Source: Ypsolopha sequella (taxonomy: Eukaryota > Arthropoda > Insecta > Lepidoptera > Ypsolophidae). From it: a stretch of DNA of 64,000 bases. The stretch covers positions 467,001 to 531,000 of the forward strand of contig CAKOHE010000025.1 in the NCBI GenBank assembly GCA_934047225.1, written 5' to 3'. The translations under genes and the position numbers were made by a program. The notes beneath the pieces are model-generated. The model worked only from the letters and a program-made list of their open reading frames with translations, had not been told where the DNA came from and made no database searches. This document shows positions 1 through 64,000 of this stretch, piece after piece; within the stretch, counting starts at the first letter, position 1; each line of letters opens with the position of its first letter.

Positions 1-44
1 GTCAATAGTAAAATTTTGCCTGAATGCCAATAATATAAAGCATA

Positions 45-2834
45 TCATGTGGATTTTTGTAGTGCGAGTAAGTAATTTTTGTACTTACTTTTAAAAGAGT
101 ATTCTGTTCTTATATCAATAAATGGAGGTGGAAGATTATTCCAGCATTTCGAGGATAGATAACGAAAACTACCTCGAAATGCAGCACAATGATGCTTTGG
201 CACTTTGAGCTTGTGTGCCGATCCCCTGGTTCTGGGTTGGTATGAAGAAACCCAAGTTAATTTTTCATAGAGGTACTCTGGCGACCTGTTTTTTATTACT
301 CCGAACAATAAAGTTGCAAAGTAAAGATCTTGCCTAGCTGACATTTTTAGAATATTTGCATTGTTAAGATAAGGGGATACATGTTGACGAGGTGGGATAT
401 TAAAGCAATACCTGGCACATGCATTCTGAACGCGCTGAATAAGACGTTGTGACTTGATCATTAAACAAGGGCCATAAACAGAAATGCAATAGTTCAATTT
501 TGATAAAATTATAGATTCACAAAGCCTAATGCGCATTTCAACGCTCAGATAGTTACGAATCCTATACAACACTTTTAATCTGTAGAAGCAATTACGCACT
601 AGCTCTAGAACATGGGTTTCAAACCGAAGCTCACCATCCATGTGAAGGCCAAGGTTACGTGCTGCAGCTACCTGCTCAACACGTTCACCCATAATAGATA
701 TTTGCGGTTTCATTTCAGAGACTGTCCGAATTTTCAACTTAGTCCCCAATACCATATACTTTGATTTACTCGGGTTAAGTACAAGCTGTTCTACAGCTTG
801 ATTAACACTGTTAGTATGAAAAGATATATATATTTGAAGGTCATCTGCATATTGATGGAATTGGCAATTGACTATACTATTAGTAACGTCCGAAGAGTAT
901 AAAATAAACAGCAGAGGGCCAAGTATGGAACCCTGGGGGACGCCTCTGCCTATAGGGTTTATCTGAGAGTGAATATTTGACCCATCCTGCTTGCTAATTT
1001 GCACGACCTGATTGCGTTTACTTAAGTAGCTAACAATCCAGTCCACAGACGATCGACAAAATCCGTAATAAGTAAGTTTTGATAGAAGTAGACTAATATT
1101 GATAGAATCAAAAGCCCTAGAGTAGTCAAGTAGTGTAAGAATTGTTACCATTCCTTCATTTTGAGCACTAAGTATGTTATCTACCACATCGAGCAATGCA
1201 GTAGATGTGCTACGTCCTTTTCTAAACCCTGATTGTCGTAGAGGGAGTATATTATTAGTTTCTAGGTAATAAGCCATTTGATAATAGACAATTTTTTCTA
1301 GTATTTTGGATAAGTAAGGTAACTGGCTTATAGGTCTTAAGTCCTTAACAGAAGCGGGATTATTGATTTTTGGTATTGGCTTCACTAATGCTGTCTTCCA
1401 CGACTCAGGAAATATTCCACTAGTCAGTGACTTATTAATTATTGCAGTTATGGCACCTAATGTTTCTGGAAGCGTCAACATCATCATTTCCATGCCAATC
1501 TGATCGACTCCCTTAGCTTTGGATTTAATTGCAAGAATAATTTTGGCTACATAAGTTTCATCCACCGGTGACAGTTGGAATGTGGAATCGCTATGTCTAT
1601 GGTGTTCATAATACGTCAACTGAGAAATTGTCACTTCATTTGAACCATACACGTTTAGGAATTGTTTATTGATTTCGTCTGGGTCATTAAAATGTTCAGG
1701 TAATTCCTTACTGCTTTTAAAATCCGGTAACACTGAGTTTTTTAGATTTTTCCATAGAACTTTAGAATTATGTACATTATTGTTAATAAATTGTTCAAAA
1801 AAAGCTTTCTTTTCATAGTAAATGCTAGTATTAACAAGTCTTTTTAATGTTTTGTAGTCTTCCTTGCGTTTGTCTGTTTTAAACTTTCTATAACAAGCAT
1901 GGGCTTCGTCACGAAGTGTCATCATATACCGAACGTTACTGGTTAGCCATGGAGTAGGTTTATCTTTACTGAGTACTTTTTTTACTGGTGCATGCGTATC
2001 GAACAACTGAACTATCCATGAACTGAAATAGCAAATCATATCATCTACTTGAGTTAATGAGTTTAAGGATTCCCAGTCTATACTTTGTAGGTCTGAATTA
2101 AATCTTTCGATATTTAAAGATTTAATTGGTCTATAAAAAACCCATCTAGGTGTTCGTTTAGGCTTAGTAATCTTGAGATGTGCATATATTAAAGCATGAC
2201 CTCTGTCCTTTGTAAGATTAATAACCACACTTGTAACAGTGGCGTCAGTACAAATCAAGTCTATAAGCGTTGCACTCGTGTCGGTAAAATGAGTGGGTTC
2301 AGTAACGTAGTTTCTAAGGTTTGTATAGTTTAAGAAATCATTAATGCGATTGGACTTACTATTAATTTCCAACAAGTCAACATTAAAGTCACCCAGTAAA
2401 ATTAGTCGGTCATAGTGTGCAAAAGACGCTATAGATTCCGTTAAGGCGTCCAAAAAAGCATCTATATTTACCCATTCAGGTCTGTACGCAGTACCCATAA
2501 TTATTTTAGTAGAATTGATTCTTAGCGATAACCACGTTTGCTCAATGTCACTACAGCTTGACGGATGAGTCACGGTGCGTGCGATGACCCCACGGAGTAC
2601 ATAAAACCCGACCCCGCCTCCTGATTTCTTCTTCCCGGGGCGTCGTGGTACATGACGTAGGCGGTAACCTGGTATAGATGGCGCCTTAGCGTCCTCACCG
2701 TCCTTTAACCACGTCTCATTGATAGCCATAATATCCGGTTTATGGCGTTCTAAAGAAGCTTGAAAATCGTCGTGACCTGTCCCTAGAGAACCTGCATTAT
2801 ATAGGCCAACTTTGAAATATTTTTGCTTACTCAT
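45..2834 (-). CDS. LINE-A ORF2: apurinic-like endonuclease plus reverse transcriptase, internally deleted
   Basis: This is a 929-aa open frame of a non-LTR retrotransposon. The N-terminal endonuclease shows NETWL (about residue 39), LLGDFNVD (about 148) and a His-Ala-Leu end motif (about 212). The reverse transcriptase shows RPISQLPYLSKILE, the catalytic-Asp box DYSRAFDSI (about 575), GVPQGSILGPLLF (about 631) and YADDLQIY (about 661). The C-terminus has the LINE 'thumb' segment ending in CWNNLPPP. Between residues about 683 and 684 (near 781-790) AVEQL runs straight into VLNPSKSKY. About 20 residues, including the usual Trp-containing stretch, appear to be missing in frame, so the enzyme is probably dead despite the open frame. 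The ORF pattern suits the CR1/L2/Kiri group, but the clade is inferred. LINE-E at 52.3-53.5 kb is a relative. The 3' UTR lies left of the window. Confidence 0.85.
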   Translation of the reverse strand: MSKQKYFKVGLYNAGSLGTGHDDFQASLERHKPDIMAINETWLKDGEDAKAPSIPGYRLRHVPRRPGKKKSGGGVGFYVLRGVIARTVTHPSSCSDIEQTWLSLRINSTKIIMGTAYRPEWVNIDAFLDALTESIASFAHYDRLILLGDFNVDLLEINSKSNRINDFLNYTNLRNYVTEPTHFTDTSATLIDLICTDATVTSVVINLTKDRGHALIYAHLKITKPKRTPRWVFYRPIKSLNIERFNSDLQSIDWESLNSLTQVDDMICYFSSWIVQLFDTHAPVKKVLSKDKPTPWLTSNVRYMMTLRDEAHACYRKFKTDKRKEDYKTLKRLVNTSIYYEKKAFFEQFINNNVHNSKVLWKNLKNSVLPDFKSSKELPEHFNDPDEINKQFLNVYGSNEVTISQLTYYEHHRHSDSTFQLSPVDETYVAKIILAIKSKAKGVDQIGMEMMMLTLPETLGAITAIINKSLTSGIFPESWKTALVKPIPKINNPASVKDLRPISQLPYLSKILEKIVYYQMAYYLETNNILPLRQSGFRKGRSTSTALLDVVDNILSAQNEGMVTILTLLDYSRAFDSINISLLLSKLTYYGFCRSSVDWIVSYLSKRNQVVQISKQDGSNIHSQINPIGRGVPQGSILGPLLFILYSSDVTNSIVNCQFHQYADDLQIYISFHTNSVNQAVEQLVLNPSKSKYMVLGTKLKIRTVSEMKPQISIMGERVEQVAAARNLGLHMDGELRFETHVLELVRNCFYRLKVLYRIRNYLSVEMRIRLCESIILSKLNYCISVYGPCLMIKSQRLIQRVQNACARYCFNIPPRQHVSPYLNNANILKMSARQDLYFATLLFGVIKNRSPEYLYEKLTWVSSYQPRTRGSAHKLKVPKHHCAAFRGSFRYLSSKCWNNLPPPFIDIRTEYSFKSKYKNYLLALQKST

Positions 2835-3567
2835 GACCGGTACTAGTACCGGCTTTACAAAAAAAATACGTTGGTTTATAATATCTTAAACTCATTTTAA
2901 AATAAAAAAATAATGCAGTGTATATATATAGATAATAGTACACGTAAATAAGTATAGCTTGAATATGGTTTAGTTGCTTGTGTCTTGTGTGTGTAGTGTA
3001 AGTTGGTTTCAACAGAAACAGCGCCACCATGCCCGAGTCACGGACATTAAGCAGAGTGCAGTCACAAAAGTAATTTTCACCGTTAGTAAATCCAGCCGCG
3101 ACACATCCCCACCACAAGTTTCTTGACTTGTACAGACTACCATTAATTGAATGGCGAGAATAAATTAGAATTAACTTAGGATTATTTATAAAAATACAAA
3201 TCACATAGACATATAGAAACAAAGGCATATTAGGACACACATTTATCAAAATTAAATAGCATAACAATAATACTAGCACAAGAAAAAATATAACAAAATT
3301 GATGGCAGATACTTTTACAATTTCTAAGGCTCGTTTATTACCATCGTTTACGTTTACCACTCCTATGTAAACACAAAATAAGAGTTTAATTGTACCATAT
3401 CGCGCAGGTTGATAAAACGAGACAACTCCAGGGTTCAGTAAATAAAAATATAGGTAGATAGTGATGCACAATAACACATAGTATCTGGGATTTGTAAATT
3501 TTACCTGACACATTCTATGAGATTGAATTAGACTATTACTCACAAACGTCAGCATTACCAAAAACAC
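2827..3567 (-). CDS. Hydrophobic 246-aa ORF upstream of LINE-A ORF2 (uncertain)
   Basis: This open frame lies directly upstream of ORF2 on the same strand. Its stop overlaps the ORF2 start in ATGAGTAA (TAA of the first frame, ATG of the second). The translation has two clear hydrophobic stretches (YVLLCITIYLYFYLL and FVIFFLVLVLLLCYLILI) and Tyr/Phe-rich AT-driven composition, with no PHD, CCHC or esterase motif of known LINE ORF1 proteins. It may be a genuine first ORF coupled to ORF2 by stop-restart, or simply 5' UTR that happens to be open. I favour UTR. Confidence 0.25.
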   Translation of the reverse strand: MFLVMLTFVSNSLIQSHRMCQVKFTNPRYYVLLCITIYLYFYLLNPGVVSFYQPARYGTIKLLFCVYIGVVNVNDGNKRALEIVKVSAINFVIFFLVLVLLLCYLILINVCPNMPLFLYVYVICIFINNPKLILIYSRHSINGSLYKSRNLWWGCVAAGFTNGENYFCDCTLLNVRDSGMVALFLLKPTYTTHTRHKQLNHIQAILIYVYYYLYIYTALFFYFKMSLRYYKPTYFFCKAGTSTGHE

Positions 3568-3569
3568 GT

Positions 3570-3753
3570 TCCAGATCCGTCAATGATCTCAGTAAAAGCG
3601 CCGGAGCAGCTTCCTCCTTTCTGGCAAAAATCTTTCCCTTCTTTGTCCAGACAAATTTAAAATTCTTAGATTTGCGCATCTCCCTTGCTTTTCCAAATAG
3701 AACCCTGCTCGAAGGACCAGAAATTTTCGAAAACGGACTCGAAGGACCAGAAA
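3570..3753 (-). promoter_or_regulatory. BEL-0 leader with duplicated primer-binding-site sequence
   Basis: Next to the LTR, the plus strand carries CTCGAAGGACCAGAAA twice, at about 3708-3723 and 3738-3753. In element sense this is a TGGTCCTTCGAG primer-binding site, once 3 nt from the LTR edge and again 30 nt further in. BEL-2 has the same TGGTCCTTCGAG immediately inside its 5' LTR, which supports the assignment. The site is complementary to a tRNA 3' end terminating in CCA; I could not name the tRNA. Confidence 0.6.
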
Positions 3754-4156
3754 TGTAACCGCGAGGTTACAGGAATGCAGAGCAGACGGGATTTGAGGAT
3801 GTGAGCAGACAGATTGGAAAAGATTGTGAGTGAACTGACCTTTGTTCTGGATGGTTGTGGATGGGCCGACGAATGCGCCGCGTGGCGTCCCTCCTTGTTG
3901 GGCTGATTGAGCTGGCGCCTTGGGCAGGGATGAGCAGGGGTGTCTTGGTTTGTGGAGTAATTTGAACACAACACTGGTATTAGCACAAGATACGCGAGAT
4001 TTGTTGCATCGGCGGCGCGAGTGTGCACACGTGAGTTTCGGGAGACGTCTCGCGCGGAACAGAGCGAGCGCTGGCGTGCGAGTTGGCGCCAGGCGCTGTG
4101 TCGCGAGTTACTCATGCGCATGCGCGTGCGTATCCGTCACGCTCGTGGCGTGAACA
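3754..4156 (-). repeat. BEL-0 LTR (403 bp)
   Basis: The LTR starts TGTAACCGCGAGGTTACAGG and ends GTGGCGTGAACA, the same termini as the two BEL-1 LTRs. The interior is alignable with theirs but has many substitutions and small indels. In element sense it is the 5' LTR. The terminal 18 bases form a small hairpin (GTAACC GCGA GGTTAC). The flanking base on the right is the zinc-finger repeat, in the linker codons for TGEKP. Confidence 0.85.
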
Positions 4157-4818
4157 CTGGTGAAAAGCCGTATAAATGTGATACTTGTGATTGCCGGAGT
4201 GCACGAAAGATTAGCTTACAGAATCATATTATGAGAACACATACTGGTGAAAAGCCATATAAATTTGAGGCTTGTAATTACCGATTTAAAGTCAAAGACC
4301 ATTTAAAGATACACATGAGAACGCATACTGGTGAAAAGCTGTATAAATGTGATACTTGTGATTACCGGAGTGCACGGAAGATTAGCTTACAGAATCATAT
4401 TATGAGAACACATACTGGTGAAAAGCCATATAAATGTGAGGCTTGTAATTACCGATTTACGTGCAAAGACCATTTAAAGATACACATTAGAACGCATACT
4501 GGTGAAAAGCCGTATAAATGTGATACTTGTAATTACCGGAGTGCACGGAAGATTAGGTTACAGAATCATATTATGAGAACACATACTGGTGAAAAGCCAT
4601 ATAAATTTGAGGCTTGTAATTACCGATTTACGTGCAAAGACCATTTAAAGATACAAATGAGAACGCATACTGGTGAAAAGCCGTATAAATGTGATACTTG
4701 TGATAACCGGAGTGCACGGAAGATTAGCTTACAGAATCATTTTATGAGAACACATACTGGTGAAAAGCCATATAAATGTGAGGCTTGTAATTACCGATTT
4801 AAGTGCAAAGACCATTAA
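4157..4818 (+). pseudogene. Zinc-finger ORF fragment 1
   Basis: Fingers run in frame from the BEL-0 LTR edge to TAA at 4816-4818, where the TTA Leu codon of a type B finger has become TAA. Two type B fingers have lost their first zinc ligand (YKFEAC instead of YKCEAC), and the first B finger reads FKVKDH in place of FTCKDH. The open frame extends upstream into the LTR (ATG at 4021), but that is an insertion artefact. The original 5' end of the array is not in the window. Confidence 0.75.
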
Positions 4819-5679
4819 AAGATACACATTAGAACGCATACTGGTGAAAAGCCGTATAAATGTGATACTTGTGATTGCCGGAGTGCACGGAAGATTAGCT
4901 TACAGAATCATATTATGAGAACACATACTGGTGAAAAGCCATATAAATGTGAGGCTTGTAATTACCGATTTACGTGCAAAGACCATTTAAAGATACACAT
5001 TAGAACGCATACTGGTGAAAAGCCGTATAAATGTGATACTTGTGATTACCGGAGTGCACGGAAGATTAGCTTACAGAATCATATTATGAGAACACATACT
5101 GGTGAAAATCCATTTAAATGTGAGGCTTGTTATTACCGATTTACGTGCAAAGACCATTTAAAGTTACACATTAGAACGCATACTGGTGAAAAGCCGTATA
5201 AATGTGATACTTGTGATTACCGGAGTGCACGGAAGATTAGCTTACAGAATCATATTATGAGAACACATACTGGTGAAAAGCCATATAAATGTGAGGCTTG
5301 TAATTACCGATTTACGTGCAAAGACCATTTAAAGTTACACATTAGAACGCATACTGGTGAAAAGCCGTATAAATGTGATACTTGTGATTACCGGAGTGCA
5401 CGGAAGATTAGCTTACAGAATCATGTTATGAGAACACATACTGGTGAAAAGCCGTATAAATGTGATACTTGTGATTACCGGAGTGCACGGAAGATTAGCT
5501 TACAGAATCATAGTATGAGAACACATACTGGTGAAAAGCCATATAAATGTGAGGCTTGTAATTACCGATTTACGTGCAAAGACCATTTAAAGATACACAT
5601 TAGAACGCATACTGGTGAAAAGCCGTATAAATGTGATACTTGTGATTACCGGAGTGCACGGAAGATTAGCTTATTATGA
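4819..5679 (+). pseudogene. Zinc-finger ORF fragment 2
   Basis: This continues in the same frame as fragment 1 directly after its stop; the first in-frame Met is at 4915. It holds about ten fingers with A/B alternation, broken once by two A fingers in a row. Variants include HTGENPFKCEACYYRF. It ends because 10 bp of a type A unit (between AGCTTA and TTATGAG, about 5673) are missing, which puts the reading into TGA at 5677-5679. This is the only indel I found that shifts the frame of the array. Confidence 0.75.
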
Positions 5680-7000
5680 GAACACATACTGGTGAAAAGC
5701 CATATAAATGTGAGGCTTGTAATTACCGATTTACGTGCAAAGACCATTTAAAGATAAACATGAGAACGCATGCTGGTGAAAAGCCGTATAAATGTGATAC
5801 TTGTGATTACCGGAGTGCACGGAAGATTAGCTTACAGAATCATATTATGAGAACACATACTGGTGAAAAGCCATATAAATGTGAGGCTTGTAATTACCGA
5901 TTTACGGTCAAAGACCATTTAAAGATACACATGAGAACGCATACTGGTGAAAAGCTGTATAAATGTGATACTTGTGATTACCGGAGTGCACGGAAGATTA
6001 GCTTACAGAATCATATTATGAGAACACATACTGGTGAAAAGCCATATAAATGTGAGGCTTGTAATTACCGATTTACGTGCAAAGACCATTTAAAGATACA
6101 CATTAGAACGCATACTGGTGAAAAGCCATATAAATGTGATTCTTGTAATTACCGGAGTGCACGGAAGATTAGGTTACAGAATCATATTATGAGAACACAT
6201 ACTGGTGAAAAGCCATATAAATTTGAGGCTTGTAATTACCGATTTACGTGCAAAGACCATTTAAATATACAAATGAGAACGCATACTGGTGAAAAGCCGT
6301 ATAAATGTGATACTTGTGATAACCGGAGTGCACGGAAGATTAGCTTACAGAATCATTTTATGAGAACACATACTGGTGAAAAGCCATATAAATGTGAGGC
6401 TTGTAATTACCGATTAAAGTGCAAAGACCATTTAAAGATACACATTAGAACGCATACTGGTGAAAAGCCGTATAAATGTGATACTTGTGGTTACCGGAGT
6501 GCACGGAAGATTAGCTTACAGAATCATATTATGAGAACACATACTGGTGAAAAGCCATATAAATGTGAGGCTTGTAATTACCGATTTACGTGCAAAGACC
6601 ATTTAAAGATAAACATGAGAACGCATGCTGGTGAAAAGCCGTATAAATGTGATACTTGTGATTACCGGAGTGCACGGAAGATTAGCTTACAGAATTATAT
6701 TATGAGAACACATACTGGTGAAAAGCCATATAAATGTGAGGCTTGTAATTACCGATTTACGTGCAAAGACCATTTAAAGATAAACATGAGAACGCATACT
6801 GGTGAAAAGCCGTATAAATGTGATACTTGTGATTACCGGAGTGCACGGAAGATTAGCTTACAGAATCATATTATGAGATCACATACTGGTGAAAAGCCAT
6901 ATAAATGTAAGGCTTGTAATTACCGATTTACGTGCAAAGACCATTTAAAGATACACATTAGAATGCATACTGGTGAAAAGCCGTATAAATGTGATACTTG
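5676..7000 (+). pseudogene. Zinc-finger ORF fragment 3
   Basis: An uninterrupted run of about 15 fingers is cut by BEL-1 after the codons for CDTC. It contains a sub-block (about 5905-6430) that matches 4290-4830 upstream and 19918-20330 beyond BEL-1, sharing AGGTTACAG in the A unit and YKFEAC in the following B unit. After subtracting BEL-1, the second spacing is 1710 bp, exactly ten dimers, so higher-order repetition exists above the dimer. The reading frame continues into block 2 because BEL-1 plus one target duplication is 12303 bp, a multiple of three. Confidence 0.8.
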
Positions 7001-7402
7001 TGTAACCGCGAGGTTACAGGAAATGCAGAGCTGATGGGATTTGAGGATGGATGAGGTGACACGGGTAAGATGTGGGAAAAAACGTGAGTGAACTAACCTT
7101 TGTTCTTGATGGTTCTGGATGGGCCGGCGAATGCGCCGCGTGGCGTCCCTCCTTGTTGGGCTGATTGAGCTGGTCTTTGGCAGGGATGAGCAGGATGTAT
7201 TGGTTGGAGTAATGTGAACACGACACTGGTATGAGCGCAAGGTACGCGAGATTTATCGGCGTGTCGGCGGCGCGAGTGTGCACACGTGTTTTTCGGGAGA
7301 CGTCCGCCGCGGAACAGAACAAGCAAGCGCCGGCGCACAAGTCCCTTGGCGCGAGGCGCCGCGGTGCGAGACTACGCATGCGTCACGCTTGTGGCGTGAA
7401 CA
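7001..7402 (-). repeat. BEL-1 3' LTR (left copy)
   Basis: It begins TGTAACCGCGAGGTTACAGG and ends CTTGTGGCGTGAACA. It is GC-richer than the surrounding array. The pol stop codon falls at its inner edge (7372-7374), so the last ten or so pol codons are LTR sequence. Differences from the right copy include AACC/AAAC, CTTGAT/CTGGAT, GATTGAG/GATAGAG and GTGTTTTTC/GTGTGTTTC. Confidence 0.92.
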
Positions 7403-10400
7403 TCCTGGGGGGGCCGGGGCTGCGACTCCTCTTGAGCTGAATCCAACGGCAGCCTGGCTAGCTTGAACACAGGTCGTCGCAGATTTCCATGGGCTGTGTC
7501 CAGATCCACAACTCGGATCACTCCATCCTTGCCAGGTATCGTGCGGAGAATTCTCCCCAACTTCCATTGGAGCGGAGGCAGGTCATCCTCTTTGATTAGG
7601 ACCAGTTCACCCACTTGAGGAGGGGAAGAAGGGGAGAGCCATTTGGAGCGGGTTTGCAGGGTATTGAGGTAGGATCTGGACCAGAGAGTCCAAAAGCGCT
7701 GAGAGAGCGCTTGAATGAGTTGAAAGCGTTTAAGAGCAGATATGGGTCTGTCATCAAAAGACTGCTCAGGAAGAGCGGTGAGCGGACGACCAATAATGAA
7801 ATGTCCGGCCGTGAGAGGTTCAAAGTCCGTAGGGTCGGATGAAATTGGGCAGAGGGGTCTTGAGTTGAGTACAGCCTCAATTCGAGCCAAAAGGGTAGAG
7901 AATTCCTCAAAAGTGAGGTGCTGTTTACCTATCATGCGATAAAGTAGTTGCTTGGTGGATTTTACGTTTATTTCGTGCAGAGCGCCGAACCAAGGCCCTT
8001 TAGGCGGGTTCAGTAACCAAGTAATGTGCTGATTCGCGAGCTTGTGAGTGATTGCATCATTATTTGACCTGAGGAAGTTCTGAACTTCAATGAGCTGATT
8101 TCTAGCACCTACATAGTTTGTGCCGCAGTCTGAGCGAATGAGAACTGGAGTACCGCGACGTGAGATAAAACGTTGCAATGCCGCAAAGAACGCTTCCGTT
8201 GAGAGTGCAGAGACTGGTTCCAAATGAACCGCCTTTGTTGCGAGGCAAACGAAAATACAAAAGTACGCCTTTATGAGTTTCGCGTTCCGCAACGTGCTGG
8301 ATTTAACGAAGAAGTGGCCAGCAAAGTCCGTCGTGACGTGACTGAAAACTGGCTGAGGAGTAACTCTGTCTACTGGGAGATCAGCCATAAGCGGAGCCTT
8401 AGGCTGAGTGTGGCACCGGAAACATCTAATACATTTAAACACGCGGTGTCTAATAATACGACGAGCGGACAGAATCCAGTACTGCTGGCGTAATATGGCG
8501 TGTAATGTGTCAGCTCCAGGGTGGCAGTGTATTTTGTGATAATGGTCTATGATGAGATCTACGAGCGGACTTGAGCTGGGTAGAATGAGTGGGTGTTGAG
8601 CGTCATACCTAATTGACGCGTGAGAGAGACGACCACCGACTCTCAAGAGGCCGTCCTTTATGAAGGGCGAGAGGCGCTGGAGCCGAACGGGACAAACTTT
8701 ATCAGTCTGGATACGATTAATGTCTTCAGCAAACTCATTGTGCTGAACAGAGCGGACCCAGTGCAACAGAGCGTCCCTGCGTTCATTAGCTGTCAACGGA
8801 CCAGAGCGCCGTGCATCTGGGTTGTGCCGACAATTGAATATGAACCTTTGAATACAAGCCGTCACTCCGACGAGCTTGTCAAGTGAGCTGTAGCGAGTGA
8901 GCAAGTCCAGATCGATATCTGGGACTGCTATGTGTGCTGGTACCTTTTTGTGCTTAAGGCCTGGGAGAACATGATGGCCTAGAGCGGGTGGCATCTTGGG
9001 CCAAGTGCAGGTAGGTTCTTTGAGCCAACTGGGTGACCACCAAAGGTCATGAAGTGAGAGAGACTGGGCAGACATGCCTCTGCTTGCACAGTCAGCAGGG
9101 TTGAGGTTTGTGGGCACATGCCTCCACGTATTGCTAGTTGAAGTAGCTGTGAGCTTAGCCACTCGATTGGCCTCGAAAGTCTGTAATCGGTGAGGTGGGG
9201 TATTGAGCCATGCCAACACTATTGTGCTATCTGACCAGCATGTGTGTGTTTGAATGGCTATATGAGCTGACAGTTGGGCTGACACTCGAGTCATGAGCTG
9301 AGATAAAAGGGTCGCGGCTGACAACTCCAATTTCGGGATTGAGAGGCGAGTCTTGATGGGTGCGACCTTGGACTTGCCAATGATTAGGTGTACATTGACA
9401 TGTCCAGTGGTATTGCGCTCATGAAGGTAGATAACGGCACCAAAGCCAGCCTCTGATGCGTCCGCGAACCCGTGAAGTGAGTAAGTAGACGTGGGCTTAT
9501 ACTTACAAATGTGTCGAGGTAAACGGAGGTTTGAGAGCTGAGGAAGATCCTCTGAAATGTGTTGCCACTCTGTGTGGACTTCTTCAGAGATAGGCTCATC
9601 CCATCCTATTTTCAGAAGCCAAAGCTTCTGCAGAAAAATCTTTGCGCGGAAGATGACTGGAGTAACGCAGCCATTGAGGTCATAGAGAGACGCTACTGTA
9701 CTGAGAATGGAGCGCTTTGTGACTTGAGCATGAGTTGGCAGAGAAATGCGATAAGTGAACTCATTAGTTTGAGGAATCCACTGTATTCCCAGAACCTTAA
9801 TGGAATTAGAGTCGGGACTGAAGTCAAAGTCCTTGGGCATGTCGCACTGGTCATCTGGGAACCGTTCAAGGAGCTGAGGTGAGTTGGAGGTCCATTTACT
9901 GAGCTGGAAGCCACCTAGGGCGAGTAACTCGATCAGATCGTTTTGGAGCGACTGAGCAGATTCCACAGAATCTGCACCTGAGAGAATGTCGTCCACAAAT
10001 ATTGATTTGCAGAGGACCTGAGCAGCGTGGGGGTAGCGATGACCTTCGTCATCAGCCAATTGGAGTAAAGTGCGGATGGCATGGTATGGGCTGGACCTTA
10101 ATCCATATGTGACGGTATTAAGGGCATACGTGAGCAGGGGCTGGTCGGGTGAAGACCGCCAGAGAATGAGTTGAAAAGGTCTTTGCTCTGGGTGAATGAG
10201 GATATTTCTGAACATCATTCGGATGTCAGTGCTGAAAACTTGTGAGTGGATCCTGAAGGACATGATAATGTCAACAATATCTTGTTGAAGAGCTGGACCT
10301 GTATGAAGACAATCATTTAAATTGACGCCGTTTGAGCTTTTACAACTTCCGTCAAAGACGCAGCGTAACTTTTCTGATCCTGGCTTAAATATGCCATGAT

Positions 10401-11394
10401 GTGGGATATAGAAATGAGATTTATGAGCAAAGGTTTTGGGGTGACACGGTGACATATGTCCCAATTTTATGTAATCTGACATGAACTCTACGTATTTCGA
10501 GCGGAAGGGCGGGTTCGCTAGCAGCTTCTTCTCTAAATTGAGAAACCTGCGTAACGCAATAGCATGAGTGGAACCTAATGTCGGCGCGTTGTGCAGAAAG
10601 GGCAGTGTAACCATATATTGACCTGATGGTTCACGAGTAATTGTGGTGCGGAAAATGTCCTCACACTGTTCCTCTAATGGGCTGGTATGCTTGTAGGTTT
10701 GGGGTTCCTCGGATTCCCAAAACCTCTCAAGACTTTTGTGAATGTCATGAGTGGAACGCTCTGAGTCCGTGTGAGAGCCGACAATGTGAACTGAATTGAC
10801 CTGATTCGTGGGTGAGGTATGTAAACTTTCGAAAGGTCCTATTAATGTAAAATCGAATATCGTGCCGAAGGCTATGAGCTTGCCAGGGCCGAGCGAAACC
10901 TTGGTTCCGTCTAACACTTGACCAAGAACGTCAGATCCTAGTATTAGATCAACCGGAGCTGGTGTGTGGTATTCTCGATCAGCAAGAGGAATCGGTGGGT
11001 GACCTGTTAACTGAGTGAGATCTGGAACCTTTTCTAACGGTAGGTACCCAGTTACGTTCTTCAATATATGGGCTGTGGCCGTGATCGTAGGTGTGTCACG
11101 GTGTGTAGGTCGGCATACAATTGTGATTGATGCCTTTGAGTTTTGTATGTGCTGATTTCCAACTCCTGCGATTTTTAGAGATGGATGTTTTAATGGTAAA
11201 TTTAAAATTCTGGCCATGCGCTGAGAACAAAGAGTCAGCATACTTCCACAGTCTAACAGGGCTCGTGCTGAGTGAAATTGACCATGTACGTCTGCTATTT
11301 TAAGTGGGACGGTTGGCAACAAAATTGGTGTGTTAGTGACGTTCACTACACATTGTGCGGAGTTACAGGAATTCTCTGTTGGAGTTGAAGTCAT
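7372..11394 (-). CDS. pol: BEL-1 Pol: protease, reverse transcriptase, RNase H, integrase
   Basis: The 1340-aa open frame has the full BEL/Pao order. The aspartic protease has LLDCGSMLT near residue 47, with Cys in the usual D-[ST]-G middle position (also seen as DNGS in BEL-2). The reverse transcriptase has FDGSCKS, STDIRMMFRNI and the FVDD catalytic box near 466. RNase H has GFADASEAGFGAVIY near 645, LELSAATLL and CWSDSTIVLAW. The integrase has an H-H-C-C zinc site and the catalytic residues TTDFAG (about 1024), SDCGTNYVGA (about 1090) and ALHEINVKS (about 1140). No stop or frameshift is present. The listed Met is only the first ATG: the frame is open for 29 further codons upstream, back to the UGA that ends gag, so pol is probably made as a Gag-Pol readthrough product. 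Confidence 0.93.
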   Translation of the reverse strand: MTSTPTENSCNSAQCVVNVTNTPILLPTVPLKIADVHGQFHSARALLDCGSMLTLCSQRMARILNLPLKHPSLKIAGVGNQHIQNSKASITIVCRPTHRDTPTITATAHILKNVTGYLPLEKVPDLTQLTGHPPIPLADREYHTPAPVDLILGSDVLGQVLDGTKVSLGPGKLIAFGTIFDFTLIGPFESLHTSPTNQVNSVHIVGSHTDSERSTHDIHKSLERFWESEEPQTYKHTSPLEEQCEDIFRTTITREPSGQYMVTLPFLHNAPTLGSTHAIALRRFLNLEKKLLANPPFRSKYVEFMSDYIKLGHMSPCHPKTFAHKSHFYIPHHGIFKPGSEKLRCVFDGSCKSSNGVNLNDCLHTGPALQQDIVDIIMSFRIHSQVFSTDIRMMFRNILIHPEQRPFQLILWRSSPDQPLLTYALNTVTYGLRSSPYHAIRTLLQLADDEGHRYPHAAQVLCKSIFVDDILSGADSVESAQSLQNDLIELLALGGFQLSKWTSNSPQLLERFPDDQCDMPKDFDFSPDSNSIKVLGIQWIPQTNEFTYRISLPTHAQVTKRSILSTVASLYDLNGCVTPVIFRAKIFLQKLWLLKIGWDEPISEEVHTEWQHISEDLPQLSNLRLPRHICKYKPTSTYSLHGFADASEAGFGAVIYLHERNTTGHVNVHLIIGKSKVAPIKTRLSIPKLELSAATLLSQLMTRVSAQLSAHIAIQTHTCWSDSTIVLAWLNTPPHRLQTFEANRVAKLTATSTSNTWRHVPTNLNPADCASRGMSAQSLSLHDLWWSPSWLKEPTCTWPKMPPALGHHVLPGLKHKKVPAHIAVPDIDLDLLTRYSSLDKLVGVTACIQRFIFNCRHNPDARRSGPLTANERRDALLHWVRSVQHNEFAEDINRIQTDKVCPVRLQRLSPFIKDGLLRVGGRLSHASIRYDAQHPLILPSSSPLVDLIIDHYHKIHCHPGADTLHAILRQQYWILSARRIIRHRVFKCIRCFRCHTQPKAPLMADLPVDRVTPQPVFSHVTTDFAGHFFVKSSTLRNAKLIKAYFCIFVCLATKAVHLEPVSALSTEAFFAALQRFISRRGTPVLIRSDCGTNYVGARNQLIEVQNFLRSNNDAITHKLANQHITWLLNPPKGPWFGALHEINVKSTKQLLYRMIGKQHLTFEEFSTLLARIEAVLNSRPLCPISSDPTDFEPLTAGHFIIGRPLTALPEQSFDDRPISALKRFQLIQALSQRFWTLWSRSYLNTLQTRSKWLSPSSPPQVGELVLIKEDDLPPLQWKLGRILRTIPGKDGVIRVVDLDTAHGNLRRPVFKLARLPLDSAQEESQPRPPQDVHATSVTHA

Positions 11395-11481
11395 GGAGTG
11401 AAAATGAGCTGAGTGTGTATGTGATGAGTGTGCTGAGTACTGGTCGTCCTCGCCTTCATAGTGCTCTGTTATTGTAGGTAG

Positions 11482-11493
11482 TCATTGTTGCCT
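11482..11493 (-). promoter_or_regulatory. In-frame UGA-CUA between BEL-1 gag and pol (candidate readthrough site)
   Basis: In element sense the junction reads CAA CAA UGA CUA CCU. Gag and pol are in the same frame, and 29 sense codons separate this UGA from the first pol Met. UGA followed by CUA is an established readthrough context in several eukaryotic viruses and some cellular genes. I see no obvious strong stem-loop immediately downstream. The related BEL-2 has no stop here. Confidence 0.5.
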
Positions 11494-12150
11494 ACCTACC
11501 CGAGACCTACTTGGCGATCGCGATTGAGTGGGCGGGTTGGGACGGGACGTATGTGCCTGTGTAGCATGTGCCGAATGGTGTTGAGGCTCATGCGCTGAGC
11601 GCTGTCTGGGCTGCTCACGTAGAAACGGAGGCAGCAAATGAGCAGATGAGCGTGTTATAGACATGGCCCCATGGCGATGCAGTGAAGTGTGGTGGTCAGT
11701 CCGCCCACACTCCTTGCATGCACGTGTAGACCTGCACTCGTTCTCATAATGAGGACCCAAACAGCGTCGGCACCGGTTGCGTGAGTTCACAAAATCCCAC
11801 CGACCTTGAACCGGTTGGTTATTAAATTGTGGGCAGGCGATGAGCTTATGTCCCCTATTCTTGCAGTATGGGCATGGCATACCACCAGTAGGGGAAGAAG
11901 GTTGAGCCGAATAATTTTGTTGGCGAGTGGGTGATGGGGATGTTTGGGCCGAGTAAACTGGCGCTGTCGCAAATGCCAAAAATGGTTGACGAATAGGACG
12001 GGAGGACCGATTGTCCTGCCGAGGAGCCATCGGGCGGAACTCTTGATGAGCCTGGTAGGGCTGACGTGGAGTACCTCGAGTGGGCTGAACCAGCTGATTG
12101 AGCTGAGCGAGCCTTTCTGACGGGCCGAGCCGTGCTGAAGAAGGAGCATC
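11482..12150 (-). CDS. gag: BEL-1 Gag C-terminal part with zinc knuckles
   Basis: This is the nucleocapsid-like part of Gag. The knuckles are CPYCKNRGHKLIAC (C-x2-C-x4-H-x4-C), CRRCLGPHYENEC and CKECGRTDHHTSLH, flanked by Ser/Pro/Arg/Gln-rich text. The first Met is at 12030, but the frame is open back to a TAG (plus-strand CTA at 12151-12153), and sequence upstream of that Met reads as a normal Gln/Pro-rich Gag linker. It ends at UGA (11482-11484) in the sense context CAA CAA UGA CUA CCU, in the same frame as pol. Confidence 0.8.
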   Translation of the reverse strand, partial: DAPSSARLGPSERLAQLNQLVQPTRGTPRQPYQAHQEFRPMAPRQDNRSSRPIRQPFLAFATAPVYSAQTSPSPTRQQNYSAQPSSPTGGMPCPYCKNRGHKLIACPQFNNQPVQGRWDFVNSRNRCRRCLGPHYENECRSTRACKECGRTDHHTSLHRHGAMSITRSSAHLLPPFLREQPRQRSAHEPQHHSAHATQAHTSRPNPPTQSRSPSRSRVGRQQ

Positions 12151-13049
12151 CTACGACGCAAGGGCCGACGACTCATTTTCCTTGCAGCGTGCGTGCTTTT
12201 CCAAATCTCAATGAGGTTCTTGAGCGTGGGCAGAGTTGCGCGAGATCCGTACTTCCGCTCGAAAAGAGTGCGGAGCTCGCCTTGTAGTTTTCGCACCACC
12301 ATGGACACGAAAACATAGTCAGAATCCTTCATGGGCAGATCAAGGTTGCGGAGAGCGCTTTGCGCTGAGATAAGCGGAATTAAAAACGATGTGCAGATAT
12401 CCGAGCGCATGTGGATGTGCGGAAGGTTCATGATAATGTCCAAAAATCGGTCAATAAGTACGCGACGATTGTCGTAACGCTTGGTGAGAGTTTCCATGGC
12501 TATGGGATAATTCTCGTTGGTAGGGTAGAGGTGTTTCACCATTTGATGTGCCTCTCCCTTTAGGGCGCCTAACAAATAATGCAGCTTGACAGCATCCGAG
12601 ACTGTAGCCATCTCACTGATAAGGCTCCTAAAAACGGCAATAAACGAGGGCCATTCTTCCACGTTCGAGTGAAACTCCGGAATGGGTATTTTTGGTAGAA
12701 CACCAACGGGTGTACCTGAGCTGAGGGGTTGCGTCTTGTCCGGAAGAGCTGATTTTTCTTTCAATTTTTCGAATGCCACTAGGATAGCATCATAGTCGCT
12801 AAGTGCCGACTGAAAATTTTTCGTGTAGGTTGCCTCAGTTTCGTCGGACAAATCCTCATCGTCAAGGATCTCATAATATACGTCCTCTAACTTAGCTTTA
12901 ACGTGTTGTATGTTTGCGTAACGAGCGGTGAAGTCCGCCACAGAATATGTTTTTCTGTCACCAGCCTCGACCGCCGCACCAATCTCCTTTAACAGAACTA
13001 TCGCCTTTATGGCCTCACGAAAAATCGCGGCTTGTGATTTCGAAGGCAT
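11785..13049 (-). pseudogene. gag: BEL-1 Gag N-terminal part, frameshifted
   Basis: The frame opens MPSKSQAAIFREA and carries the BEL Gag-like domain (IPEFHSNVEEWPSFIAVFR, LLGALKGEAHQMVKHL, IAMETLTKRYDNRR). It stays convincing to about residue 288 (STHAARK, near 12190). After that, the frame drifts into unrelated text while the correct continuation lies one frame over. A one-base shift near 12175-12190 therefore separates this from the zinc-knuckle part, and that second frame also has a TAG at 12151-12153. Gag of this copy is inactive unless these are sequencing errors. Confidence 0.75.
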
Positions 13050-14228
13050 CTTAATCTTGTTAAACTAGATGGTTGTTTACTAAGATAAAATACGCAACGA
13101 GTTTGAGCTGAACTATAATAGCGAGCGTACAACTGAAATAATTGATGAGATAGATGAATAGAGCTGAGATACTTGCGCGGATGAAGTAACAATGACTATG
13201 TTCAAACGGAACACGGAACTCTTAAATAAACACGACAGAGAAAAAAAAAATTTTTTTTTTTAAACAACTTGTATATGAGCTGATAAACCAACGTGGAACA
13301 CCCTATATGTGTACCATAAACAATAAGAGCAGAGACAAGAAGAAAAAAAAAATGTTTTACTATATTTGTGCTATATGCACCCGGTTAAAGAGCAGGCAAT
13401 AACACGAAAAAACTGTCCGGCAATCTATTACTGCGACACGAGATTACCGTAACACAAAATATCGGAAAGGGCTGATGAACTTGTTTACTTTTATGTTATT
13501 TGCCTTGAAATCATGTGCCGACAATACGCGTTAGTTCTTGCTTACACGATAGTACATTTACAACAAAAACAACTGCAACCTTTTTAGAGCAGAGTCGTGA
13601 TAAATTCTATTTATAGAACAAAATATCTACCTACTTCTTTGAGTGCGTAAACATAACAACGAATGTATTTACCTGGCCGAAATCGGTTCTAAATGAGTGG
13701 ACAATCCAATTTTGCAAACCAAACTTTGGTAATACGTAACGTAATAACGTATGTATACGTATGTGCACAAAACAAAAGTAAATTTATACTCGCACCAAAA
13801 AAATATCTCGCAAGATACGAAAACTATCTTTGACAGTGGGTAGATTTACATTTTTTCGGGCGATACAAAACTTGTAACACGTTATGAAACTTAAAATGTG
13901 AACTATTTACGAGCAGAGTTGAATCACTTCGAGAACATTTGAAAAGATTGGGTCGGGAGTTACATGTAAAAAATGGTACCTAACAGTGTTGAGCAAAATG
14001 CTGACTTTGAGTTTAATTAATTTTACGTATGGGGTTTATAAGGGCTGATAATTAATCCCTGGGAGTGACGGGGGGGGTTTAATAAAGAAATATAGTGGAC
14101 TGTAACAAACAATTGGGCTGAATGGATAACCAATTCCAGAACACAAGATAAGGTGTCAAATTAATACCCGGCACCGGGTCTATAAAATGTTGTTATTTGT
14201 TTAAAAAAAATGGGTGATCCAAAAGGAT
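13050..14228 (-). other. BEL-1 leader, gag-proximal part
   Basis: This is non-coding and belongs to BEL-1 because it carries the element's characteristic plus-strand heptamers GAGCTGA (13105, 13161, 13277) and GGGCTGA (13469, 14042, 14115). It has an A9-T11 palindromic homopolymer near 13240-13261 and no convincing ORF. The leader resumes at about 18650 after the nested LINE. Confidence 0.6.
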
Positions 14229-14532
14229 ATAATAATAATAATAATAATAATAATCGTTTATTCATTTTTATAACAGCTCATTAGATACTTATTACATCCC
14301 GCCAAACTGCAAGGCAGTTTGTTGGCAGAAATATCTCCCCTTTTCGTACAATACTGTCATGTTAACTGTTTTTTTTTTTTTTTTTTTTTTTTTTTTACGC
14401 TATCTCACTTAATTATGTCTTACATATATCATCTTACATATTTTAATACACTTTCTTTAACATTATAACATTTTATCTTTATAACTGACTTTTTATGTAA
14501 CACTTGCTTTTACAGATAAATATTTTTTTTGT

Positions 14533-15950
14533 TCAATAATTTCTATTTTGTTCAAGTTTTTGAAATATATGTTTTATTAACTTAGATTTAAATATATTTT
14601 TGCTGCCGCTCTTTCGAATGCATAACGGTATCTCGTTGTAAATTTTAGGAATGAGGTATGGTCTGGCTCGCTTACCGTAATAGTTAGTGGTTCTAGGCAC
14701 AATTAATGCTTCATCACTCAACTTTCTACGTAACCGAGGATTTGATACTGGCACTTTAAACTCATTATATCCAAATTCTTCTAACGCAATCTGAAACGAT
14801 ACTTTCCCATCGACCGGTAGTATTTTACATTTGGTGAATAATTTATTATAGTTTTGTTTACATTGACGTTTTAATTTATCGCTTGATAGAACTTTAAGGA
14901 ACCTTATTTGTAGATTTTTTATTTTGTCGAGGTAAGTATGAAACGTTCGGCCGTATGTGCTCAGTCCATATGAAAGTATCGAGTCAGTTAGTGCATGGTA
15001 AACCGTATACAAAGTCGCTCTGTTTGCAAAAAACTTCAGGTGGTGAAACTTGACAAGTACTGACCTAAGTTTATCACATACTAATTCTACAAGTGCGTTC
15101 CATGAGAACTTTGAATCGATCATTAGTCCTAGGTACTTATATTTTTCCACCACCTCAAGCTCTCCGCATTGGCAAAGGGAATATCCACGGTGCATACAAT
15201 CGTAACCATGCTCTATGACTCTCGGTGCCCTAGTTTTGCATTTGTTGTATGGTGAAGAGATAAGCATACATTTTGTTTTCGCTATATTAATTATGATACC
15301 ATTATCGTGTGCCCATTTCACTATAGTGTTAAGATCATCCTGAATACACTCTTCTATTTGTTTTACATCTTTACTCGAGTACACTAAACATGTATCATCA
15401 GCGTACATGTACATCCGACAATGTTTAACTACGTTGCACATGCTGTTTACATGCATGATATATCCGACGGGGCCGTAGACGGAGCCGGTCGGCACTCCGC
15501 ACGTTACCTGCTTACTGTCACCCGTTATACCGCAAACAGCAGTTCTCAGCGTCCGATCAGATAGGTATGCTCGTAGCCATTGGTTTAACGGACCGCCTAT
15601 CCCACACTCCTCCATGGCACGCAACAGCTGGTTGTGCTCTAAAGTGTCAAAAGCTTTTTTGAAATCTATGAAGAGCACACCCACCTGCTGCCTGGCATTC
15701 AGACTGCCGTTTACATCGTCGGCGAACTGCGCGAGGGCGGTCGCCGTGCTGCGGCCTCGTCGGAACCCGTGCTGCACACTACATAGTACATCATTTTTTT
15801 CAAGAAAACTGCTTATTTGCTCTATTACATATTTTTCGAATATTTTATTTATAACAGCCAAAATTGCTATAGGACGATAATTTGTATAATCAAAGTGCGA
15901 TCCTTGTTTGTATATCGGTCTAATTAGAGCTGCTTTTAGTTCATTACACC
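14533..15950 (-). pseudogene. LINE-B ORF2, 3' piece (reverse transcriptase)
   Basis: Reverse transcriptase core and C-terminus: ELKAALIRPIYKQG upstream of the first Met, HGFRRGRSTATAL, the catalytic FIDFKKAFDTL, a divergent GVPTGSVYGP box (family norm GVPQGSVLGP), MYADDTCLVY, then the thumb region to LEQNRNY. The first Met is at 15861, but the frame is open to about 15950, where it should join the upstream piece. The catalytic aspartates are present; the Q-to-T and L-to-Y changes in the GVPQGSVLGP box may impair it. Confidence 0.85.
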
Positions 15951-15952
15951 TT

Positions 15953-17536
15953 TCATTTCACACCTTTTTTAATACATAAGTTAATAAACAGAGCTAAAAC
16001 AGGACTTATTTTTTCTTTTATGTGCTGTATATCACTGACGCGTATTCGATCCTGTCCAGGTGACTTGTCACAACTTAACTTAGCAATAATTTTTGCTATA
16101 TCCGAAGGGGTTGCATTTTTAAATCGCATTGACAACTGTGGCTGTTTTACATAGTCACTTCTATTCAAGAATGTATGGTTACAGTTATGTTTTATGTTTA
16201 ATATTTCTTGTGTAAACGTAGAAGCGAATTGATTACAAATGTTCTTTAATGGCTCCTTTTTTCCTAGATATTTTAGAATTACGTCATCTATACTGGCTTT
16301 ACCTCTCCCTGTCCAACTATTTATTTTATTCCACACATTTTTCATATTATTTTTACATTTTAATATCTCTTCTTGTCTGAACTTATTTTTGGCATTATTT
16401 ATACACTTATTTACATTGTTTCTGTATTTGGTGTATTCCAGGCGTTTACTCATATCATGCGGTTTGTTTTTCCACTTACGAAACAATTGGTCCCTATATT
16501 TAATCATTAGCTTTAATTTATTATTTATCCAAGGTTTTGGGACCCGTCTGTTTGATAATTTCCGTTTAACCATAGAAGTGTCATATATATTGCCAAAAAT
16601 ATACCTTATTTTCTCATAAAGTAACAAGGGACAGTCACATACCAACAGATCATTCCAGGGGTACTCATCCAATTTTTGTTTTACAGATTTATCACACAAA
16701 CGCATATTATCACACGCAATATTGCACTGATCTACATCTTTTTTGTTTTCATCATATCGCACACCGACTAAATAATGATCTGAGATCTTACACGTCAGCA
16801 AAAAGGCCGACACAACGGACACAGGTAGCCTAGTCCACATATGATCTAGGCAAGACCGCACTAATTTGCCATTACGTACTTCTTCGCGTGTATAGTCCGT
16901 GATTGCACACTGCAGGCCCAGATCACACAATGTGTCTATGTATCGTCTCGCAGCGCTGTCCATATTAGGGTCTCGGAGGTCAATATTCATATCACCCAAT
17001 ACCACGACATCACAATGTGACGGGATTTTTTGTACGATTTGTTGCACTTCATCCGTAAAACTGAGCCTGTTAGTGTCCGGCGGTCTGTATACTGCCACAA
17101 CGTGCGTAGCAGGGCGCCCTTGACCTTGAGAAACCTGTCCGTGCATTATTTCGCATGAGCTGCCCGCTATCTTGCATACTGTAAAATCATATGTTTTCTT
17201 TACATAGAATAGTAGTCCCCCTCCTCTCTTGTCTTCCCTCGTACTAGCGTAGGTGTTATATCCCTCCAATGGAAATAATGGCAACTCAATCATTTTTACA
17301 TTTATTTCTGATAATATGATAATATCGAAACTTTCTTGGCAATCTTGTAATAGTACTAGGAGTTCGTTGTAGTGTTTTCGTAATGAACGAATGTTTAAAT
17401 GTATGACAATAAAGTCGTTTTTATTATCATTCAACACATTGCACCATTCCTGTGAACTGGTGTATTTATTGTATATAATGTTAGATTGAATCGATTGTAG
17501 TTGATCATCGAATTTTGTTATGTTATATTTAGGCAC
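15953..17536 (-). pseudogene. LINE-B ORF2, 5' piece (endonuclease and start of RT), frameshifted
   Basis: The 527-aa piece has the apurinic-like endonuclease (VIHLNIRSLRKH, ILSEINVK, VVLGDMNIDL, SDHYLVGV) and the linker into RT, with LSCDKSPGQDRI near the end. It stops at 15953 after INLCIKKGVK. The RT continues in another frame from about 15950, so a single one-base shift splits ORF2. The site contains a short duplication-like CACCTTTCATTTCACACCTTT (plus strand, about 15946-15967), consistent with slippage. Confidence 0.85.
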
Positions 17537-17577
17537 ATTTTATAGCTATAGACTGAGTAATAAAGGACACACGCGCT

Positions 17578-18564
17578 TTATTTAATCTCAGCCTTAATTC
17601 TCAAGAAATCGTCAGCATTGCGAATAGCCGTTATCTTCTTGTTATTAGGATCGTCTCGCTTAAGTAATATTTTGCCATCTTGTACCCAAACATATTTGAA
17701 TGGCTCGGGCTTAAGCTCGTTCTTGACGCGCCATAGCAGCTGCTTCATGTTCTTTGTGAGATCTTCGTTAATATACATTGGGGTAGCGTCTCCTTTTTCA
17801 CCGTAAACGTCAGCGTTTGTGAGCTTGGTTTTTCGTTTGGACATCCACTGGTTACGCGCGGTTCGCGTGTTCAACGTGACGATGAGCGAGCGCGGGCGGG
17901 AAGGGGCGGTGCGCAAGCGCGGGGGGGCGTCACCATTGCCGGTCCGGTCTGAGCTCACGCCACTGGTTGATGGCTCGCCTACCCTCCTCACTTCACAAAT
18001 TGCATTCGGATCTAATCCCAAATTAATGGCAATATTTTTCACTGTATCAGTAACATCTTCTTCCTTCGTCCAATTCACTCCATATATTTCAACATTCTTT
18101 TCTTTTGATTCTATCCATGAAATCCGCTCCTCTAACGCTTTGTTACATGTTTCCAAATGCACGTTTTTGTTTTCTAGGGATTTGATTTTGTTTTCAGCAA
18201 CCGCCTTGAACTCGAGCAAGTTCTGATACTGCTCAGAATAGAAACTCACGTCTTCGGTCAGCTTGTCTAATTTGCTTTGAAGGCTATACAGGATATCCAT
18301 TTTTTGGTTGACTTTCTCAAGCACACTTTCCACTGTGGAATTTTTTTCAACGGTAATTTTAGGTGATGAATCCCGCATTGGGCTCTCTTCCTGCTTAGCG
18401 CAATCTTCACACACATTCAACTTTTTTCCGTGTTTACCAGCACATTTCTTGTGGTACATCGTATCACAATGCTTGCACTTAAGTGTTTCGTCCGGTTTAT
18501 TAGCAGATACGAATTGCTTGCATTTTTTACACTGTGCCATTGCAGTTGCAAAGGACAATCGCAC
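17578..18564 (-). CDS. LINE-B ORF1: PHD-type zinc finger and coiled-coil protein
   Basis: A 328-aa ORF lies 41 nt upstream of ORF2. The N-terminus has a PHD-like Cys/His cluster (CKKCKQF, LKCKHCDTMYHKKCAG, CEDC). A long heptad-rich helix follows (about residues 75-160), then an RRM-like/C-terminal region ending DDFLRIKAEIK. PHD fingers in ORF1 are known from CR1-group LINEs. The second Met (MAQCKKCKQF, 8 codons in) is the likelier start because it abuts the zinc cluster. The protein would act as the nucleic-acid-binding partner of the ORF2 enzyme. Confidence 0.85.
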   Translation of the reverse strand: MRLSFATAMAQCKKCKQFVSANKPDETLKCKHCDTMYHKKCAGKHGKKLNVCEDCAKQEESPMRDSSPKITVEKNSTVESVLEKVNQKMDILYSLQSKLDKLTEDVSFYSEQYQNLLEFKAVAENKIKSLENKNVHLETCNKALEERISWIESKEKNVEIYGVNWTKEEDVTDTVKNIAINLGLDPNAICEVRRVGEPSTSGVSSDRTGNGDAPPRLRTAPSRPRSLIVTLNTRTARNQWMSKRKTKLTNADVYGEKGDATPMYINEDLTKNMKQLLWRVKNELKPEPFKYVWVQDGKILLKRDDPNNKKITAIRNADDFLRIKAEIK

Positions 18565-18650
18565 AACAAAAGCAGTTCACAATTTAATCGCAGATAGCGT
18601 AACGTAAATAAACACGCACGTCCGGTCGCGGGGGAGCGAACGCTCGAAAT

Positions 18651-18896
18651 GTCATATATATGTCATAATATAATTATATTATCTGAGCTGAATAATAATA
18701 AACGGGATGAAAGTGAGTTTATTCTGTTCTAGGCGGCGCGGACGCAGTAATTACCTACCCAAAATAGGTATTCGAGACCACAAAATATTTTTTTGCCGGA
18801 AAAAGGGCCGGGGAGGGGGCCAAAATATGTAACCGGGTGAAAATGGATTGTAAAAATCGACGGGGGCTGGTTCAGTAACGGTTCGAAGGATCAAAA
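18651..18896 (-). other. BEL-1 leader, LTR-proximal part, with altered primer-binding site
   Basis: The non-coding leader sits between LINE-B and the 5' LTR. Next to the LTR, the plus strand reads GGTTCGAAGGATCAAAA; in sense the primer site is TGATCCTTCGAAC, against TGGTCCTTCGAGT in BEL-0 and BEL-2, so it has two or more changes. One GAGCTGA heptamer is at 18685. Confidence 0.55.
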
Positions 18897-19298
18897 TGTA
18901 ACCGCGAGGTTACAGGAAATGCAGAGCTGATGGGATTTGAGGATGGATGAGGTGACACGGGTAAGATGTGGGAAAAAACGTGAGTGAACTAAACTTTGTT
19001 CTGGATGGTTCTGGATGGGCCGGCGAATGCGCCGCGTGGCGTCCCTCCTTGTTGGGCTGATAGAGCTGGTCTTCGGCAGGGATGGGCAGGATGTATTGGT
19101 TGGGGTAATGTGAACACGACACTGGTATGAGCGCAAGGTACGCGAGATTTATCGGCGTGTCGGCGGCGCGAGTGTGCACACGTGTGTTTCGGGAGACGTC
19201 CGCCGCGGAACAGAACAAGCAAGCGCCGGCGCACAAGTCCCTTGGCGCGAGGCGCCGCGGTGCGACATTACGCATGCGTCACGCTTGTGGCGTGAACA
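18897..19298 (-). repeat. BEL-1 5' LTR (right copy)
   Basis: Same termini and length as the left copy (402 bp), with about nine substitutions and no indels by eye. It is followed by the target duplication ACTTG (19299-19303) and then the resumed zinc-finger repeat. Confidence 0.92.
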
Positions 19299-19823
19299 AC
19301 TTGTGATTACCGGAGTGCACGGAAGATTAGCTTACAGAATCATATTATGAGAACACATACTGGTGAAAAGCCATATAAATGTGAGGCTTGTAATTACCGA
19401 TTTACGTGCAAAGACCATTTAAAGATACACATTAGAACGCATACTGGTGAAAAGCCGTATAAATGTGATACTTGTGATTACCGCAGTGCACGGAAGATTA
19501 GCTTACAGAATCATATTATGAGAACACATACTGGTGAAAAGACATATAAATGTAAGGCTTGTAATTACCGATTTACGTGCAAAGACAATTTAAAGATACA
19601 CATTAGAACGCATACTGGTGAAAAGCCGTATAAATGTGATACTTGTGATTACCGGAGTGCACGGAAGATTAGCTTCCAGAATCATATTATGAGAACACAT
19701 ACTGGTGAAAAGCCATATAAATGTGAGGCTTGTAATTACCGATTTACGTGCAAAGACCATTTAAAGATAAACATGAGAACGCATGCTGGTGAAAAGCCGT
19801 ATAAATGTGATACTTGTGATTAA
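19299..19823 (+). pseudogene. Zinc-finger ORF fragment 4
   Basis: It is entered in frame from fragment 3 once BEL-1 is removed. About six fingers; one B finger reads CKDNLKIH with Asn replacing the conserved helix His. It ends at TAA 19821-19823, where the Tyr codon TAC in a type A finger became TAA. Confidence 0.75.
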
Positions 19824-20417
19824 CGGAGTGCACGGAAGATTAGCTTACAGAATCATATTATGAGAACACATACTGGTGAAAAGCCATATAAATGTGAGGG
19901 TTGTAATTACCGATTTACGGTCAAAGACCATTTAAAGATACACATGAGAACGCATACTGGTGAAATGCTATATAAATGTGATACTTGTGATTACCGGAGT
20001 GCACGGAAGATTAGCTTACAGAATCATATTATGAGAACACATACTGGTGAAAAGCTACATAAATGTGAGGCTTGTAATTACCGATTTACGTGCAAAGACC
20101 ATTTAAAGATACACATTAAAACGCATACTGGTGAAAAGCCGTATAAATGTGAAACTTGTAATTACCGGAGTGCACGGAAGATTAGGTTACAGAATCATAT
20201 TATGAGAACACATACTGGTGAAAAGCCATATAAATTTAAGGCTTGTAATTACCGATTTACGTGCAAAGACCATTTAAAGATACAAATGAGAACGCATACT
20301 CGTGAAAAGCCGTATAAATGTGATACTTGTGATTACCGTAGTGCACGGAAGATTAGCTTACAGAATCATATTATGAGAACACATACTGGTGAAAAGCCAT
20401 ATAAATGTGAGGCTTGA
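19824..20417 (+). pseudogene. Zinc-finger ORF fragment 5
   Basis: Same frame, about seven fingers. It includes the AGGTTACAG A-unit and the YKFKAC B-unit of the ten-dimer higher-order repeat. The stop at 20415-20417 is TGT to TGA at the second zinc-ligand Cys of a B finger. Confidence 0.75.
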
Positions 20418-20933
20418 AATTACCGATTTACGTGCAAAGACCATTTAAAGATACACATTAGAACGCATACTGGTGAAAAGCCGTATAAATGTGATACTTG
20501 TGATTACCGGAGAGCACGGAAGATTAGCTTACAGAATCATATTATGAGAACACATACTGGTGAAAAGCCATATAAATGTGAGGCTTATAATTACCGATTT
20601 ACGTGCAAAGACCATTTAAAGAAACACTTTGGAACGCATACTGGTGAAAAGCCATATAAATGTGAGGCTTGTAATTACCGATTTACGTGCAAAGACCATT
20701 TAAAGATACACATTAGAACGCTTACTGGTGAAAAGCCGTATAAATGTAATACTTGTGATTACCGGAGTGCACGGAAGATTAGCTTACAGAATCATAATAT
20801 GAGAACACATACTGGTGAAAAGCCATATAAATGTGAGGCTTGTAATTACCGATTTACGTGCAAAGACCATTTAACGATACACATTGGAACGCATACTGGT
20901 GAAAAGCCATATAAATGTGAGGCTTGTAATTAA
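20418..20933 (+). pseudogene. Zinc-finger ORF fragment 6
   Basis: Same frame, about six fingers, with two B fingers in direct succession (about 20560-20730). One finger reads CEAYNYRF, losing its second Cys, and another linker carries RTLTGEKP. The stop TAA at 20931-20933 (TAC to TAA) has an exact paralogue at 31923-31925. Confidence 0.75.
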
Positions 20934-22670
20934 CGATTTACGTGCAAAGACCATTTAAAGATACACATTAGAAGGCATACTGGTGAAAAGCCGTATAAAT
21001 GTGATACTTGTGATTACCGAAATGCACGGAAGATTAGCTTACAGAATCATAATATGAGAACACATACTGGTGAAAAGCCATATAAATGTGAGGCTTGTAA
21101 TTACCGGAGTGCACGGAAGATTAGCTTACAGAATCATATTATGAGAACACATACTGGTGAAAAGCCATATAAATGTGAGGCTTGTAATTACCGATTTACG
21201 TGCAAAGATCATTTAAAGATACACATTAGAACGCATACTGTTGAAAAGCTGTATAAATGGGATACTTGTGATTACCGAAATGCACGGAAGATTAGCTTAC
21301 AGAATCATAATATGAGAACACATACTGGTGAAAAGCCGTATAAATGTGATACTTGTGATTACCGGAGTGCACGGAAGATTAGCTTACAGAATCATATTAT
21401 GAGAACACATACTGGTGAAAAGCCATATAAATGTGAGGCTTGTAATAACCGATGTACGTGCAAAGATCATTTAAAGATACACATTAGAACGCATACTGTT
21501 GAAAAGCTGTATAAATGGGATACTTGTGATTATCTGAGTGCACGGAAGATTAGCTTACAGAATCATATTATGAGAACACATACTGGTGAAAAGCCATATA
21601 AATGTGAGGCTTGTAATTACCGATTTACGTGCAAAGACCATTTAAAGATACACATTGGAACGCATACTGGTGTAAAGCCGTATAAATGTGATACTTGTGA
21701 TTACCGGAGTGCACAAAAAATTAGCTTACAGAATCATATTATGAGAACACATACTGGTGAAAAGCCGTATAAATGTGATACTTGTGATTACCGGAGTGCA
21801 CGGAAGATTAGCTTACAGAATCGTATTATAAGAACACATACTGGTGGAAAGCCGTATAAATGTGATAATTGTGATTACCGGAGTTCACGGAAGATTAGCT
21901 TACAGAATCATAATATGAGAACACATACTGGTGAAAAGCCATATAAATGTGAGGCTTGTAATTACCGATTTACGTGCAAAGATCATTTAAATATACACAT
22001 TAGAACGTATACTGGTGAAAAGCTGTATAAATGTGATACTTGTGATTACCGGAGTGCACGGAAGATTAGCTTACAGAATCATATTATGAGAACAGATACT
22101 GGTGAAAAGCCATATAAATGTGAGGTTTGTAATTACCGATTTACGTGCAAAGACCATTTAAAGATACACATTAGAACGCATACTTGTGAAAAGCCGTATA
22201 AATGTGATACTTGTGATTACCGGAGTGCACGGAAGATTAGCTTACATAATTTTATTATGAGAACACAAACTGGTGAAAAGCCATATAAATGTGAGGCTTG
22301 TAATTACCGATTTATGTGCAAAGACCATTTAAAGATACACATTAGAACGCACACTGGTGAAAAGCCGTATAAATGTGATACTTGTGATAACCGGAGTGCA
22401 CGGAAGATTAGCTTACAGAATCATATTATGAGAACACATACTAGTGAAAAGCCATATAAATGTGAGGCTTGTAATTACCGATTAACGTGCAAAGACCATT
22501 TAAAGATACACATGAGAACGCATACTGGTGAAAACCCATATAAATGTGAGGCTTGTAATTACCGATTTACGTGCAAAGACCATTTAAAGATACACATTAG
22601 AACGCATACTTGTGAAAAGCCGTATAAATGTGATACTTGTGATTACCGGAGTGCACGGAAGATTAGCTAA
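20934..22670 (+). pseudogene. Zinc-finger ORF fragment 7
   Basis: Same frame, about 20 fingers; an uninterrupted 538-aa ORF from Met 21054. Several fingers have lost ligands (KWDTCDY with Trp for Cys) or have altered linkers (HTVEKL, HTCEKP, HTGGKP). It ends TTA to TAA at 22668-22670, paralogous to the stop at 33744-33746. Confidence 0.8.
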
Positions 22671-23963
22671 CAGAATCATATTATGAGAACACATACTGGT
22701 GAAAAGCCATATAAATTTGAGGCTTGTAATTACCGATTTACGTGCAAAGACCATTTAAAGATACACATTAGAACGCATATTGGTGAAAAGCCGTATAAAT
22801 GTGATACTTGTGATTACCGTAGTGCACGGAAGATTAGCTTACATAATCATATTATGAGAACACATACTGGTGAAAAGCCATATAAATTTGAGGCTTGTAA
22901 TTACCGATTTACGTGCAAAGACCATTTAAAGATACACATTAGAACGCATACTGGTGAAAAGCCGTATAAATGTGATACTTGTGATTACCGGAGTGCACGG
23001 AAGATTAGCTTACAGAATCGTATTATGAGAACACATACTGGTGAAAAGCCGTACAAATGTGATACTTGTGATTACCGGAGTGCGCGGAAGATTAGCTTAC
23101 AGAATCATAATATGAGAACACATACTGGTGAAAAGCCATATAAATGTGAGGCTTGTAATTACCGATTTACGTGCAAAGACCATTTAAAGATACACATTAG
23201 AACGCATACTGGTGAAAAGCCGTATAAATGTGATACTTGTGATTACCGGAGTGCACGGAAGATTAGCTTACAGAATCGTATTATGAGAACACATACTGGT
23301 GAAAAGCCATATAAATGTGAGGCTTGTAATTACCGATTTATGTGCAAAGACAATTTAAAGATACACATTAGAACGCATACTGGTGAAAACCCGTATAAAT
23401 GTGATACTTGTGATAACCGGAGTGCACGGAAGATAAGCTTACAGAATCATATTATGAGAACACATACTGGTGAAAAGCCATATAAATGTGAGGCTTGTAA
23501 TTACCGATTTACGTGCAAAGACCATTTAAAGATACATATGAGAACGCATACTGGTGAAAAGCCGTATAAATGTGATACTTGTGATTACCGGAGTGCACGG
23601 AAGAGTAGCTTACAGAATAATATTATGAGAACACATACTGGTGAAAAGCCATATAAATGTGAGGCTTGTAATTACCGATTTACGGTCAAAGACCATTTAA
23701 AGATACACATGAGAACGCATACTGGTGAAAAGCCATATAAATGTGAGGCTTGTAATTACCGATTTACGTGCAAAGACCATTTAAAGATACACATTAGAAC
23801 GCATACTTGTGAAAAGCCGTATAAATGTGATACTTGTGATTACCGGAGTGCACGGAACATTAGGTTACAGAATCATATTATGAGAACACATACTGGTGAA
23901 AAGCCATATAAATTTAAGGCTTGTAATTACCGATTTACGATCAAAGACCATTTTAAGATACAC
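22671..23963 (+). pseudogene. Zinc-finger ORF fragment 8, cut by BEL-2
   Basis: Same frame, about 15 fingers (Met 22683), running without a stop into the BEL-2 LTR at 23964. The final B finger has the variant FTIKDHFKIH, found again at 31080, 33985, 35528 and 35870. The copy at 35528-35572 is the uninterrupted counterpart of this insertion site. Confidence 0.8.
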
Positions 23964-24230
23964 TGTTAAGAACTGGGCGTTTATGGTGGAGACTCGGTCG
24001 TGGAATGCGGTGGTAAAGAAGAACTCCTTCGATGTTTACGAATTTATTGATATTACAAAATGATATTACAAAGGATAGTGTCGTGCGTGTGCACCAGGTA
24101 CCGTATGCGAAGGTGAAGTGAACGAAGTAACAGCCGGCAATGGCGGCAGCGTCGCCGCCGAGCTGGGAACCCGTTATCTCGCCGTGTGCATTTGTGTAGG
24201 TCATGTACGCACACATGCAAGGCGTTAACA
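23964..24230 (-). repeat. BEL-2 3' LTR (left copy)
   Basis: Starts TGTTAAGAACTGGGCG, ends ATGCAAGGCGTTAACA. The gag-pol stop at 24225-24227 falls just inside its inner edge. The adjoining internal sequence in sense, CCTGGGGCGGCAACT, is the purine-rich tract expected next to a 3' LTR. Confidence 0.93.
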
Positions 24231-27200
24231 AGTTGCCGCCCCAGGAACGAAGTTCTGTTCTGTCACTGGCAGCGGACACAGTCGGTTGAAAGCTCGTCGC
24301 AGGGTTCCTGAAGTGGTCATCACATCGGCCACACGGGCCACACCATCAGAACCGGGATGTATGGCGGTCACTCGCCCCAGGAGCCACTGATTTGGAGGCA
24401 GCCGGTCGTCTTTTATCAGCACCATTTCACCAAGCTTAAGCTGTTCTCCTTGCTTTTGCCATTTCTGTCTTTTCTGTAACTCTCCAACGTATTCCTTATA
24501 AAATCTATTCCAGAAATGGGCCTTCAATTGTTGCATTCTCATATAACGTGAGAGAGTATGCATGGCGACAGTATCTTCGACTTGTGGTGACGGTAGTGAC
24601 GTTAACGTTCGTCCAATTAAGAAGTGGGATGGGGTGAGGGCTATAAGATCTGAAGGATCAGATGACATAGGAGTGAGAGGTCTTGAGTTCAAAATGGCCT
24701 CGATTTGTGTTAGAACTGTATTCATTTCCTCATACGTTAAATTCGCTAGAGAAACTATTCGCTTTAAGTGATGTTTCACGGACTTTACTGCACTCTCAAT
24801 TAATCCATTGAAATGCGGACTATACACGGGCGAGAACCTAAAGTTAATGGCTATGTTTGATGCTTTCCCGGTTATATTATCTGAATTAAGTTTTAAAAAT
24901 TTTGATAATTCATTGCAAGCGCCCACAAAAGCCGTCCCGTTGTCCGAGAAGATGTTGGCGGGCTTGCCTCTGCGAGCTATGAATCTATTTAAGGCGGCTA
25001 AATAGGTCTCACTACTCAGATCGGTAACAAGCTCAATGTGTACTGCCTTTGTTGCTAAGCATACAAATATGCATAAATATGATTTAATTAATTTACTACC
25101 TCTACCCTTTCGGTTCAAAATCATGACTGGTCCGCCATAATCTACCATTGTATTTGAGAATGGGAAATCGGCATGCAAACGTTGTTCAGGGAGATTGCCC
25201 ATTATCGGCTGTCTAGCCTTACCTGAAAAACGACAGCATTTAACGCACGCATGTACTATTTTTCTGGCCAGATTTCTACCACCAACAATCCAAAACTTAT
25301 GTCGGATGGTTGCTAATAACAGTTGTGGACCAGAATGCATCAGCAATGTATGATAATGTCGAAAAATCAATGTAGCAATGTGATGTGACGAGTGGAGCAG
25401 GACAGGATGTTTTGCATCATAGTCATAAAAAGAGTTGGATAACCTGCCCCCAACTCGCATCAAATTGTTGCTGGTGTCAAAAAACGGACTTAAGTTTATT
25501 AATTTGTTTTTAGCAGGTAAGTGTTTACTATTTTTTAATAAGTTGTATTCCTTTGGAAAACTTTCTCGCTGTGCAAAATTGCAAAGTGAATTTAAAGATG
25601 AATTAAGCTCATTTATTTTTAAATATCCTATGTGTTTATCTTGCGGGTGAAGGCAATTATGTATAAATCGTTGTACGTAGGCTATCACTCTTTGTAATTT
25701 TCCTAAATTGGAAAAACGCTTTATTACTTCAGAATAATAGGAAAAATGATCATTTTGGTCTACTGTTAAGTGGCACTGTACCTTAAATTCTGGCAAATCA
25801 GCTTCCTTTGTACGTATCGGTTGAGTCGGCCAGTGTGATTCATTTTGCGATAGAAACGATGGACCCGACCACCACAAACTACAATTTTCTAATTCTCTTG
25901 CATCTGCACCACGTGATCCGATGTCAGCGGGATTTAATTTTGTAGGTACATAACGCCACATTTTTGGTTCTGACATGTTATGAATTTCTTGTATTCTGTT
26001 AAAAACAAACGGTTTTAATAAGTGACATTTAGGTGATTTTATCCAGCCAAGAACTATAGTGGAGTCACACCAGTAAGTACAGCCTTTCATTTTTAACCTT
26101 AATGAACATTTTACCTTTTCTGTTAACCTTACGGCCAACAGGGCACCGGACAACTCCAAACGAGGGGTGGTAGCTGGTTTCAAAGGAGCTACTCGACTCT
26201 TCGCGGCAATGAGTTGAACTGTTACATTGTGCTTATTTGAAATGGACCTTATGTAAACACATGCGGAATATGCTTCAGTGGATGCATCACTAAATGCATG
26301 GATCTCGATTACTAAGGGATAATCGGTAAGTACATATCTTGGAATTTTTATATTGTTTATGTAAAGTAATGATGTAGTGAATTTTGTCCAGGTATTTTTA
26401 ATTTCAGAAGAAACTGTTTCGTCCCATGTAGTTTTGGATGACCATAACTTCTGTAAAATTGTTTTTGCCGTAAGTATGCATGGGTTAATCAAACCTAAGG
26501 GGTCAAAAACTTGTGACATAATGGAAAGTATGTGACGTTTAGTAATGTTTGATTTATCTGCAATGTTTACTGAAAACAGCAGCATGTCCTCTTTGCAAGA
26601 CCAAAGTAAACCTAAAGTTTTGGAAAATTCGTTCCCACTGAGATTAAGTAAGCTGTCATCGCTATTTTCCCTAATGATTTTATTTATTATATACGGATGA
26701 TTAGAATGCCATTTTCGCAAATGGAACTGACCACCTTCTAATTGTTTTATGACACCTTTACAAATGTCTATTAACTCACGTTCAGATGAAGCTCCTGTTA
26801 TGAGATCATCGACGTAAAAATCGTGCTGAATAACTTCAGCGACTGCTTTGTCAGAACAATCCATGCCTAATTGTTTTAGGCATCTTGTAGCGAGGTAGGG
26901 AGCCGAAGCGGTACCATAAGTCACGGTACTAAGTTTGTATTGTTTAAGTTCTTCGTGAGGCTCAAAACGCCACAATATCTGCTGCAGTACACGTTGTTCC
27001 TCCGTAACCTTAACCATACGGTACATTTTTTCTACGTCCGCAGTGGCTACATATTTATGTTGACGCAGTCTTATTAAAATACTCATCAGATCGTCCTGCA
27101 CAGTAGGTCCAACCATTTGGATATTATTAAAAGACAAACCGGAAGTCGCGTCGCCGCGAGGTGTCGCCACTGCCGATGCGTCAAAAACGACACGTAAACG

Positions 27201-29531
27201 AGTGGACAAGCTTGTTTCACGGAGGACCCCATGATGAGGTAATAAGTAAGAATATGTATCATTTTCAGGAGTTTTATTCTCGGTCATATGACCTAAGGTA
27301 ATGTATTCTCTTATGAATTCGCAATATTGCGCTTTAAATATTGGATCTTTGGTGAACCTACGTTCTAAGGAGAGAAACCTAGATAAGGCTTGCTGATAAG
27401 AATCACCAAGTATTGCAGGAGATTCCTTTAACGGAATCGTAACGACAAAACGACCATCTGACTCACGTATTACATGATCTGTAAAGTGTTTTTCACACAT
27501 TTGCTCTTCTTTAGATTGTTGTTTATATGAAGGAACAGACTCAAATTCAAAAAACTTGTCAAGTTGACCGTCAATATGATCATCATGTGATAATAAAGCA
27601 TGATTGCAATGGACTGTATTAGAATCTTGTTGTGTCTGTGCAATACCGGAAATCAACCAACCAAATTTGGTTTTACTCAAAACTGGTTTGTTTTTGCCTA
27701 ATGAAATATTTCTAGAGCTAAGTACGCTCCAGAAGATGTCAGCTCCGAGAAGCATATCTACTTCAGATGGGCAGTAAAAAGTTGGATCAGCTAAAGTTAC
27801 GTGTTTTGGTATGTTTAATGACTCATAATCCACTTGCACGGTAGGCAACATCTGTGTGATACGAGGAACAACAAAGCATTGAACATTTTCTTTGTATGAA
27901 TTAAGAAGTGATGATATCATGACATCACAGTTTTTAGACAAACGAGAAGTTTGGGAATTCAATCCTTCAACTAATGATGATGTTGAAGAGGTTGGCAGTT
28001 TGAGCTTTGCACATAAGCTCTCTGAAATGAAGCTGGAAGTCGACCCATTATCTAGGAGGGTACGTATTGTATGATTTTTACCATCAAGGTCCTTGACTTG
28101 TATTAAAGCTGTAGATAACAGAACACAGCTTTTATGTATAGCTGATAAAGCGATATTATTATTTGAAGCGTTACTAACAGTTTGAGTGGTTTGAGTTTCA
28201 GATTGTATCTGCGGTGACAACATCTGCAACGACGACGGCGGCGGCGGTGATGCAGCACACAGGACTACATTGTTGGCAGGCTGCGTGGTAAGTATGGCTA
28301 AAGGTGAGTCATGATTATGTAACAAACTATTCATGTATTTATTGCATAACCGGCACGGCCCTATTCTGCAGTTACTAGCTGTATGTCCTTGGCGCAGACA
28401 GTTTAGGCATAATTTAAGGATTTTAGCCTTTTGAATTTTAGTTTCTAACGTAAACGCTTTGAATTTTGAACAACGATATATCGCATGGTTATTTTTACAT
28501 AATGGGCAAACAAATGATTTGTTTGCGGCAGAAGATTGAGAATGTGATTGGGAGGCAGAGCTTACGACTAACGACTTGTGACGATTATATGTGACGTCAC
28601 TGTGTCTACGTTTCACGTGGGCTTCCTCCATGGTTTCCAATAAATCAGACCGGTTCTTTAAGAACTCGATAAGGTTGTCGAGTGTAGGTAGGTCTTTCAG
28701 GGTATTACGGTAAGTTTCCCACTCACGACTTGTAACGGAATCTAGCTTCGTTGAAATGATATGTATAATAAGTACATCCCAGTGCTCCGTGGGTAATTTA
28801 AGCGTCTTTAAAGCTCTAAGATTTCGATTTAAAGTATCGATAATATTTCTTAATGCAGTAGAACATTCTTTAGCTATTATTTCAATGTTAAAAATCGCAT
28901 GAACATGATTGTTAACGAGTAGCCTTTTATTATTGTAGCGGTCGCAAAGAAGTTCCCAAGCTACATCGTAATTTTCAGCTGAAAAGTCAAGCGAGCGTAT
29001 GATCAAAGCTGCACTATCTTTCAAAGCAGCACGCAAGTAATGAAATTTATTGATTTTAGGTATAGACGTGTCTAAGTGTATGAGCGAGTTAAATGTGTCA
29101 CGGAATTCTAACCAGTCATGATATTGGCCCGAAAAGGAAGGCAAGTGTATGGTAGGAAGTTTAATATTTTTGGTACCTCCATGTGCAGTACAAGAACCTG
29201 TGACCGATCCGGAGCCGTCGTCGCTGGCAACGGATTGCTCGTGCCGCGCCAACAACTCTCGGGCGACGGCGACGGCCTTGAAGTACAGGGTCTCGAACGT
29301 TTCGCGCTCTGCGAACTGCTCATCTGGAATTTCACACAGATTTTCTATTTCAGACTGTACCGTATCATAATCGGTGTAAAGTTCATCGATTTTAGATAAC
29401 CGAATAGTAAGTTCGTTGATTTGAAGTCCGTTTAACCTTTGACATGATTCTATTGGTTCTAAGTAACTTCTGAATTGAGTTACTTTACTTTTAAAGGAAG
29501 CTCGCTTTTTAATCAATGTTTTTATGTCCAT
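24225..29531 (-). CDS. gag-pol: BEL-2 Gag-Pol polyprotein (1768 aa, intact)
   Basis: The single ORF has the full BEL/Pao architecture. The Gag N-terminus is followed by the DUF1759-like domain (LPSFSGQYHDWLEFRDTFN, LLCDRYNNKR, about 130-290). Cys/His knuckles lie at about 340-410 (CPLCKNNHAIYRC, CLNCLRQGHTASNC, CRLCNKYMNSLLH). The aspartic protease has LLDNGSTSSFIS at about 494. RT has VVFDASA, ATADVEKMYRMV and FYVDDLITG at about 904. RNase H has AFSDASTEAYSACVYI at about 1081, LELSGALLA and CDSTIVLGW. The integrase has a zinc site HYHTLLMHSG...CVKC and catalytic residues VDYGG (about 1464), SDNGTAFVG (about 1531) and GLIESAVKS (about 1577). No frameshift or stop. The start MDIKTLIKKR is the only sensible Met at the N-terminus. 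No envelope-like ORF is present. Confidence 0.96.
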   Translation of the reverse strand: MDIKTLIKKRASFKSKVTQFRSYLEPIESCQRLNGLQINELTIRLSKIDELYTDYDTVQSEIENLCEIPDEQFAERETFETLYFKAVAVARELLARHEQSVASDDGSGSVTGSCTAHGGTKNIKLPTIHLPSFSGQYHDWLEFRDTFNSLIHLDTSIPKINKFHYLRAALKDSAALIIRSLDFSAENYDVAWELLCDRYNNKRLLVNNHVHAIFNIEIIAKECSTALRNIIDTLNRNLRALKTLKLPTEHWDVLIIHIISTKLDSVTSREWETYRNTLKDLPTLDNLIEFLKNRSDLLETMEEAHVKRRHSDVTYNRHKSLVVSSASQSHSQSSAANKSFVCPLCKNNHAIYRCSKFKAFTLETKIQKAKILKLCLNCLRQGHTASNCRIGPCRLCNKYMNSLLHNHDSPLAILTTQPANNVVLCAASPPPPSSLQMLSPQIQSETQTTQTVSNASNNNIALSAIHKSCVLLSTALIQVKDLDGKNHTIRTLLDNGSTSSFISESLCAKLKLPTSSTSSLVEGLNSQTSRLSKNCDVMISSLLNSYKENVQCFVVPRITQMLPTVQVDYESLNIPKHVTLADPTFYCPSEVDMLLGADIFWSVLSSRNISLGKNKPVLSKTKFGWLISGIAQTQQDSNTVHCNHALLSHDDHIDGQLDKFFEFESVPSYKQQSKEEQMCEKHFTDHVIRESDGRFVVTIPLKESPAILGDSYQQALSRFLSLERRFTKDPIFKAQYCEFIREYITLGHMTENKTPENDTYSYLLPHHGVLRETSLSTRLRVVFDASAVATPRGDATSGLSFNNIQMVGPTVQDDLMSILIRLRQHKYVATADVEKMYRMVKVTEEQRVLQQILWRFEPHEELKQYKLSTVTYGTASAPYLATRCLKQLGMDCSDKAVAEVIQHDFYVDDLITGASSERELIDICKGVIKQLEGGQFHLRKWHSNHPYIINKIIRENSDDSLLNLSGNEFSKTLGLLWSCKEDMLLFSVNIADKSNITKRHILSIMSQVFDPLGLINPCILTAKTILQKLWSSKTTWDETVSSEIKNTWTKFTTSLLYINNIKIPRYVLTDYPLVIEIHAFSDASTEAYSACVYIRSISNKHNVTVQLIAAKSRVAPLKPATTPRLELSGALLAVRLTEKVKCSLRLKMKGCTYWCDSTIVLGWIKSPKCHLLKPFVFNRIQEIHNMSEPKMWRYVPTKLNPADIGSRGADARELENCSLWWSGPSFLSQNESHWPTQPIRTKEADLPEFKVQCHLTVDQNDHFSYYSEVIKRFSNLGKLQRVIAYVQRFIHNCLHPQDKHIGYLKINELNSSLNSLCNFAQRESFPKEYNLLKNSKHLPAKNKLINLSPFFDTSNNLMRVGGRLSNSFYDYDAKHPVLLHSSHHIATLIFRHYHTLLMHSGPQLLLATIRHKFWIVGGRNLARKIVHACVKCCRFSGKARQPIMGNLPEQRLHADFPFSNTMVDYGGPVMILNRKGRGSKLIKSYLCIFVCLATKAVHIELVTDLSSETYLAALNRFIARRGKPANIFSDNGTAFVGACNELSKFLKLNSDNITGKASNIAINFRFSPVYSPHFNGLIESAVKSVKHHLKRIVSLANLTYEEMNTVLTQIEAILNSRPLTPMSSDPSDLIALTPSHFLIGRTLTSLPSPQVEDTVAMHTLSRYMRMQQLKAHFWNRFYKEYVGELQKRQKWQKQGEQLKLGEMVLIKDDRLPPNQWLLGRVTAIHPGSDGVARVADVMTTSGTLRRAFNRLCPLPVTEQNFVPGAATC

Positions 29532-30492
29532 TATGTTAGTACAGCCAGTAACAATAGGTACTCACTTATTGCGCGTCGTGTTACTGTAGTGTAAACTGCT
29601 ATGTAATAGAATGACACGATTATACAGGAATAAAAACTTTTAAGAAGAAAAATAAGAAAGATACTTAAATTTTAAACAATGAAGCGAAGTGAGCGTGCAG
29701 TAATGTCGATAAAAGCCGTGCGCATTCAAAAGCGTTCCGCAAGCCGTGTATGCAAAACCGGTTTGAGGTAGATGGTCGCGGCGGCAAGCAGCGGCTGCGT
29801 GGCCTGCGGGCGCAGCGACACGCAGTAACAAAGCAGTTAGCTGGAATTTATGTAAAACAATTGCTACGATTAACACAACATAAACACAGTTCACACACAG
29901 ACCGCTGAAACTATCACCCAAGAATCTCTGAAATTATAGATTTTGAAGATAAATACCCGAGTAGGTATGTAGCTATAATGAATTTAGCTTAACGGTAATT
30001 TGGCAATTCTAAGGCAATAAGCCTATAATGAAATAAATGGGTTTTAATGTTTTTTATTGTAACTTGCAAGTAGGTTACAAGAATTAGCAATAATGTTTGT
30101 ATTTCGCTTATAAAGTGCGACTTATGTATGTTTTAACCACAAAGATAATGGCAATGTATAGGTAATCAGATTATTGCTGATTTTTACTCATGGATGAGTA
30201 ATGAATAAATGATAGGTAATAAAGGTAAAATTGGAACGAACTCACAATAACGATACCCTCCAGGTCTTCTAGTAGAATACCCTTTGAAATATGTGTGATT
30301 CTCCAATAGCTCACTGCAATCCTTTATAATGTTATGAAGTAATGATTTCTTCAAGTTGCTTCACTATCAAATTCGTAGAAAATAATCTTCTCGGCAATGT
30401 TCCACGTAATGGCGGCTCGATGTCACCACGTCGCGTTTCCTTTGTTCTTGTTTCGCCAGCTCTGGAGGCCAATGTTCGACTCGAAGGACCAA
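29532..30492 (-). other. BEL-2 leader with primer-binding site
   Basis: This is untranslated sequence between the 5' LTR and gag. The primer site is at 30478-30492: in sense TTGGTCCTTCGAGTCGAAC directly after the LTR. The plus-strand equivalent, GTTCGACTCGAAGGACCA, looks like a tRNA T-loop, acceptor and CCA end. Small ORFs in it have no recognisable content. Confidence 0.7.
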
Positions 30493-30759
30493 TGTTAAGA
30501 ACTGGGCGTTTATGGTGGAGACTCGGTCGTGGAATGCGGTGGTAAAGAAGAACTCCTTCGATGTTTACGAATTTATTGATATTACAAAATGATATTACAA
30601 AGGATAGTGTCGTGCGTGTGCACCAGGTACCGTATGCGAAGGTGAAGTGAACGAAGTAACAGCCGGCAATGGCGGCAGCGTCGCCGCCGAGCTGGGAACC
30701 CGTTATCTCGCCGTGTGCATGTGTGTAGGTCATGTACGCACACATGCAAGGCGTTAACA
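30493..30759 (-). repeat. BEL-2 5' LTR (right copy)
   Basis: 267 bp, matching the left copy except at 30721. It is followed by TSD TACAC (30760-30764) and then the zinc-finger repeat resuming mid-unit at ATTAGAACGCATATTGG. Confidence 0.93.
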
Positions 30760-30764
30760 TACAC

Positions 30765-31925
30765 ATTAGAACGCATATTGGTGAAAAGCCGTATAAATGT
30801 GATACTTGTGATTACCGGAGTGCACGGAAAATTAGCTTACAGAATCATATTATGAGAACACATACTGGTGAAAAGCCATATAAATGTGAGGCTTGTAATT
30901 ACGGATTTACGTGCAAAAACCATTTAAAGATACACATTAGAACGCATACTAGTGAAAAGCCGTATAAATGTGATACTTGTGATTACCGCAGTGCACGGAA
31001 GATTAGCTTATATAATCATATTATGAGAACACATACTGGTGAAAAGCCATATAAATGTGAGGCTTGTAATTACCGATTTACGATCAAAGACCATTTTAAG
31101 ATACACATGAGAACGCAAACTGGTGAAAAGCTGTATAAATGTGATACTTGTGATTACCGGAGTGCACGGAAGATTAGGTTACAGAATCATATTATGAGAA
31201 CACATACTGGTGAAAAGCCATATAAATGTGAGGCTTGTAATTACCGATTTATGTGCAAAGACCATTTAAAGATACACATTAGAACGCATACTAGTGAAAA
31301 GCCGTATAAATGTGATACTTGTGATAACCGGAGTGCACGGAAGATTAGCTTACAGAATCATAATATGAGAACACATACTGGTGTAAAGCCATATAAATGT
31401 GAGGCTTGTAATTACCGATTTACGTGCAAAGACCATTTAAAGATACACATTAGAACGCATACTGGTGAAAAGCCGTATAAATGTGATACTTGTGATTACC
31501 GGAGAGCACGGAAGATTAGCTTACAGAATCATATTATGAGAACACATACTCGTGAAAAGCCATATAAATGTGAGGCTTGTAATTACCGATTTACGTGCAA
31601 AGACCATTTAAAGAAACACATTGGAACGCATACTGGTGAAAAGCCATATAAATGTGAGGCTTGTAATTACCGATTTACGTGCAAAGACCATTTAAAGATA
31701 CACATTAGAACGCTTACTGGTGAAAAGCCGTATAAATGTAATACTTGTGATTACCGGAGTGCACGGAAGATTAGCTTACAGAATCATAATATGAGAACAC
31801 ATACTGGTGAAAAGCCATATAAATGTGAGGCTTGTAATTACCGATTTACGTGCAAAGACCATTTAAAGATACACATTGGAACGCATACTGGTGAAAAGCC
31901 ATATAAATGTGAGGCTTGTAATTAA
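30765..31925 (+). pseudogene. Zinc-finger ORF fragment 9
   Basis: Continues fragment 8 in frame after BEL-2 removal. About 13 fingers; variants include YGFTCKNH, HTSEKP and HTREKP linkers. It ends at TAA 31923-31925, the paralogue of the stop of fragment 6. Confidence 0.75.
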
Positions 31926-32444
31926 CGATTTACGTGCAAAGACCATTTAAAGATACACATTAGAACGCATACTGGTGAAAAGCCGTATAAATGTGATACT
32001 TGTGATTACCGAAATGCACGGAAGATTAGCTTACAGAATCATAATATGAGAACACATACTGGTGAAAAGCCATATAAATGTGAGGCTTGTAATTACCGGA
32101 GTGCACGGAAGATTAGCTTACAGAATCATATTATGAGAACACATACTTGTGAAAAGCCATATAAATGTGAGGCTTGTAATTACCGATTTACGTGCAAAGA
32201 TCATTTAAAGATACACATTAGAACGCATACTGTTGAAAAGCTGTATAAATGGGATACTTGTGATTACCGAAATGCACGGAAGATTAGCTTACAGAATCAT
32301 AATATGAGAACACATACTGGTGAAAAGCCGTATAAATGTGATACTTGTGATTACCGGAGTGCACGGAAGATTAGCTTACAGAATCATATTATGAGAACAC
32401 ATACTGGTGAAAAGCCATATAAATGTGAGGCTTGTAATTACTGA
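31926..32444 (+). pseudogene. Zinc-finger ORF fragment 10
   Basis: Same frame, about six fingers. It ends where an Arg CGA became TGA (32442-32444). The paralogous unit in block 2 (about 21441) is altered differently (AATAACCGATGT), so this stop arose after the block duplication. Confidence 0.75.
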
Positions 32445-33746
32445 TTTACGTGCAAAGATCATTTAAAGATACACATTAGAACGCATACTGTTGAAAAGCT
32501 GTATAAATGGGATACTTGTGATTATCTGAGTGCACGGAAGATTAGCTTACAGAATCATATTATGAGAACACATACTGGTGAAAAGCCATATAAATGTGAG
32601 GCTTGTAATTACCGATTTACGTGCAAAGACCATTTAAAGATACACATTGGAACGCATACTGGTGTTAAGCCGTATAAATGTGATACTTGTGATTACCGGA
32701 GTGCACAAAAAATTAGCTTACAGAATCATATTATGAGAACACATACTGGTGAAAAGCCGTATAAATGTGATACTTGTGATTACCGGAGTGCACGGAAGAT
32801 TAGCTTACAGAATCGTATTATAAGAACACATACTGGTGGAAAGCCGTATAAATGTGATACTTGTGATTACCGGAGTGCACGGAAGATTAGCTTACAGAAT
32901 CATATTATGAGAACACATACTGGTGAAAAGCCATATAAATGTGAGGCTTGTAATTACCGATTTACGTGCAAAGATCATTTAAAGATACACATTAGAACGT
33001 ATACTGGTGAAAAGCTGTATAAATGTGATACTTGTGATTACCGGAGTGCACGGAAGATTAGCTTACAGAATCATATTATGAGAACAGATACTGGTGAAAA
33101 GCCATATAAATGTGAGGCTTGTTATTACCGATTTACGTGCAAAGACCATTTAAAGATACACATGAGAACGCATACTGGTGAAAACCCATATAAATGTGAG
33201 GCTTGTAATTACCGATTTACGTGCAAAGACCATTTAAAGATACACATTAGAACGCATACTTGTGAAAAGCCTTATAAATGTGATACTTGTGATTACCGGA
33301 GTGCACGGAAGATTAGCTTACAGAATTTTATTATGAGAACACAAACTGGTGAAAAGCCATATAAATGTGAGGCTTGTAATTACCGATTAAAGTGCAAAGA
33401 CCATTTAAAGATACACATTAGAACGCACACTGGTGAAAAGCCGTATAAATGTGATACTTGTGATAACCGGAGTGCACGGAAGATTAGCTTACAGAATCAT
33501 ATTATGAGAACACATACTGGTGAAAAGCCATATAAATGTGAGGCTTGTTATTACCGATTTACGTGCAAAGACCATTTAAAGATACACATGAGAACGCATA
33601 CTGGTGAAAACCCATATAAATGTGAGGCTTGTAATTACCGATTTACGTGCAAAGACCATTTAAAGATACACATTAGAACGCATACTTGTGAAAAGCCGTA
33701 TAAATGTGATACTTGTGATTACCGGAGTGCACGGAAGATTAGCTAA
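32445..33746 (+). pseudogene. Zinc-finger ORF fragment 11
   Basis: Same frame, about 15 fingers (Met 32562), including two copies of the motif CEACYYRF followed by HTGENPYKCEAC. It ends at TAA 33744-33746, the paralogue of the stop of fragment 7. Confidence 0.78.
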
Positions 33747-36700
33747 CAGAATCATATTATGAGAACACATACTGGTGAAAAGCCATATAAATGTGAGGCT
33801 TGTAAATACCGATTTACGTGCAAAGACCATTTAAAGATACACATTAGAACGCATATTGGTGAAAAGCCGTATAAATGTGATACTTGTGATTACCGGAGTG
33901 CACGGAAAATTAGCTTACAGAATCATATTATGAGAACACATACTGGTGAAAAGCCATATAAATGTGAGGCTTGTAATTACCGATTTACGATCAAAGACCA
34001 TTTTAAGATACACATGAGAACGCATACTGGTGATAAGCTGTATAAATGTGATACTTGTGATTACCGGAGTGCACGGAAGATTAGGTTACAGAATCATATT
34101 ATGAGAACACATACTGGTGAAAAGCCATATAAATTTGAGGCTTGTAATTACCGATTTACGTGCAAAGACCATTTAAAGATACACATTAGAACGCATATTG
34201 GTGAAAAGCCGTATAAATGTGATACTTGTGATTACCGTAGTGCACGGAAGATTAGCTTACATAATCATATTATGAGAACACATACTGGTGAAAAGCCATA
34301 TAAATTTGAGGCTTGTAATTACCGATTTACGTGCAAAGACCATTTAAAGATACACATTAGAACGCATACTGGTGAAAAGCCGTATAAATGTGATACTTGT
34401 GATTACCGGAGTGCACGGAAGATTAGCTTACAGAATCGTATTATGAGAACACATACTGGTGAAAAGCCGTACAAATGTGATACTTGTGATTACCGGAGTG
34501 CGCGGAAGATTAGCTTACAGAATCATAATATGAGAACACATACTGGTGAAAAGCCATATAAATGTGAGGCTTGTAATTACCGATTTACGTGCAAAGATCA
34601 TTTAAAGATACACATTAGAACGCATACTGTTGAAAAGCTGTATAAATGTGATACTTGTGATTACCGGAGTGCACGGAATATTAGCTTACAGAATCATATT
34701 ATGAGAACACATACTGGTGAAAAGCCATATAAATGTGAGGCTTGTAATTACCGATTTACGTGCAAAGACCATTTAAAGATACACATTAGAACGCATACTG
34801 GTGAAAAGCCGTATAAATGTGATACTTGTGATTACCGGAGTGCACGGAAGATTAGCTTACAGAATCGTATTATGAGAACACATACTGGTGAAAAGCCATA
34901 TAAATGTGAGGCTTGTAATTACCGATTTATGTGCAAAGACAATTTAAAGATACACATTAGAACGCATACTGGTGAAAACCCGTATAAATGTGATACTTGT
35001 GATAACCGGAGTGCACGGAAGATAAGCTTACAGAATCATATTATGAGAACACATACTGGTGAAAAGCCATATAAATGTGAGGCTTGTAATTACCGATTTA
35101 CGTGCAAAGACCATTTAAAGATACATATGAGAACGCATACTGGTGAAAAGCCGTATAAATGTGATACTTGTGATTACCGGAGTGCACGGAAGAGTAGCTT
35201 ACAGAATAATATTATGAGAACACATACTGGTGAAAAGCCATATAAATGTGAGGCTTGTTATTACCGATTTACGGTCAAAGACCATTTAAAGATACACATG
35301 AGAACGCATACTGGTGAAAAGCCATATAAATGTGAGGCTTGTAATTACCGATTTACGTGCAAAGACCATTTAAAGATACACATTAGAACGCATACTTGTG
35401 AAAAGCCGTATAAATGTGATACTTGTGATTACCGGAGTGCACGGAAGATTAGCTTATATAATCATATTATGAGAACACATACTGGTGAAAAGCCATATAA
35501 ATGTGAGGCTTGTAATTACCGATTTACGATCAAAGACCATTTTAAGATACACATTAGAACGCATATTGGTGAAAAGCCGTATAAATGTGATACTTGTGAT
35601 TACCGGAGTGCACGGAAAATTAGCTTACAGAATCATATTATGAGAACACATACTGGTGAAAAGCCATATAAATGTGAGGCTTGTAATTACCGATTTACGT
35701 GCAAAAACCATTTAAAGATACACATTAGAACGCATACTAGTGAAAAGCCGTATAAATGTGATACTTGTGATTACCGCAGTGCACGGAAGATTAGCTTATA
35801 TAATCATATTATGAGAACACATACTGGTGAAAAGCCATATAAATGTGAGGCTTGTAATTACCGATTTACGATCAAAGACCATTTTAAGATACACATGAGA
35901 ACGCAAACTGGTGAAAAGCTGTATAAATGTGATACTTGTGATTACCGGAGTGCACGGAAGATTAGGTTACAGAATCATATTATGAGAACACATACTGGTG
36001 AAAAGCCATATAAATGTGAGGCTTGTAATTACCGATTTATGTGCAAAGACCATTTAAAGATACACATTAGAACGCATACTAGTGAAAAGCCGTATAAATG
36101 TGATACTTGTGATAACCGGAGTGCACGGAAGATTAGCTTACAGAATCATAATATGAGAACACATACTGGTGTAAAGCCATATAAATGTGAGGCTTGTAAT
36201 TACCGATTTACGTGCAAAGACCATTTAAAGATACACATGAGAATGCATACTGGTGAAAAGCCGTATAAATGTTATACTTGTGATTACCGGAGTGCACGGA
36301 AGATTAGCTTACAGAATCATATTATGAGAACACATACTGGTGAAAAGCCATATAAATGTGAGGCATGTAATTACCGATTTACGAGCAAAGATCATTTAAA
36401 GATACACATTAGAACGCATACTGTTGAAAAGCTGTATAAATGTGATACTTGTGATTACCGGAGTGCACGGAAGATTAGCTTACAGAATCATATTATGAGA
36501 ACACATACTGGTGAAAAGCCATATAAATGTGAGGCTTGTAATTACCGATTTACGTGCAAAGACCATTTAAAGATACACATTAGAACGCATACTGGTGAAA
36601 AGCCGTATAAATGTGATACTTGTGATTACCGGAGTGCACGGAAGATTAGCTTACAGAATCGTATTATGAGAACACATACTGGTGAAAAGCCGTATAAATG

Positions 36701-37514
36701 TGAGGCTTGTAATTACCGATTTATGTGCAAAGACCATTTAAAGATACACATTAGAACGCATACTGGTGAAAAGCCGTATAAATGTGATACTTGTGATAAC
36801 CGGAGTGCACGGAAGATTAGCTTACAGAATCATATTATGAGAACACATACTGGTGAAAAGCCATATAAATGTGAGGCTTGTAATTACCGATTTACGTGCA
36901 AAGATCATTTTAAGATACACATTAGAACGCATACTGTTGAAAAGCTGTATAAATGTGATACTTGTGATTACCGGAGTGCACGGAAGATTAGCTTACAGAA
37001 TCATATTATGAGAACACATACTGGTGAAAAGCCATATAAATGTGAGGCTTGTAATTACCGATTTACGTGCAAAGACCATTTAAAGATACACGTTAGAACG
37101 CATACTGGTGAAAAGCCGTATAAATGTGATACTTGTGATTACCGGAGTGCACAAAAAATTAGCTTACAGAATCATATTATGAGAACACATACTGGTGAAA
37201 AGCCGTATAAATGTGATACTTGTGATTACCGGAGTGCACGGAAGATTAGCTTACAGAATCATAATATGAGAACACATACTGGTGAAAAGCCATATAAATG
37301 TGAGGCTTGTAATTACCGATTTACGTGCAAAGACCATTTAAAGATACTTATGAGAATGCATACTGGTGAAAAGCCGTATAAATGTGATACTTGTGATTAC
37401 CGGAGTGCACGGAAGATTAGCTTACAGAATCATATTATGAGAACACATACTGGTGAAAAGCCATATAAATGTGAGGCTTGTAATTACCGATTTACGTGCA
37501 AAGATCATTTATAG
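33747..37514 (+). CDS. Longest uninterrupted zinc-finger ORF (about 44 fingers, 1251 aa from Met 33759)
   Basis: This is the longest open stretch of the array. It is composed only of C2H2 fingers with TGEKP-type linkers and contains no KRAB, ZAD, BTB, SCAN or other effector domain. Most fingers keep all four ligands; exceptions include KFEAC (first Cys lost). Every A finger has nearly the same helix residues (R, I, S, N at -1, 2, 3, 6) and every B finger C, D, H, I. As a protein it would therefore read a short repeated DNA motif rather than a complex site. No promoter, 5' exon or poly(A) signal specific to it is visible. It ends AAG to TAG at 37512-37514. I list it as CDS because it is open, but it may be a decayed segment of a larger gene or a coding-like satellite. 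Confidence 0.5.
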   Translation, partial: QNHIMRTHTGEKPYKCEACKYRFTCKDHLKIHIRTHIGEKPYKCDTCDYRSARKISLQNHIMRTHTGEKPYKCEACNYRFTIKDHFKIHMRTHTGDKLYKCDTCDYRSARKIRLQNHIMRTHTGEKPYKFEACNYRFTCKDHLKIHIRTHIGEKPYKCDTCDYRSARKISLHNHIMRTHTGEKPYKFEACNYRFTCKDHLKIHIRTHTGEKPYKCDTCDYRSARKISLQNRIMRTHTGEKPYKCDTCDYRSARKISLQNHNMRTHTGEKPYKCEACNYRFTCKDHLKIHIRTHTVEKLYKCDTCDYRSARNISLQNHIMRTHTGEKPYKCEACNYRFTCKDHLKIHIRTHTGEKPYKCDTCDYRSARKISLQNRIMRTHTGEKPYKCEACNYRFMCKDNLKIHIRTHTGENPYKCDTCDNRSARKISLQNHIMRTHTGEKPYKCEACNYRFTCKDHLKIHMRTHTGEKPYKCDTCDYRSARKSSLQNNIMRTHTGEKPYKCEACYYRFTVKDHLKIHMRTHTGEKPYKCEACNYRFTCKDHLKIHIRTHTCEKPYKCDTCDYRSARKISLYNHIMRTHTGEKPYKCEACNYRFTIKDHFKIHIRTHIGEKPYKCDTCDYRSARKISLQNHIMRTHTGEKPYKCEACNYRFTCKNHLKIHIRTHTSEKPYKCDTCDYRSARKISLYNHIMRTHTGEKPYKCEACNYRFTIKDHFKIHMRTQTGEKLYKCDTCDYRSARKIRLQNHIMRTHTGEKPYKCEACNYRFMCKDHLKIHIRTHTSEKPYKCDTCDNRSARKISLQNHNMRTHTGVKPYKCEACNYRFTCKDHLKIHMRMHTGEKPYKCYTCDYRSARKISLQNHIMRTHTGEKPYKCEACNYRFTSKDHLKIHIRTHTVEKLYKCDTCDYRSARKISLQNHIMRTHTGEKPYKCEACNYRFTCKDHLKIHIRTHTGEKPYKCDTCDYRSARKISLQNRIMRTHTGEKPYKCEACNYRFMCKDHLKIHIRTHTGEKPYKCDTCDNRSARKISLQNHIMRTHTGEKPYKCEACNYRFTCKDHFKIHIRTHTVEKLYKCDTCDYRSARKISLQNHIMRTHTGEKPYKCEACNYRFTCKDHLKIHVRTHTGEKPYKCDTCDYRSAQKISLQNHIMRTHTGEKPYKCDTCDYRSARKISLQNHNMRTHTGEKPYKCEACNYRFTCKDHLKILMRMHTGEKPYKCDTCDYRSARKISLQNHIMRTHTGEKPYKCEACNYRFTCKDHL

Positions 37515-38495
37515 ATACACATTAGAACGTATACTGGTGAAAAGCTGTATAAATGTGATACTTGTGATTACCGGAGTGCACGGAAGATTAGCTTACAGAT
37601 TCATATTATGAGAACAGATACTGGTGAAAAGCCATATAAATGTGAGGTTAGTAATTACCGATTTACGTGCAAAGACCATTTAAAGATACACATTAGAACG
37701 CATACTGGTGAAAAGCCGTATAAATGTGATACTTGTGATTACCGGAGTGCACGGAAGATTAGCTTACAGAATCATATTATGAGAACAGATACTGGTGAAA
37801 AGCCATATAAATGTGAGGTTTGTAATTACCGATTTACGTGCAAAGACCATTTAAAGATACACATTAGAACGCATACTGGTGAAAAGCCGTATAAATGTGA
37901 TACTTGTGAATACCGGAGTGCACGGAAGATTAGCTTACAGAATCGTATTATGAGAACACATACTGGTGAAAAGCCATATAAATTTGAGGCTTTTAATTAC
38001 CGATTTATGTGCAAAGACCATTTAAAGATACACATTAGAACGCATACTAGTGAAAAGCCGTATAAATGTGATACTTGTGATAACCGGAGTGCACGGAAGA
38101 TTAGCTTACAGAATCATATTATGAGAACACATACTGGTGAAAAGCCATATAAATGTGAGGCTTGTAATTACCGATTTACGTGCAAATACCATTTAAAGAT
38201 ACACATGAGAACGCATACTGGTGAAAAGCCGTATAAATGTGATACTTGTGATTACCGGAGTGCACGGAAGATTAGCTTACAGAATCATATTATGAGAACA
38301 CATACTGGTGAAAAGCCATATAAATGTGAGGCTTGTAATTACCGATTTACGTGCAAAGATCATTTAAAGATACACATTAGAACGCATACTGGTGAAAAGC
38401 TGTATAAATGTGATACTTGTGATTACCGGAGTGCACGGAAGATTAGCTTACAGAATCATATTATGAGAACACATACTGGTGAAAAGCCATATTAA
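37515..38495 (+). pseudogene. Zinc-finger ORF fragment 12
   Basis: Same frame, about 11 fingers (Met 37608). Ligand losses include CEVSNYRF and KFEAFNYRF, the latter losing both Cys. It ends AAA to TAA at 38493-38495, and one further degenerate unit runs to 38558. Confidence 0.75.
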
Positions 38496-38558
38496 TGTGA
38501 GGTTTGTAATTACCGATGTACGTGCAAAGACCATTTAAAGATACACATGGGAACGCAT

Positions 38559-38771
38559 TGTTAACTCGCCGTCCAGCGCCCGGCCGGTGCGGTGTCAGCG
38601 CTAACCACCACACCGCGGCCACGCGCACCATTTTCATTCCGCCATCGACCGAGCTCCAGAGCACTCGCGTCATTTCGAATACGTATCTACCTAATTTGTA
38701 TCAGCTATTTATTTTAATACACGTATGTAAACTTCAAGTCGCCTACATCATTTCAACGAACCTCGTCAACA
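38559..38771 (+). repeat. Candidate LTR of a further BEL-like element (BEL-3), plus orientation
   Basis: The zinc-finger repeat is cut in mid-unit and followed by TGTTAACTCGCC; 213 bp later comes CCTCGTCAACA. The ends form an imperfect inverted repeat TGTTAAC/GTCAACA with TG...CA termini. The next bases, ATTTTGAGCCGGATACGACG, look like a degraded BEL leader and primer site. No second LTR or coding region was found to the right, so it may be a truncated copy. Confidence 0.4.
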
Positions 38772-39584
38772 ATTTTGAGCCGGATACGACGCTTTTGTAA
38801 ACAAAGAACGTATCGGCGAGGTCATCTCAAGTGCAAGGCGGCGGTGATACGCCAATCGTCAGCGAACCTGAGCACCGAGCAAGAAAAAATAACGGCACGA
38901 ATCAAATAGCAAATATCAAGAAATCTATTTATCCAGGATAAGCGTCAGGTCAAAACAAAGAAACCTTCTTATACGAAATGCTGCCATTTTGTTTTTTTTT
39001 TATTTGATATCAATATTTCAATATTCAAGTTCTTTGTTAAAAATTAGCCTGTCTTTGTGCTGTAAATACTTAGCTTTCCCTTACGTTAATTTTAACCAAA
39101 TTTTAAAGCCTTAAATTTCTGATTACCCGTTTGAATGCAAAACCACCATTTTATAATTGCCAATTTGATTTTGAAACTAGTGACTGCGAAATCAATACAG
39201 TTATATATATATATATAACTCATGTTCTTTATATGTTTATAACAAAATACTTGAAAACCGGTTTTCATGGATCACCGTCATTTTGCTATTTTTAACTTGA
39301 CTGGTACCCTATAATAATAATATAATAATAATATTCCATTTATTTCAGATATCAATGATCCATAAGTGTTAGTAACAATTATCTTAAAAATTATGTTAGT
39401 GAAAGAGAATAAAATTAAATTTACTTATGCTATTTACTTAAATAACTTATGCAGTCACGCTTCTTTTTAATTAAATTCCCTCAATTCTTATTGAAGCGAC
39501 TAATATGCAAAAGGAAATGGAATGCTTATTTAAAATATAGGCAATAAAACTTGAAATTTAATTAATTGGGCATTTATCAGGACA
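38772..39584. other. Non-coding stretch beyond the array
   Basis: The first 100 bases are GC-rich and may be BEL leader; the rest is AT-rich. It contains a (TA)n run near 39202-39217 and an (ATA)n run near 39311-39332. No ORF or RNA gene recognised. Confidence 0.4.
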
Positions 39585-40005
39585 TTACCTGCGACTTGCG
39601 CACCATAAATTTCTTTCGTCACTCTACTTTCATTCATCCTCTCTACATGTCCAAGCCACCGAAGCATTCCTTTGTCTATTCTAGTCACTACATCTTCTTT
39701 CAGAACATCACCATCACCATCGTACAAGCACTCCACGTGGAGAACATCACCAGCCTGCGACTGCGGTGCCGAGGTGCAAAATGTGGACCACGTCATCCAA
39801 GAATGCCCAACCCGAAAGTTTAATGGAAACATTTCTGACCTGTTCATCCTTAATGGCTAAAGACATCCCCAATAATATTATGAACGACTTGTAAACTTTT
39901 ATAAGCCATACGATTAAATAAATAAATCTTCTTTCAGACTGCAACGATCCCGTATGTCGATATTTTTCACTCTGTCATTCAATGTTAAACCAGACATACT
40001 CCGTA
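39585..40005 (-). pseudogene. RTE-like LINE C-terminal fragment, split by a nested insertion
   Basis: The minus strand encodes RSMSGLTLNDRVKNIDIR (from about 40000), then after skipping the insertion KEDVVTRIDKGMLRWLGH and VERMNESRVTKEIYG, ending near 39585. This is the usual C-terminus of RTE-clade LINE proteins. The reading frame is continuous if 39704-39937 is removed. Confidence 0.8.
39704..39925 (+). mobile_element. 5'-truncated LINE tail inserted in the RTE fragment
   Basis: The insert encodes a plus-strand C-terminal zinc knuckle typical of LINE ORF2 (CDCGAEVQNVDHVIQECPTR) and ends in a short (TAAA)n tail. It is flanked by a 12-bp target duplication ATCTTCTTTCAG (39692-39703 and 39926-39937). 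A 222-bp dead-on-arrival insertion. Confidence 0.85.
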
Positions 40006-40432
40006 AGGACAGAGAAATATAGAGAAACTAAGAAAAACAAATAAATACGAAATATTTCGACTTCTTCAATGCAGTCAAATAGAGCCAAAGTTTCAAGAAA
40101 TATCTGGTTCAGTTTTCAGTTGGGTTCTTGTTAGATTCGTCCAAAAAGGTTTTTTCAATGCAAGTGCTCGTAAAAGCCCACTTTTTATGCATCAAAACCG
40201 AACAGAAAGTCGATTATTTTGCCCTAGGGCTTTATTATTATTTTTAATTTATTTACAATGGTTGGCTAACCTGCAGCCTTTCCTGTGTACCTACTATAAA
40301 TGTTATCATTTTTTTTCCACTGTTTAACGGCTCTGGATACAGTCCTTTTGAGCCAATTATAAATTAAAGTTCACAAGATTATATTTGTTTTATTTCCTCA
40401 CACTATGCATTGGAAAACGTAGCATGATACAC

Positions 40433-40522
40433 GGGCGTAAGAGCAATAAATTACTCGGTTACGTTTAAAACACGAGCGCTCGTGTTTTAAATCTTCCTCG
40501 TAATTTATTCCTTTTCGCCCTA
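40433..40522. repeat. Short foldback element or hairpin
   Basis: A roughly 90-bp imperfect palindrome (arms GGGCG...AATAAATTAC...) around a perfect 28-bp core at 40464-40491 with half-site TTTAAAACACGAGC. No ORF. Confidence 0.65.
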
Positions 40523-41880
40523 GTAGCATAAACTACTATTCTAACATTATAGGAAGTATCTTCCTTCATAGAACACACATATCATCGATAATTTAAAAGC
40601 CTTGCTCTTGTTGGTGTAGCTATCTCAATTTTGTTCTATTATAGCCAACGTATGCAAATCCTTCCTTACTTCCGATGTATGCTTCTATCAGTATGTTGTG
40701 TTCAACAATGGTTCTGGCATAATAACAGCGTTGTAGTCTACTGGCTGCAACACATGGTGAGTCAGGGCCTTTTTACCCAGCACTTCATTTTGTTTTGTAT
40801 CTAAAATGTGTTTGAATTATTTTGTTGATAGTGCTGAGTAAATAAAGTTTATACTCGTATCTATCTATCTATCTTTTGAAATCATTGAAATAATTAATGT
40901 CTTATTACTTTCCTTCTTCTCGTCTCCAAATTTTACCTTTCAGATTTTTTTTTGTGATGTAATGTACCAGTCCACGCTCAAGTTATTTACCTACACTCTC
41001 ACGCGCGCATCTGGCTTGTCCGCACACGCTTGTGTGTGTGCGTGAGCTAGTCTAGGGCTGGCAGCAAGCGTGTGAGCGTCGTCGATCGAGAGGGACAACA
41101 TTTATAGTCAGCAACATTATGATTCTCTTCCTAAAATTTTGCGTGGTTAATCCCTAGGTCCTAGTTCTGGTTCCCCATGGATAAATTTGTATTAAAAATA
41201 TATATATCGTCATGACCTGAATGCGCAAGAGGCAGAGAGAGAAAGGGCGCCCCTATCGACTGACTCGATCACAAATTGAAGTCTTAGAATTAAATTGATT
41301 ATCGAACACCAAATACATACAACAGACGATCAGAGACAATGAGTAGACAGCAGGCCTGGAGCGTTCACAACCTTCAACCGTACAAGACAAGACAAATAAT
41401 CTTTATTGAACACCAAAAACATCTAACAGACGATCAGAGACAATGAGTAGACAGCGAAACAGACACGGAGGATTCGCCATAAGGGTTGCTGGTTTTCCAG
41501 AACCATAAACATACCTATAGTTTGGATGCAACGTGACTTGTGGGTCCAGCTCTGCTGGATTTCATCAACCGCCCGAATTCATACATTCAGACTCGGGTTA
41601 GTGATCGTCAGGAAATGACCATTCGGGTGAAATTCGAAAAAAATGTTTTTGCTCCCATACTGCCTATACTAGGAATTGATTTTGAACTAGTCCAGTTCGT
41701 ATAAAACAAATTTTGTTTTTATGATTTCGAAAAACGGGATCTTTGAGCCTTGTTTCTGATAACCAAGTCTCCAGTTAGAATTCGGACGGTTGAATAAATT
41801 TCACCTTGTCATAGTTAAATAATAAACACTATCTAAGTGCAGGCAGAGCTGGAGACACAATTTGTGTAAAATCATTCACT
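40523..41880. other. Non-coding stretch with simple repeats and a short direct repeat
   Basis: Holds (TCTA)n at about 40859-40873, a GT-rich patch near 41028-41042, and a direct repeat of the segment around CAGACGATCAGAGACAATGA at about 41303-41352 and 41411-41460. The second copy is preceded by ACAAGACAAGACAAATAATC, a likely LINE tail. No gene seen. Confidence 0.45.
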
Positions 41881-42685
41881 TAGATAGATAGATAGATAAA
41901 ACATTTTATTTCCCAAAAACACGACACATACATACAAAAAACAAAGTAGAACTTAAATAAGAATGAATAAATGAATTGACACTTTATTGTACACAAAAGA
42001 CATATAAAAGAAAACAGAGTATTGAAAACATAATTTTGTACAAAGGCGGACTTATCACTTAAAGCGATTTCTTCCAGCCAACCTTTGGGTGGTGAAGAAA
42101 TAGTCACTAGAAAAGTAAAAATAGGGGGATAGAAGTTATAGATAGAGTAAATTAAATGAAAATCAATAAAGTGTTAATACAAATAACCTACCAAATTAAA
42201 CTTAATTTTAATAGATATCATAGACTTACATAAACAAATACACAAGAATATATTAATAACTTAAATAAAAGAAAAAAAAAGTTAAAACACAAAAAGAAAG
42301 TTAAATTTATCCTAGTGGTATGAGTGTCGCGGCAAAGAGAAAAAGGCTCCGACTCAGCATAATGCCGCAAACCGAAATCTGCGACGCTGTTATTCTGTCG
42401 TCACCTGCAGAGAGCCGCACGAATTCCATCGAGAGTGGACAATTTTGTTTATTTAATGTGTAAATGTGTATGTGAGTATAATGGTTGGGTAATTTGTAGC
42501 CAACCTTTGGGTGGTGAAGAAATTGGCACTAGAAAAGTAAAAATAGGGGGATAGAAGTTATAGATAGAGTAAATTAAATGAAAATCAATAAAGTGTAAAT
42601 ACAAATAACCTACCAAACTAAACTTAATTTTAATAGATATCATAGACTTACATAAACAAATACACAAGAATATATTAATAAATAC
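41881..42685 (-). mobile_element. LINE 3'-UTR fragments with an internal direct duplication
   Basis: It opens with a (TAGA)n tail at 41881-41899. The segment 42012-42102 matches the 3' UTR of LINE-C (43395-43480; both contain CCAGCCAACCTTTGGGTGG). About 186 bp (42076-42261) is repeated at 42498-42681 with only a few differences. Between the copies is a GC-richer piece (42310-42430). No intact ORF. Confidence 0.6.
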
Positions 42686-42709
42686 ATCTATAATATATAT
42701 ATGTATACT

Positions 42710-43334
42710 AGCTGACCCGGTGAACTTCGTATCACTTACCTCTTAATATAAACCATATGCATTTCAGAGCCGGTAGCTTTATAAAGGCATCATCAGATAG
42801 TCTAAGTATCGGCTCCATAGTGGGCGGAAAGAGTGGGCAAATCACGCACACATGTCCAGCTTAATGTTCATAATTATTTTGCATGAGACATTATATTAGA
42901 CTATAGACACTTATGTTAACAAATAAGGTACCAGCCTATTTTTTTGTCTGTATCGATTACGCCACATTACTAAACGTAATAGTAGAATAGTAACTTGGCA
43001 ACACTGACTGTCAGTGTCACTTTCAAAACTATTTTTCAGAAGTTATAGTTAACTTTTCACAATGCATTGTACCTTTTGTAAAAAGTGGATAGAACAGCAG
43101 AACAACAAAAGTACCTACCTGTCCTAATTGCACAAAAAAATTGTTAAGATGCGACGAATTTTTCACAATAACCGCTGATACCTTCAAGTTTTGTATAAAG
43201 TGCGGTCACAATTTGAGCCGAATAATACGAATTAATAGGGCTAAGGAACAAAAAAATCGAGTGAAACAACACCTGTATTAAAACCGAAGTTCTTTTCAAC
43301 AAAGCCATCATCATCATCTGTGTCATCATTTGAA
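42710..43334. mobile_element. Left part of the 'TAGCTGACCCGG' interspersed repeat
   Basis: TACTAGCTGACCCGGTGAAC at 42706-42725 follows a (TA)n run, the usual edge of a common arthropod RTE-associated repeat. The matching far edge lies at about 46876, so the element was probably split by LINE-C and other insertions. Confidence 0.45.
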
Positions 43335-45115
43335 GGAATGAATGAATGAATGAATACACACTTTATTGTACACGGTCAAATAAAAAATTGAGTACAGAGT
43401 TTTGAACACACAATGTTGTACAAGGCCGGACTTATCACTTAAAGCGATTTCTTCCAGCCAACCTTTGGGTGGTGAAGAAAGTATTATTTTACGTAATGTG
43501 GAGGGGGATACCAATTTACAAAATACATAAATAAAAGAAGAATCAAAACCAATAAAGTGAATATACATAATGCCTAATATATAATATACTCCTATCCAAC
43601 AAAACTTACACAATATATTTTATGTTTGATACATACATATCGTATACATACAAATAAATAAAAAAAAACAATAATAACTACTTAATATACTCTTAATATA
43701 CTATATATATAAATATCAATAGACTGAGTGATGAAGTGAGACTACCAACCTAAAGAAACTTCATGATGTGATTTTAAATTCTTTTTAAATATCGCCAATG
43801 AAGGCGATATACGTATCTTCGTGGGTAAATCATTCCACAGACGAACGGCCTTGACCGAAAAGGACTTCCCATAAGCAGCAGAATTGTGCTTGGGAATACT
43901 AAGAAGGCTATTTTCCTTACAGCGTAAGGAATTGACGAGATTGTATTTAATACGAAGATATTCAGGTGCGGAGGGATCGTTTAAAACGTTGTATAGAAGA
44001 CTTAAGATATGAGTATTCCTACGAAGGCGAATTGGGAGCCACTTTAGACGAGCACGAAATTCTGAGACGTGATCATACTTCCGCAATCCGAAGATAAAGC
44101 GAATGCACAAGTTTTGGAGACGTTCGAGTTTGCTCAGCAGCTCCTCAGTTATGTCTAAATAGCTTACATCCGCGTAATCAAGAATTAGGAGCAGTAGAGA
44201 CTGTGCCAGCATAACTTTAGTTTGGAATGGAAGAAAGAACTGCAGCCGTTTGAGTGAATGGAAAGCTCCAAGCACTTTCTTACTAACTGCTCCTACTTGA
44301 GGAGCCCAAGATAACGTGTTATCCATAAGGATACCTAAATTTTTAACACAATTGGTAAATGGGATCACTATATTGTCATACTTAATTTTCGTCACAACAT
44401 TCAAGTCCAACTGTGCTAGTATTCTGGGAGTACCAAATATAATAGCCTGTGATTTATTTGGATTGAGCACCAAACCAAACGATTTTGTCCATTCGGAGAT
44501 GATGTTCAGGTTATCGTTAATCAAGTCAATAGCAGTATTAATATCGCCAGGTTCAGTGCCTGTATAAAGCTGCAAATAATCGGCATAAAGGTGATAAAGA
44601 GATGAAAGATGACTAGCCAGGATATTAATAAAAAGGGAGAAAAGTAAAGGAGATAAAACGCCACCTTGTGGGACGCCAGCAAGTACCGGACACCAGTCTG
44701 AAGAACCAGTATCAGTGCGAACACACTGCTGACGACCTTTAAGGTATGACTCGAACCAAGCAGTTGCTGTCGGAGATACGTTAAGCGAGCGTAGGATACT
44801 TAACATAATGTCAAAGTCAACGGTGTTAAACGCGTTGCTAAAATCTAACAACGTAACAACAGTGATTTTATGATTATCCATATTTTCTCTTATGTCGTCA
44901 GTGATCTTAATAAGAGCACTGACCGTGCTTTGTCCTTTACGAAATCCGGATTGGAAGGGATTGAGGAGTTTGTTACAGGAGAGGTATTCACAAAGTTGTT
45001 CATGAACAAGTCGTTCAAGAACTTTTGACAGCAGGGGAAGGATTGAAATAGGGCGGAACTGAGATAAAATGGTAGGAATAACATTTTCAGAACTTAATTT
45101 AACTGCCGAAGGACT
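43335..45115 (-). mobile_element. LINE-C: 5'-truncated non-LTR element
   Basis: The 3' end is marked by an (ATTC)n tail (plus GAAT repeat, 43335-43355). A 3' UTR of about 390 bp and a reverse-transcriptase ORF follow; the 5' end is lost near 45115. Related 3' pieces occur at 42.0-42.1 and 46.9-47.0 kb. Confidence 0.8.
43742..45115 (-). pseudogene. LINE-C reverse transcriptase with a mutated catalytic box
   Basis: About 458 codons. The first Met is 44881, but the frame is open to about 45115 and includes QFRPISILPLLSKVLE and FQSGFRKGQSTVSAL. It then shows LDFSNAFNTVDF and GVPQGGVLSPLLFSLF, and LYADYLQLY where YADD is expected. The second catalytic Asp is therefore Tyr, which should abolish polymerisation. 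It ends SHHEVSLGW. The clade looks CR1-like/Daphne-like, by inference. Confidence 0.85.
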
Positions 45116-45557
45116 AAAGGATTTGGATTAGATTTAAGAAAGTCATGAGCACAACATCGGCAATATTCTGGTTGTCCGAGTCACCGAGGCCTTCCGCCAC
45201 GCCGTCAAATCCTGGCGAGCCAAGTCAAGACATCTTTAGCAGGCCTGGTTCGCCTTTGCTGTTAGATTAATTGATATGTTACCGATTCAGGTGCCAATCG
45301 CGGAAATTTTTGAAAATATGGTTCCTACCTTAAAGATTGATTAATATAGTCTTTAATAAAAAAATATTTGAATTGTATCAAATTGATTTTTATTTCAGAT
45401 ATATATGTATTAGTAACAACATTTATACCCAAATGCACGACACCGCGTACTCATGCATGTGGCGTGGGCCGACAAAATTGTCATTTTTCCCATATTGTCT
45501 GTATGAATAAAAATTCATAGCACTGAATTTTTTGTTGGTTTCAGCACCTGTAATCAA
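45116..45557. other. Non-coding stretch
   Basis: Mixed sequence between LINE-C and the Helitron fragment; nothing recognised. Confidence 0.3.
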
Positions 45558-45995
45558 TTAATCAACCATCCCAAAAACTAATGAGTCTAATGGATCAGGT
45601 GGTGGGACTAATTGTGGCAATTTTACTTTACCACCAGCACAACATAATCCTGCAGATTCACCGCTGTATTTTAAAGCTTTACAATGTTGACAAATGATTG
45701 ACATTTCTCCAATTCTTACAGATATGTCGGCACTATAATCTATTTCCGGATCGTAGGAGAATGCTCCTCGTGCCAGGTTCACAGGAACATTGCGTCTACG
45801 GAATCGATCTTTTTCATTTTCCCGTGCTCGCTGCTGTTGTGATCGATGTGCCCGAACTCGTTCAATTCTATGCCTATTACCCACTTCATTGTAATTCACT
45901 TTAGAACGCAAATGTGCCATACCAATACGACTGTTATCATTATCAGTCTCTCGCTGGTCATCAGTGCGATTAGCGCGTGAGGTAGCTCGTCGCAC
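45558..45995 (-). pseudogene. Helitron replicase-helicase fragment (N-terminal zinc region)
   Basis: The 145-aa frame ends with CQHCKALKYSGESAGLCCAG and GKVKLPQLVPPPDPL, the conserved Cys-rich segment upstream of the helitron-like domain in Helitron Rep/helicase proteins. It is preceded by an Arg/Asn-rich stretch. It is cut before the Rep catalytic motifs, so no function remains. Confidence 0.8.
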
Positions 45996-46619
45996 ATTCG
46001 ATCAACTTCAACGACCTATGTTAGGTTTTATGTAATGTTTTCGTGCACTAATAATGGTAACTATAATGGTGATAGAATGACAAATCAAGTTTTGAATCTT
46101 TTTTTCAGGCGTTAAAAACATAATGTGTGCGGGTAATAGATAAATTGTATGCAATTCCGTGCATTCTGAAACTTGACTGCTGTTAAAGTAAAATAACTGA
46201 CACAATCCAATGTGATTTTCTAAAATAATCGTTAAAATATTTAGATTTTTTGAGGGTTTGACAATTTTATAATTGCTAAATACTAAGAAAAATGGAAGCA
46301 GTTTGATCACAGAAAACTGTGACGTCATAATGTAAAACCTCATACCGGGGCGTTTTGACATTCGATAAAGTGCTGATTTGATTTTTAGTAAAGTACCCAA
46401 TTCAGATCGTATAAAGCGAACTTTACTGTTTCAAAGTATATTTCCATAGCCTCCTTTGGAGGTAAAGGAGGCTATGATATTTCTGAACGCACCCAACACA
46501 ACAACCAAGTGTCATTATAGTGTCATTATTTTACATGTTTTAAATCTAAATACGCGATAATCAGACTATTATGGATATATGTTGTCGATTCCAAACCCTT
46601 ACTTAATCTAGATCTACAT
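45996..46619. other. Non-coding stretch with a strong hairpin
   Basis: The main feature is a perfect 13-bp stem at 46445-46457/46464-46476 (CATAGCCTCCTTT arm, 6-nt loop). Otherwise AT-rich and unassigned. Confidence 0.4.
46445..46476. repeat. Perfect hairpin, 13-bp stem
   Basis: Arms CATAGCCTCCTTT and AAAGGAGGCTATG with loop GGAGGT. It could be a Helitron 3' hairpin, but no CTRR end follows and it lies on the 5' side of the Helitron coding fragment. Confidence 0.6.
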
Positions 46620-46876
46620 GTAATTATTCCTAGAATACCGAACCGACGCGACGGGGCGAACATCAAATGTTTGACAGGTAAGAACAGTTTGTATGGGAAA
46701 ATAAAATTGTCGTTTTTAGTATTTTCCTCGCAATTTTTCCACATTTTCTCATCGTTTAAACCTTCCCCGGAGTTCCACAAATATTTCAAGACTAAAATTA
46801 GCCAAATCGGTTCAGCCGTTCTCGAGTTTTAGCGAGACTAACGAACAGCAATTCATTTTTATTATATAGAAGATAG
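46620..46876. mobile_element. Right edge of the 'TAGCTGACCCGG' interspersed repeat
   Basis: The segment around CAGCCGTTCTCGAGTTTTAG and ACGAACAGCAATTC followed by a short TA-rich end is the usual terminus of this repeat. It pairs with the left edge at 42706. Confidence 0.5.
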
Positions 46877-46911
46877 ATACATTTAAATATCAGTATAATA
46901 AGGGTAAATAA

Positions 46912-47010
46912 GTGACGAGACTACCAACCTAATGAAACTTCATAGTGAGATCTGACTTTCCTCTTAAATATCGCCAAAGACGTACTAGTCGTACTTGACC
47001 GATTTTTTAT
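46912..47010 (-). pseudogene. LINE-C-like C-terminal scrap
   Basis: Encodes LAIFKRKVRSHYEVSLGW and stop, matching the last residues of LINE-C (LAIFKKNLKSHHEVSLGW). No more of the ORF is recognisable. Confidence 0.7.
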
Positions 47011-47535
47011 TTTCAAAACCATATAAAGTTTATTAAACTCGTTTCTCTGTTTATTACTTTTCAATACTACCCATATATATTTTCTTTCATGCTTGTCAAA
47101 CATATTTTGTATACAATGGTATCGATTCGGTGTAGCACGGTTTAACTTATTTGACAGGACTAAACTTAATTTAAGCTTTCTATCCTTTTCTTTCTGTATC
47201 GGAAAGACAAAGACAGGACGCTTAAAATAAGGTTAGTCCTGTCAAATTAATTAAGTTGTGTCGCGCCGAATCGATACCAATGGCTTTCCTATGTTTAATA
47301 ATTATTAACTCGTGGTGAAAGTAAAGTACAGCGAGGCGTAGGAAGACAACTTCCAGACTGATAATGTCCAGAATGATAACTTCCAACTGCCTAGACTGAT
47401 AATGTTGTTACATTACGTACGACACGACACATCTTCGAGTTGTTACCTCATTCATGCATTTTTATGCGAATCAGCTACCAAGTGTTACATACTCGTAGAT
47501 TAGGTTACATGACTTCTTAGGGAGAAGATGGGAAC

Positions 47536-47781
47536 TTGTATAATACAAAAAAAGCATTCTGGTCCTCTAAAAAGATTGTTTTGCATGAATCACATTATGA
47601 TTCTGTTCTAATGCCGTCTATTTTGCAAGCGTGCAAAAACCCTGACTCTATCCTACTTTCAAATCATTTTGATTCACCCAAGTCGGCCTTTTTAGATCCC
47701 CTGTATGTCGATGTCGTAAAAATATTTTCCCAAGATGATGATTTCACTGATAAGGAAATGCACAAGCGAAGCTTTGATTAA
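47536..47781 (+). CDS. Small hypothetical ORF (81 aa)
   Basis: Starts MYNTKKAFWSSKK and ends KEMHKRSFD. The composition is not strongly AT-biased, but it matches nothing I know, has no adjacent coding neighbour, and may be chance or an exon scrap. Confidence 0.15.
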   Translation: MYNTKKAFWSSKKIVLHESHYDSVLMPSILQACKNPDSILLSNHFDSPKSAFLDPLYVDVVKIFSQDDDFTDKEMHKRSFD

Positions 47782-48146
47782 TCAAATAAGCTAAGCATCT
47801 CACAGTTGTAGCTCTAACGCCTGTTTGATATTAAGAAATAAGAGCTCTTAAATATGGGTCCGTTTCGCCAAACATGCTCTCGCGTTTGGACAATTTAGCA
47901 TATTAAAACAAAATATTTTTAACAAATAAAATTTGCGTAGGTAGTTAAGGGGTTGAACTACATTATAGTTTTTCAGATTTGACACAACCATCACAATCAT
48001 TGAGAAAAAAAATCGGAAAGGTCAGTAAAATCACGGAAAACGTAATTTGGCTTTGGAACTAGTATGATCAGTCTACTGATCTAACTACAAACTAAAATAT
48101 TTTTTATAGAGCAAAGAAATGAAACTAGCCTTTACAGATTTTTATA

Positions 48147-48283
48147 ATTTTTTATTTCCTTTCGTTATTTTAAAAGAAATACTCAAACATTCTACAGAAT
48201 TCATTTCCTGTACAGAAAAATTACGCAAAAAGAATTTGGAAGTTTGTGTATTTCTTTTTAAATAGCGAAAGGAAAAATATATT
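48147..48283. repeat. Small palindromic (MITE-like) element
   Basis: The arm around TTTCCTTTCG...AAAAGAAATAC at 48157-48190 recurs inverted at about 48248-48280, with a roughly 55-bp centre. No coding capacity. Confidence 0.55.
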
Positions 48284-48317
48284 AATATTTTATATGAATA
48301 AGGTACTTTGAACTATT

Positions 48318-49357
48318 TACGTCAACAAGGCACTGGATCAAGTAATAAATTGGCTCAAAAATAATAATTTGAAAATAAATGTTAACAAAACCACGTTTAT
48401 TCAATTTAGGACATATCAAGCACAACATTTTAAATTAAATATAGAATACAACAATCAATTAGTAGAAGAGGTTGACCATACAGTTTTTCTAGGTATTAGT
48501 ATCGACAAAAACCTAAATTGGAAACAGCACATTGAAAAGGTTTGTAGTAAATTAGACCGATTTGTGTATGCCCTGAGACGCCTTAGGAATACTGTATCCC
48601 AAAAAGCAGCAGTTACTGCATATCATGGGTATGTGTCCTCAGTCCTTAATTATGGCTTGATACTGTGGGGAAACTCTGTTGCAGTGGAAAAAGCATTTAA
48701 AGTGCAGAAAAAATGCATACGAGCTATCTGTGGCGCTGGATATTTAGACACCTGCAAACCACTGTTTCAGAAATTAAAAATTCTGCCCCTACCTTGTATG
48801 TAAATAAGAGAAATTTGTTTGTTTGTTGCCCAACATAAATATTATTTTGACAAAAACGCAGATGTGTTCAAAAAACAAACAAGAAATAAAGATCGTTTAT
48901 ATTTTCCCAACTGTAAGTTAAATATTTTCAAAGAAAACGTGTTCATTATGTGTATTAAAATTTATAATAAGCTGCCAGAAGAATTCAAGAACATGCCTTT
49001 GAAAATGATGAAAAGGAAACTAAATGTCTGGCTACTAAACAAATGTTTTTATGACATTAGAGAGTATTTAGATCCTACGACCTGATGACATGAAATATTA
49101 ATAATAAGATGACATACCTATTTGAATCAATATAATAAATATCAATTTAGAATATTTTAGTTTCATAATATAATAATGTACATAGATAACGTAAATTAAC
49201 TTTTTTGCATGTATATTTTAATATTTGTATACTGTATAGTACAGTAAAATATGAAGAGGCCAAACTGTAGATATATTTTTAAGATCTGTATCGGTACCCA
49301 TATTTATACAAATAAACTTTTCATTTCATTTTCATTTCATTTCATTTCATTTCATTT
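48318..49357 (+). pseudogene. LINE-D: 5'-truncated LINE, RT thumb to C-terminus
   Basis: The frame is open from about 48318 (ALDQVINWLKNNNLKINV) through TTFIQFRT, VFLGISIDKNLNWKQHI, YGLILWGNSV and CIRAICGAGYLDTCKPLF to a stop at 48803. It resumes in another frame from 48819 (HKYYFDKNADVFKK to LDPTT). It is therefore frameshifted or stopped once near 48800. The 3' end has a (TTTCA)n tail at 49320-49357. It looks Jockey/CR1-like by inference. Confidence 0.8.
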
Positions 49358-49670
49358 AAGAAAAATATATTTCAATTTGAAACAAAAAAAAATATATTTT
49401 TTCTGTTTGCAACGCCAAATTACATTTTTCGTGATTTTAGTGATCTTTCCGATTTTTTTTCCTGATGCTTGTGGTACTCTTGTGAAATCTGAAAAATTAT
49501 GATGTAGTTCAACTCCTTCACTACCTACACAAATTTTATTTGTTAAAAATATTTTGCTAAATTGTCCAAACGCGAGAGCATGTTTGGCGAAACTGACGGT
49601 TAAAAGTCAGTCGCTTAGCGCAAAGTGCAAAGCTTAACTTTGTATTTCTTGTTTAGAAGTTAAAAATTTA

Positions 49671-50305
49671 AAAACCGGCCAAGTGCGAGTCGGACTCGCG
49701 CATGAAGGGTTCCGTACCATTATCTATAATAAAATAATACAGATCGCGCCAAACTTCTACTCCGCTCGGAAGTTGCTCTTCCCAAGAATGGCCCATACAT
49801 TTTGTTCCTGCTGATGCGAATTGCCACGTGTTTAGAGGGGACAAAAAGTTTGGCGCGATCTGTACTCGTTAACTTGTAAAGCCTTCTTAGCTGTGATAGT
49901 TTTACTTTTAATTTCGTTACGTATACTACTGCCTTGATTTTTAACGTCTCCAAATACAACCGTTTCGCCAGCAGGGGGGGGGGGGGACACTTGACTCTAG
50001 CAAAAATTAACACTTTTACCCCTAATATTTTAAGTTACCTATCCAACGACACCCCAGGCCCACACTAGGGGATAGACGAGAAAAAAAATAATCATCCCCA
50101 CTTTACGTGTAGGGGAGATACCCTAAAAAAAATTTTTTTTTCAAAATTTTACTGTACCACTTTATCGGCGTAATAAATATGTATACCCATGCCAAATCAC
50201 AGCTTTCTAGTACTAATAGTCTCTAAGCTAAGCCGCGGGCAGACAGACAGACGGACATGGCGAAACTATAAGGGTTCCTTGTTGTTGACTACGGAACCCT
50301 AAAAA
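49671..50305. mobile_element. Lepidopteran-type interspersed repeat ('GGCCAAGTGCGAGTCGG')
   Basis: It starts AAAACCGGCCAAGTGCGAGT and ends ACGGAACCCTAAAA. Inverted pieces GAAGGGTTCCGTA (49704) and TACGGAACCCT (50290) lie near the ends, with CAGACAGACAGACGGACATG before the end. This is a very common moth/butterfly repeat; its class is not certain to me. It carries a nested mini-element. Confidence 0.7.
49738..49864. mobile_element. Tc1/mariner-like MITE (127 bp) nested in the above
   Basis: Perfect 19-bp inverted termini TACAGATCGCGCCAAACTT at 49738-49756 and 49846-49864. Counting the outer TA as target duplication leaves ends beginning CAG, as in Tc1/mariner elements. Confidence 0.7.
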
Positions 50306-50420
50306 CATTTTGGTGTGTAGCAGTTGACGCGAATAGTTCAGTATTAGCAGATAATATAAAGTATTAGTGAGGTTTACAAAGCATGACTTTTAAATTTAAT
50401 GCACAATTAGTCATGATCAG

Positions 50421-50650
50421 CCCCCCTATTCTATATCTTTAGTTGCCAACTGAACGAGGTGCCTATCATCAAAAACATAGATAAAAACTGAAATTTCAAA
50501 ATTGCCTTTAGTGGGTATTGAACTATTAACAATCTGTGTCGTCACTTCAAGTGCGAAAATATCCTTAGGACATCGGAATTCGATAGTATATCTATGTTTT
50601 TGATGATAGACACCCAGTCCAGAAGGCAACTAGAGATACATAATAGGCCC
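50421..50650. mobile_element. MITE-like element, about 230 bp
   Basis: Inverted termini of about 65 bp: the CTATT...TAGTTGCC and CTATCATCAAAAACATAGAT stretches recur inverted at 50588-50650. The interior encodes nothing convincing. Confidence 0.65.
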
Positions 50651-52261
50651 ACTGGTCCAAACAAAGTTAAAACAGCATTTAAGTTACTTCAGTTTTGTTA
50701 TTTATAGTTCATTCAAAAAACAAATTATATAGTGTCTTTATCCAGATTTATCTTTTTTTTTTGCTGTCACCAGGCTTGCCTGGTGGCAGTCCAAAGCCAG
50801 GCCGAATCGACCGACTTAACAAAATTAAATTCGTGATTATAAAATAGCTAGCTAACTAATTTTAAAAAGTAATCAACCCTTCTGAGCTGTCTGTTGAACT
50901 AAGTAAATTCTATGACCTAAACGCGCCTGCGTCGAAGCTACGGCGTAGAGGGTCTACGAAGCGCTTGCTACAGGCGTAGCGTTTAAGTTTAATTAAGGCG
51001 CTACGGAAAAAAATCAGTTTGACAACCAATTTAAATATGAAATATTTGAATGCATATTAAAGCAAAGGGATTTCACATTTATTTATTAATCCAAAGCGAC
51101 GTGAAATAAATCACTTTATCCGCATATCAACTCAATTAATACCCAAAAGCAACAATAACAGATATAATCATTAATTTGTTCTAGTTTCTTAGAGCGTGGC
51201 GCCATCTAACATTCTGAGCTCATTTCTGTTTACGGCTTTACCGGTACTCAATTGCTACTCGTGCGGTCGCTTTATGTCTCTGCCATCGTGGAGATTGCCG
51301 CTGACCTACAACCATTGCAGTGCGGGTGATGAGTGGGACGGCGGGCTTTTCTTCGATGGTACATTTTAATGTCTTGCTTTGTTTAAATATTTATTTATAA
51401 TTCTGTCGCAACTATGGATGAAAGAGCGAATTTCTCCTACTACAGGTGAAAACTTAAAAGGAGAATTCGACAACAAAAACTGTTAAATATGCAATAAATA
51501 AATGATTTTGATTTGAATAATATTTATATATTAACCTACATACATTTTAGTAGCTATATGTGTTTCACCGATGCAAGTGCCCGTTTGCTTCTCACTTCTT
51601 GAGCTCCACATCATGATGTTTACATTTATTATCCACATGTATTTATTTTTGTGTCGCAGACCTGTCGAACAAGGCGGTGCGCGTGAGCACGACGCGGCAC
51701 TGCTATGGCGTGTGCTCAGACCCGCGAAAACTGTCAAAATAGCATGTCGGTGACGGTGTCGCGAACCCATATTTTCCCTACTAAAAATCGCTCAACGCAC
51801 TTAAAGAAGTTTTCACTTCGAAAAAATTGTGTTTGTCTGTACTAAGAGAATTACGAGTTTTTTTAATAAAAATAATGAAACAGATAATTTTTAAAACTAG
51901 ACAAAATTATTGAGTCATTTTGGAATCAAAATCTGATGATAGTTAGGCAACAATTATATGAACAACTTTTTACAAAATTCTAGGAATCAGGTTTATCTAT
52001 GGACTAAGAAAATATGACCACGTATTTCGGTACGCCCCTAGTCTAAACTCAAAAAATCTTTTCTTACGTAAGAAAATCTTTAAAATGCATTGTTTTTGAA
52101 AAAAATTGCACTTCACACAAACAGAAACAATCATATTTTATGCCATTTTTGCAGTTTTAGATGGAAAAATATATGCATCAAACTTTGTTTAGCATATCCG
52201 TATTTACCTGTGAAATGGATATTTCCCATCATTTTTTAGGTGATTGTTCGGATATTTCGAT
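50651..52261. other. Mostly non-coding stretch with one exon-like island
   Basis: AT-rich. It holds a palindrome CACCAGGCTTGCCTGGTG near 50768-50785, GC-richer patches at 51180-51360 and 51650-51770, and otherwise nothing assignable. Confidence 0.35.
51660..51742 (+). other. Candidate terminal exon of an unrecognised host gene
   Basis: A pyrimidine-rich tract ending GTGTCGCAG (51651-51659) is followed by a GC-rich segment. In one frame it reads (D)LSNKAVRVSTTRH then CYGVCSDPRKLSK and stop. The composition contrasts with the AT-rich surroundings. I do not recognise the protein; it may be chance. Confidence 0.25.
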
Positions 52262-53515
52262 ACAGAATAAGAATAAAAATAAGAATAAGAAGGAATTTAT
52301 TCGCTGCAATAACAAGTAAAAAATAAAATAAAGTAGATTAAAAAATTAACAAACACAACACAAACATACACAATGATCAGTAACACAATAACAATAAAAA
52401 CAAGAGATGTTGTGTTGAGGCAGCGAAAAAGGTCTGACTCAGGACAATGCGATTTAAAAAAAAAATCTCAGTGCCCTGGTATTATGTCAGGCCTGTTATC
52501 ACACAGAAGGCTTTAAAGAACCGATGCAATACTCTTATTTATTATGTTAATAAATAACATTATACATATAATATACTCGTACATAAATTACTTACTTCCA
52601 TTACAACATGAATATTAAATTAATATTGTTGTGTATAAAGATCACATATAAACATACTATATACATAGAAAAAGAAAAAAGAAGAAACAGCTAACGAATT
52701 AAAATGGCAAGAATATAACTTGAATGAATACAAATAAATTGATGGCAAGGGACAACTAAAAACAATTAACATTACGGCAACGATTTTTGGATTGTCAAGA
52801 GATGTTGAAACAGTTTCCTTTTAAATGAGGTCTTAGTTTTGCTATTTCTCACAGGCGGTGGTAAATTATTCCAACATTTCGTTGCCGCGTATTTAAAACT
52901 CCCACGAAAAGCTTCACTTTTGAAATGTTGAAGAGTGAGCTTGAAAGCCGCCCCCCTAGTGTTATGCTTGACCAATGTATTTTATCAAACAAATATTGTG
53001 GTGTTTTAGTTCTAACTACCTCGAAAAGCAAAGTAGCTAGGTGAAGATGTCTTCTCTCGTTCATCTTTAATTGGTTGGCGTTGTTTAGATACGGTGTTAC
53101 GTGTGTTCGAGCTGGTATATTGTAAGAAAAACGAGCGCATGCATTTTGTATACGTTGCAATAACTTTTGTGTCTTTTTGAATAAGCAAGGGCCATAGACT
53201 GTATCGTAGTAATTCAGTTTGGACAAAACCAAGGACTCCGCCAGATTTACTCTTAAGTCTTTGCTGAGGAAACCGCGTATCTTGTAAAGCACTTTCAACC
53301 GATAAAAACAACTTCGAAACACCTCAGTCACATGTGGCTCAAAGGTAAGTCTGCAATCTATTCTGACTCCAAGATTTCGGGCTTCATAGACACGTTCCAC
53401 GGAGACCCCACCTATACTGACAGCCGGATTTATAGATTCAACCTGAGCAATTCTGGTCCTAGTACCCAGAATAAGGTATTTAGATTTTGTAGGATTTAGC
53501 ATCAGTAACAAGATA
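52262..53515 (-). mobile_element. LINE-E: 5'-truncated relative of LINE-A
   Basis: The 3' end is marked by an (AATAAG)n-like tail at 52265-52292, then a 3' UTR of about 480 bp and the RT C-terminal region. It is truncated at about 53515. Confidence 0.75.
52772..53511 (-). pseudogene. LINE-E ORF2 C-terminal part
   Basis: Residues from LNPTKSKYLILGTRTR through NLGVRIDCRLTFEPHV, CFYRLKVLYKIRGFL, QNACARFSYNIPARTHV to CWNNLPPPVRN match LINE-A throughout. The reading moves between two frames near 52950, so at least one frameshift is present. It lacks the endonuclease and the RT catalytic motifs. Confidence 0.82.
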
Positions 53516-54891
53516 CCAATTCGATGAAATGCTAGAATGTTCCGTTTTAACTATTTTATTTCAATATTTTGTAAAATTTTGATGTTGCCGTTTTTGCTCT
53601 GAGCCAGCTTTGAGCCAGCGCGGGAAATTTTACAACATTTGACGTTTAGAATTCCATACGGCCAAAGGGGATATTTTATATCGTGAAAAATATTAGCTTA
53701 CGCAGGAAAAAACATGTTGCTTAGATAACATGATGAGGAAAAATATTCTTGAAACGGTCAACTTTATTTGAAATTTTTACTGTCAGCATGAACTCCGACT
53801 ATGGAAGTTTTAATTTTATTTTTAAAGTATATCACTACAAAGTTTGTAGTTTGAATGGTCGAATTCATTAAACTTTTTATTTAATTGTACACCGACTGCT
53901 TTTACGTAAAAGACGACTTATTTTTTTTAAATAAAACACATATTGCTACTGTTGCTACTATAAAAGAAAAGAAAAAGAGTGCACACAAGTATAATAAGGC
54001 AAAGTTCTCAGTATTTGAGCATCGTTAATTAAAAGTAAGCTTAAGGCGGGTGTCCAACCGAGATAGGGTAATGGGGTCTACTTTTATAAAGGCTACCAGT
54101 TGGCGCCACTGGCACGTAAGGTATATGTCAAAGGTTTGTTAGGTTAGATTTACATAGAAGTTCGATTTTTTGTTTTGCTTATCCATATAATATTATTTTT
54201 TTTTCTTTCTTAAATGCGAATAAACAATGCCGCAATGATGTGCAGTTCCGTTATGTTCCAAAACGAAAGGAGGACTTAAGTTTTGTTTTAGTCCCTCTTT
54301 TCTTTAGCTCTAATCTTAATTCATTTACTTTCATTGCACCGTACCTTGAATAATAAACCTGAAACTATGAATTTATGTCGACTAATACACAAATAACTAA
54401 TAAAAAGCCATAGCTTTCGCCGTTTCGCGGGCATTTGACGTTTCTCTATACCTGTCGCCTCAGTGGCGCCACCTGACGTCGATTGTAGCCCTCATTTAAT
54501 GGATATCCTATTTACAGAGCGCATGTTGACCTTACATTGAATTCAGACCTAAAATAACACGGGAGCTACAAACTGATTTGCTCTTCTATTACAGTCCTAT
54601 TGAAATAAAGGAAATAAAAATTACGAATCACTTTTGCAAACGTTTATATATTGAAATAGGGTGATATAGCATACTTTATGATTTTATGACAATGTCAACA
54701 ATGTAAATAAATATTAAAATATTTTTGCAAATATAAAAAGGGTAGTAATAAAACGAGTGACTGTAAATTAAAATTTTAAGTTACAAAAATAATTAATTTG
54801 ACTAATTGTTTTAGAACAATCATGGAAACTAGCTTGCTACTTGCATACTATAAAGATTTTGATCTATGCAACTGAATTCCGTATCATGTAT
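53516..54891. other. Non-coding stretch
   Basis: AT-rich. A diverged inverted pair around GGCGCCACTG (about 54075-54130 and 54420-54500) hints at an old foldback element of about 430 bp. No gene seen. Confidence 0.3.
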
Positions 54892-55430
54892 AGTCAAAGT
54901 CAAAGTCAAAGCGTTTATTAAGTATATAGGAGCAGTTAAAGCACACTTATACACGTCAAAGTTACAATATTGAAATAAATCTTACGTACTAAAACACAAA
55001 AAAATAAAAAAATAAAAATTGAAAAATAACATTCAATAGAAATGTCATAACAATAAAATAAAATAAAATTAACCATAAATTCGAAAAACATAAATTGTTA
55101 AAATAGATAAAAATTTAATTCTTACAATTTTTGTTCAATTCTAGCCAATCATAAGTGGATCTTTGTCATCTAAATAGGCATCTACACTATAGTAGGACTT
55201 TTTCGTCAAGAGTAATTTTATACTGTTTTTAAAATGTTTCTCATTTTTTTCTTTAATGAGTTTCGGAACTTTATTATACATTTTAATGCTATTTACAACA
55301 AAGCTTTTACAAACTTTAGTCAATCTTCTGTGAGGCACAATCAATTTATTCCTATTTCTGGTCCAATAATTGTGAATGTCCTTGTGCTGAGTATATGCCT
55401 TGTGTTATAGACCTTAGTGCCTAAAATAAA
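54892..55430 (-). mobile_element. LINE-F: 3' fragment of a LINE
   Basis: The 3' end has a TTTGAC-repeat tail (plus GTCAAA units at 54892-54911). The only coding part is the C-terminus at 55141-55344, similar in layout to the end of LINE-D. Confidence 0.65.
55141..55344 (-). pseudogene. LINE-F ORF2 C-terminus
   Basis: The 67-aa frame has SFVVNSIKMYNKVPKLIKE and ends SYYSVDAYLDDKDPLMIG, the familiar tail of Jockey/CR1-type ORF2 proteins (compare FIMCIKIYNKLPEEFKN in LINE-D). Not functional. Confidence 0.65.
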
Positions 55431-55815
55431 ACAATAATTCATTATTAATATAAACCTGCAGTGGCTACCAAACCACCTACCTGTGTGGGATACAAAGGCG
55501 GTTAGGACTAATTGACACCAACACCTGAAATGGACGCTCTTTTTGACTTATACAAAAAGACAGCCGTTAGTATTATTATTATTTTTTAATTAGATTTAGC
55601 TTGCAAAATACATGATTGGGCAATGCTACAAACTTCAAACGGTAGCATTAGGAGAGGAGATTAAACACGATAAAGTCAGATTGGGTGGCGATTATATCAG
55701 CATCCTTATCAGTTAATTTTTCCAATAAGGCTTGTTGGATTCCTTATTACTTCATAGGAGAACAGAAAAGCAGAGAATAATGATTTGATTGGTCTCCTTA
55801 TTACTGTGACGTTAA

Positions 55816-55916
55816 GCCAACATCTATACCACGTTGAAAACACCGGTTCTCGTCCGATCACCGAAGTTAAGCAACGTCGGGCGTGGTCAGTACTTGGATG
55901 GGTGACCGCCTGGGAA
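55816..55916 (+). pseudogene. 5S rRNA-like sequence, 3'-truncated
   Basis: About 101 nt match the 5' five-sixths of an insect 5S rRNA: GCCAAC start, CACCGGTTCTCGTCCGATCA, GAAGTTAAGCAACGTCGGGC (box A region), GGATGGGTGACCGCCTGGGA (box C). The last ~18 nt that pair with the 5' end are replaced by AT-rich sequence. The internal RNA polymerase III promoter is intact. It may be a 5S pseudogene or the head of a 5S-derived SINE. Confidence 0.85.
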
Positions 55917-58900
55917 TTTATTTTACGTATTTTTATTTTTATAGAAGCTGTCAGCAGAAAGTATTTGGATGGTTGAAAAATAGACCTGTTGAAGATATTT
56001 TGTCCAGAAGTGCTTTGAAACTTTCAGAAAATTGCATTACCAAGCTATTCATATATCAACAACAACAGTTATTAGATACACAGTACAGATCTACTTTGTT
56101 CATATTTTTCTGATGTCTAAACAACGGTGTTTGTTTAGGAAATATTTAGTTACTTACAATTTGAGTTCTATTTCATTGTGCAACTTTGAGCCAGAGAGGC
56201 TATTTTATTTATTTCATTCAAAAAATTAAAATGTTTGAAATAATTTTGATCTTTGAACAAAGATACAAGTTGCTTATCTCTCAGTATAATAATAAGAGAG
56301 CATATATTTGAGTACTTATAGAACAGTTATCTCAGTTACTTATATTACTTAATGTACTAATCCCTCCTTAACCCTACTGCTCATACTGAACCCCGAATAA
56401 CAACCCACTTACAACCTACATAGTTCAAAGTTTGGTGCTTAATAGAAATGATTTTAACAGATATATGGCCAAAGTGTGATCGTCAGATTAGAACCTTACG
56501 TAGCGCCTTAAGTAGTAACCCAAATTATTTAAAAGTGATTCAGAGATGTTGATAGCAAACAAACCCCTATTAAAAGTCCCATGCTGTTGTAAATTATTAG
56601 TTATCTTTCACGTGCTAAGTAAATTGGACATAAAATAATTAAAACCAAATTCGTAGGTTTAGATAGTAAAATCAGAGAATATAAAGTATTGGTAATAATG
56701 TTCAGATTAGAAATTTCACTGTTTGTCAGTTAAGCCAATATATGAAAGTCATAGAGATAACACTTTGTAAACAAATCTAGATGTAAAATTCATTAATGTT
56801 ACAAATAATAAAAGGTGAATAAAATCTCTGTAGCAATTCTGCGCCAGTCAGCCTCTTAAGAGGCTATATGAATTTACTATATTAGACTATACCCGCTACT
56901 TTAGACGATACATCACATACAAATTTTGTTTGATTATGTTATGAATAAAATGCATTATTATTATTTTTTTTTAATAACCACTACCAATAATTGGGGATGG
57001 ATGAGATGAGGTATTTCTGAGTTTGAAATTTAATAATTTATTGATGATCAAAGCTGAATAGTATTCTAACAGCTGACCTTTATGTATGTTGTAAAACTTA
57101 TTACTCGATAGATACTTCTATACGAAAATTACTTATTTAGCTGGTAATCTTCAGATAAGTCCATAGGACAGTGAGTAAAATTCTCACATCTGTGATTATC
57201 TGGTCAATAAAATAGAGATTCAAAGAAAGCCATATTTGCAAACTCCTCAGAAGTACCTTCCCTTGGATGTGGAATACCCCCTTGACTTTTTTTAGTGTAT
57301 ACTTTTTTTTTGAATTCTAAATTTAGGATTTATTTTTAATTTTACGCGCCTATGTTGGTTCCCTGACTACACAGCTCTGGTAAAGAACCAACAAGAAATC
57401 CAGAGCGTCCCTATCTTTATAGTAACCAAAACTACAAATGACACAATTAATCCAACAGAATGATTTCAGATTTCTAACTTGTGTTTCTGTACCAAGTATA
57501 TTTTATTTGTTCTTATGACATTGGTAAGCTAAACTACCCCATTTCAGTGTATAGTTAGCTTGTGGCTGAATTTTGCCTGACAAAAGAACAAGTACATTCA
57601 TACAAATACACCAAATATTACTATTTATTTGAGTAATAAACATTGAAATCACTCGTGTTGCATCATGTCCCATTCAAAGATTCGGCCTCTTAACAAATCT
57701 ACTCAAATAGTGACTGGCAGTCTCAGTTAAAATTATCTTCTTATATACTGCTAGTAGTACTCAACTTAAAGATGCTAAGTCAATATGACAAAACTATCTA
57801 GTAAAAAACTTAGACTTTCATATTCAGCGTACAGTCATTCTGTTTACTATTCAATAGAGAATTTTTATCAAGCCAAAATTGTAAGTTGTTTCAGTAATAA
57901 ACTTCTCTAATACAATCGTTTTTGTTGTATTTAATGCAAGTCAGATAAGTACAAATTTCTACCAGGTCAAAATTTTATCCATTTTCTAAAAATCTCCAAG
58001 TTTCAATTATAAGTCTCAAATATACTAAAACTATTGAATACAAGAAATTAGGTTTTCAACCCTCATTTCATGTAAGAAAGTTTACTTTAAAAATCATTGA
58101 TTTTCTAGTAATATGAAACTACTGTGACTTTTATCCTTAACAGTTTTGCAGTTATTTATGTAGTCAATTTTATAACTACACTCAGTAGAATAATTTCAAT
58201 ATATTTTGAAAGAGAAATGAGAAATAGTACTAATAGAACTTTGTTTTTGTTCTAAAGATGTATTCATTTAATTCCATTGACGAAGAACAACTTTTACTAC
58301 CCATATTTGGTGTATAGTATCAGTTAAGGCTTTTCTTTTGCCAGACAAGAGAAAGCATTTATGCAAACAAATACATCATGTTATGTACTTCAAGTTTATT
58401 GAACATTTATAAGAATTGAAATTATTCTCTTGAATAAAGATTTCCCGAAACTATTTTCACGGTAATTAGTTTATTAGTTACTTACTCAATTGAGTAATAA
58501 AAGAAAATCCGAAACATTCTATATTTCATCTAGGTTCTACTCTGTATCAATGCAGTCATTTCGACAAGGGAGAATGTAAGTAATTACTGACTAAAAGGTT
58601 TGTCAGTCTGCTATACTTTATTTTGGATACTTATATACCAAACTATTTGATTTTACTTTATAACTTAATGTTTACTAAGAACTGACCTTAAAAAAGGGTT
58701 TGATAGGTACTACAGTTATGAACTTTTATGGTCTAAAATACATTTCATCAACCTGAATTCTAAATCTAGGCTTTCTATATTATTTAGGCATATTTTATGC
58801 CAAACTCAAGTCTCTTTATTTCTTGAAAGAAATACCTAAGTAAATACAATATTTTAAGAGATAATTGAGTGGTGAAAATTATGTTTCCTATCATTTCATA

Positions 58901-59389
58901 TTTATTGCCAATATTAAAGCCCTATGCCCTAGCATTCAAAATTAGTGTTCTGTGGCATATAAAAACCTCTTAGTAAACAATGAAACTATTTCAATATCAA
59001 AGCCCTATGTCCTTACATTCAAAATTGGAGTTCTTTGGACTTATAAAGCCCTCTCAGATAAGTAAACAATGAAACTATTTGTCAAACAAACTAGTCAACA
59101 ACAATCTATTCCTGAACCACTAACTCTAATTTTTCAGAGGTTCCTATCTACTTGAAACCTTGCAACCTATCATAATTGAATTTATTGACCTATTTTTCCT
59201 GAACAATGAAGAAAGTTACCTGAAACCTCCCACTATGCATAATTTCTCAAAAACCTATTAATGCTCTAACAATAGACTTGAATTTTAGAATTTACCTACC
59301 TAACATTTGGCCCTAAAATCAAATGTTCCTAGGCTTTTAAATGTGTGAATTTTCAAAGCTAGAGGTCCGTCACCTCACATTTACAATTA
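55917..59389. other. Long AT-rich stretch without a recognisable gene
   Basis: An ATT-rich tail after AATAAA at 56944-56970 suggests the end of an insertion. A roughly 78-bp direct repeat lies at about 58919-58995 and 58999-59075 (both include ACAATGAAACTATTT). No ORF over about 80 codons looks real. Confidence 0.4.
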
Positions 59390-60300
59390 AACGTGTGTGT
59401 GGTTATATATTGTGCTAGCAAACACCATACAACCCCTCAACTAATCGACAGAAAGAAGTGAGGCAAGTTGAAACCTCTCTGTGTGCCTAACACCCTAAAA
59501 CTTTGCCCTACTCAGACAGGGGGTGATACAGTAGGTTAAAAGGACGTCACCCCGCTGGCTGGGATAGCCTATATGATCATGTGTATATATAAATATATAG
59601 ATATGAGACCATGACCAGCTCAGTCAGATGACAAAGGACAGAACAAATCGCAGCCTCTTCACGGCTCGGACGCTTTGCCATAAACATCGCCTTTCATGGG
59701 GGATGTGTTTCCAGTATGTAAAACTGGCGCAAGGCCATCCCAGACGCTTGCTTCCCTCCAGAGGAGGTTAAAACTAGACTCTGTCGTTCACACCAGTAGG
59801 TGACCTGAATCTAGCCCAAAGCGACTTCCGCTCTGTAAGCTCCCTGCCTGACTCTTCAAGATATCCCAGCGACTAGCCCTATGCCATTGTTACCCTGGTA
59901 CATCTTCCCGTTTCCACGTCCGGCATTACTAAAAAGAGACCATACTCCCTTCCTCCCCATCAACCCCTGAATCGACCTATGCACTATTACATTATTTAGG
60001 TACGTACTTTTAATTTCGGAACTTGAAAAGACGATTATCGAACCCTTTACATAACGCGGAATCTAGCTCGTTCGCTCGTTCACCCTACACGAATTCAAAC
60101 GCGTGTGTCAATCGCCGAGTCGGAAAAGTCAAAAACTATTGACCATAACCGAATCTATTTACGAAAAAGGGCATTCCGCCACCTAAAAGCTAACGCGACG
60201 CGAAATGGTCCCGAGACCTAACGAACAGATAGATTGACACATTCCGTATTTTAATCGCAAATTCCGAAAACAAAATCACTATTAAAACAAACAAAAACTT
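59390..60300. promoter_or_regulatory. GC-richer segment with TATA/initiator-like elements
   Basis: TATATATAAA at 59584-59593 is followed by a TCAGT initiator at 59620-59624 (about 36 bp apart), then a transcript-like, more balanced region to about 59960. It could be an LTR or promoter of an unrecognised element. No ORF follows that I can support. Confidence 0.25.
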
Positions 60301-61069
60301 CCCCAAATAAACTCAAAAATGTACTACACTTTTAAGACTTCTTGCAGCACTTCCACTGACGACGGTGTAAAAATGAATGACCCCCCACCCTACATTTCAC
60401 CCATTTATATACTAAGTGTGATATCAGCGTTATCAGTGCTATCGGCGTCAACGGTGCTAACGGTGTTATGTGCGCTTTCGTGCAGAACGAACAAAAGTGA
60501 GACAACCAAACAAGAGTAATAGAGATGGCAACATAACAACAAAACATGGCAACAGCATATACTCGGCGTAAGCAGGACAGGACAAAAATATACAAGTAAG
60601 AGTGAAAGAGATAGACACATGGTGACAAGCCTAAGGCGTCATCTAGTCTACGTGGCAACAACTTGGCAGTTGCGTGACAACAACAGCTAATTTAGGGTTC
60701 ACGCATAATTGGAAACCATAATGTTTGAAATTGAAAGTTTATTCTTAATTCCTTCCATATTGGACCGATTGTTTGGGCCGGTGGTTGAGTTTACTGTATT
60801 TATCATTTAAAATCAGTTATTCTACGCGATCGATTTCAATTTGCTTTATTTATTTCAACGTGATTTATTTGATTACATACAACAATCTTCCTGCCCATTA
60901 TCATAACATTTATTTGTGAATTGAGACGTGAACAGATGAGGTACGATTTGTCACAGCGCTTTCCCCAAAATTTACGCAGATTAGCAAGCCTTAAACGAAG
61001 GAAATTTTCTCTCCCATCATTCACAAATACACGATAACAATGTTCACTCTGATAATAATTTATTATCAC
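60301..61069. other. Non-coding or unassigned stretch
   Basis: Small overlapping ORFs on both strands near 60319-60660 have no recognisable content. Nothing else found. Confidence 0.3.
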
Positions 61070-63120
61070 CTTTCTCCCAGACCGTTCACGTGTGGTGTGT
61101 GTTTATACCAAGTAGTTAATCAAAACTTAACCGATTGAGACTCCAAACCATGGCTTAATTGTTCACGAATAATCTGTCCGTCAAACAAGGAGATCTGAAA
61201 TTCCCAGAGAGATCGTTTGTGAGACGACCTTGTCCTAGTGACACCGCAAAGATTTTCTAGACAAATTCTATTTTTTCAATTTAAGTAGACCCACTTTGCG
61301 CCTCTTTCATAAACCAAGATCACTTTAATAGCTATCCATCCAGATACCCAAATGAGCAATTGTTCAGCTTGGAATCTCTCCCAGCATTAAATTCTAACCA
61401 ACTATTCGGAGAATGTATAGTGTTGCCGAAGATAGCATTAGCTGCGTGTAGAGTTAAACCTTTAAGTATCACAGTATATACTGTCCTTTAGTCTTTAAGA
61501 CTCTAACCTAACACCAATTCAACTTAAAAGTTTATGTGTAGTATAGAGTCTCCAGGATATGATGACAATAAATTTAAGTCCACACCTTCGAACTGTTGTC
61601 TTGTTAGGGCCCTTTTTTTTGTTGTCAACGTCATAGTCATATGTCAAAGTCGTTTCATTCCATTCCTTCCACCGACACACTCTGACTTCCTCATCCGCTC
61701 TTACAATTTCCCTAACAAGCCACCAGCCCTACAAATATGAACCTATTTAATTTTAATTACCTCCATTTAACATGACTATCTTTTGAATACCACCATTACC
61801 TTTTAATACCTCCTTAACCTTTTTAATACCACCTTTACCTTTTTAACACCACCTTTATGTACCTTTTAAAACTAACTTAAAATATAACTTATTTTAAATT
61901 TACTCAAAGCCCTTTTAAACGCCAAAATGCAAGCATTCGCTGATTGTCAATTACGCTTACACTCATGAGTGCATATCTACACAAAGTTAATTACGCAGAG
62001 TGCTAGACACATAAAGTGTCATATACGCCAATTATCAACATTGGCAAATATGCCCATTGCCCATTCACAATTACATAATGAATAAAAAATAAAATATAAC
62101 TTCTTTTAAATGTACGCAAAGTACTTTTAAACGCCAAAATGCAAGCATTCGCTAATTTTTAACTACGCTTATATTCATGAGTGCATATTTACACAAAGTT
62201 AATTACGCAGAGTGCTAGACACATAAAGTGTCATATACGACAATTGTCAACATTGGCAAATATGCCTATTCACAATTGCATAAAAAATAACCATATCTAA
62301 ATAAATTCGGTATTTATTATCATGTTCCTCCCAGAATGAATATGTGTGGTGTAATTTTTATACCAAACGTTTAATCAAAAATTAAATCAGTTGAAATTCT
62401 AATCTATAGGTTTATTAATTACAGATAAATATCCATCAAACAAGGAGAACTCAATCCTTCAAAGAAGTTAGTTGTGAATTAACTCTACCCTAGTGGTAAC
62501 ACAACAACCTTCTAGCCAAATTCTATTTTTTCAATTTGAACAATAGATGTGCCTTTGTGTCTCTTTCTTGAATCGAGATCACTTTAATAGCTCTCAAGAT
62601 AAGTACCCAAATAACTAATTCCCCAGTCTAGAATCTCTTCCAATGTTAAATTCTAATCAACCATTCGGAGAATGTATAGTTGCCGAGGAAATATGCATTA
62701 GCTGCGTGTGTAGTGAAACTATTTAGAATCGCAGTTTATACTGCTGATTTGTCAAGATGACTCTAACCTAACTCCTTTTCAACTAAATAGTTTGTTGTGT
62801 AGTGTAATGTCTCTAGGATAACACGACAATAAACATAAGTCCACATTCCCGAAACTGTTGTCTCGCTAGAGCCCTTTTCTTTGCCAAAGACAAAGTTAAT
62901 TGTCATGGTCGTATCTTTCTATCTCTTCCACCGACAACATACTTCCTTCCTCATTCTCTCTAACACTTTCTCTAACGAACCACCAGATCAACAAATATGG
63001 ACAAATCTAAATGATTTAAGTACCTCTTATTTAAAATATTATCTTTTAATACCTCTTAAGCTAATACCTTTTGAGCTAACTTATAAACTAACTTATAACA
63101 TAACTAACTACCACTAATTA
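61070..63120. repeat. Diverged 1.26-kb tandem duplication with an internal 217-bp repeat
   Basis: 61070-61740 aligns with about 62328-62996 (shared landmarks: GTCAAACAAGGAGA/ATCAAACAAGGAGA, AACCATTCGGAGAATGTATAG-like text, GACAATAAA...AAGTCCACA, CGAACTGTTGTC/GAAACTGTTGTC). Between them, 61881-62097 and 62098-62300 are two more similar copies of a separate unit (AACGCCAAAATGCAAGCATT, GAGTGCTAGACACATAAAGT). The short ORFs inside are not conserved as proteins. Confidence 0.75.
61785..61868. repeat. Minisatellite of a roughly 20-bp TTTTAATACCACC unit
   Basis: Four imperfect copies of a unit reading approximately CCTTTTTAATACCACCTTTA. Confidence 0.6.
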
Positions 63121-63880
63121 AAATAAAACCCAAATTAATTTCTATAATTTAATATATATTTTTTTTATTTCAATAAGACAACGAGAAATTGGAATAAACT
63201 GCTTTTAATAAACTTCCGAATATTTTTACATTTCATTTCTTAATAAATTAATTTATTAAAATACGATCTTGTACTTTTTTATTTTTATTTAATTTACTAT
63301 CAATTGACAAAGCATTTACACAGTCAACATATTAAAATTTCATAAATTTTTAATTTTCTTCTCTACTTCCCCCCAATCTTAAATTTTCTCTTCTCTACTT
63401 TCCCCCAATCTTACTTCCCTTTGTACTTAATAAGTAAGTTCTTCCTCATCTACCTGTAAAATATAAAACTTCATCAGTGGCGTACTGTCTACTTCCTTTT
63501 CCATTTGTCCTTAAATATTTCATTAAATAAAACAAGACTTTTTTGTAATTAAATAGATTTTATTTAATTCCTTAAAGTAAAATTCTAACTACCACTGAAA
63601 GTCATTAACAGTTTTTTTTTTTTCATTTAATTATCAAAAACTGTCTAATTTTTAATGACCGAAGGTATTATTTCCCTGCAAGTAAACAAAAATAGTAAAT
63701 ACTATAATTAATATTGACAACCCTACAAATTATAACCAGAAGATGCTAAATTATTTAAAATATTTTTAAGTTATTCTAGTTTTTACTAACAGTAGCAATG
63801 ATTGCTTTAAAATATCATTCTAATGAATTCAGTAGGTATCGTCAGGGAACCTGACTTTCATAGACTAAACCTTTAAATTT
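63121..63880. other. AT-rich stretch with simple repeats
   Basis: A pyrimidine-rich duplicated piece (CTTCTCTACTTCCCCCCAAT and CTTCTCTACTTTCCCCCAAT at about 63357-63410) and homopolymer runs. No gene. Confidence 0.4.
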
Positions 63881-63898
63881 CGCAACCGATTACTTCAA

Positions 63899-63930
63899 GC
63901 TATATAAACTAAAGTGTAGGTTGTTCAGTT
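63899..63930 (+). promoter_or_regulatory. Candidate RNA polymerase II core promoter
   Basis: TATATAAA starts at 63901 and an arthropod initiator TCAGT lies at 63925-63929, placing the initiator A 26 bp downstream. Any transcript would run off the right edge of the window. Confidence 0.35.
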
Positions 63931-64000
63931 ATACTTCGTTCACAAGATATATATAATTTAATTGGGCCCTCAGCTTCATAAAAGTATACCAGCACATAGG

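Follow-up and report, generated by a model that had tools for sequence, protein, structure and literature searches.

A 34,402-base interval (positions 4157-38558) of the Ypsolopha sequella genome reads as a very long run of C2H2 zinc fingers, which raises the question of whether it is a gene for a giant DNA-binding protein or a satellite made from a piece of a zinc-finger gene. We analyzed the interval within its window, i.e., the whole 64,000-nucleotide stretch of contig C55. Tandem Repeats Finder (TRF) gave a 171-bp period in three blocks with the fingers on the plus strand, and the strict motif CxxC-x12-H-x3/4-[HC] was found 131 times on that strand and 0 times on the minus strand, in agreement with the original prediction of tandem fingers in 171-bp A/B dimers. 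Zinc-finger DNA accounts for 15,308 of the 34,402 bases; at 85.5 bp each, this length corresponds to ~179 fingers, close to the ~180 proposed. The helix residues read from the consensus (R/I/S/N and C/D/H/I) were those predicted, the linkers were canonical TGEKPYKC, and the linker proline codon tracked finger type as had been claimed, being CCG in 70 of 89 A fingers (with leucine CTG in 16 of 89) and CCA in 87 of 90 B fingers. The view of the interval as a single intronless array with no other protein domain had to be abandoned because it contains two BEL/Pao retrotransposons (e1 and e2), the first with a nested LINE, that occupy 19,094 bases and split the array into three blocks (Table 1).

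Table 1. Satellite blocks, mobile elements, and array edges (window coordinates).
Feature	Position	Strand	Details
LTR (403 bp) of a third BEL-type element, left bound of array	3754..4156	-	81.7% to e1 LTR
Zinc-finger satellite block 1 (2,844 bp)	4157..7000	+	TRF period 171; boundaries from LTR ends
BEL/Pao LTR retrotransposon e1, inside array	7001..19298	-	402-bp LTRs at 7001-7402 and 18897-19298, 9 differences
LINE nested in e1	14536..18576	-	Pfam RVT_1, Exo_endo_phos, Baculo_FP (reverse transcriptase, endonuclease, FP-like ORF)
Zinc-finger satellite block 2 (4,665 bp)	19299..23963	+	TRF; restarts past e1, target duplication ACTTG
BEL/Pao LTR retrotransposon e2, inside array	23964..30759	-	267-bp LTRs, 1 difference
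Zinc-finger satellite block 3 (7,799 bp)	30760..38558	+	TRF; restarts past e2, target duplication TACAC
Array right edge, 213-bp stretch bounded by TGTT...AACA	38559..38771	+	sequence ends

We investigated the substitution pattern among the array copies by using an alignment of ~89 head-to-tail dimers. Over 15,298 bp of array, 365 substitutions were recorded, 123 of them distinct, and the distinct set comprised 96 missense, 18 synonymous, and 9 stop changes; the mutation spectrum by itself would give 91, 22, and 10, respectively. The nonsynonymous/synonymous ratio among copies was 1.27 (bootstrap 0.84-2.23), with values of 1.06 for variants present in at least three copies and 1.43 for rarer variants; a ratio near 1 among units had been set beforehand as half of a test for non-function. 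Under assumed ratios of 0.25, 0.5, and 0.75, data of this kind would arise with probabilities of 7e-14, 5e-5, and 0.02, respectively. The zinc-ligand codons were not spared, with 18 of 105 distinct nonsynonymous variants falling there versus 15.4% expected (P 0.59). The array copies are without detectable protein-level constraint, and the conserved ligands and frame of a functional gene were not found: the ligands are hit as expected, and the reading frame is broken by ten in-frame stops and a frameshifting 10-bp deletion near position 5672 in block 1. No single frame exists, and the notion of one giant gene was discarded. That deletion is the only out-of-frame indel of the array, where distinct substitutions number 123. 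From the recent repeats of the window, with 54 substitutions and 2 indels, 4.6 such indels would be expected in the array (P 0.058), and from all compared repeats (259 substitutions, 37 indels, with two old diverged pairs included) 17.6 (P 4e-7). We leave this scarcity unexplained and do not read it as selection on the frame because the distinct stops are not depleted.

The two founding fingers have a different history. The A and B consensus sequences showed a pN of 0.22 and a pS of 0.57, indicating that they diverged under constraint. Since constraint is visible between A and B and none is detectable among copies, the unit came from a working gene and decayed after amplification. A cluster of related C2H2 genes was located on the 20.7-Mb contig C26 of the same genome; finger A, once its extra codon is removed, shares 94.0% DNA identity with a finger of locus L009, and finger B shares 91.7% with a finger of L035. 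For 76 fingers from nine C26 loci used as the parental comparison set, pN was 0.156 and pS 0.314. Five very young gene copies in this cluster also lacked constraint (pN 0.0076, pS 0.0078). No exact array dimer was found in the 18 parent loci, and the closest whole-dimer match was L041 (87.1% over 171 bp). The C26 genes resemble the array in finger types and linkers; in contrast, they possess a leader exon boundary, fingers of mixed kinds, and constraint among these fingers, none of which the array displays. The leader of the parent exon was present in 9 of 9 C26 loci tested, and the same query recovered it in 10 of 10 further parent stretches (one also a query), whereas it was not found among the best 12 of 362 matches in the window or in eleven stretches at or around array copies; the best of these matches had an E value of 6e-4 over 19 bases. 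From this sequence evidence, the C26 cluster genes are likely the parents of the array, and a recognizable parent gene thus appears to be present in the same genome, as for an exon-derived repeat of the X-R55 kind.

The manner of growth is recorded in the array itself. Five duplicated blocks of 0.7-1.7 kb share 98.7-99.5% identity at offsets of 9.5, 24.5, 25, 27, and 28 dimers, and adjacent fingers are no more similar than fingers that are far apart. The array therefore has the features of a satellite, namely head-to-tail copies of a unit, homogenization by blocks rather than between neighbors, and no protein-level constraint among copies. We consider it very probable that a two-finger piece of a gene became a non-coding satellite that has drifted since and has no protein role. 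The piece of a C2H2 gene would have been copied from the gene cluster into repeat-rich DNA and then expanded via unequal exchange and block duplication to roughly 16 kb and ~90 dimers; after amplification it would have drifted as non-coding DNA, and retrotransposons would have inserted into it, cutting it into blocks. We infer the order of escape before amplification, unequal exchange as the engine, and the lack of a protein product. The original prediction had offered a satellite born from a zinc-finger gene or the remains of a very large repeat-binding protein. The ratio near 1, the approximately neutral rate of stops, the duplicated blocks, and the likely parents on C26 support the former; the latter is disfavored, since the ligands are not spared and constraint is confined to the A and B founders and the parent-gene fingers. 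Most likely, the array does nothing as a protein and serves as a target for retrotransposons, and it is most likely a by-product of an instability of finger repeats that can likewise be seen in the parent genes; in L009 an 84-bp finger unit is repeated 21.6 times, partly beyond stop codons.

Element e1 encodes Peptidase_A17, rve, DUF1759, and DUF5641 domains (Pfam), and both e1 and e2 are flanked by 5-bp target duplications (ACTTG and TACAC, respectively). The e2 site is empty in a duplicate copy at ~35553, where 25 bases per side are identical, so e2 is most likely younger than the 28-dimer duplication that surrounds it. The LTR at the left bound of the array is 99.25% identical to an LTR in L022; this partner lies 344 kb away at C55:126,965, and upstream of it are 0.67 kb of array satellite and the target motif CTGGT, as at the left bound. 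The stretch at the right edge might be an LTR, an uncertain assignment from its terminal bases; no second copy was found within the window, and comparison with the 18 parent loci gave no similarity of note. The last array finger ends in H-C-stop, slightly resembling the HCND-stop of L011 and L014. The BEL protein has a lepidopteran signature without indicating any one species: the organism names attached to the 120 matches listed belong to moths and butterflies (best identity 74%). The few recognized elements lie mostly, not all, on the minus strand; because they were too few, their orientation was dropped as evidence for a one-strand piRNA cluster.

A second reading, which we regard as improbable, is that the array is a source of piRNA-like small RNAs, perhaps on the W chromosome, that would target the zinc-finger mRNAs transcribed from the parent cluster, in the manner of the tandem degenerate gene copies at the OfFem locus of Ostrinia furnacalis. 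Of the 18 parent loci examined, 17 contain one or more 26-mers that also occur unchanged in the array (longest common stretch 46 bases), and the commonest of these lie in the linker code. However, the linker is a segment common to genes of this kind, so such matches follow from descent, and even the more distant locus L017 on contig C27 shares 20 26-mers with the array. Relaxed protein constraint is compatible with a small-RNA role, and repeats on the W with homology to Ofznf-2 yield piRNA in the OfFem precedent, but the target described there is a CCCH gene rather than a C2H2 gene (PMC12783822). Among the matches listed, with genome match counts being lower bounds, array-like matches of at least 87% lie only on eight contigs of 0.18-1.18 Mb, in TE-rich DNA and not on large contigs, whereas C26 and C27 matches are 66-86%. 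On the other side, e1-type elements are not confined to small contigs because a relative of e1 is present at the C26 gene locus L015 (92.9% over 1,384 bp). It is similarly improbable that the array is a small-RNA locus that captured the most generic part of the C2H2 code, the TGEKPYKC linker segment; since this segment is generic, such an array could act on the whole expanding C26 cluster at once. If this reading were true, with the array W-borne and feeding sex determination, the locus would join the four primary sex determiners of moths described so far according to PMC12783822.

That the array encodes, or until recently encoded, a giant polyzinc-finger protein with a short repeated DNA motif as its binding site is very improbable, and we rejected it on the substitution pattern. 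The longest stop-free stretch (33747-37511 in block 3) spans 1,255 codons with 35 strict fingers, and the near absence of frameshifts and the canonical linkers also fit such a protein; against it are the neutral ratio even for variants common to three or more copies, the unspared ligands, the stops, the two inserted elements, and the leader, which was not among the best 12 of 362 matches. A search of 5.8 billion proteins with 333- and 171-residue array queries (candidates 0.55-1.75 times the query length) revealed no relatives above 58% identity among the best 120 of 7,799 and the best 120 of 7,258 matches. The nearest natural fingers among the 240 zinc-finger matches listed agreed with B at 14 of 20 residues and with A at 13 of 20; as closest relatives they were superseded by the C26 genes. 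No exact match of an array 23-mer was obtained in viral contigs. Lastly, false production of the array or its C53 twin by repeat assembly is very improbable. C53 does carry an inverted copy of window positions 1-56353 with 8 substitutions and 2 gaps, and in three further pairs, sequences from small contigs match at 100% over 5.0, 5.7, and 5.0 kb. The array, its real copy number aside, was nevertheless hardly invented, because block boundaries show target duplications (one with an empty site) and the twin flanks diverge: at 56353, C55 runs into a repeat that recurs across many large contigs and C53 enters different DNA, with 99.2% identity over 7.0 kb in a simple-repeat stretch left of the window and an interval to the left array fragment that is ~40 kb longer on C55 (from coordinates; the C53 stretch L023 includes 500 unknown bases).

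Read as a satellite, the array shows legibly how a protein-coding module can turn into repeat DNA. Within one 171-base unit, the comparison of A with B preserves purifying selection from before amplification, the comparison of copy with copy shows none detectable after it, and the genome retains close relatives of the founding gene. These results also advise caution, as satellite DNA can present itself in an assembly as a long open stretch of zinc fingers. The array further makes it possible to ask, at a defined locus, whether repeats of this type contribute to the control of zinc-finger genes by small RNAs, a role reported for the degenerate copies of znf-2 in OfFem (PMC12783822).

In the open-licence literature, no C2H2-derived satellite of Lepidoptera was recognizable from titles and abstracts. 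To our knowledge, the sequences of two multi-copy tandem loci of moths, Fet-W of Lymantria dispar and Fem of Bombyx mori, are unrelated to the array. These loci resemble it in arrangement, with ~100 copies in 200 kb for Fet-W and 129 clustered copies for Fem, but theirs lie on the W and have a known or proposed sex-determining role, as described in PMC13087858. The human macrosatellite ZAV was set aside as a precedent; according to its description, it is named after the neighboring ZFP37 and is not built of fingers (PMC3018141). Two other systems, X-R55 and OfFem, are precedents for a tandem repeat derived from a zinc-finger gene. X-R55 of papaya is a tandem repeat with a possible origin, suggested by its authors, from an exon of a nearby zinc-finger gene (91% identity); like the array, it forms three blocks in which copy similarity is independent of distance (PMC4035066). 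It differs in having 22 copies of 109-306 bp, a plant gene as its source, and a parent that adjoins the repeat, whereas the array has ~90 dimers and its nearest relatives were found on another contig. OfFem consists of 162-197 bp sequences homologous to Ofznf-2 in 17 repeats on the W that give piRNA, and it shares with the array degenerate tandem fragments of a zinc-finger gene in repeat-rich moth DNA (PMC12783822). In that account OfFem is W-linked and transcribed, with one piRNA against the CCCH-type Ofznf-2, whereas the fingers of the array are of C2H2 type.

TRF resolved a 171-bp period in the window at positions 4156–7002, 19299–23761, and 30759–38558, and translation yielded strict C2H2 motifs on the + strand only, 131 in all. 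Finger DNA accounts for 15,308 bp of the 34,402-bp interval 4157–38558 (∼179 fingers by length), the remainder being two LTR retrotransposons, e1 and e2. After removal of these inserts, one 171-bp dimer (57 residues, comprising finger types A and B) fitted all of the array blocks, with 365 substitutions from the dimer consensus over 15,298 bp (2.4%) and no single-base indels; 21 of the 22 register jumps were in frame, and a 10-bp deletion broke it. The linker-proline codon was CCG in 70 of 89 A fingers (CTG in 16) and CCA in 87 of 90 B fingers, bearing out the original prediction that this silent codon follows finger type. Protein-level likeness among the strict fingers was 0.91 within the 64 A fingers, 0.83 within the 67 B fingers, and 0.63 when both types were pooled; of 156 retrieved proteins with at least six fingers, the most homogeneous reached 0.80, below both array types.

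The 123 distinct variants among the array copies comprised 96 missense, 18 synonymous, and 9 stop changes; the mutation spectrum by itself predicts 91, 22, and 10, respectively. The nonsynonymous/synonymous ratio was 1.27 (bootstrap 0.84–2.23), with values of 1.06 for variants in at least three copies and 1.43 for rarer variants; the probability of the data was 7e-14 under a true ratio of 0.25, 5e-5 under 0.5, and 0.02 under 0.75. Zinc-ligand codons were not spared (18 of 105 distinct nonsynonymous variants versus 15.4% expected, P = 0.59). Between the A and B consensus fingers, pN (0.22) lies below pS (0.57), whereas the copy-to-copy ratio is approximately neutral; constraint thus preceded amplification and is not detectable afterwards. 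The array now holds ten in-frame stop codons, some of which are block-duplication copies of each other. Its one frame-breaking indel is fewer than substitutions predict (4.6 from recent repeats in the window, P = 0.058; 17.6 from all compared repeats, P = 4e-7), but stops are not depleted, and we therefore set aside frame selection as the cause of this scarcity. The dimer has six CpG sites, at which + strand C-to-T changes numbered 28 versus 6 G-to-A; since the copies are non-independent, this asymmetry may be one old event.

Five recurring blocks, 98.7 to 99.5% identical, lie at offsets of 9.5, 24.5, 25, 27, and 28 dimers, and fingers resemble their neighbors no more closely than they resemble distant fingers, which fits block exchange. 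Both retrotransposons encode BEL-type domains together with a Pao peptidase, and a LINE lies within e1. The organisms named in the 120 listed relatives of the e2 protein are moths and butterflies, which marks the window as lepidopteran. The 28-dimer sister block has the e2 site unoccupied (about 35553; the 25 bases to either side are identical), so e2 most likely inserted after that duplication.

LTR retrotransposons interrupting the zinc-finger array
Element	Position in window	LTRs	Target duplication
e1	7001–19298	402 bp, 9 differences	ACTTG
e2	23964–30759	267 bp, 1 difference	TACAC

Candidate parent genes were fetched as seventeen stretches of contig C26 (0.59–2.18 Mb) and one of C27 (L017, 8.55 Mb), and C2H2 exons were present in all 18. 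Each of the nine C26 loci tested has ENKSGTERRKNKSG or a close variant of it as its leader, directly preceded by twelve identical bases, CATTTCATTACA; the sequence upstream of CATTTCATTACA is splice-acceptor-like in the four loci viewed that far. A leader query found it in the other parent stretches, as a control, and not in the window or eleven small-contig stretches (first 12 of 362 rows, E up to 10). Among 76 fingers from nine C26 loci, the closest in DNA to finger A (extra codon removed) was a finger of L009 (94.0%), and the closest to finger B was CEACNYGFTRKDHVERH of L035 (91.7%). A cruder comparison of all 18 loci gave the same top two, at 87% (A) and 88% (B), with L015 level with L009. 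The top whole-dimer matches were in L041 (87.1% over 171 bp) and then L014 (86.9%). The gene family was thus found and, among the 18 fetched loci, the direct parent of the dimer was not; that parent may have been lost or lie outside the fetched stretches. L009 carries 21.6 units of 84 bp, part of them beyond stop codons, and therefore finger amplification is ongoing at gene loci too. The 76 parent fingers gave pN 0.156 and pS 0.314 among themselves; ten pairwise comparisons among five very young gene copies gave 0.0076 and 0.0078, which, on few changes, speaks for the youngest copies being without constraint. Finger runs change rapidly across the C26 cluster and L017, and some cluster loci, such as L010, appear frameshifted or stopped. 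BEL-type LTRs lie next to parent genes in L010 (1985–2388) and L015 (1–2397), the latter also with internal sequence related to e1. Such a relative on C26 shows that e1-type elements also occur outside the small contigs.

Querying the assembly (867 Mb, 151 contigs) with the array returned at least 155 matches, all counts being lower bounds. Among the matches listed, those of at least 87% identity lay on C55 (which carries the window at 467001–531000), C53, C64, C31, C105, C38, C150, and C36, which are 0.18 to 1.18 Mb long; C26 (20.7 Mb) and C27 (20.2 Mb) held relatives at 66 to 86%, those of 84 to 86% being at most 125 bp long. Triosephosphate isomerase is Z-linked in Lepidoptera. Its single match was on C30; the assembly therefore looks primary, and C30 is probably the Z.

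The satellite pieces on small contigs form pairs that are near-identical or identical (C55/C53, C64/C31, C105/C38, C150/C36); unpurged alleles, redundancy, recent duplication, and W amplicons are alternative explanations. C53 carries an inverted copy of window 1–56353 with 8 substitutions and 2 gaps. The copies part at 56353, where C53 continues into other DNA, and they are less similar left of the window; alleles or a recent duplication therefore seem more likely than one molecule assembled twice. Redundancy would fit the 100% identity of C64/C31 (5.0 kb), C105/C38 (5.7 kb), and C150/C36 (5.0 kb). Beyond 56353, C55 contains a repeat present on many large contigs; its 1.5-kb copies (40 matches listed, with 40 of the 474 candidates scored) often lie in pairs on one strand, separated by about 12 to 19 kb, as expected of long terminal repeats. 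A full-length 5S rRNA match (55816–55933, + strand; Rfam RF00001, 79.4 bits) is the sole Rfam match at the gathering threshold within the window, and a 212-bp unit is repeated about twice in tandem (91% matches) at 61878–62270.

The array is bounded on its left by an LTR (3754–4156) that is 99.25% identical to one starting at C55:126,965, which is preceded by 0.67 kb of array satellite and the same CTGGT motif. From these sequences, the two LTRs are likeliest to be ends of one insertion, now 344 kb apart; two separate insertions at this motif are less likely. The piece seen at C55:126,965 has further copies, at C55:105.5 kb and C53:637 kb. In the 10 kb flanking the window on each side, we found no run of at least two fingers. 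The adjoining C55:460,114–466,395 (L018 3114–9395) consists of degenerate 8-bp ATTGGTAG units arrayed over 6.3 kb.

The best account is that a fragment of a gene left a C26-like cluster, was enlarged by unequal exchange, and now drifts as non-coding DNA under attack by retrotransposons. A small-RNA role for the array is a serious but bold alternative that we consider very improbable. It is suggested by OfFem, a W-linked locus of Ostrinia furnacalis with 17 degenerate znf-2 repeats (PMC12783822), and by exact 26-mers common to the array and 17 of 18 parent loci, commonest in the linker. Such identity permits the idea and lends it little support, because descent would produce the same, and the e1 relative at a C26 gene locus speaks against its W component. 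For the escaped-fragment account, the nearest precedent seen is papaya X-R55, a tandem repeat whose authors suggest a zinc-finger gene exon as a possible origin (PMC4035066). Compared to X-R55, the array stands out by its greater copy number, a unit of two fingers, a legible passage from constraint into neutrality, and the identification of close relatives of its parent.
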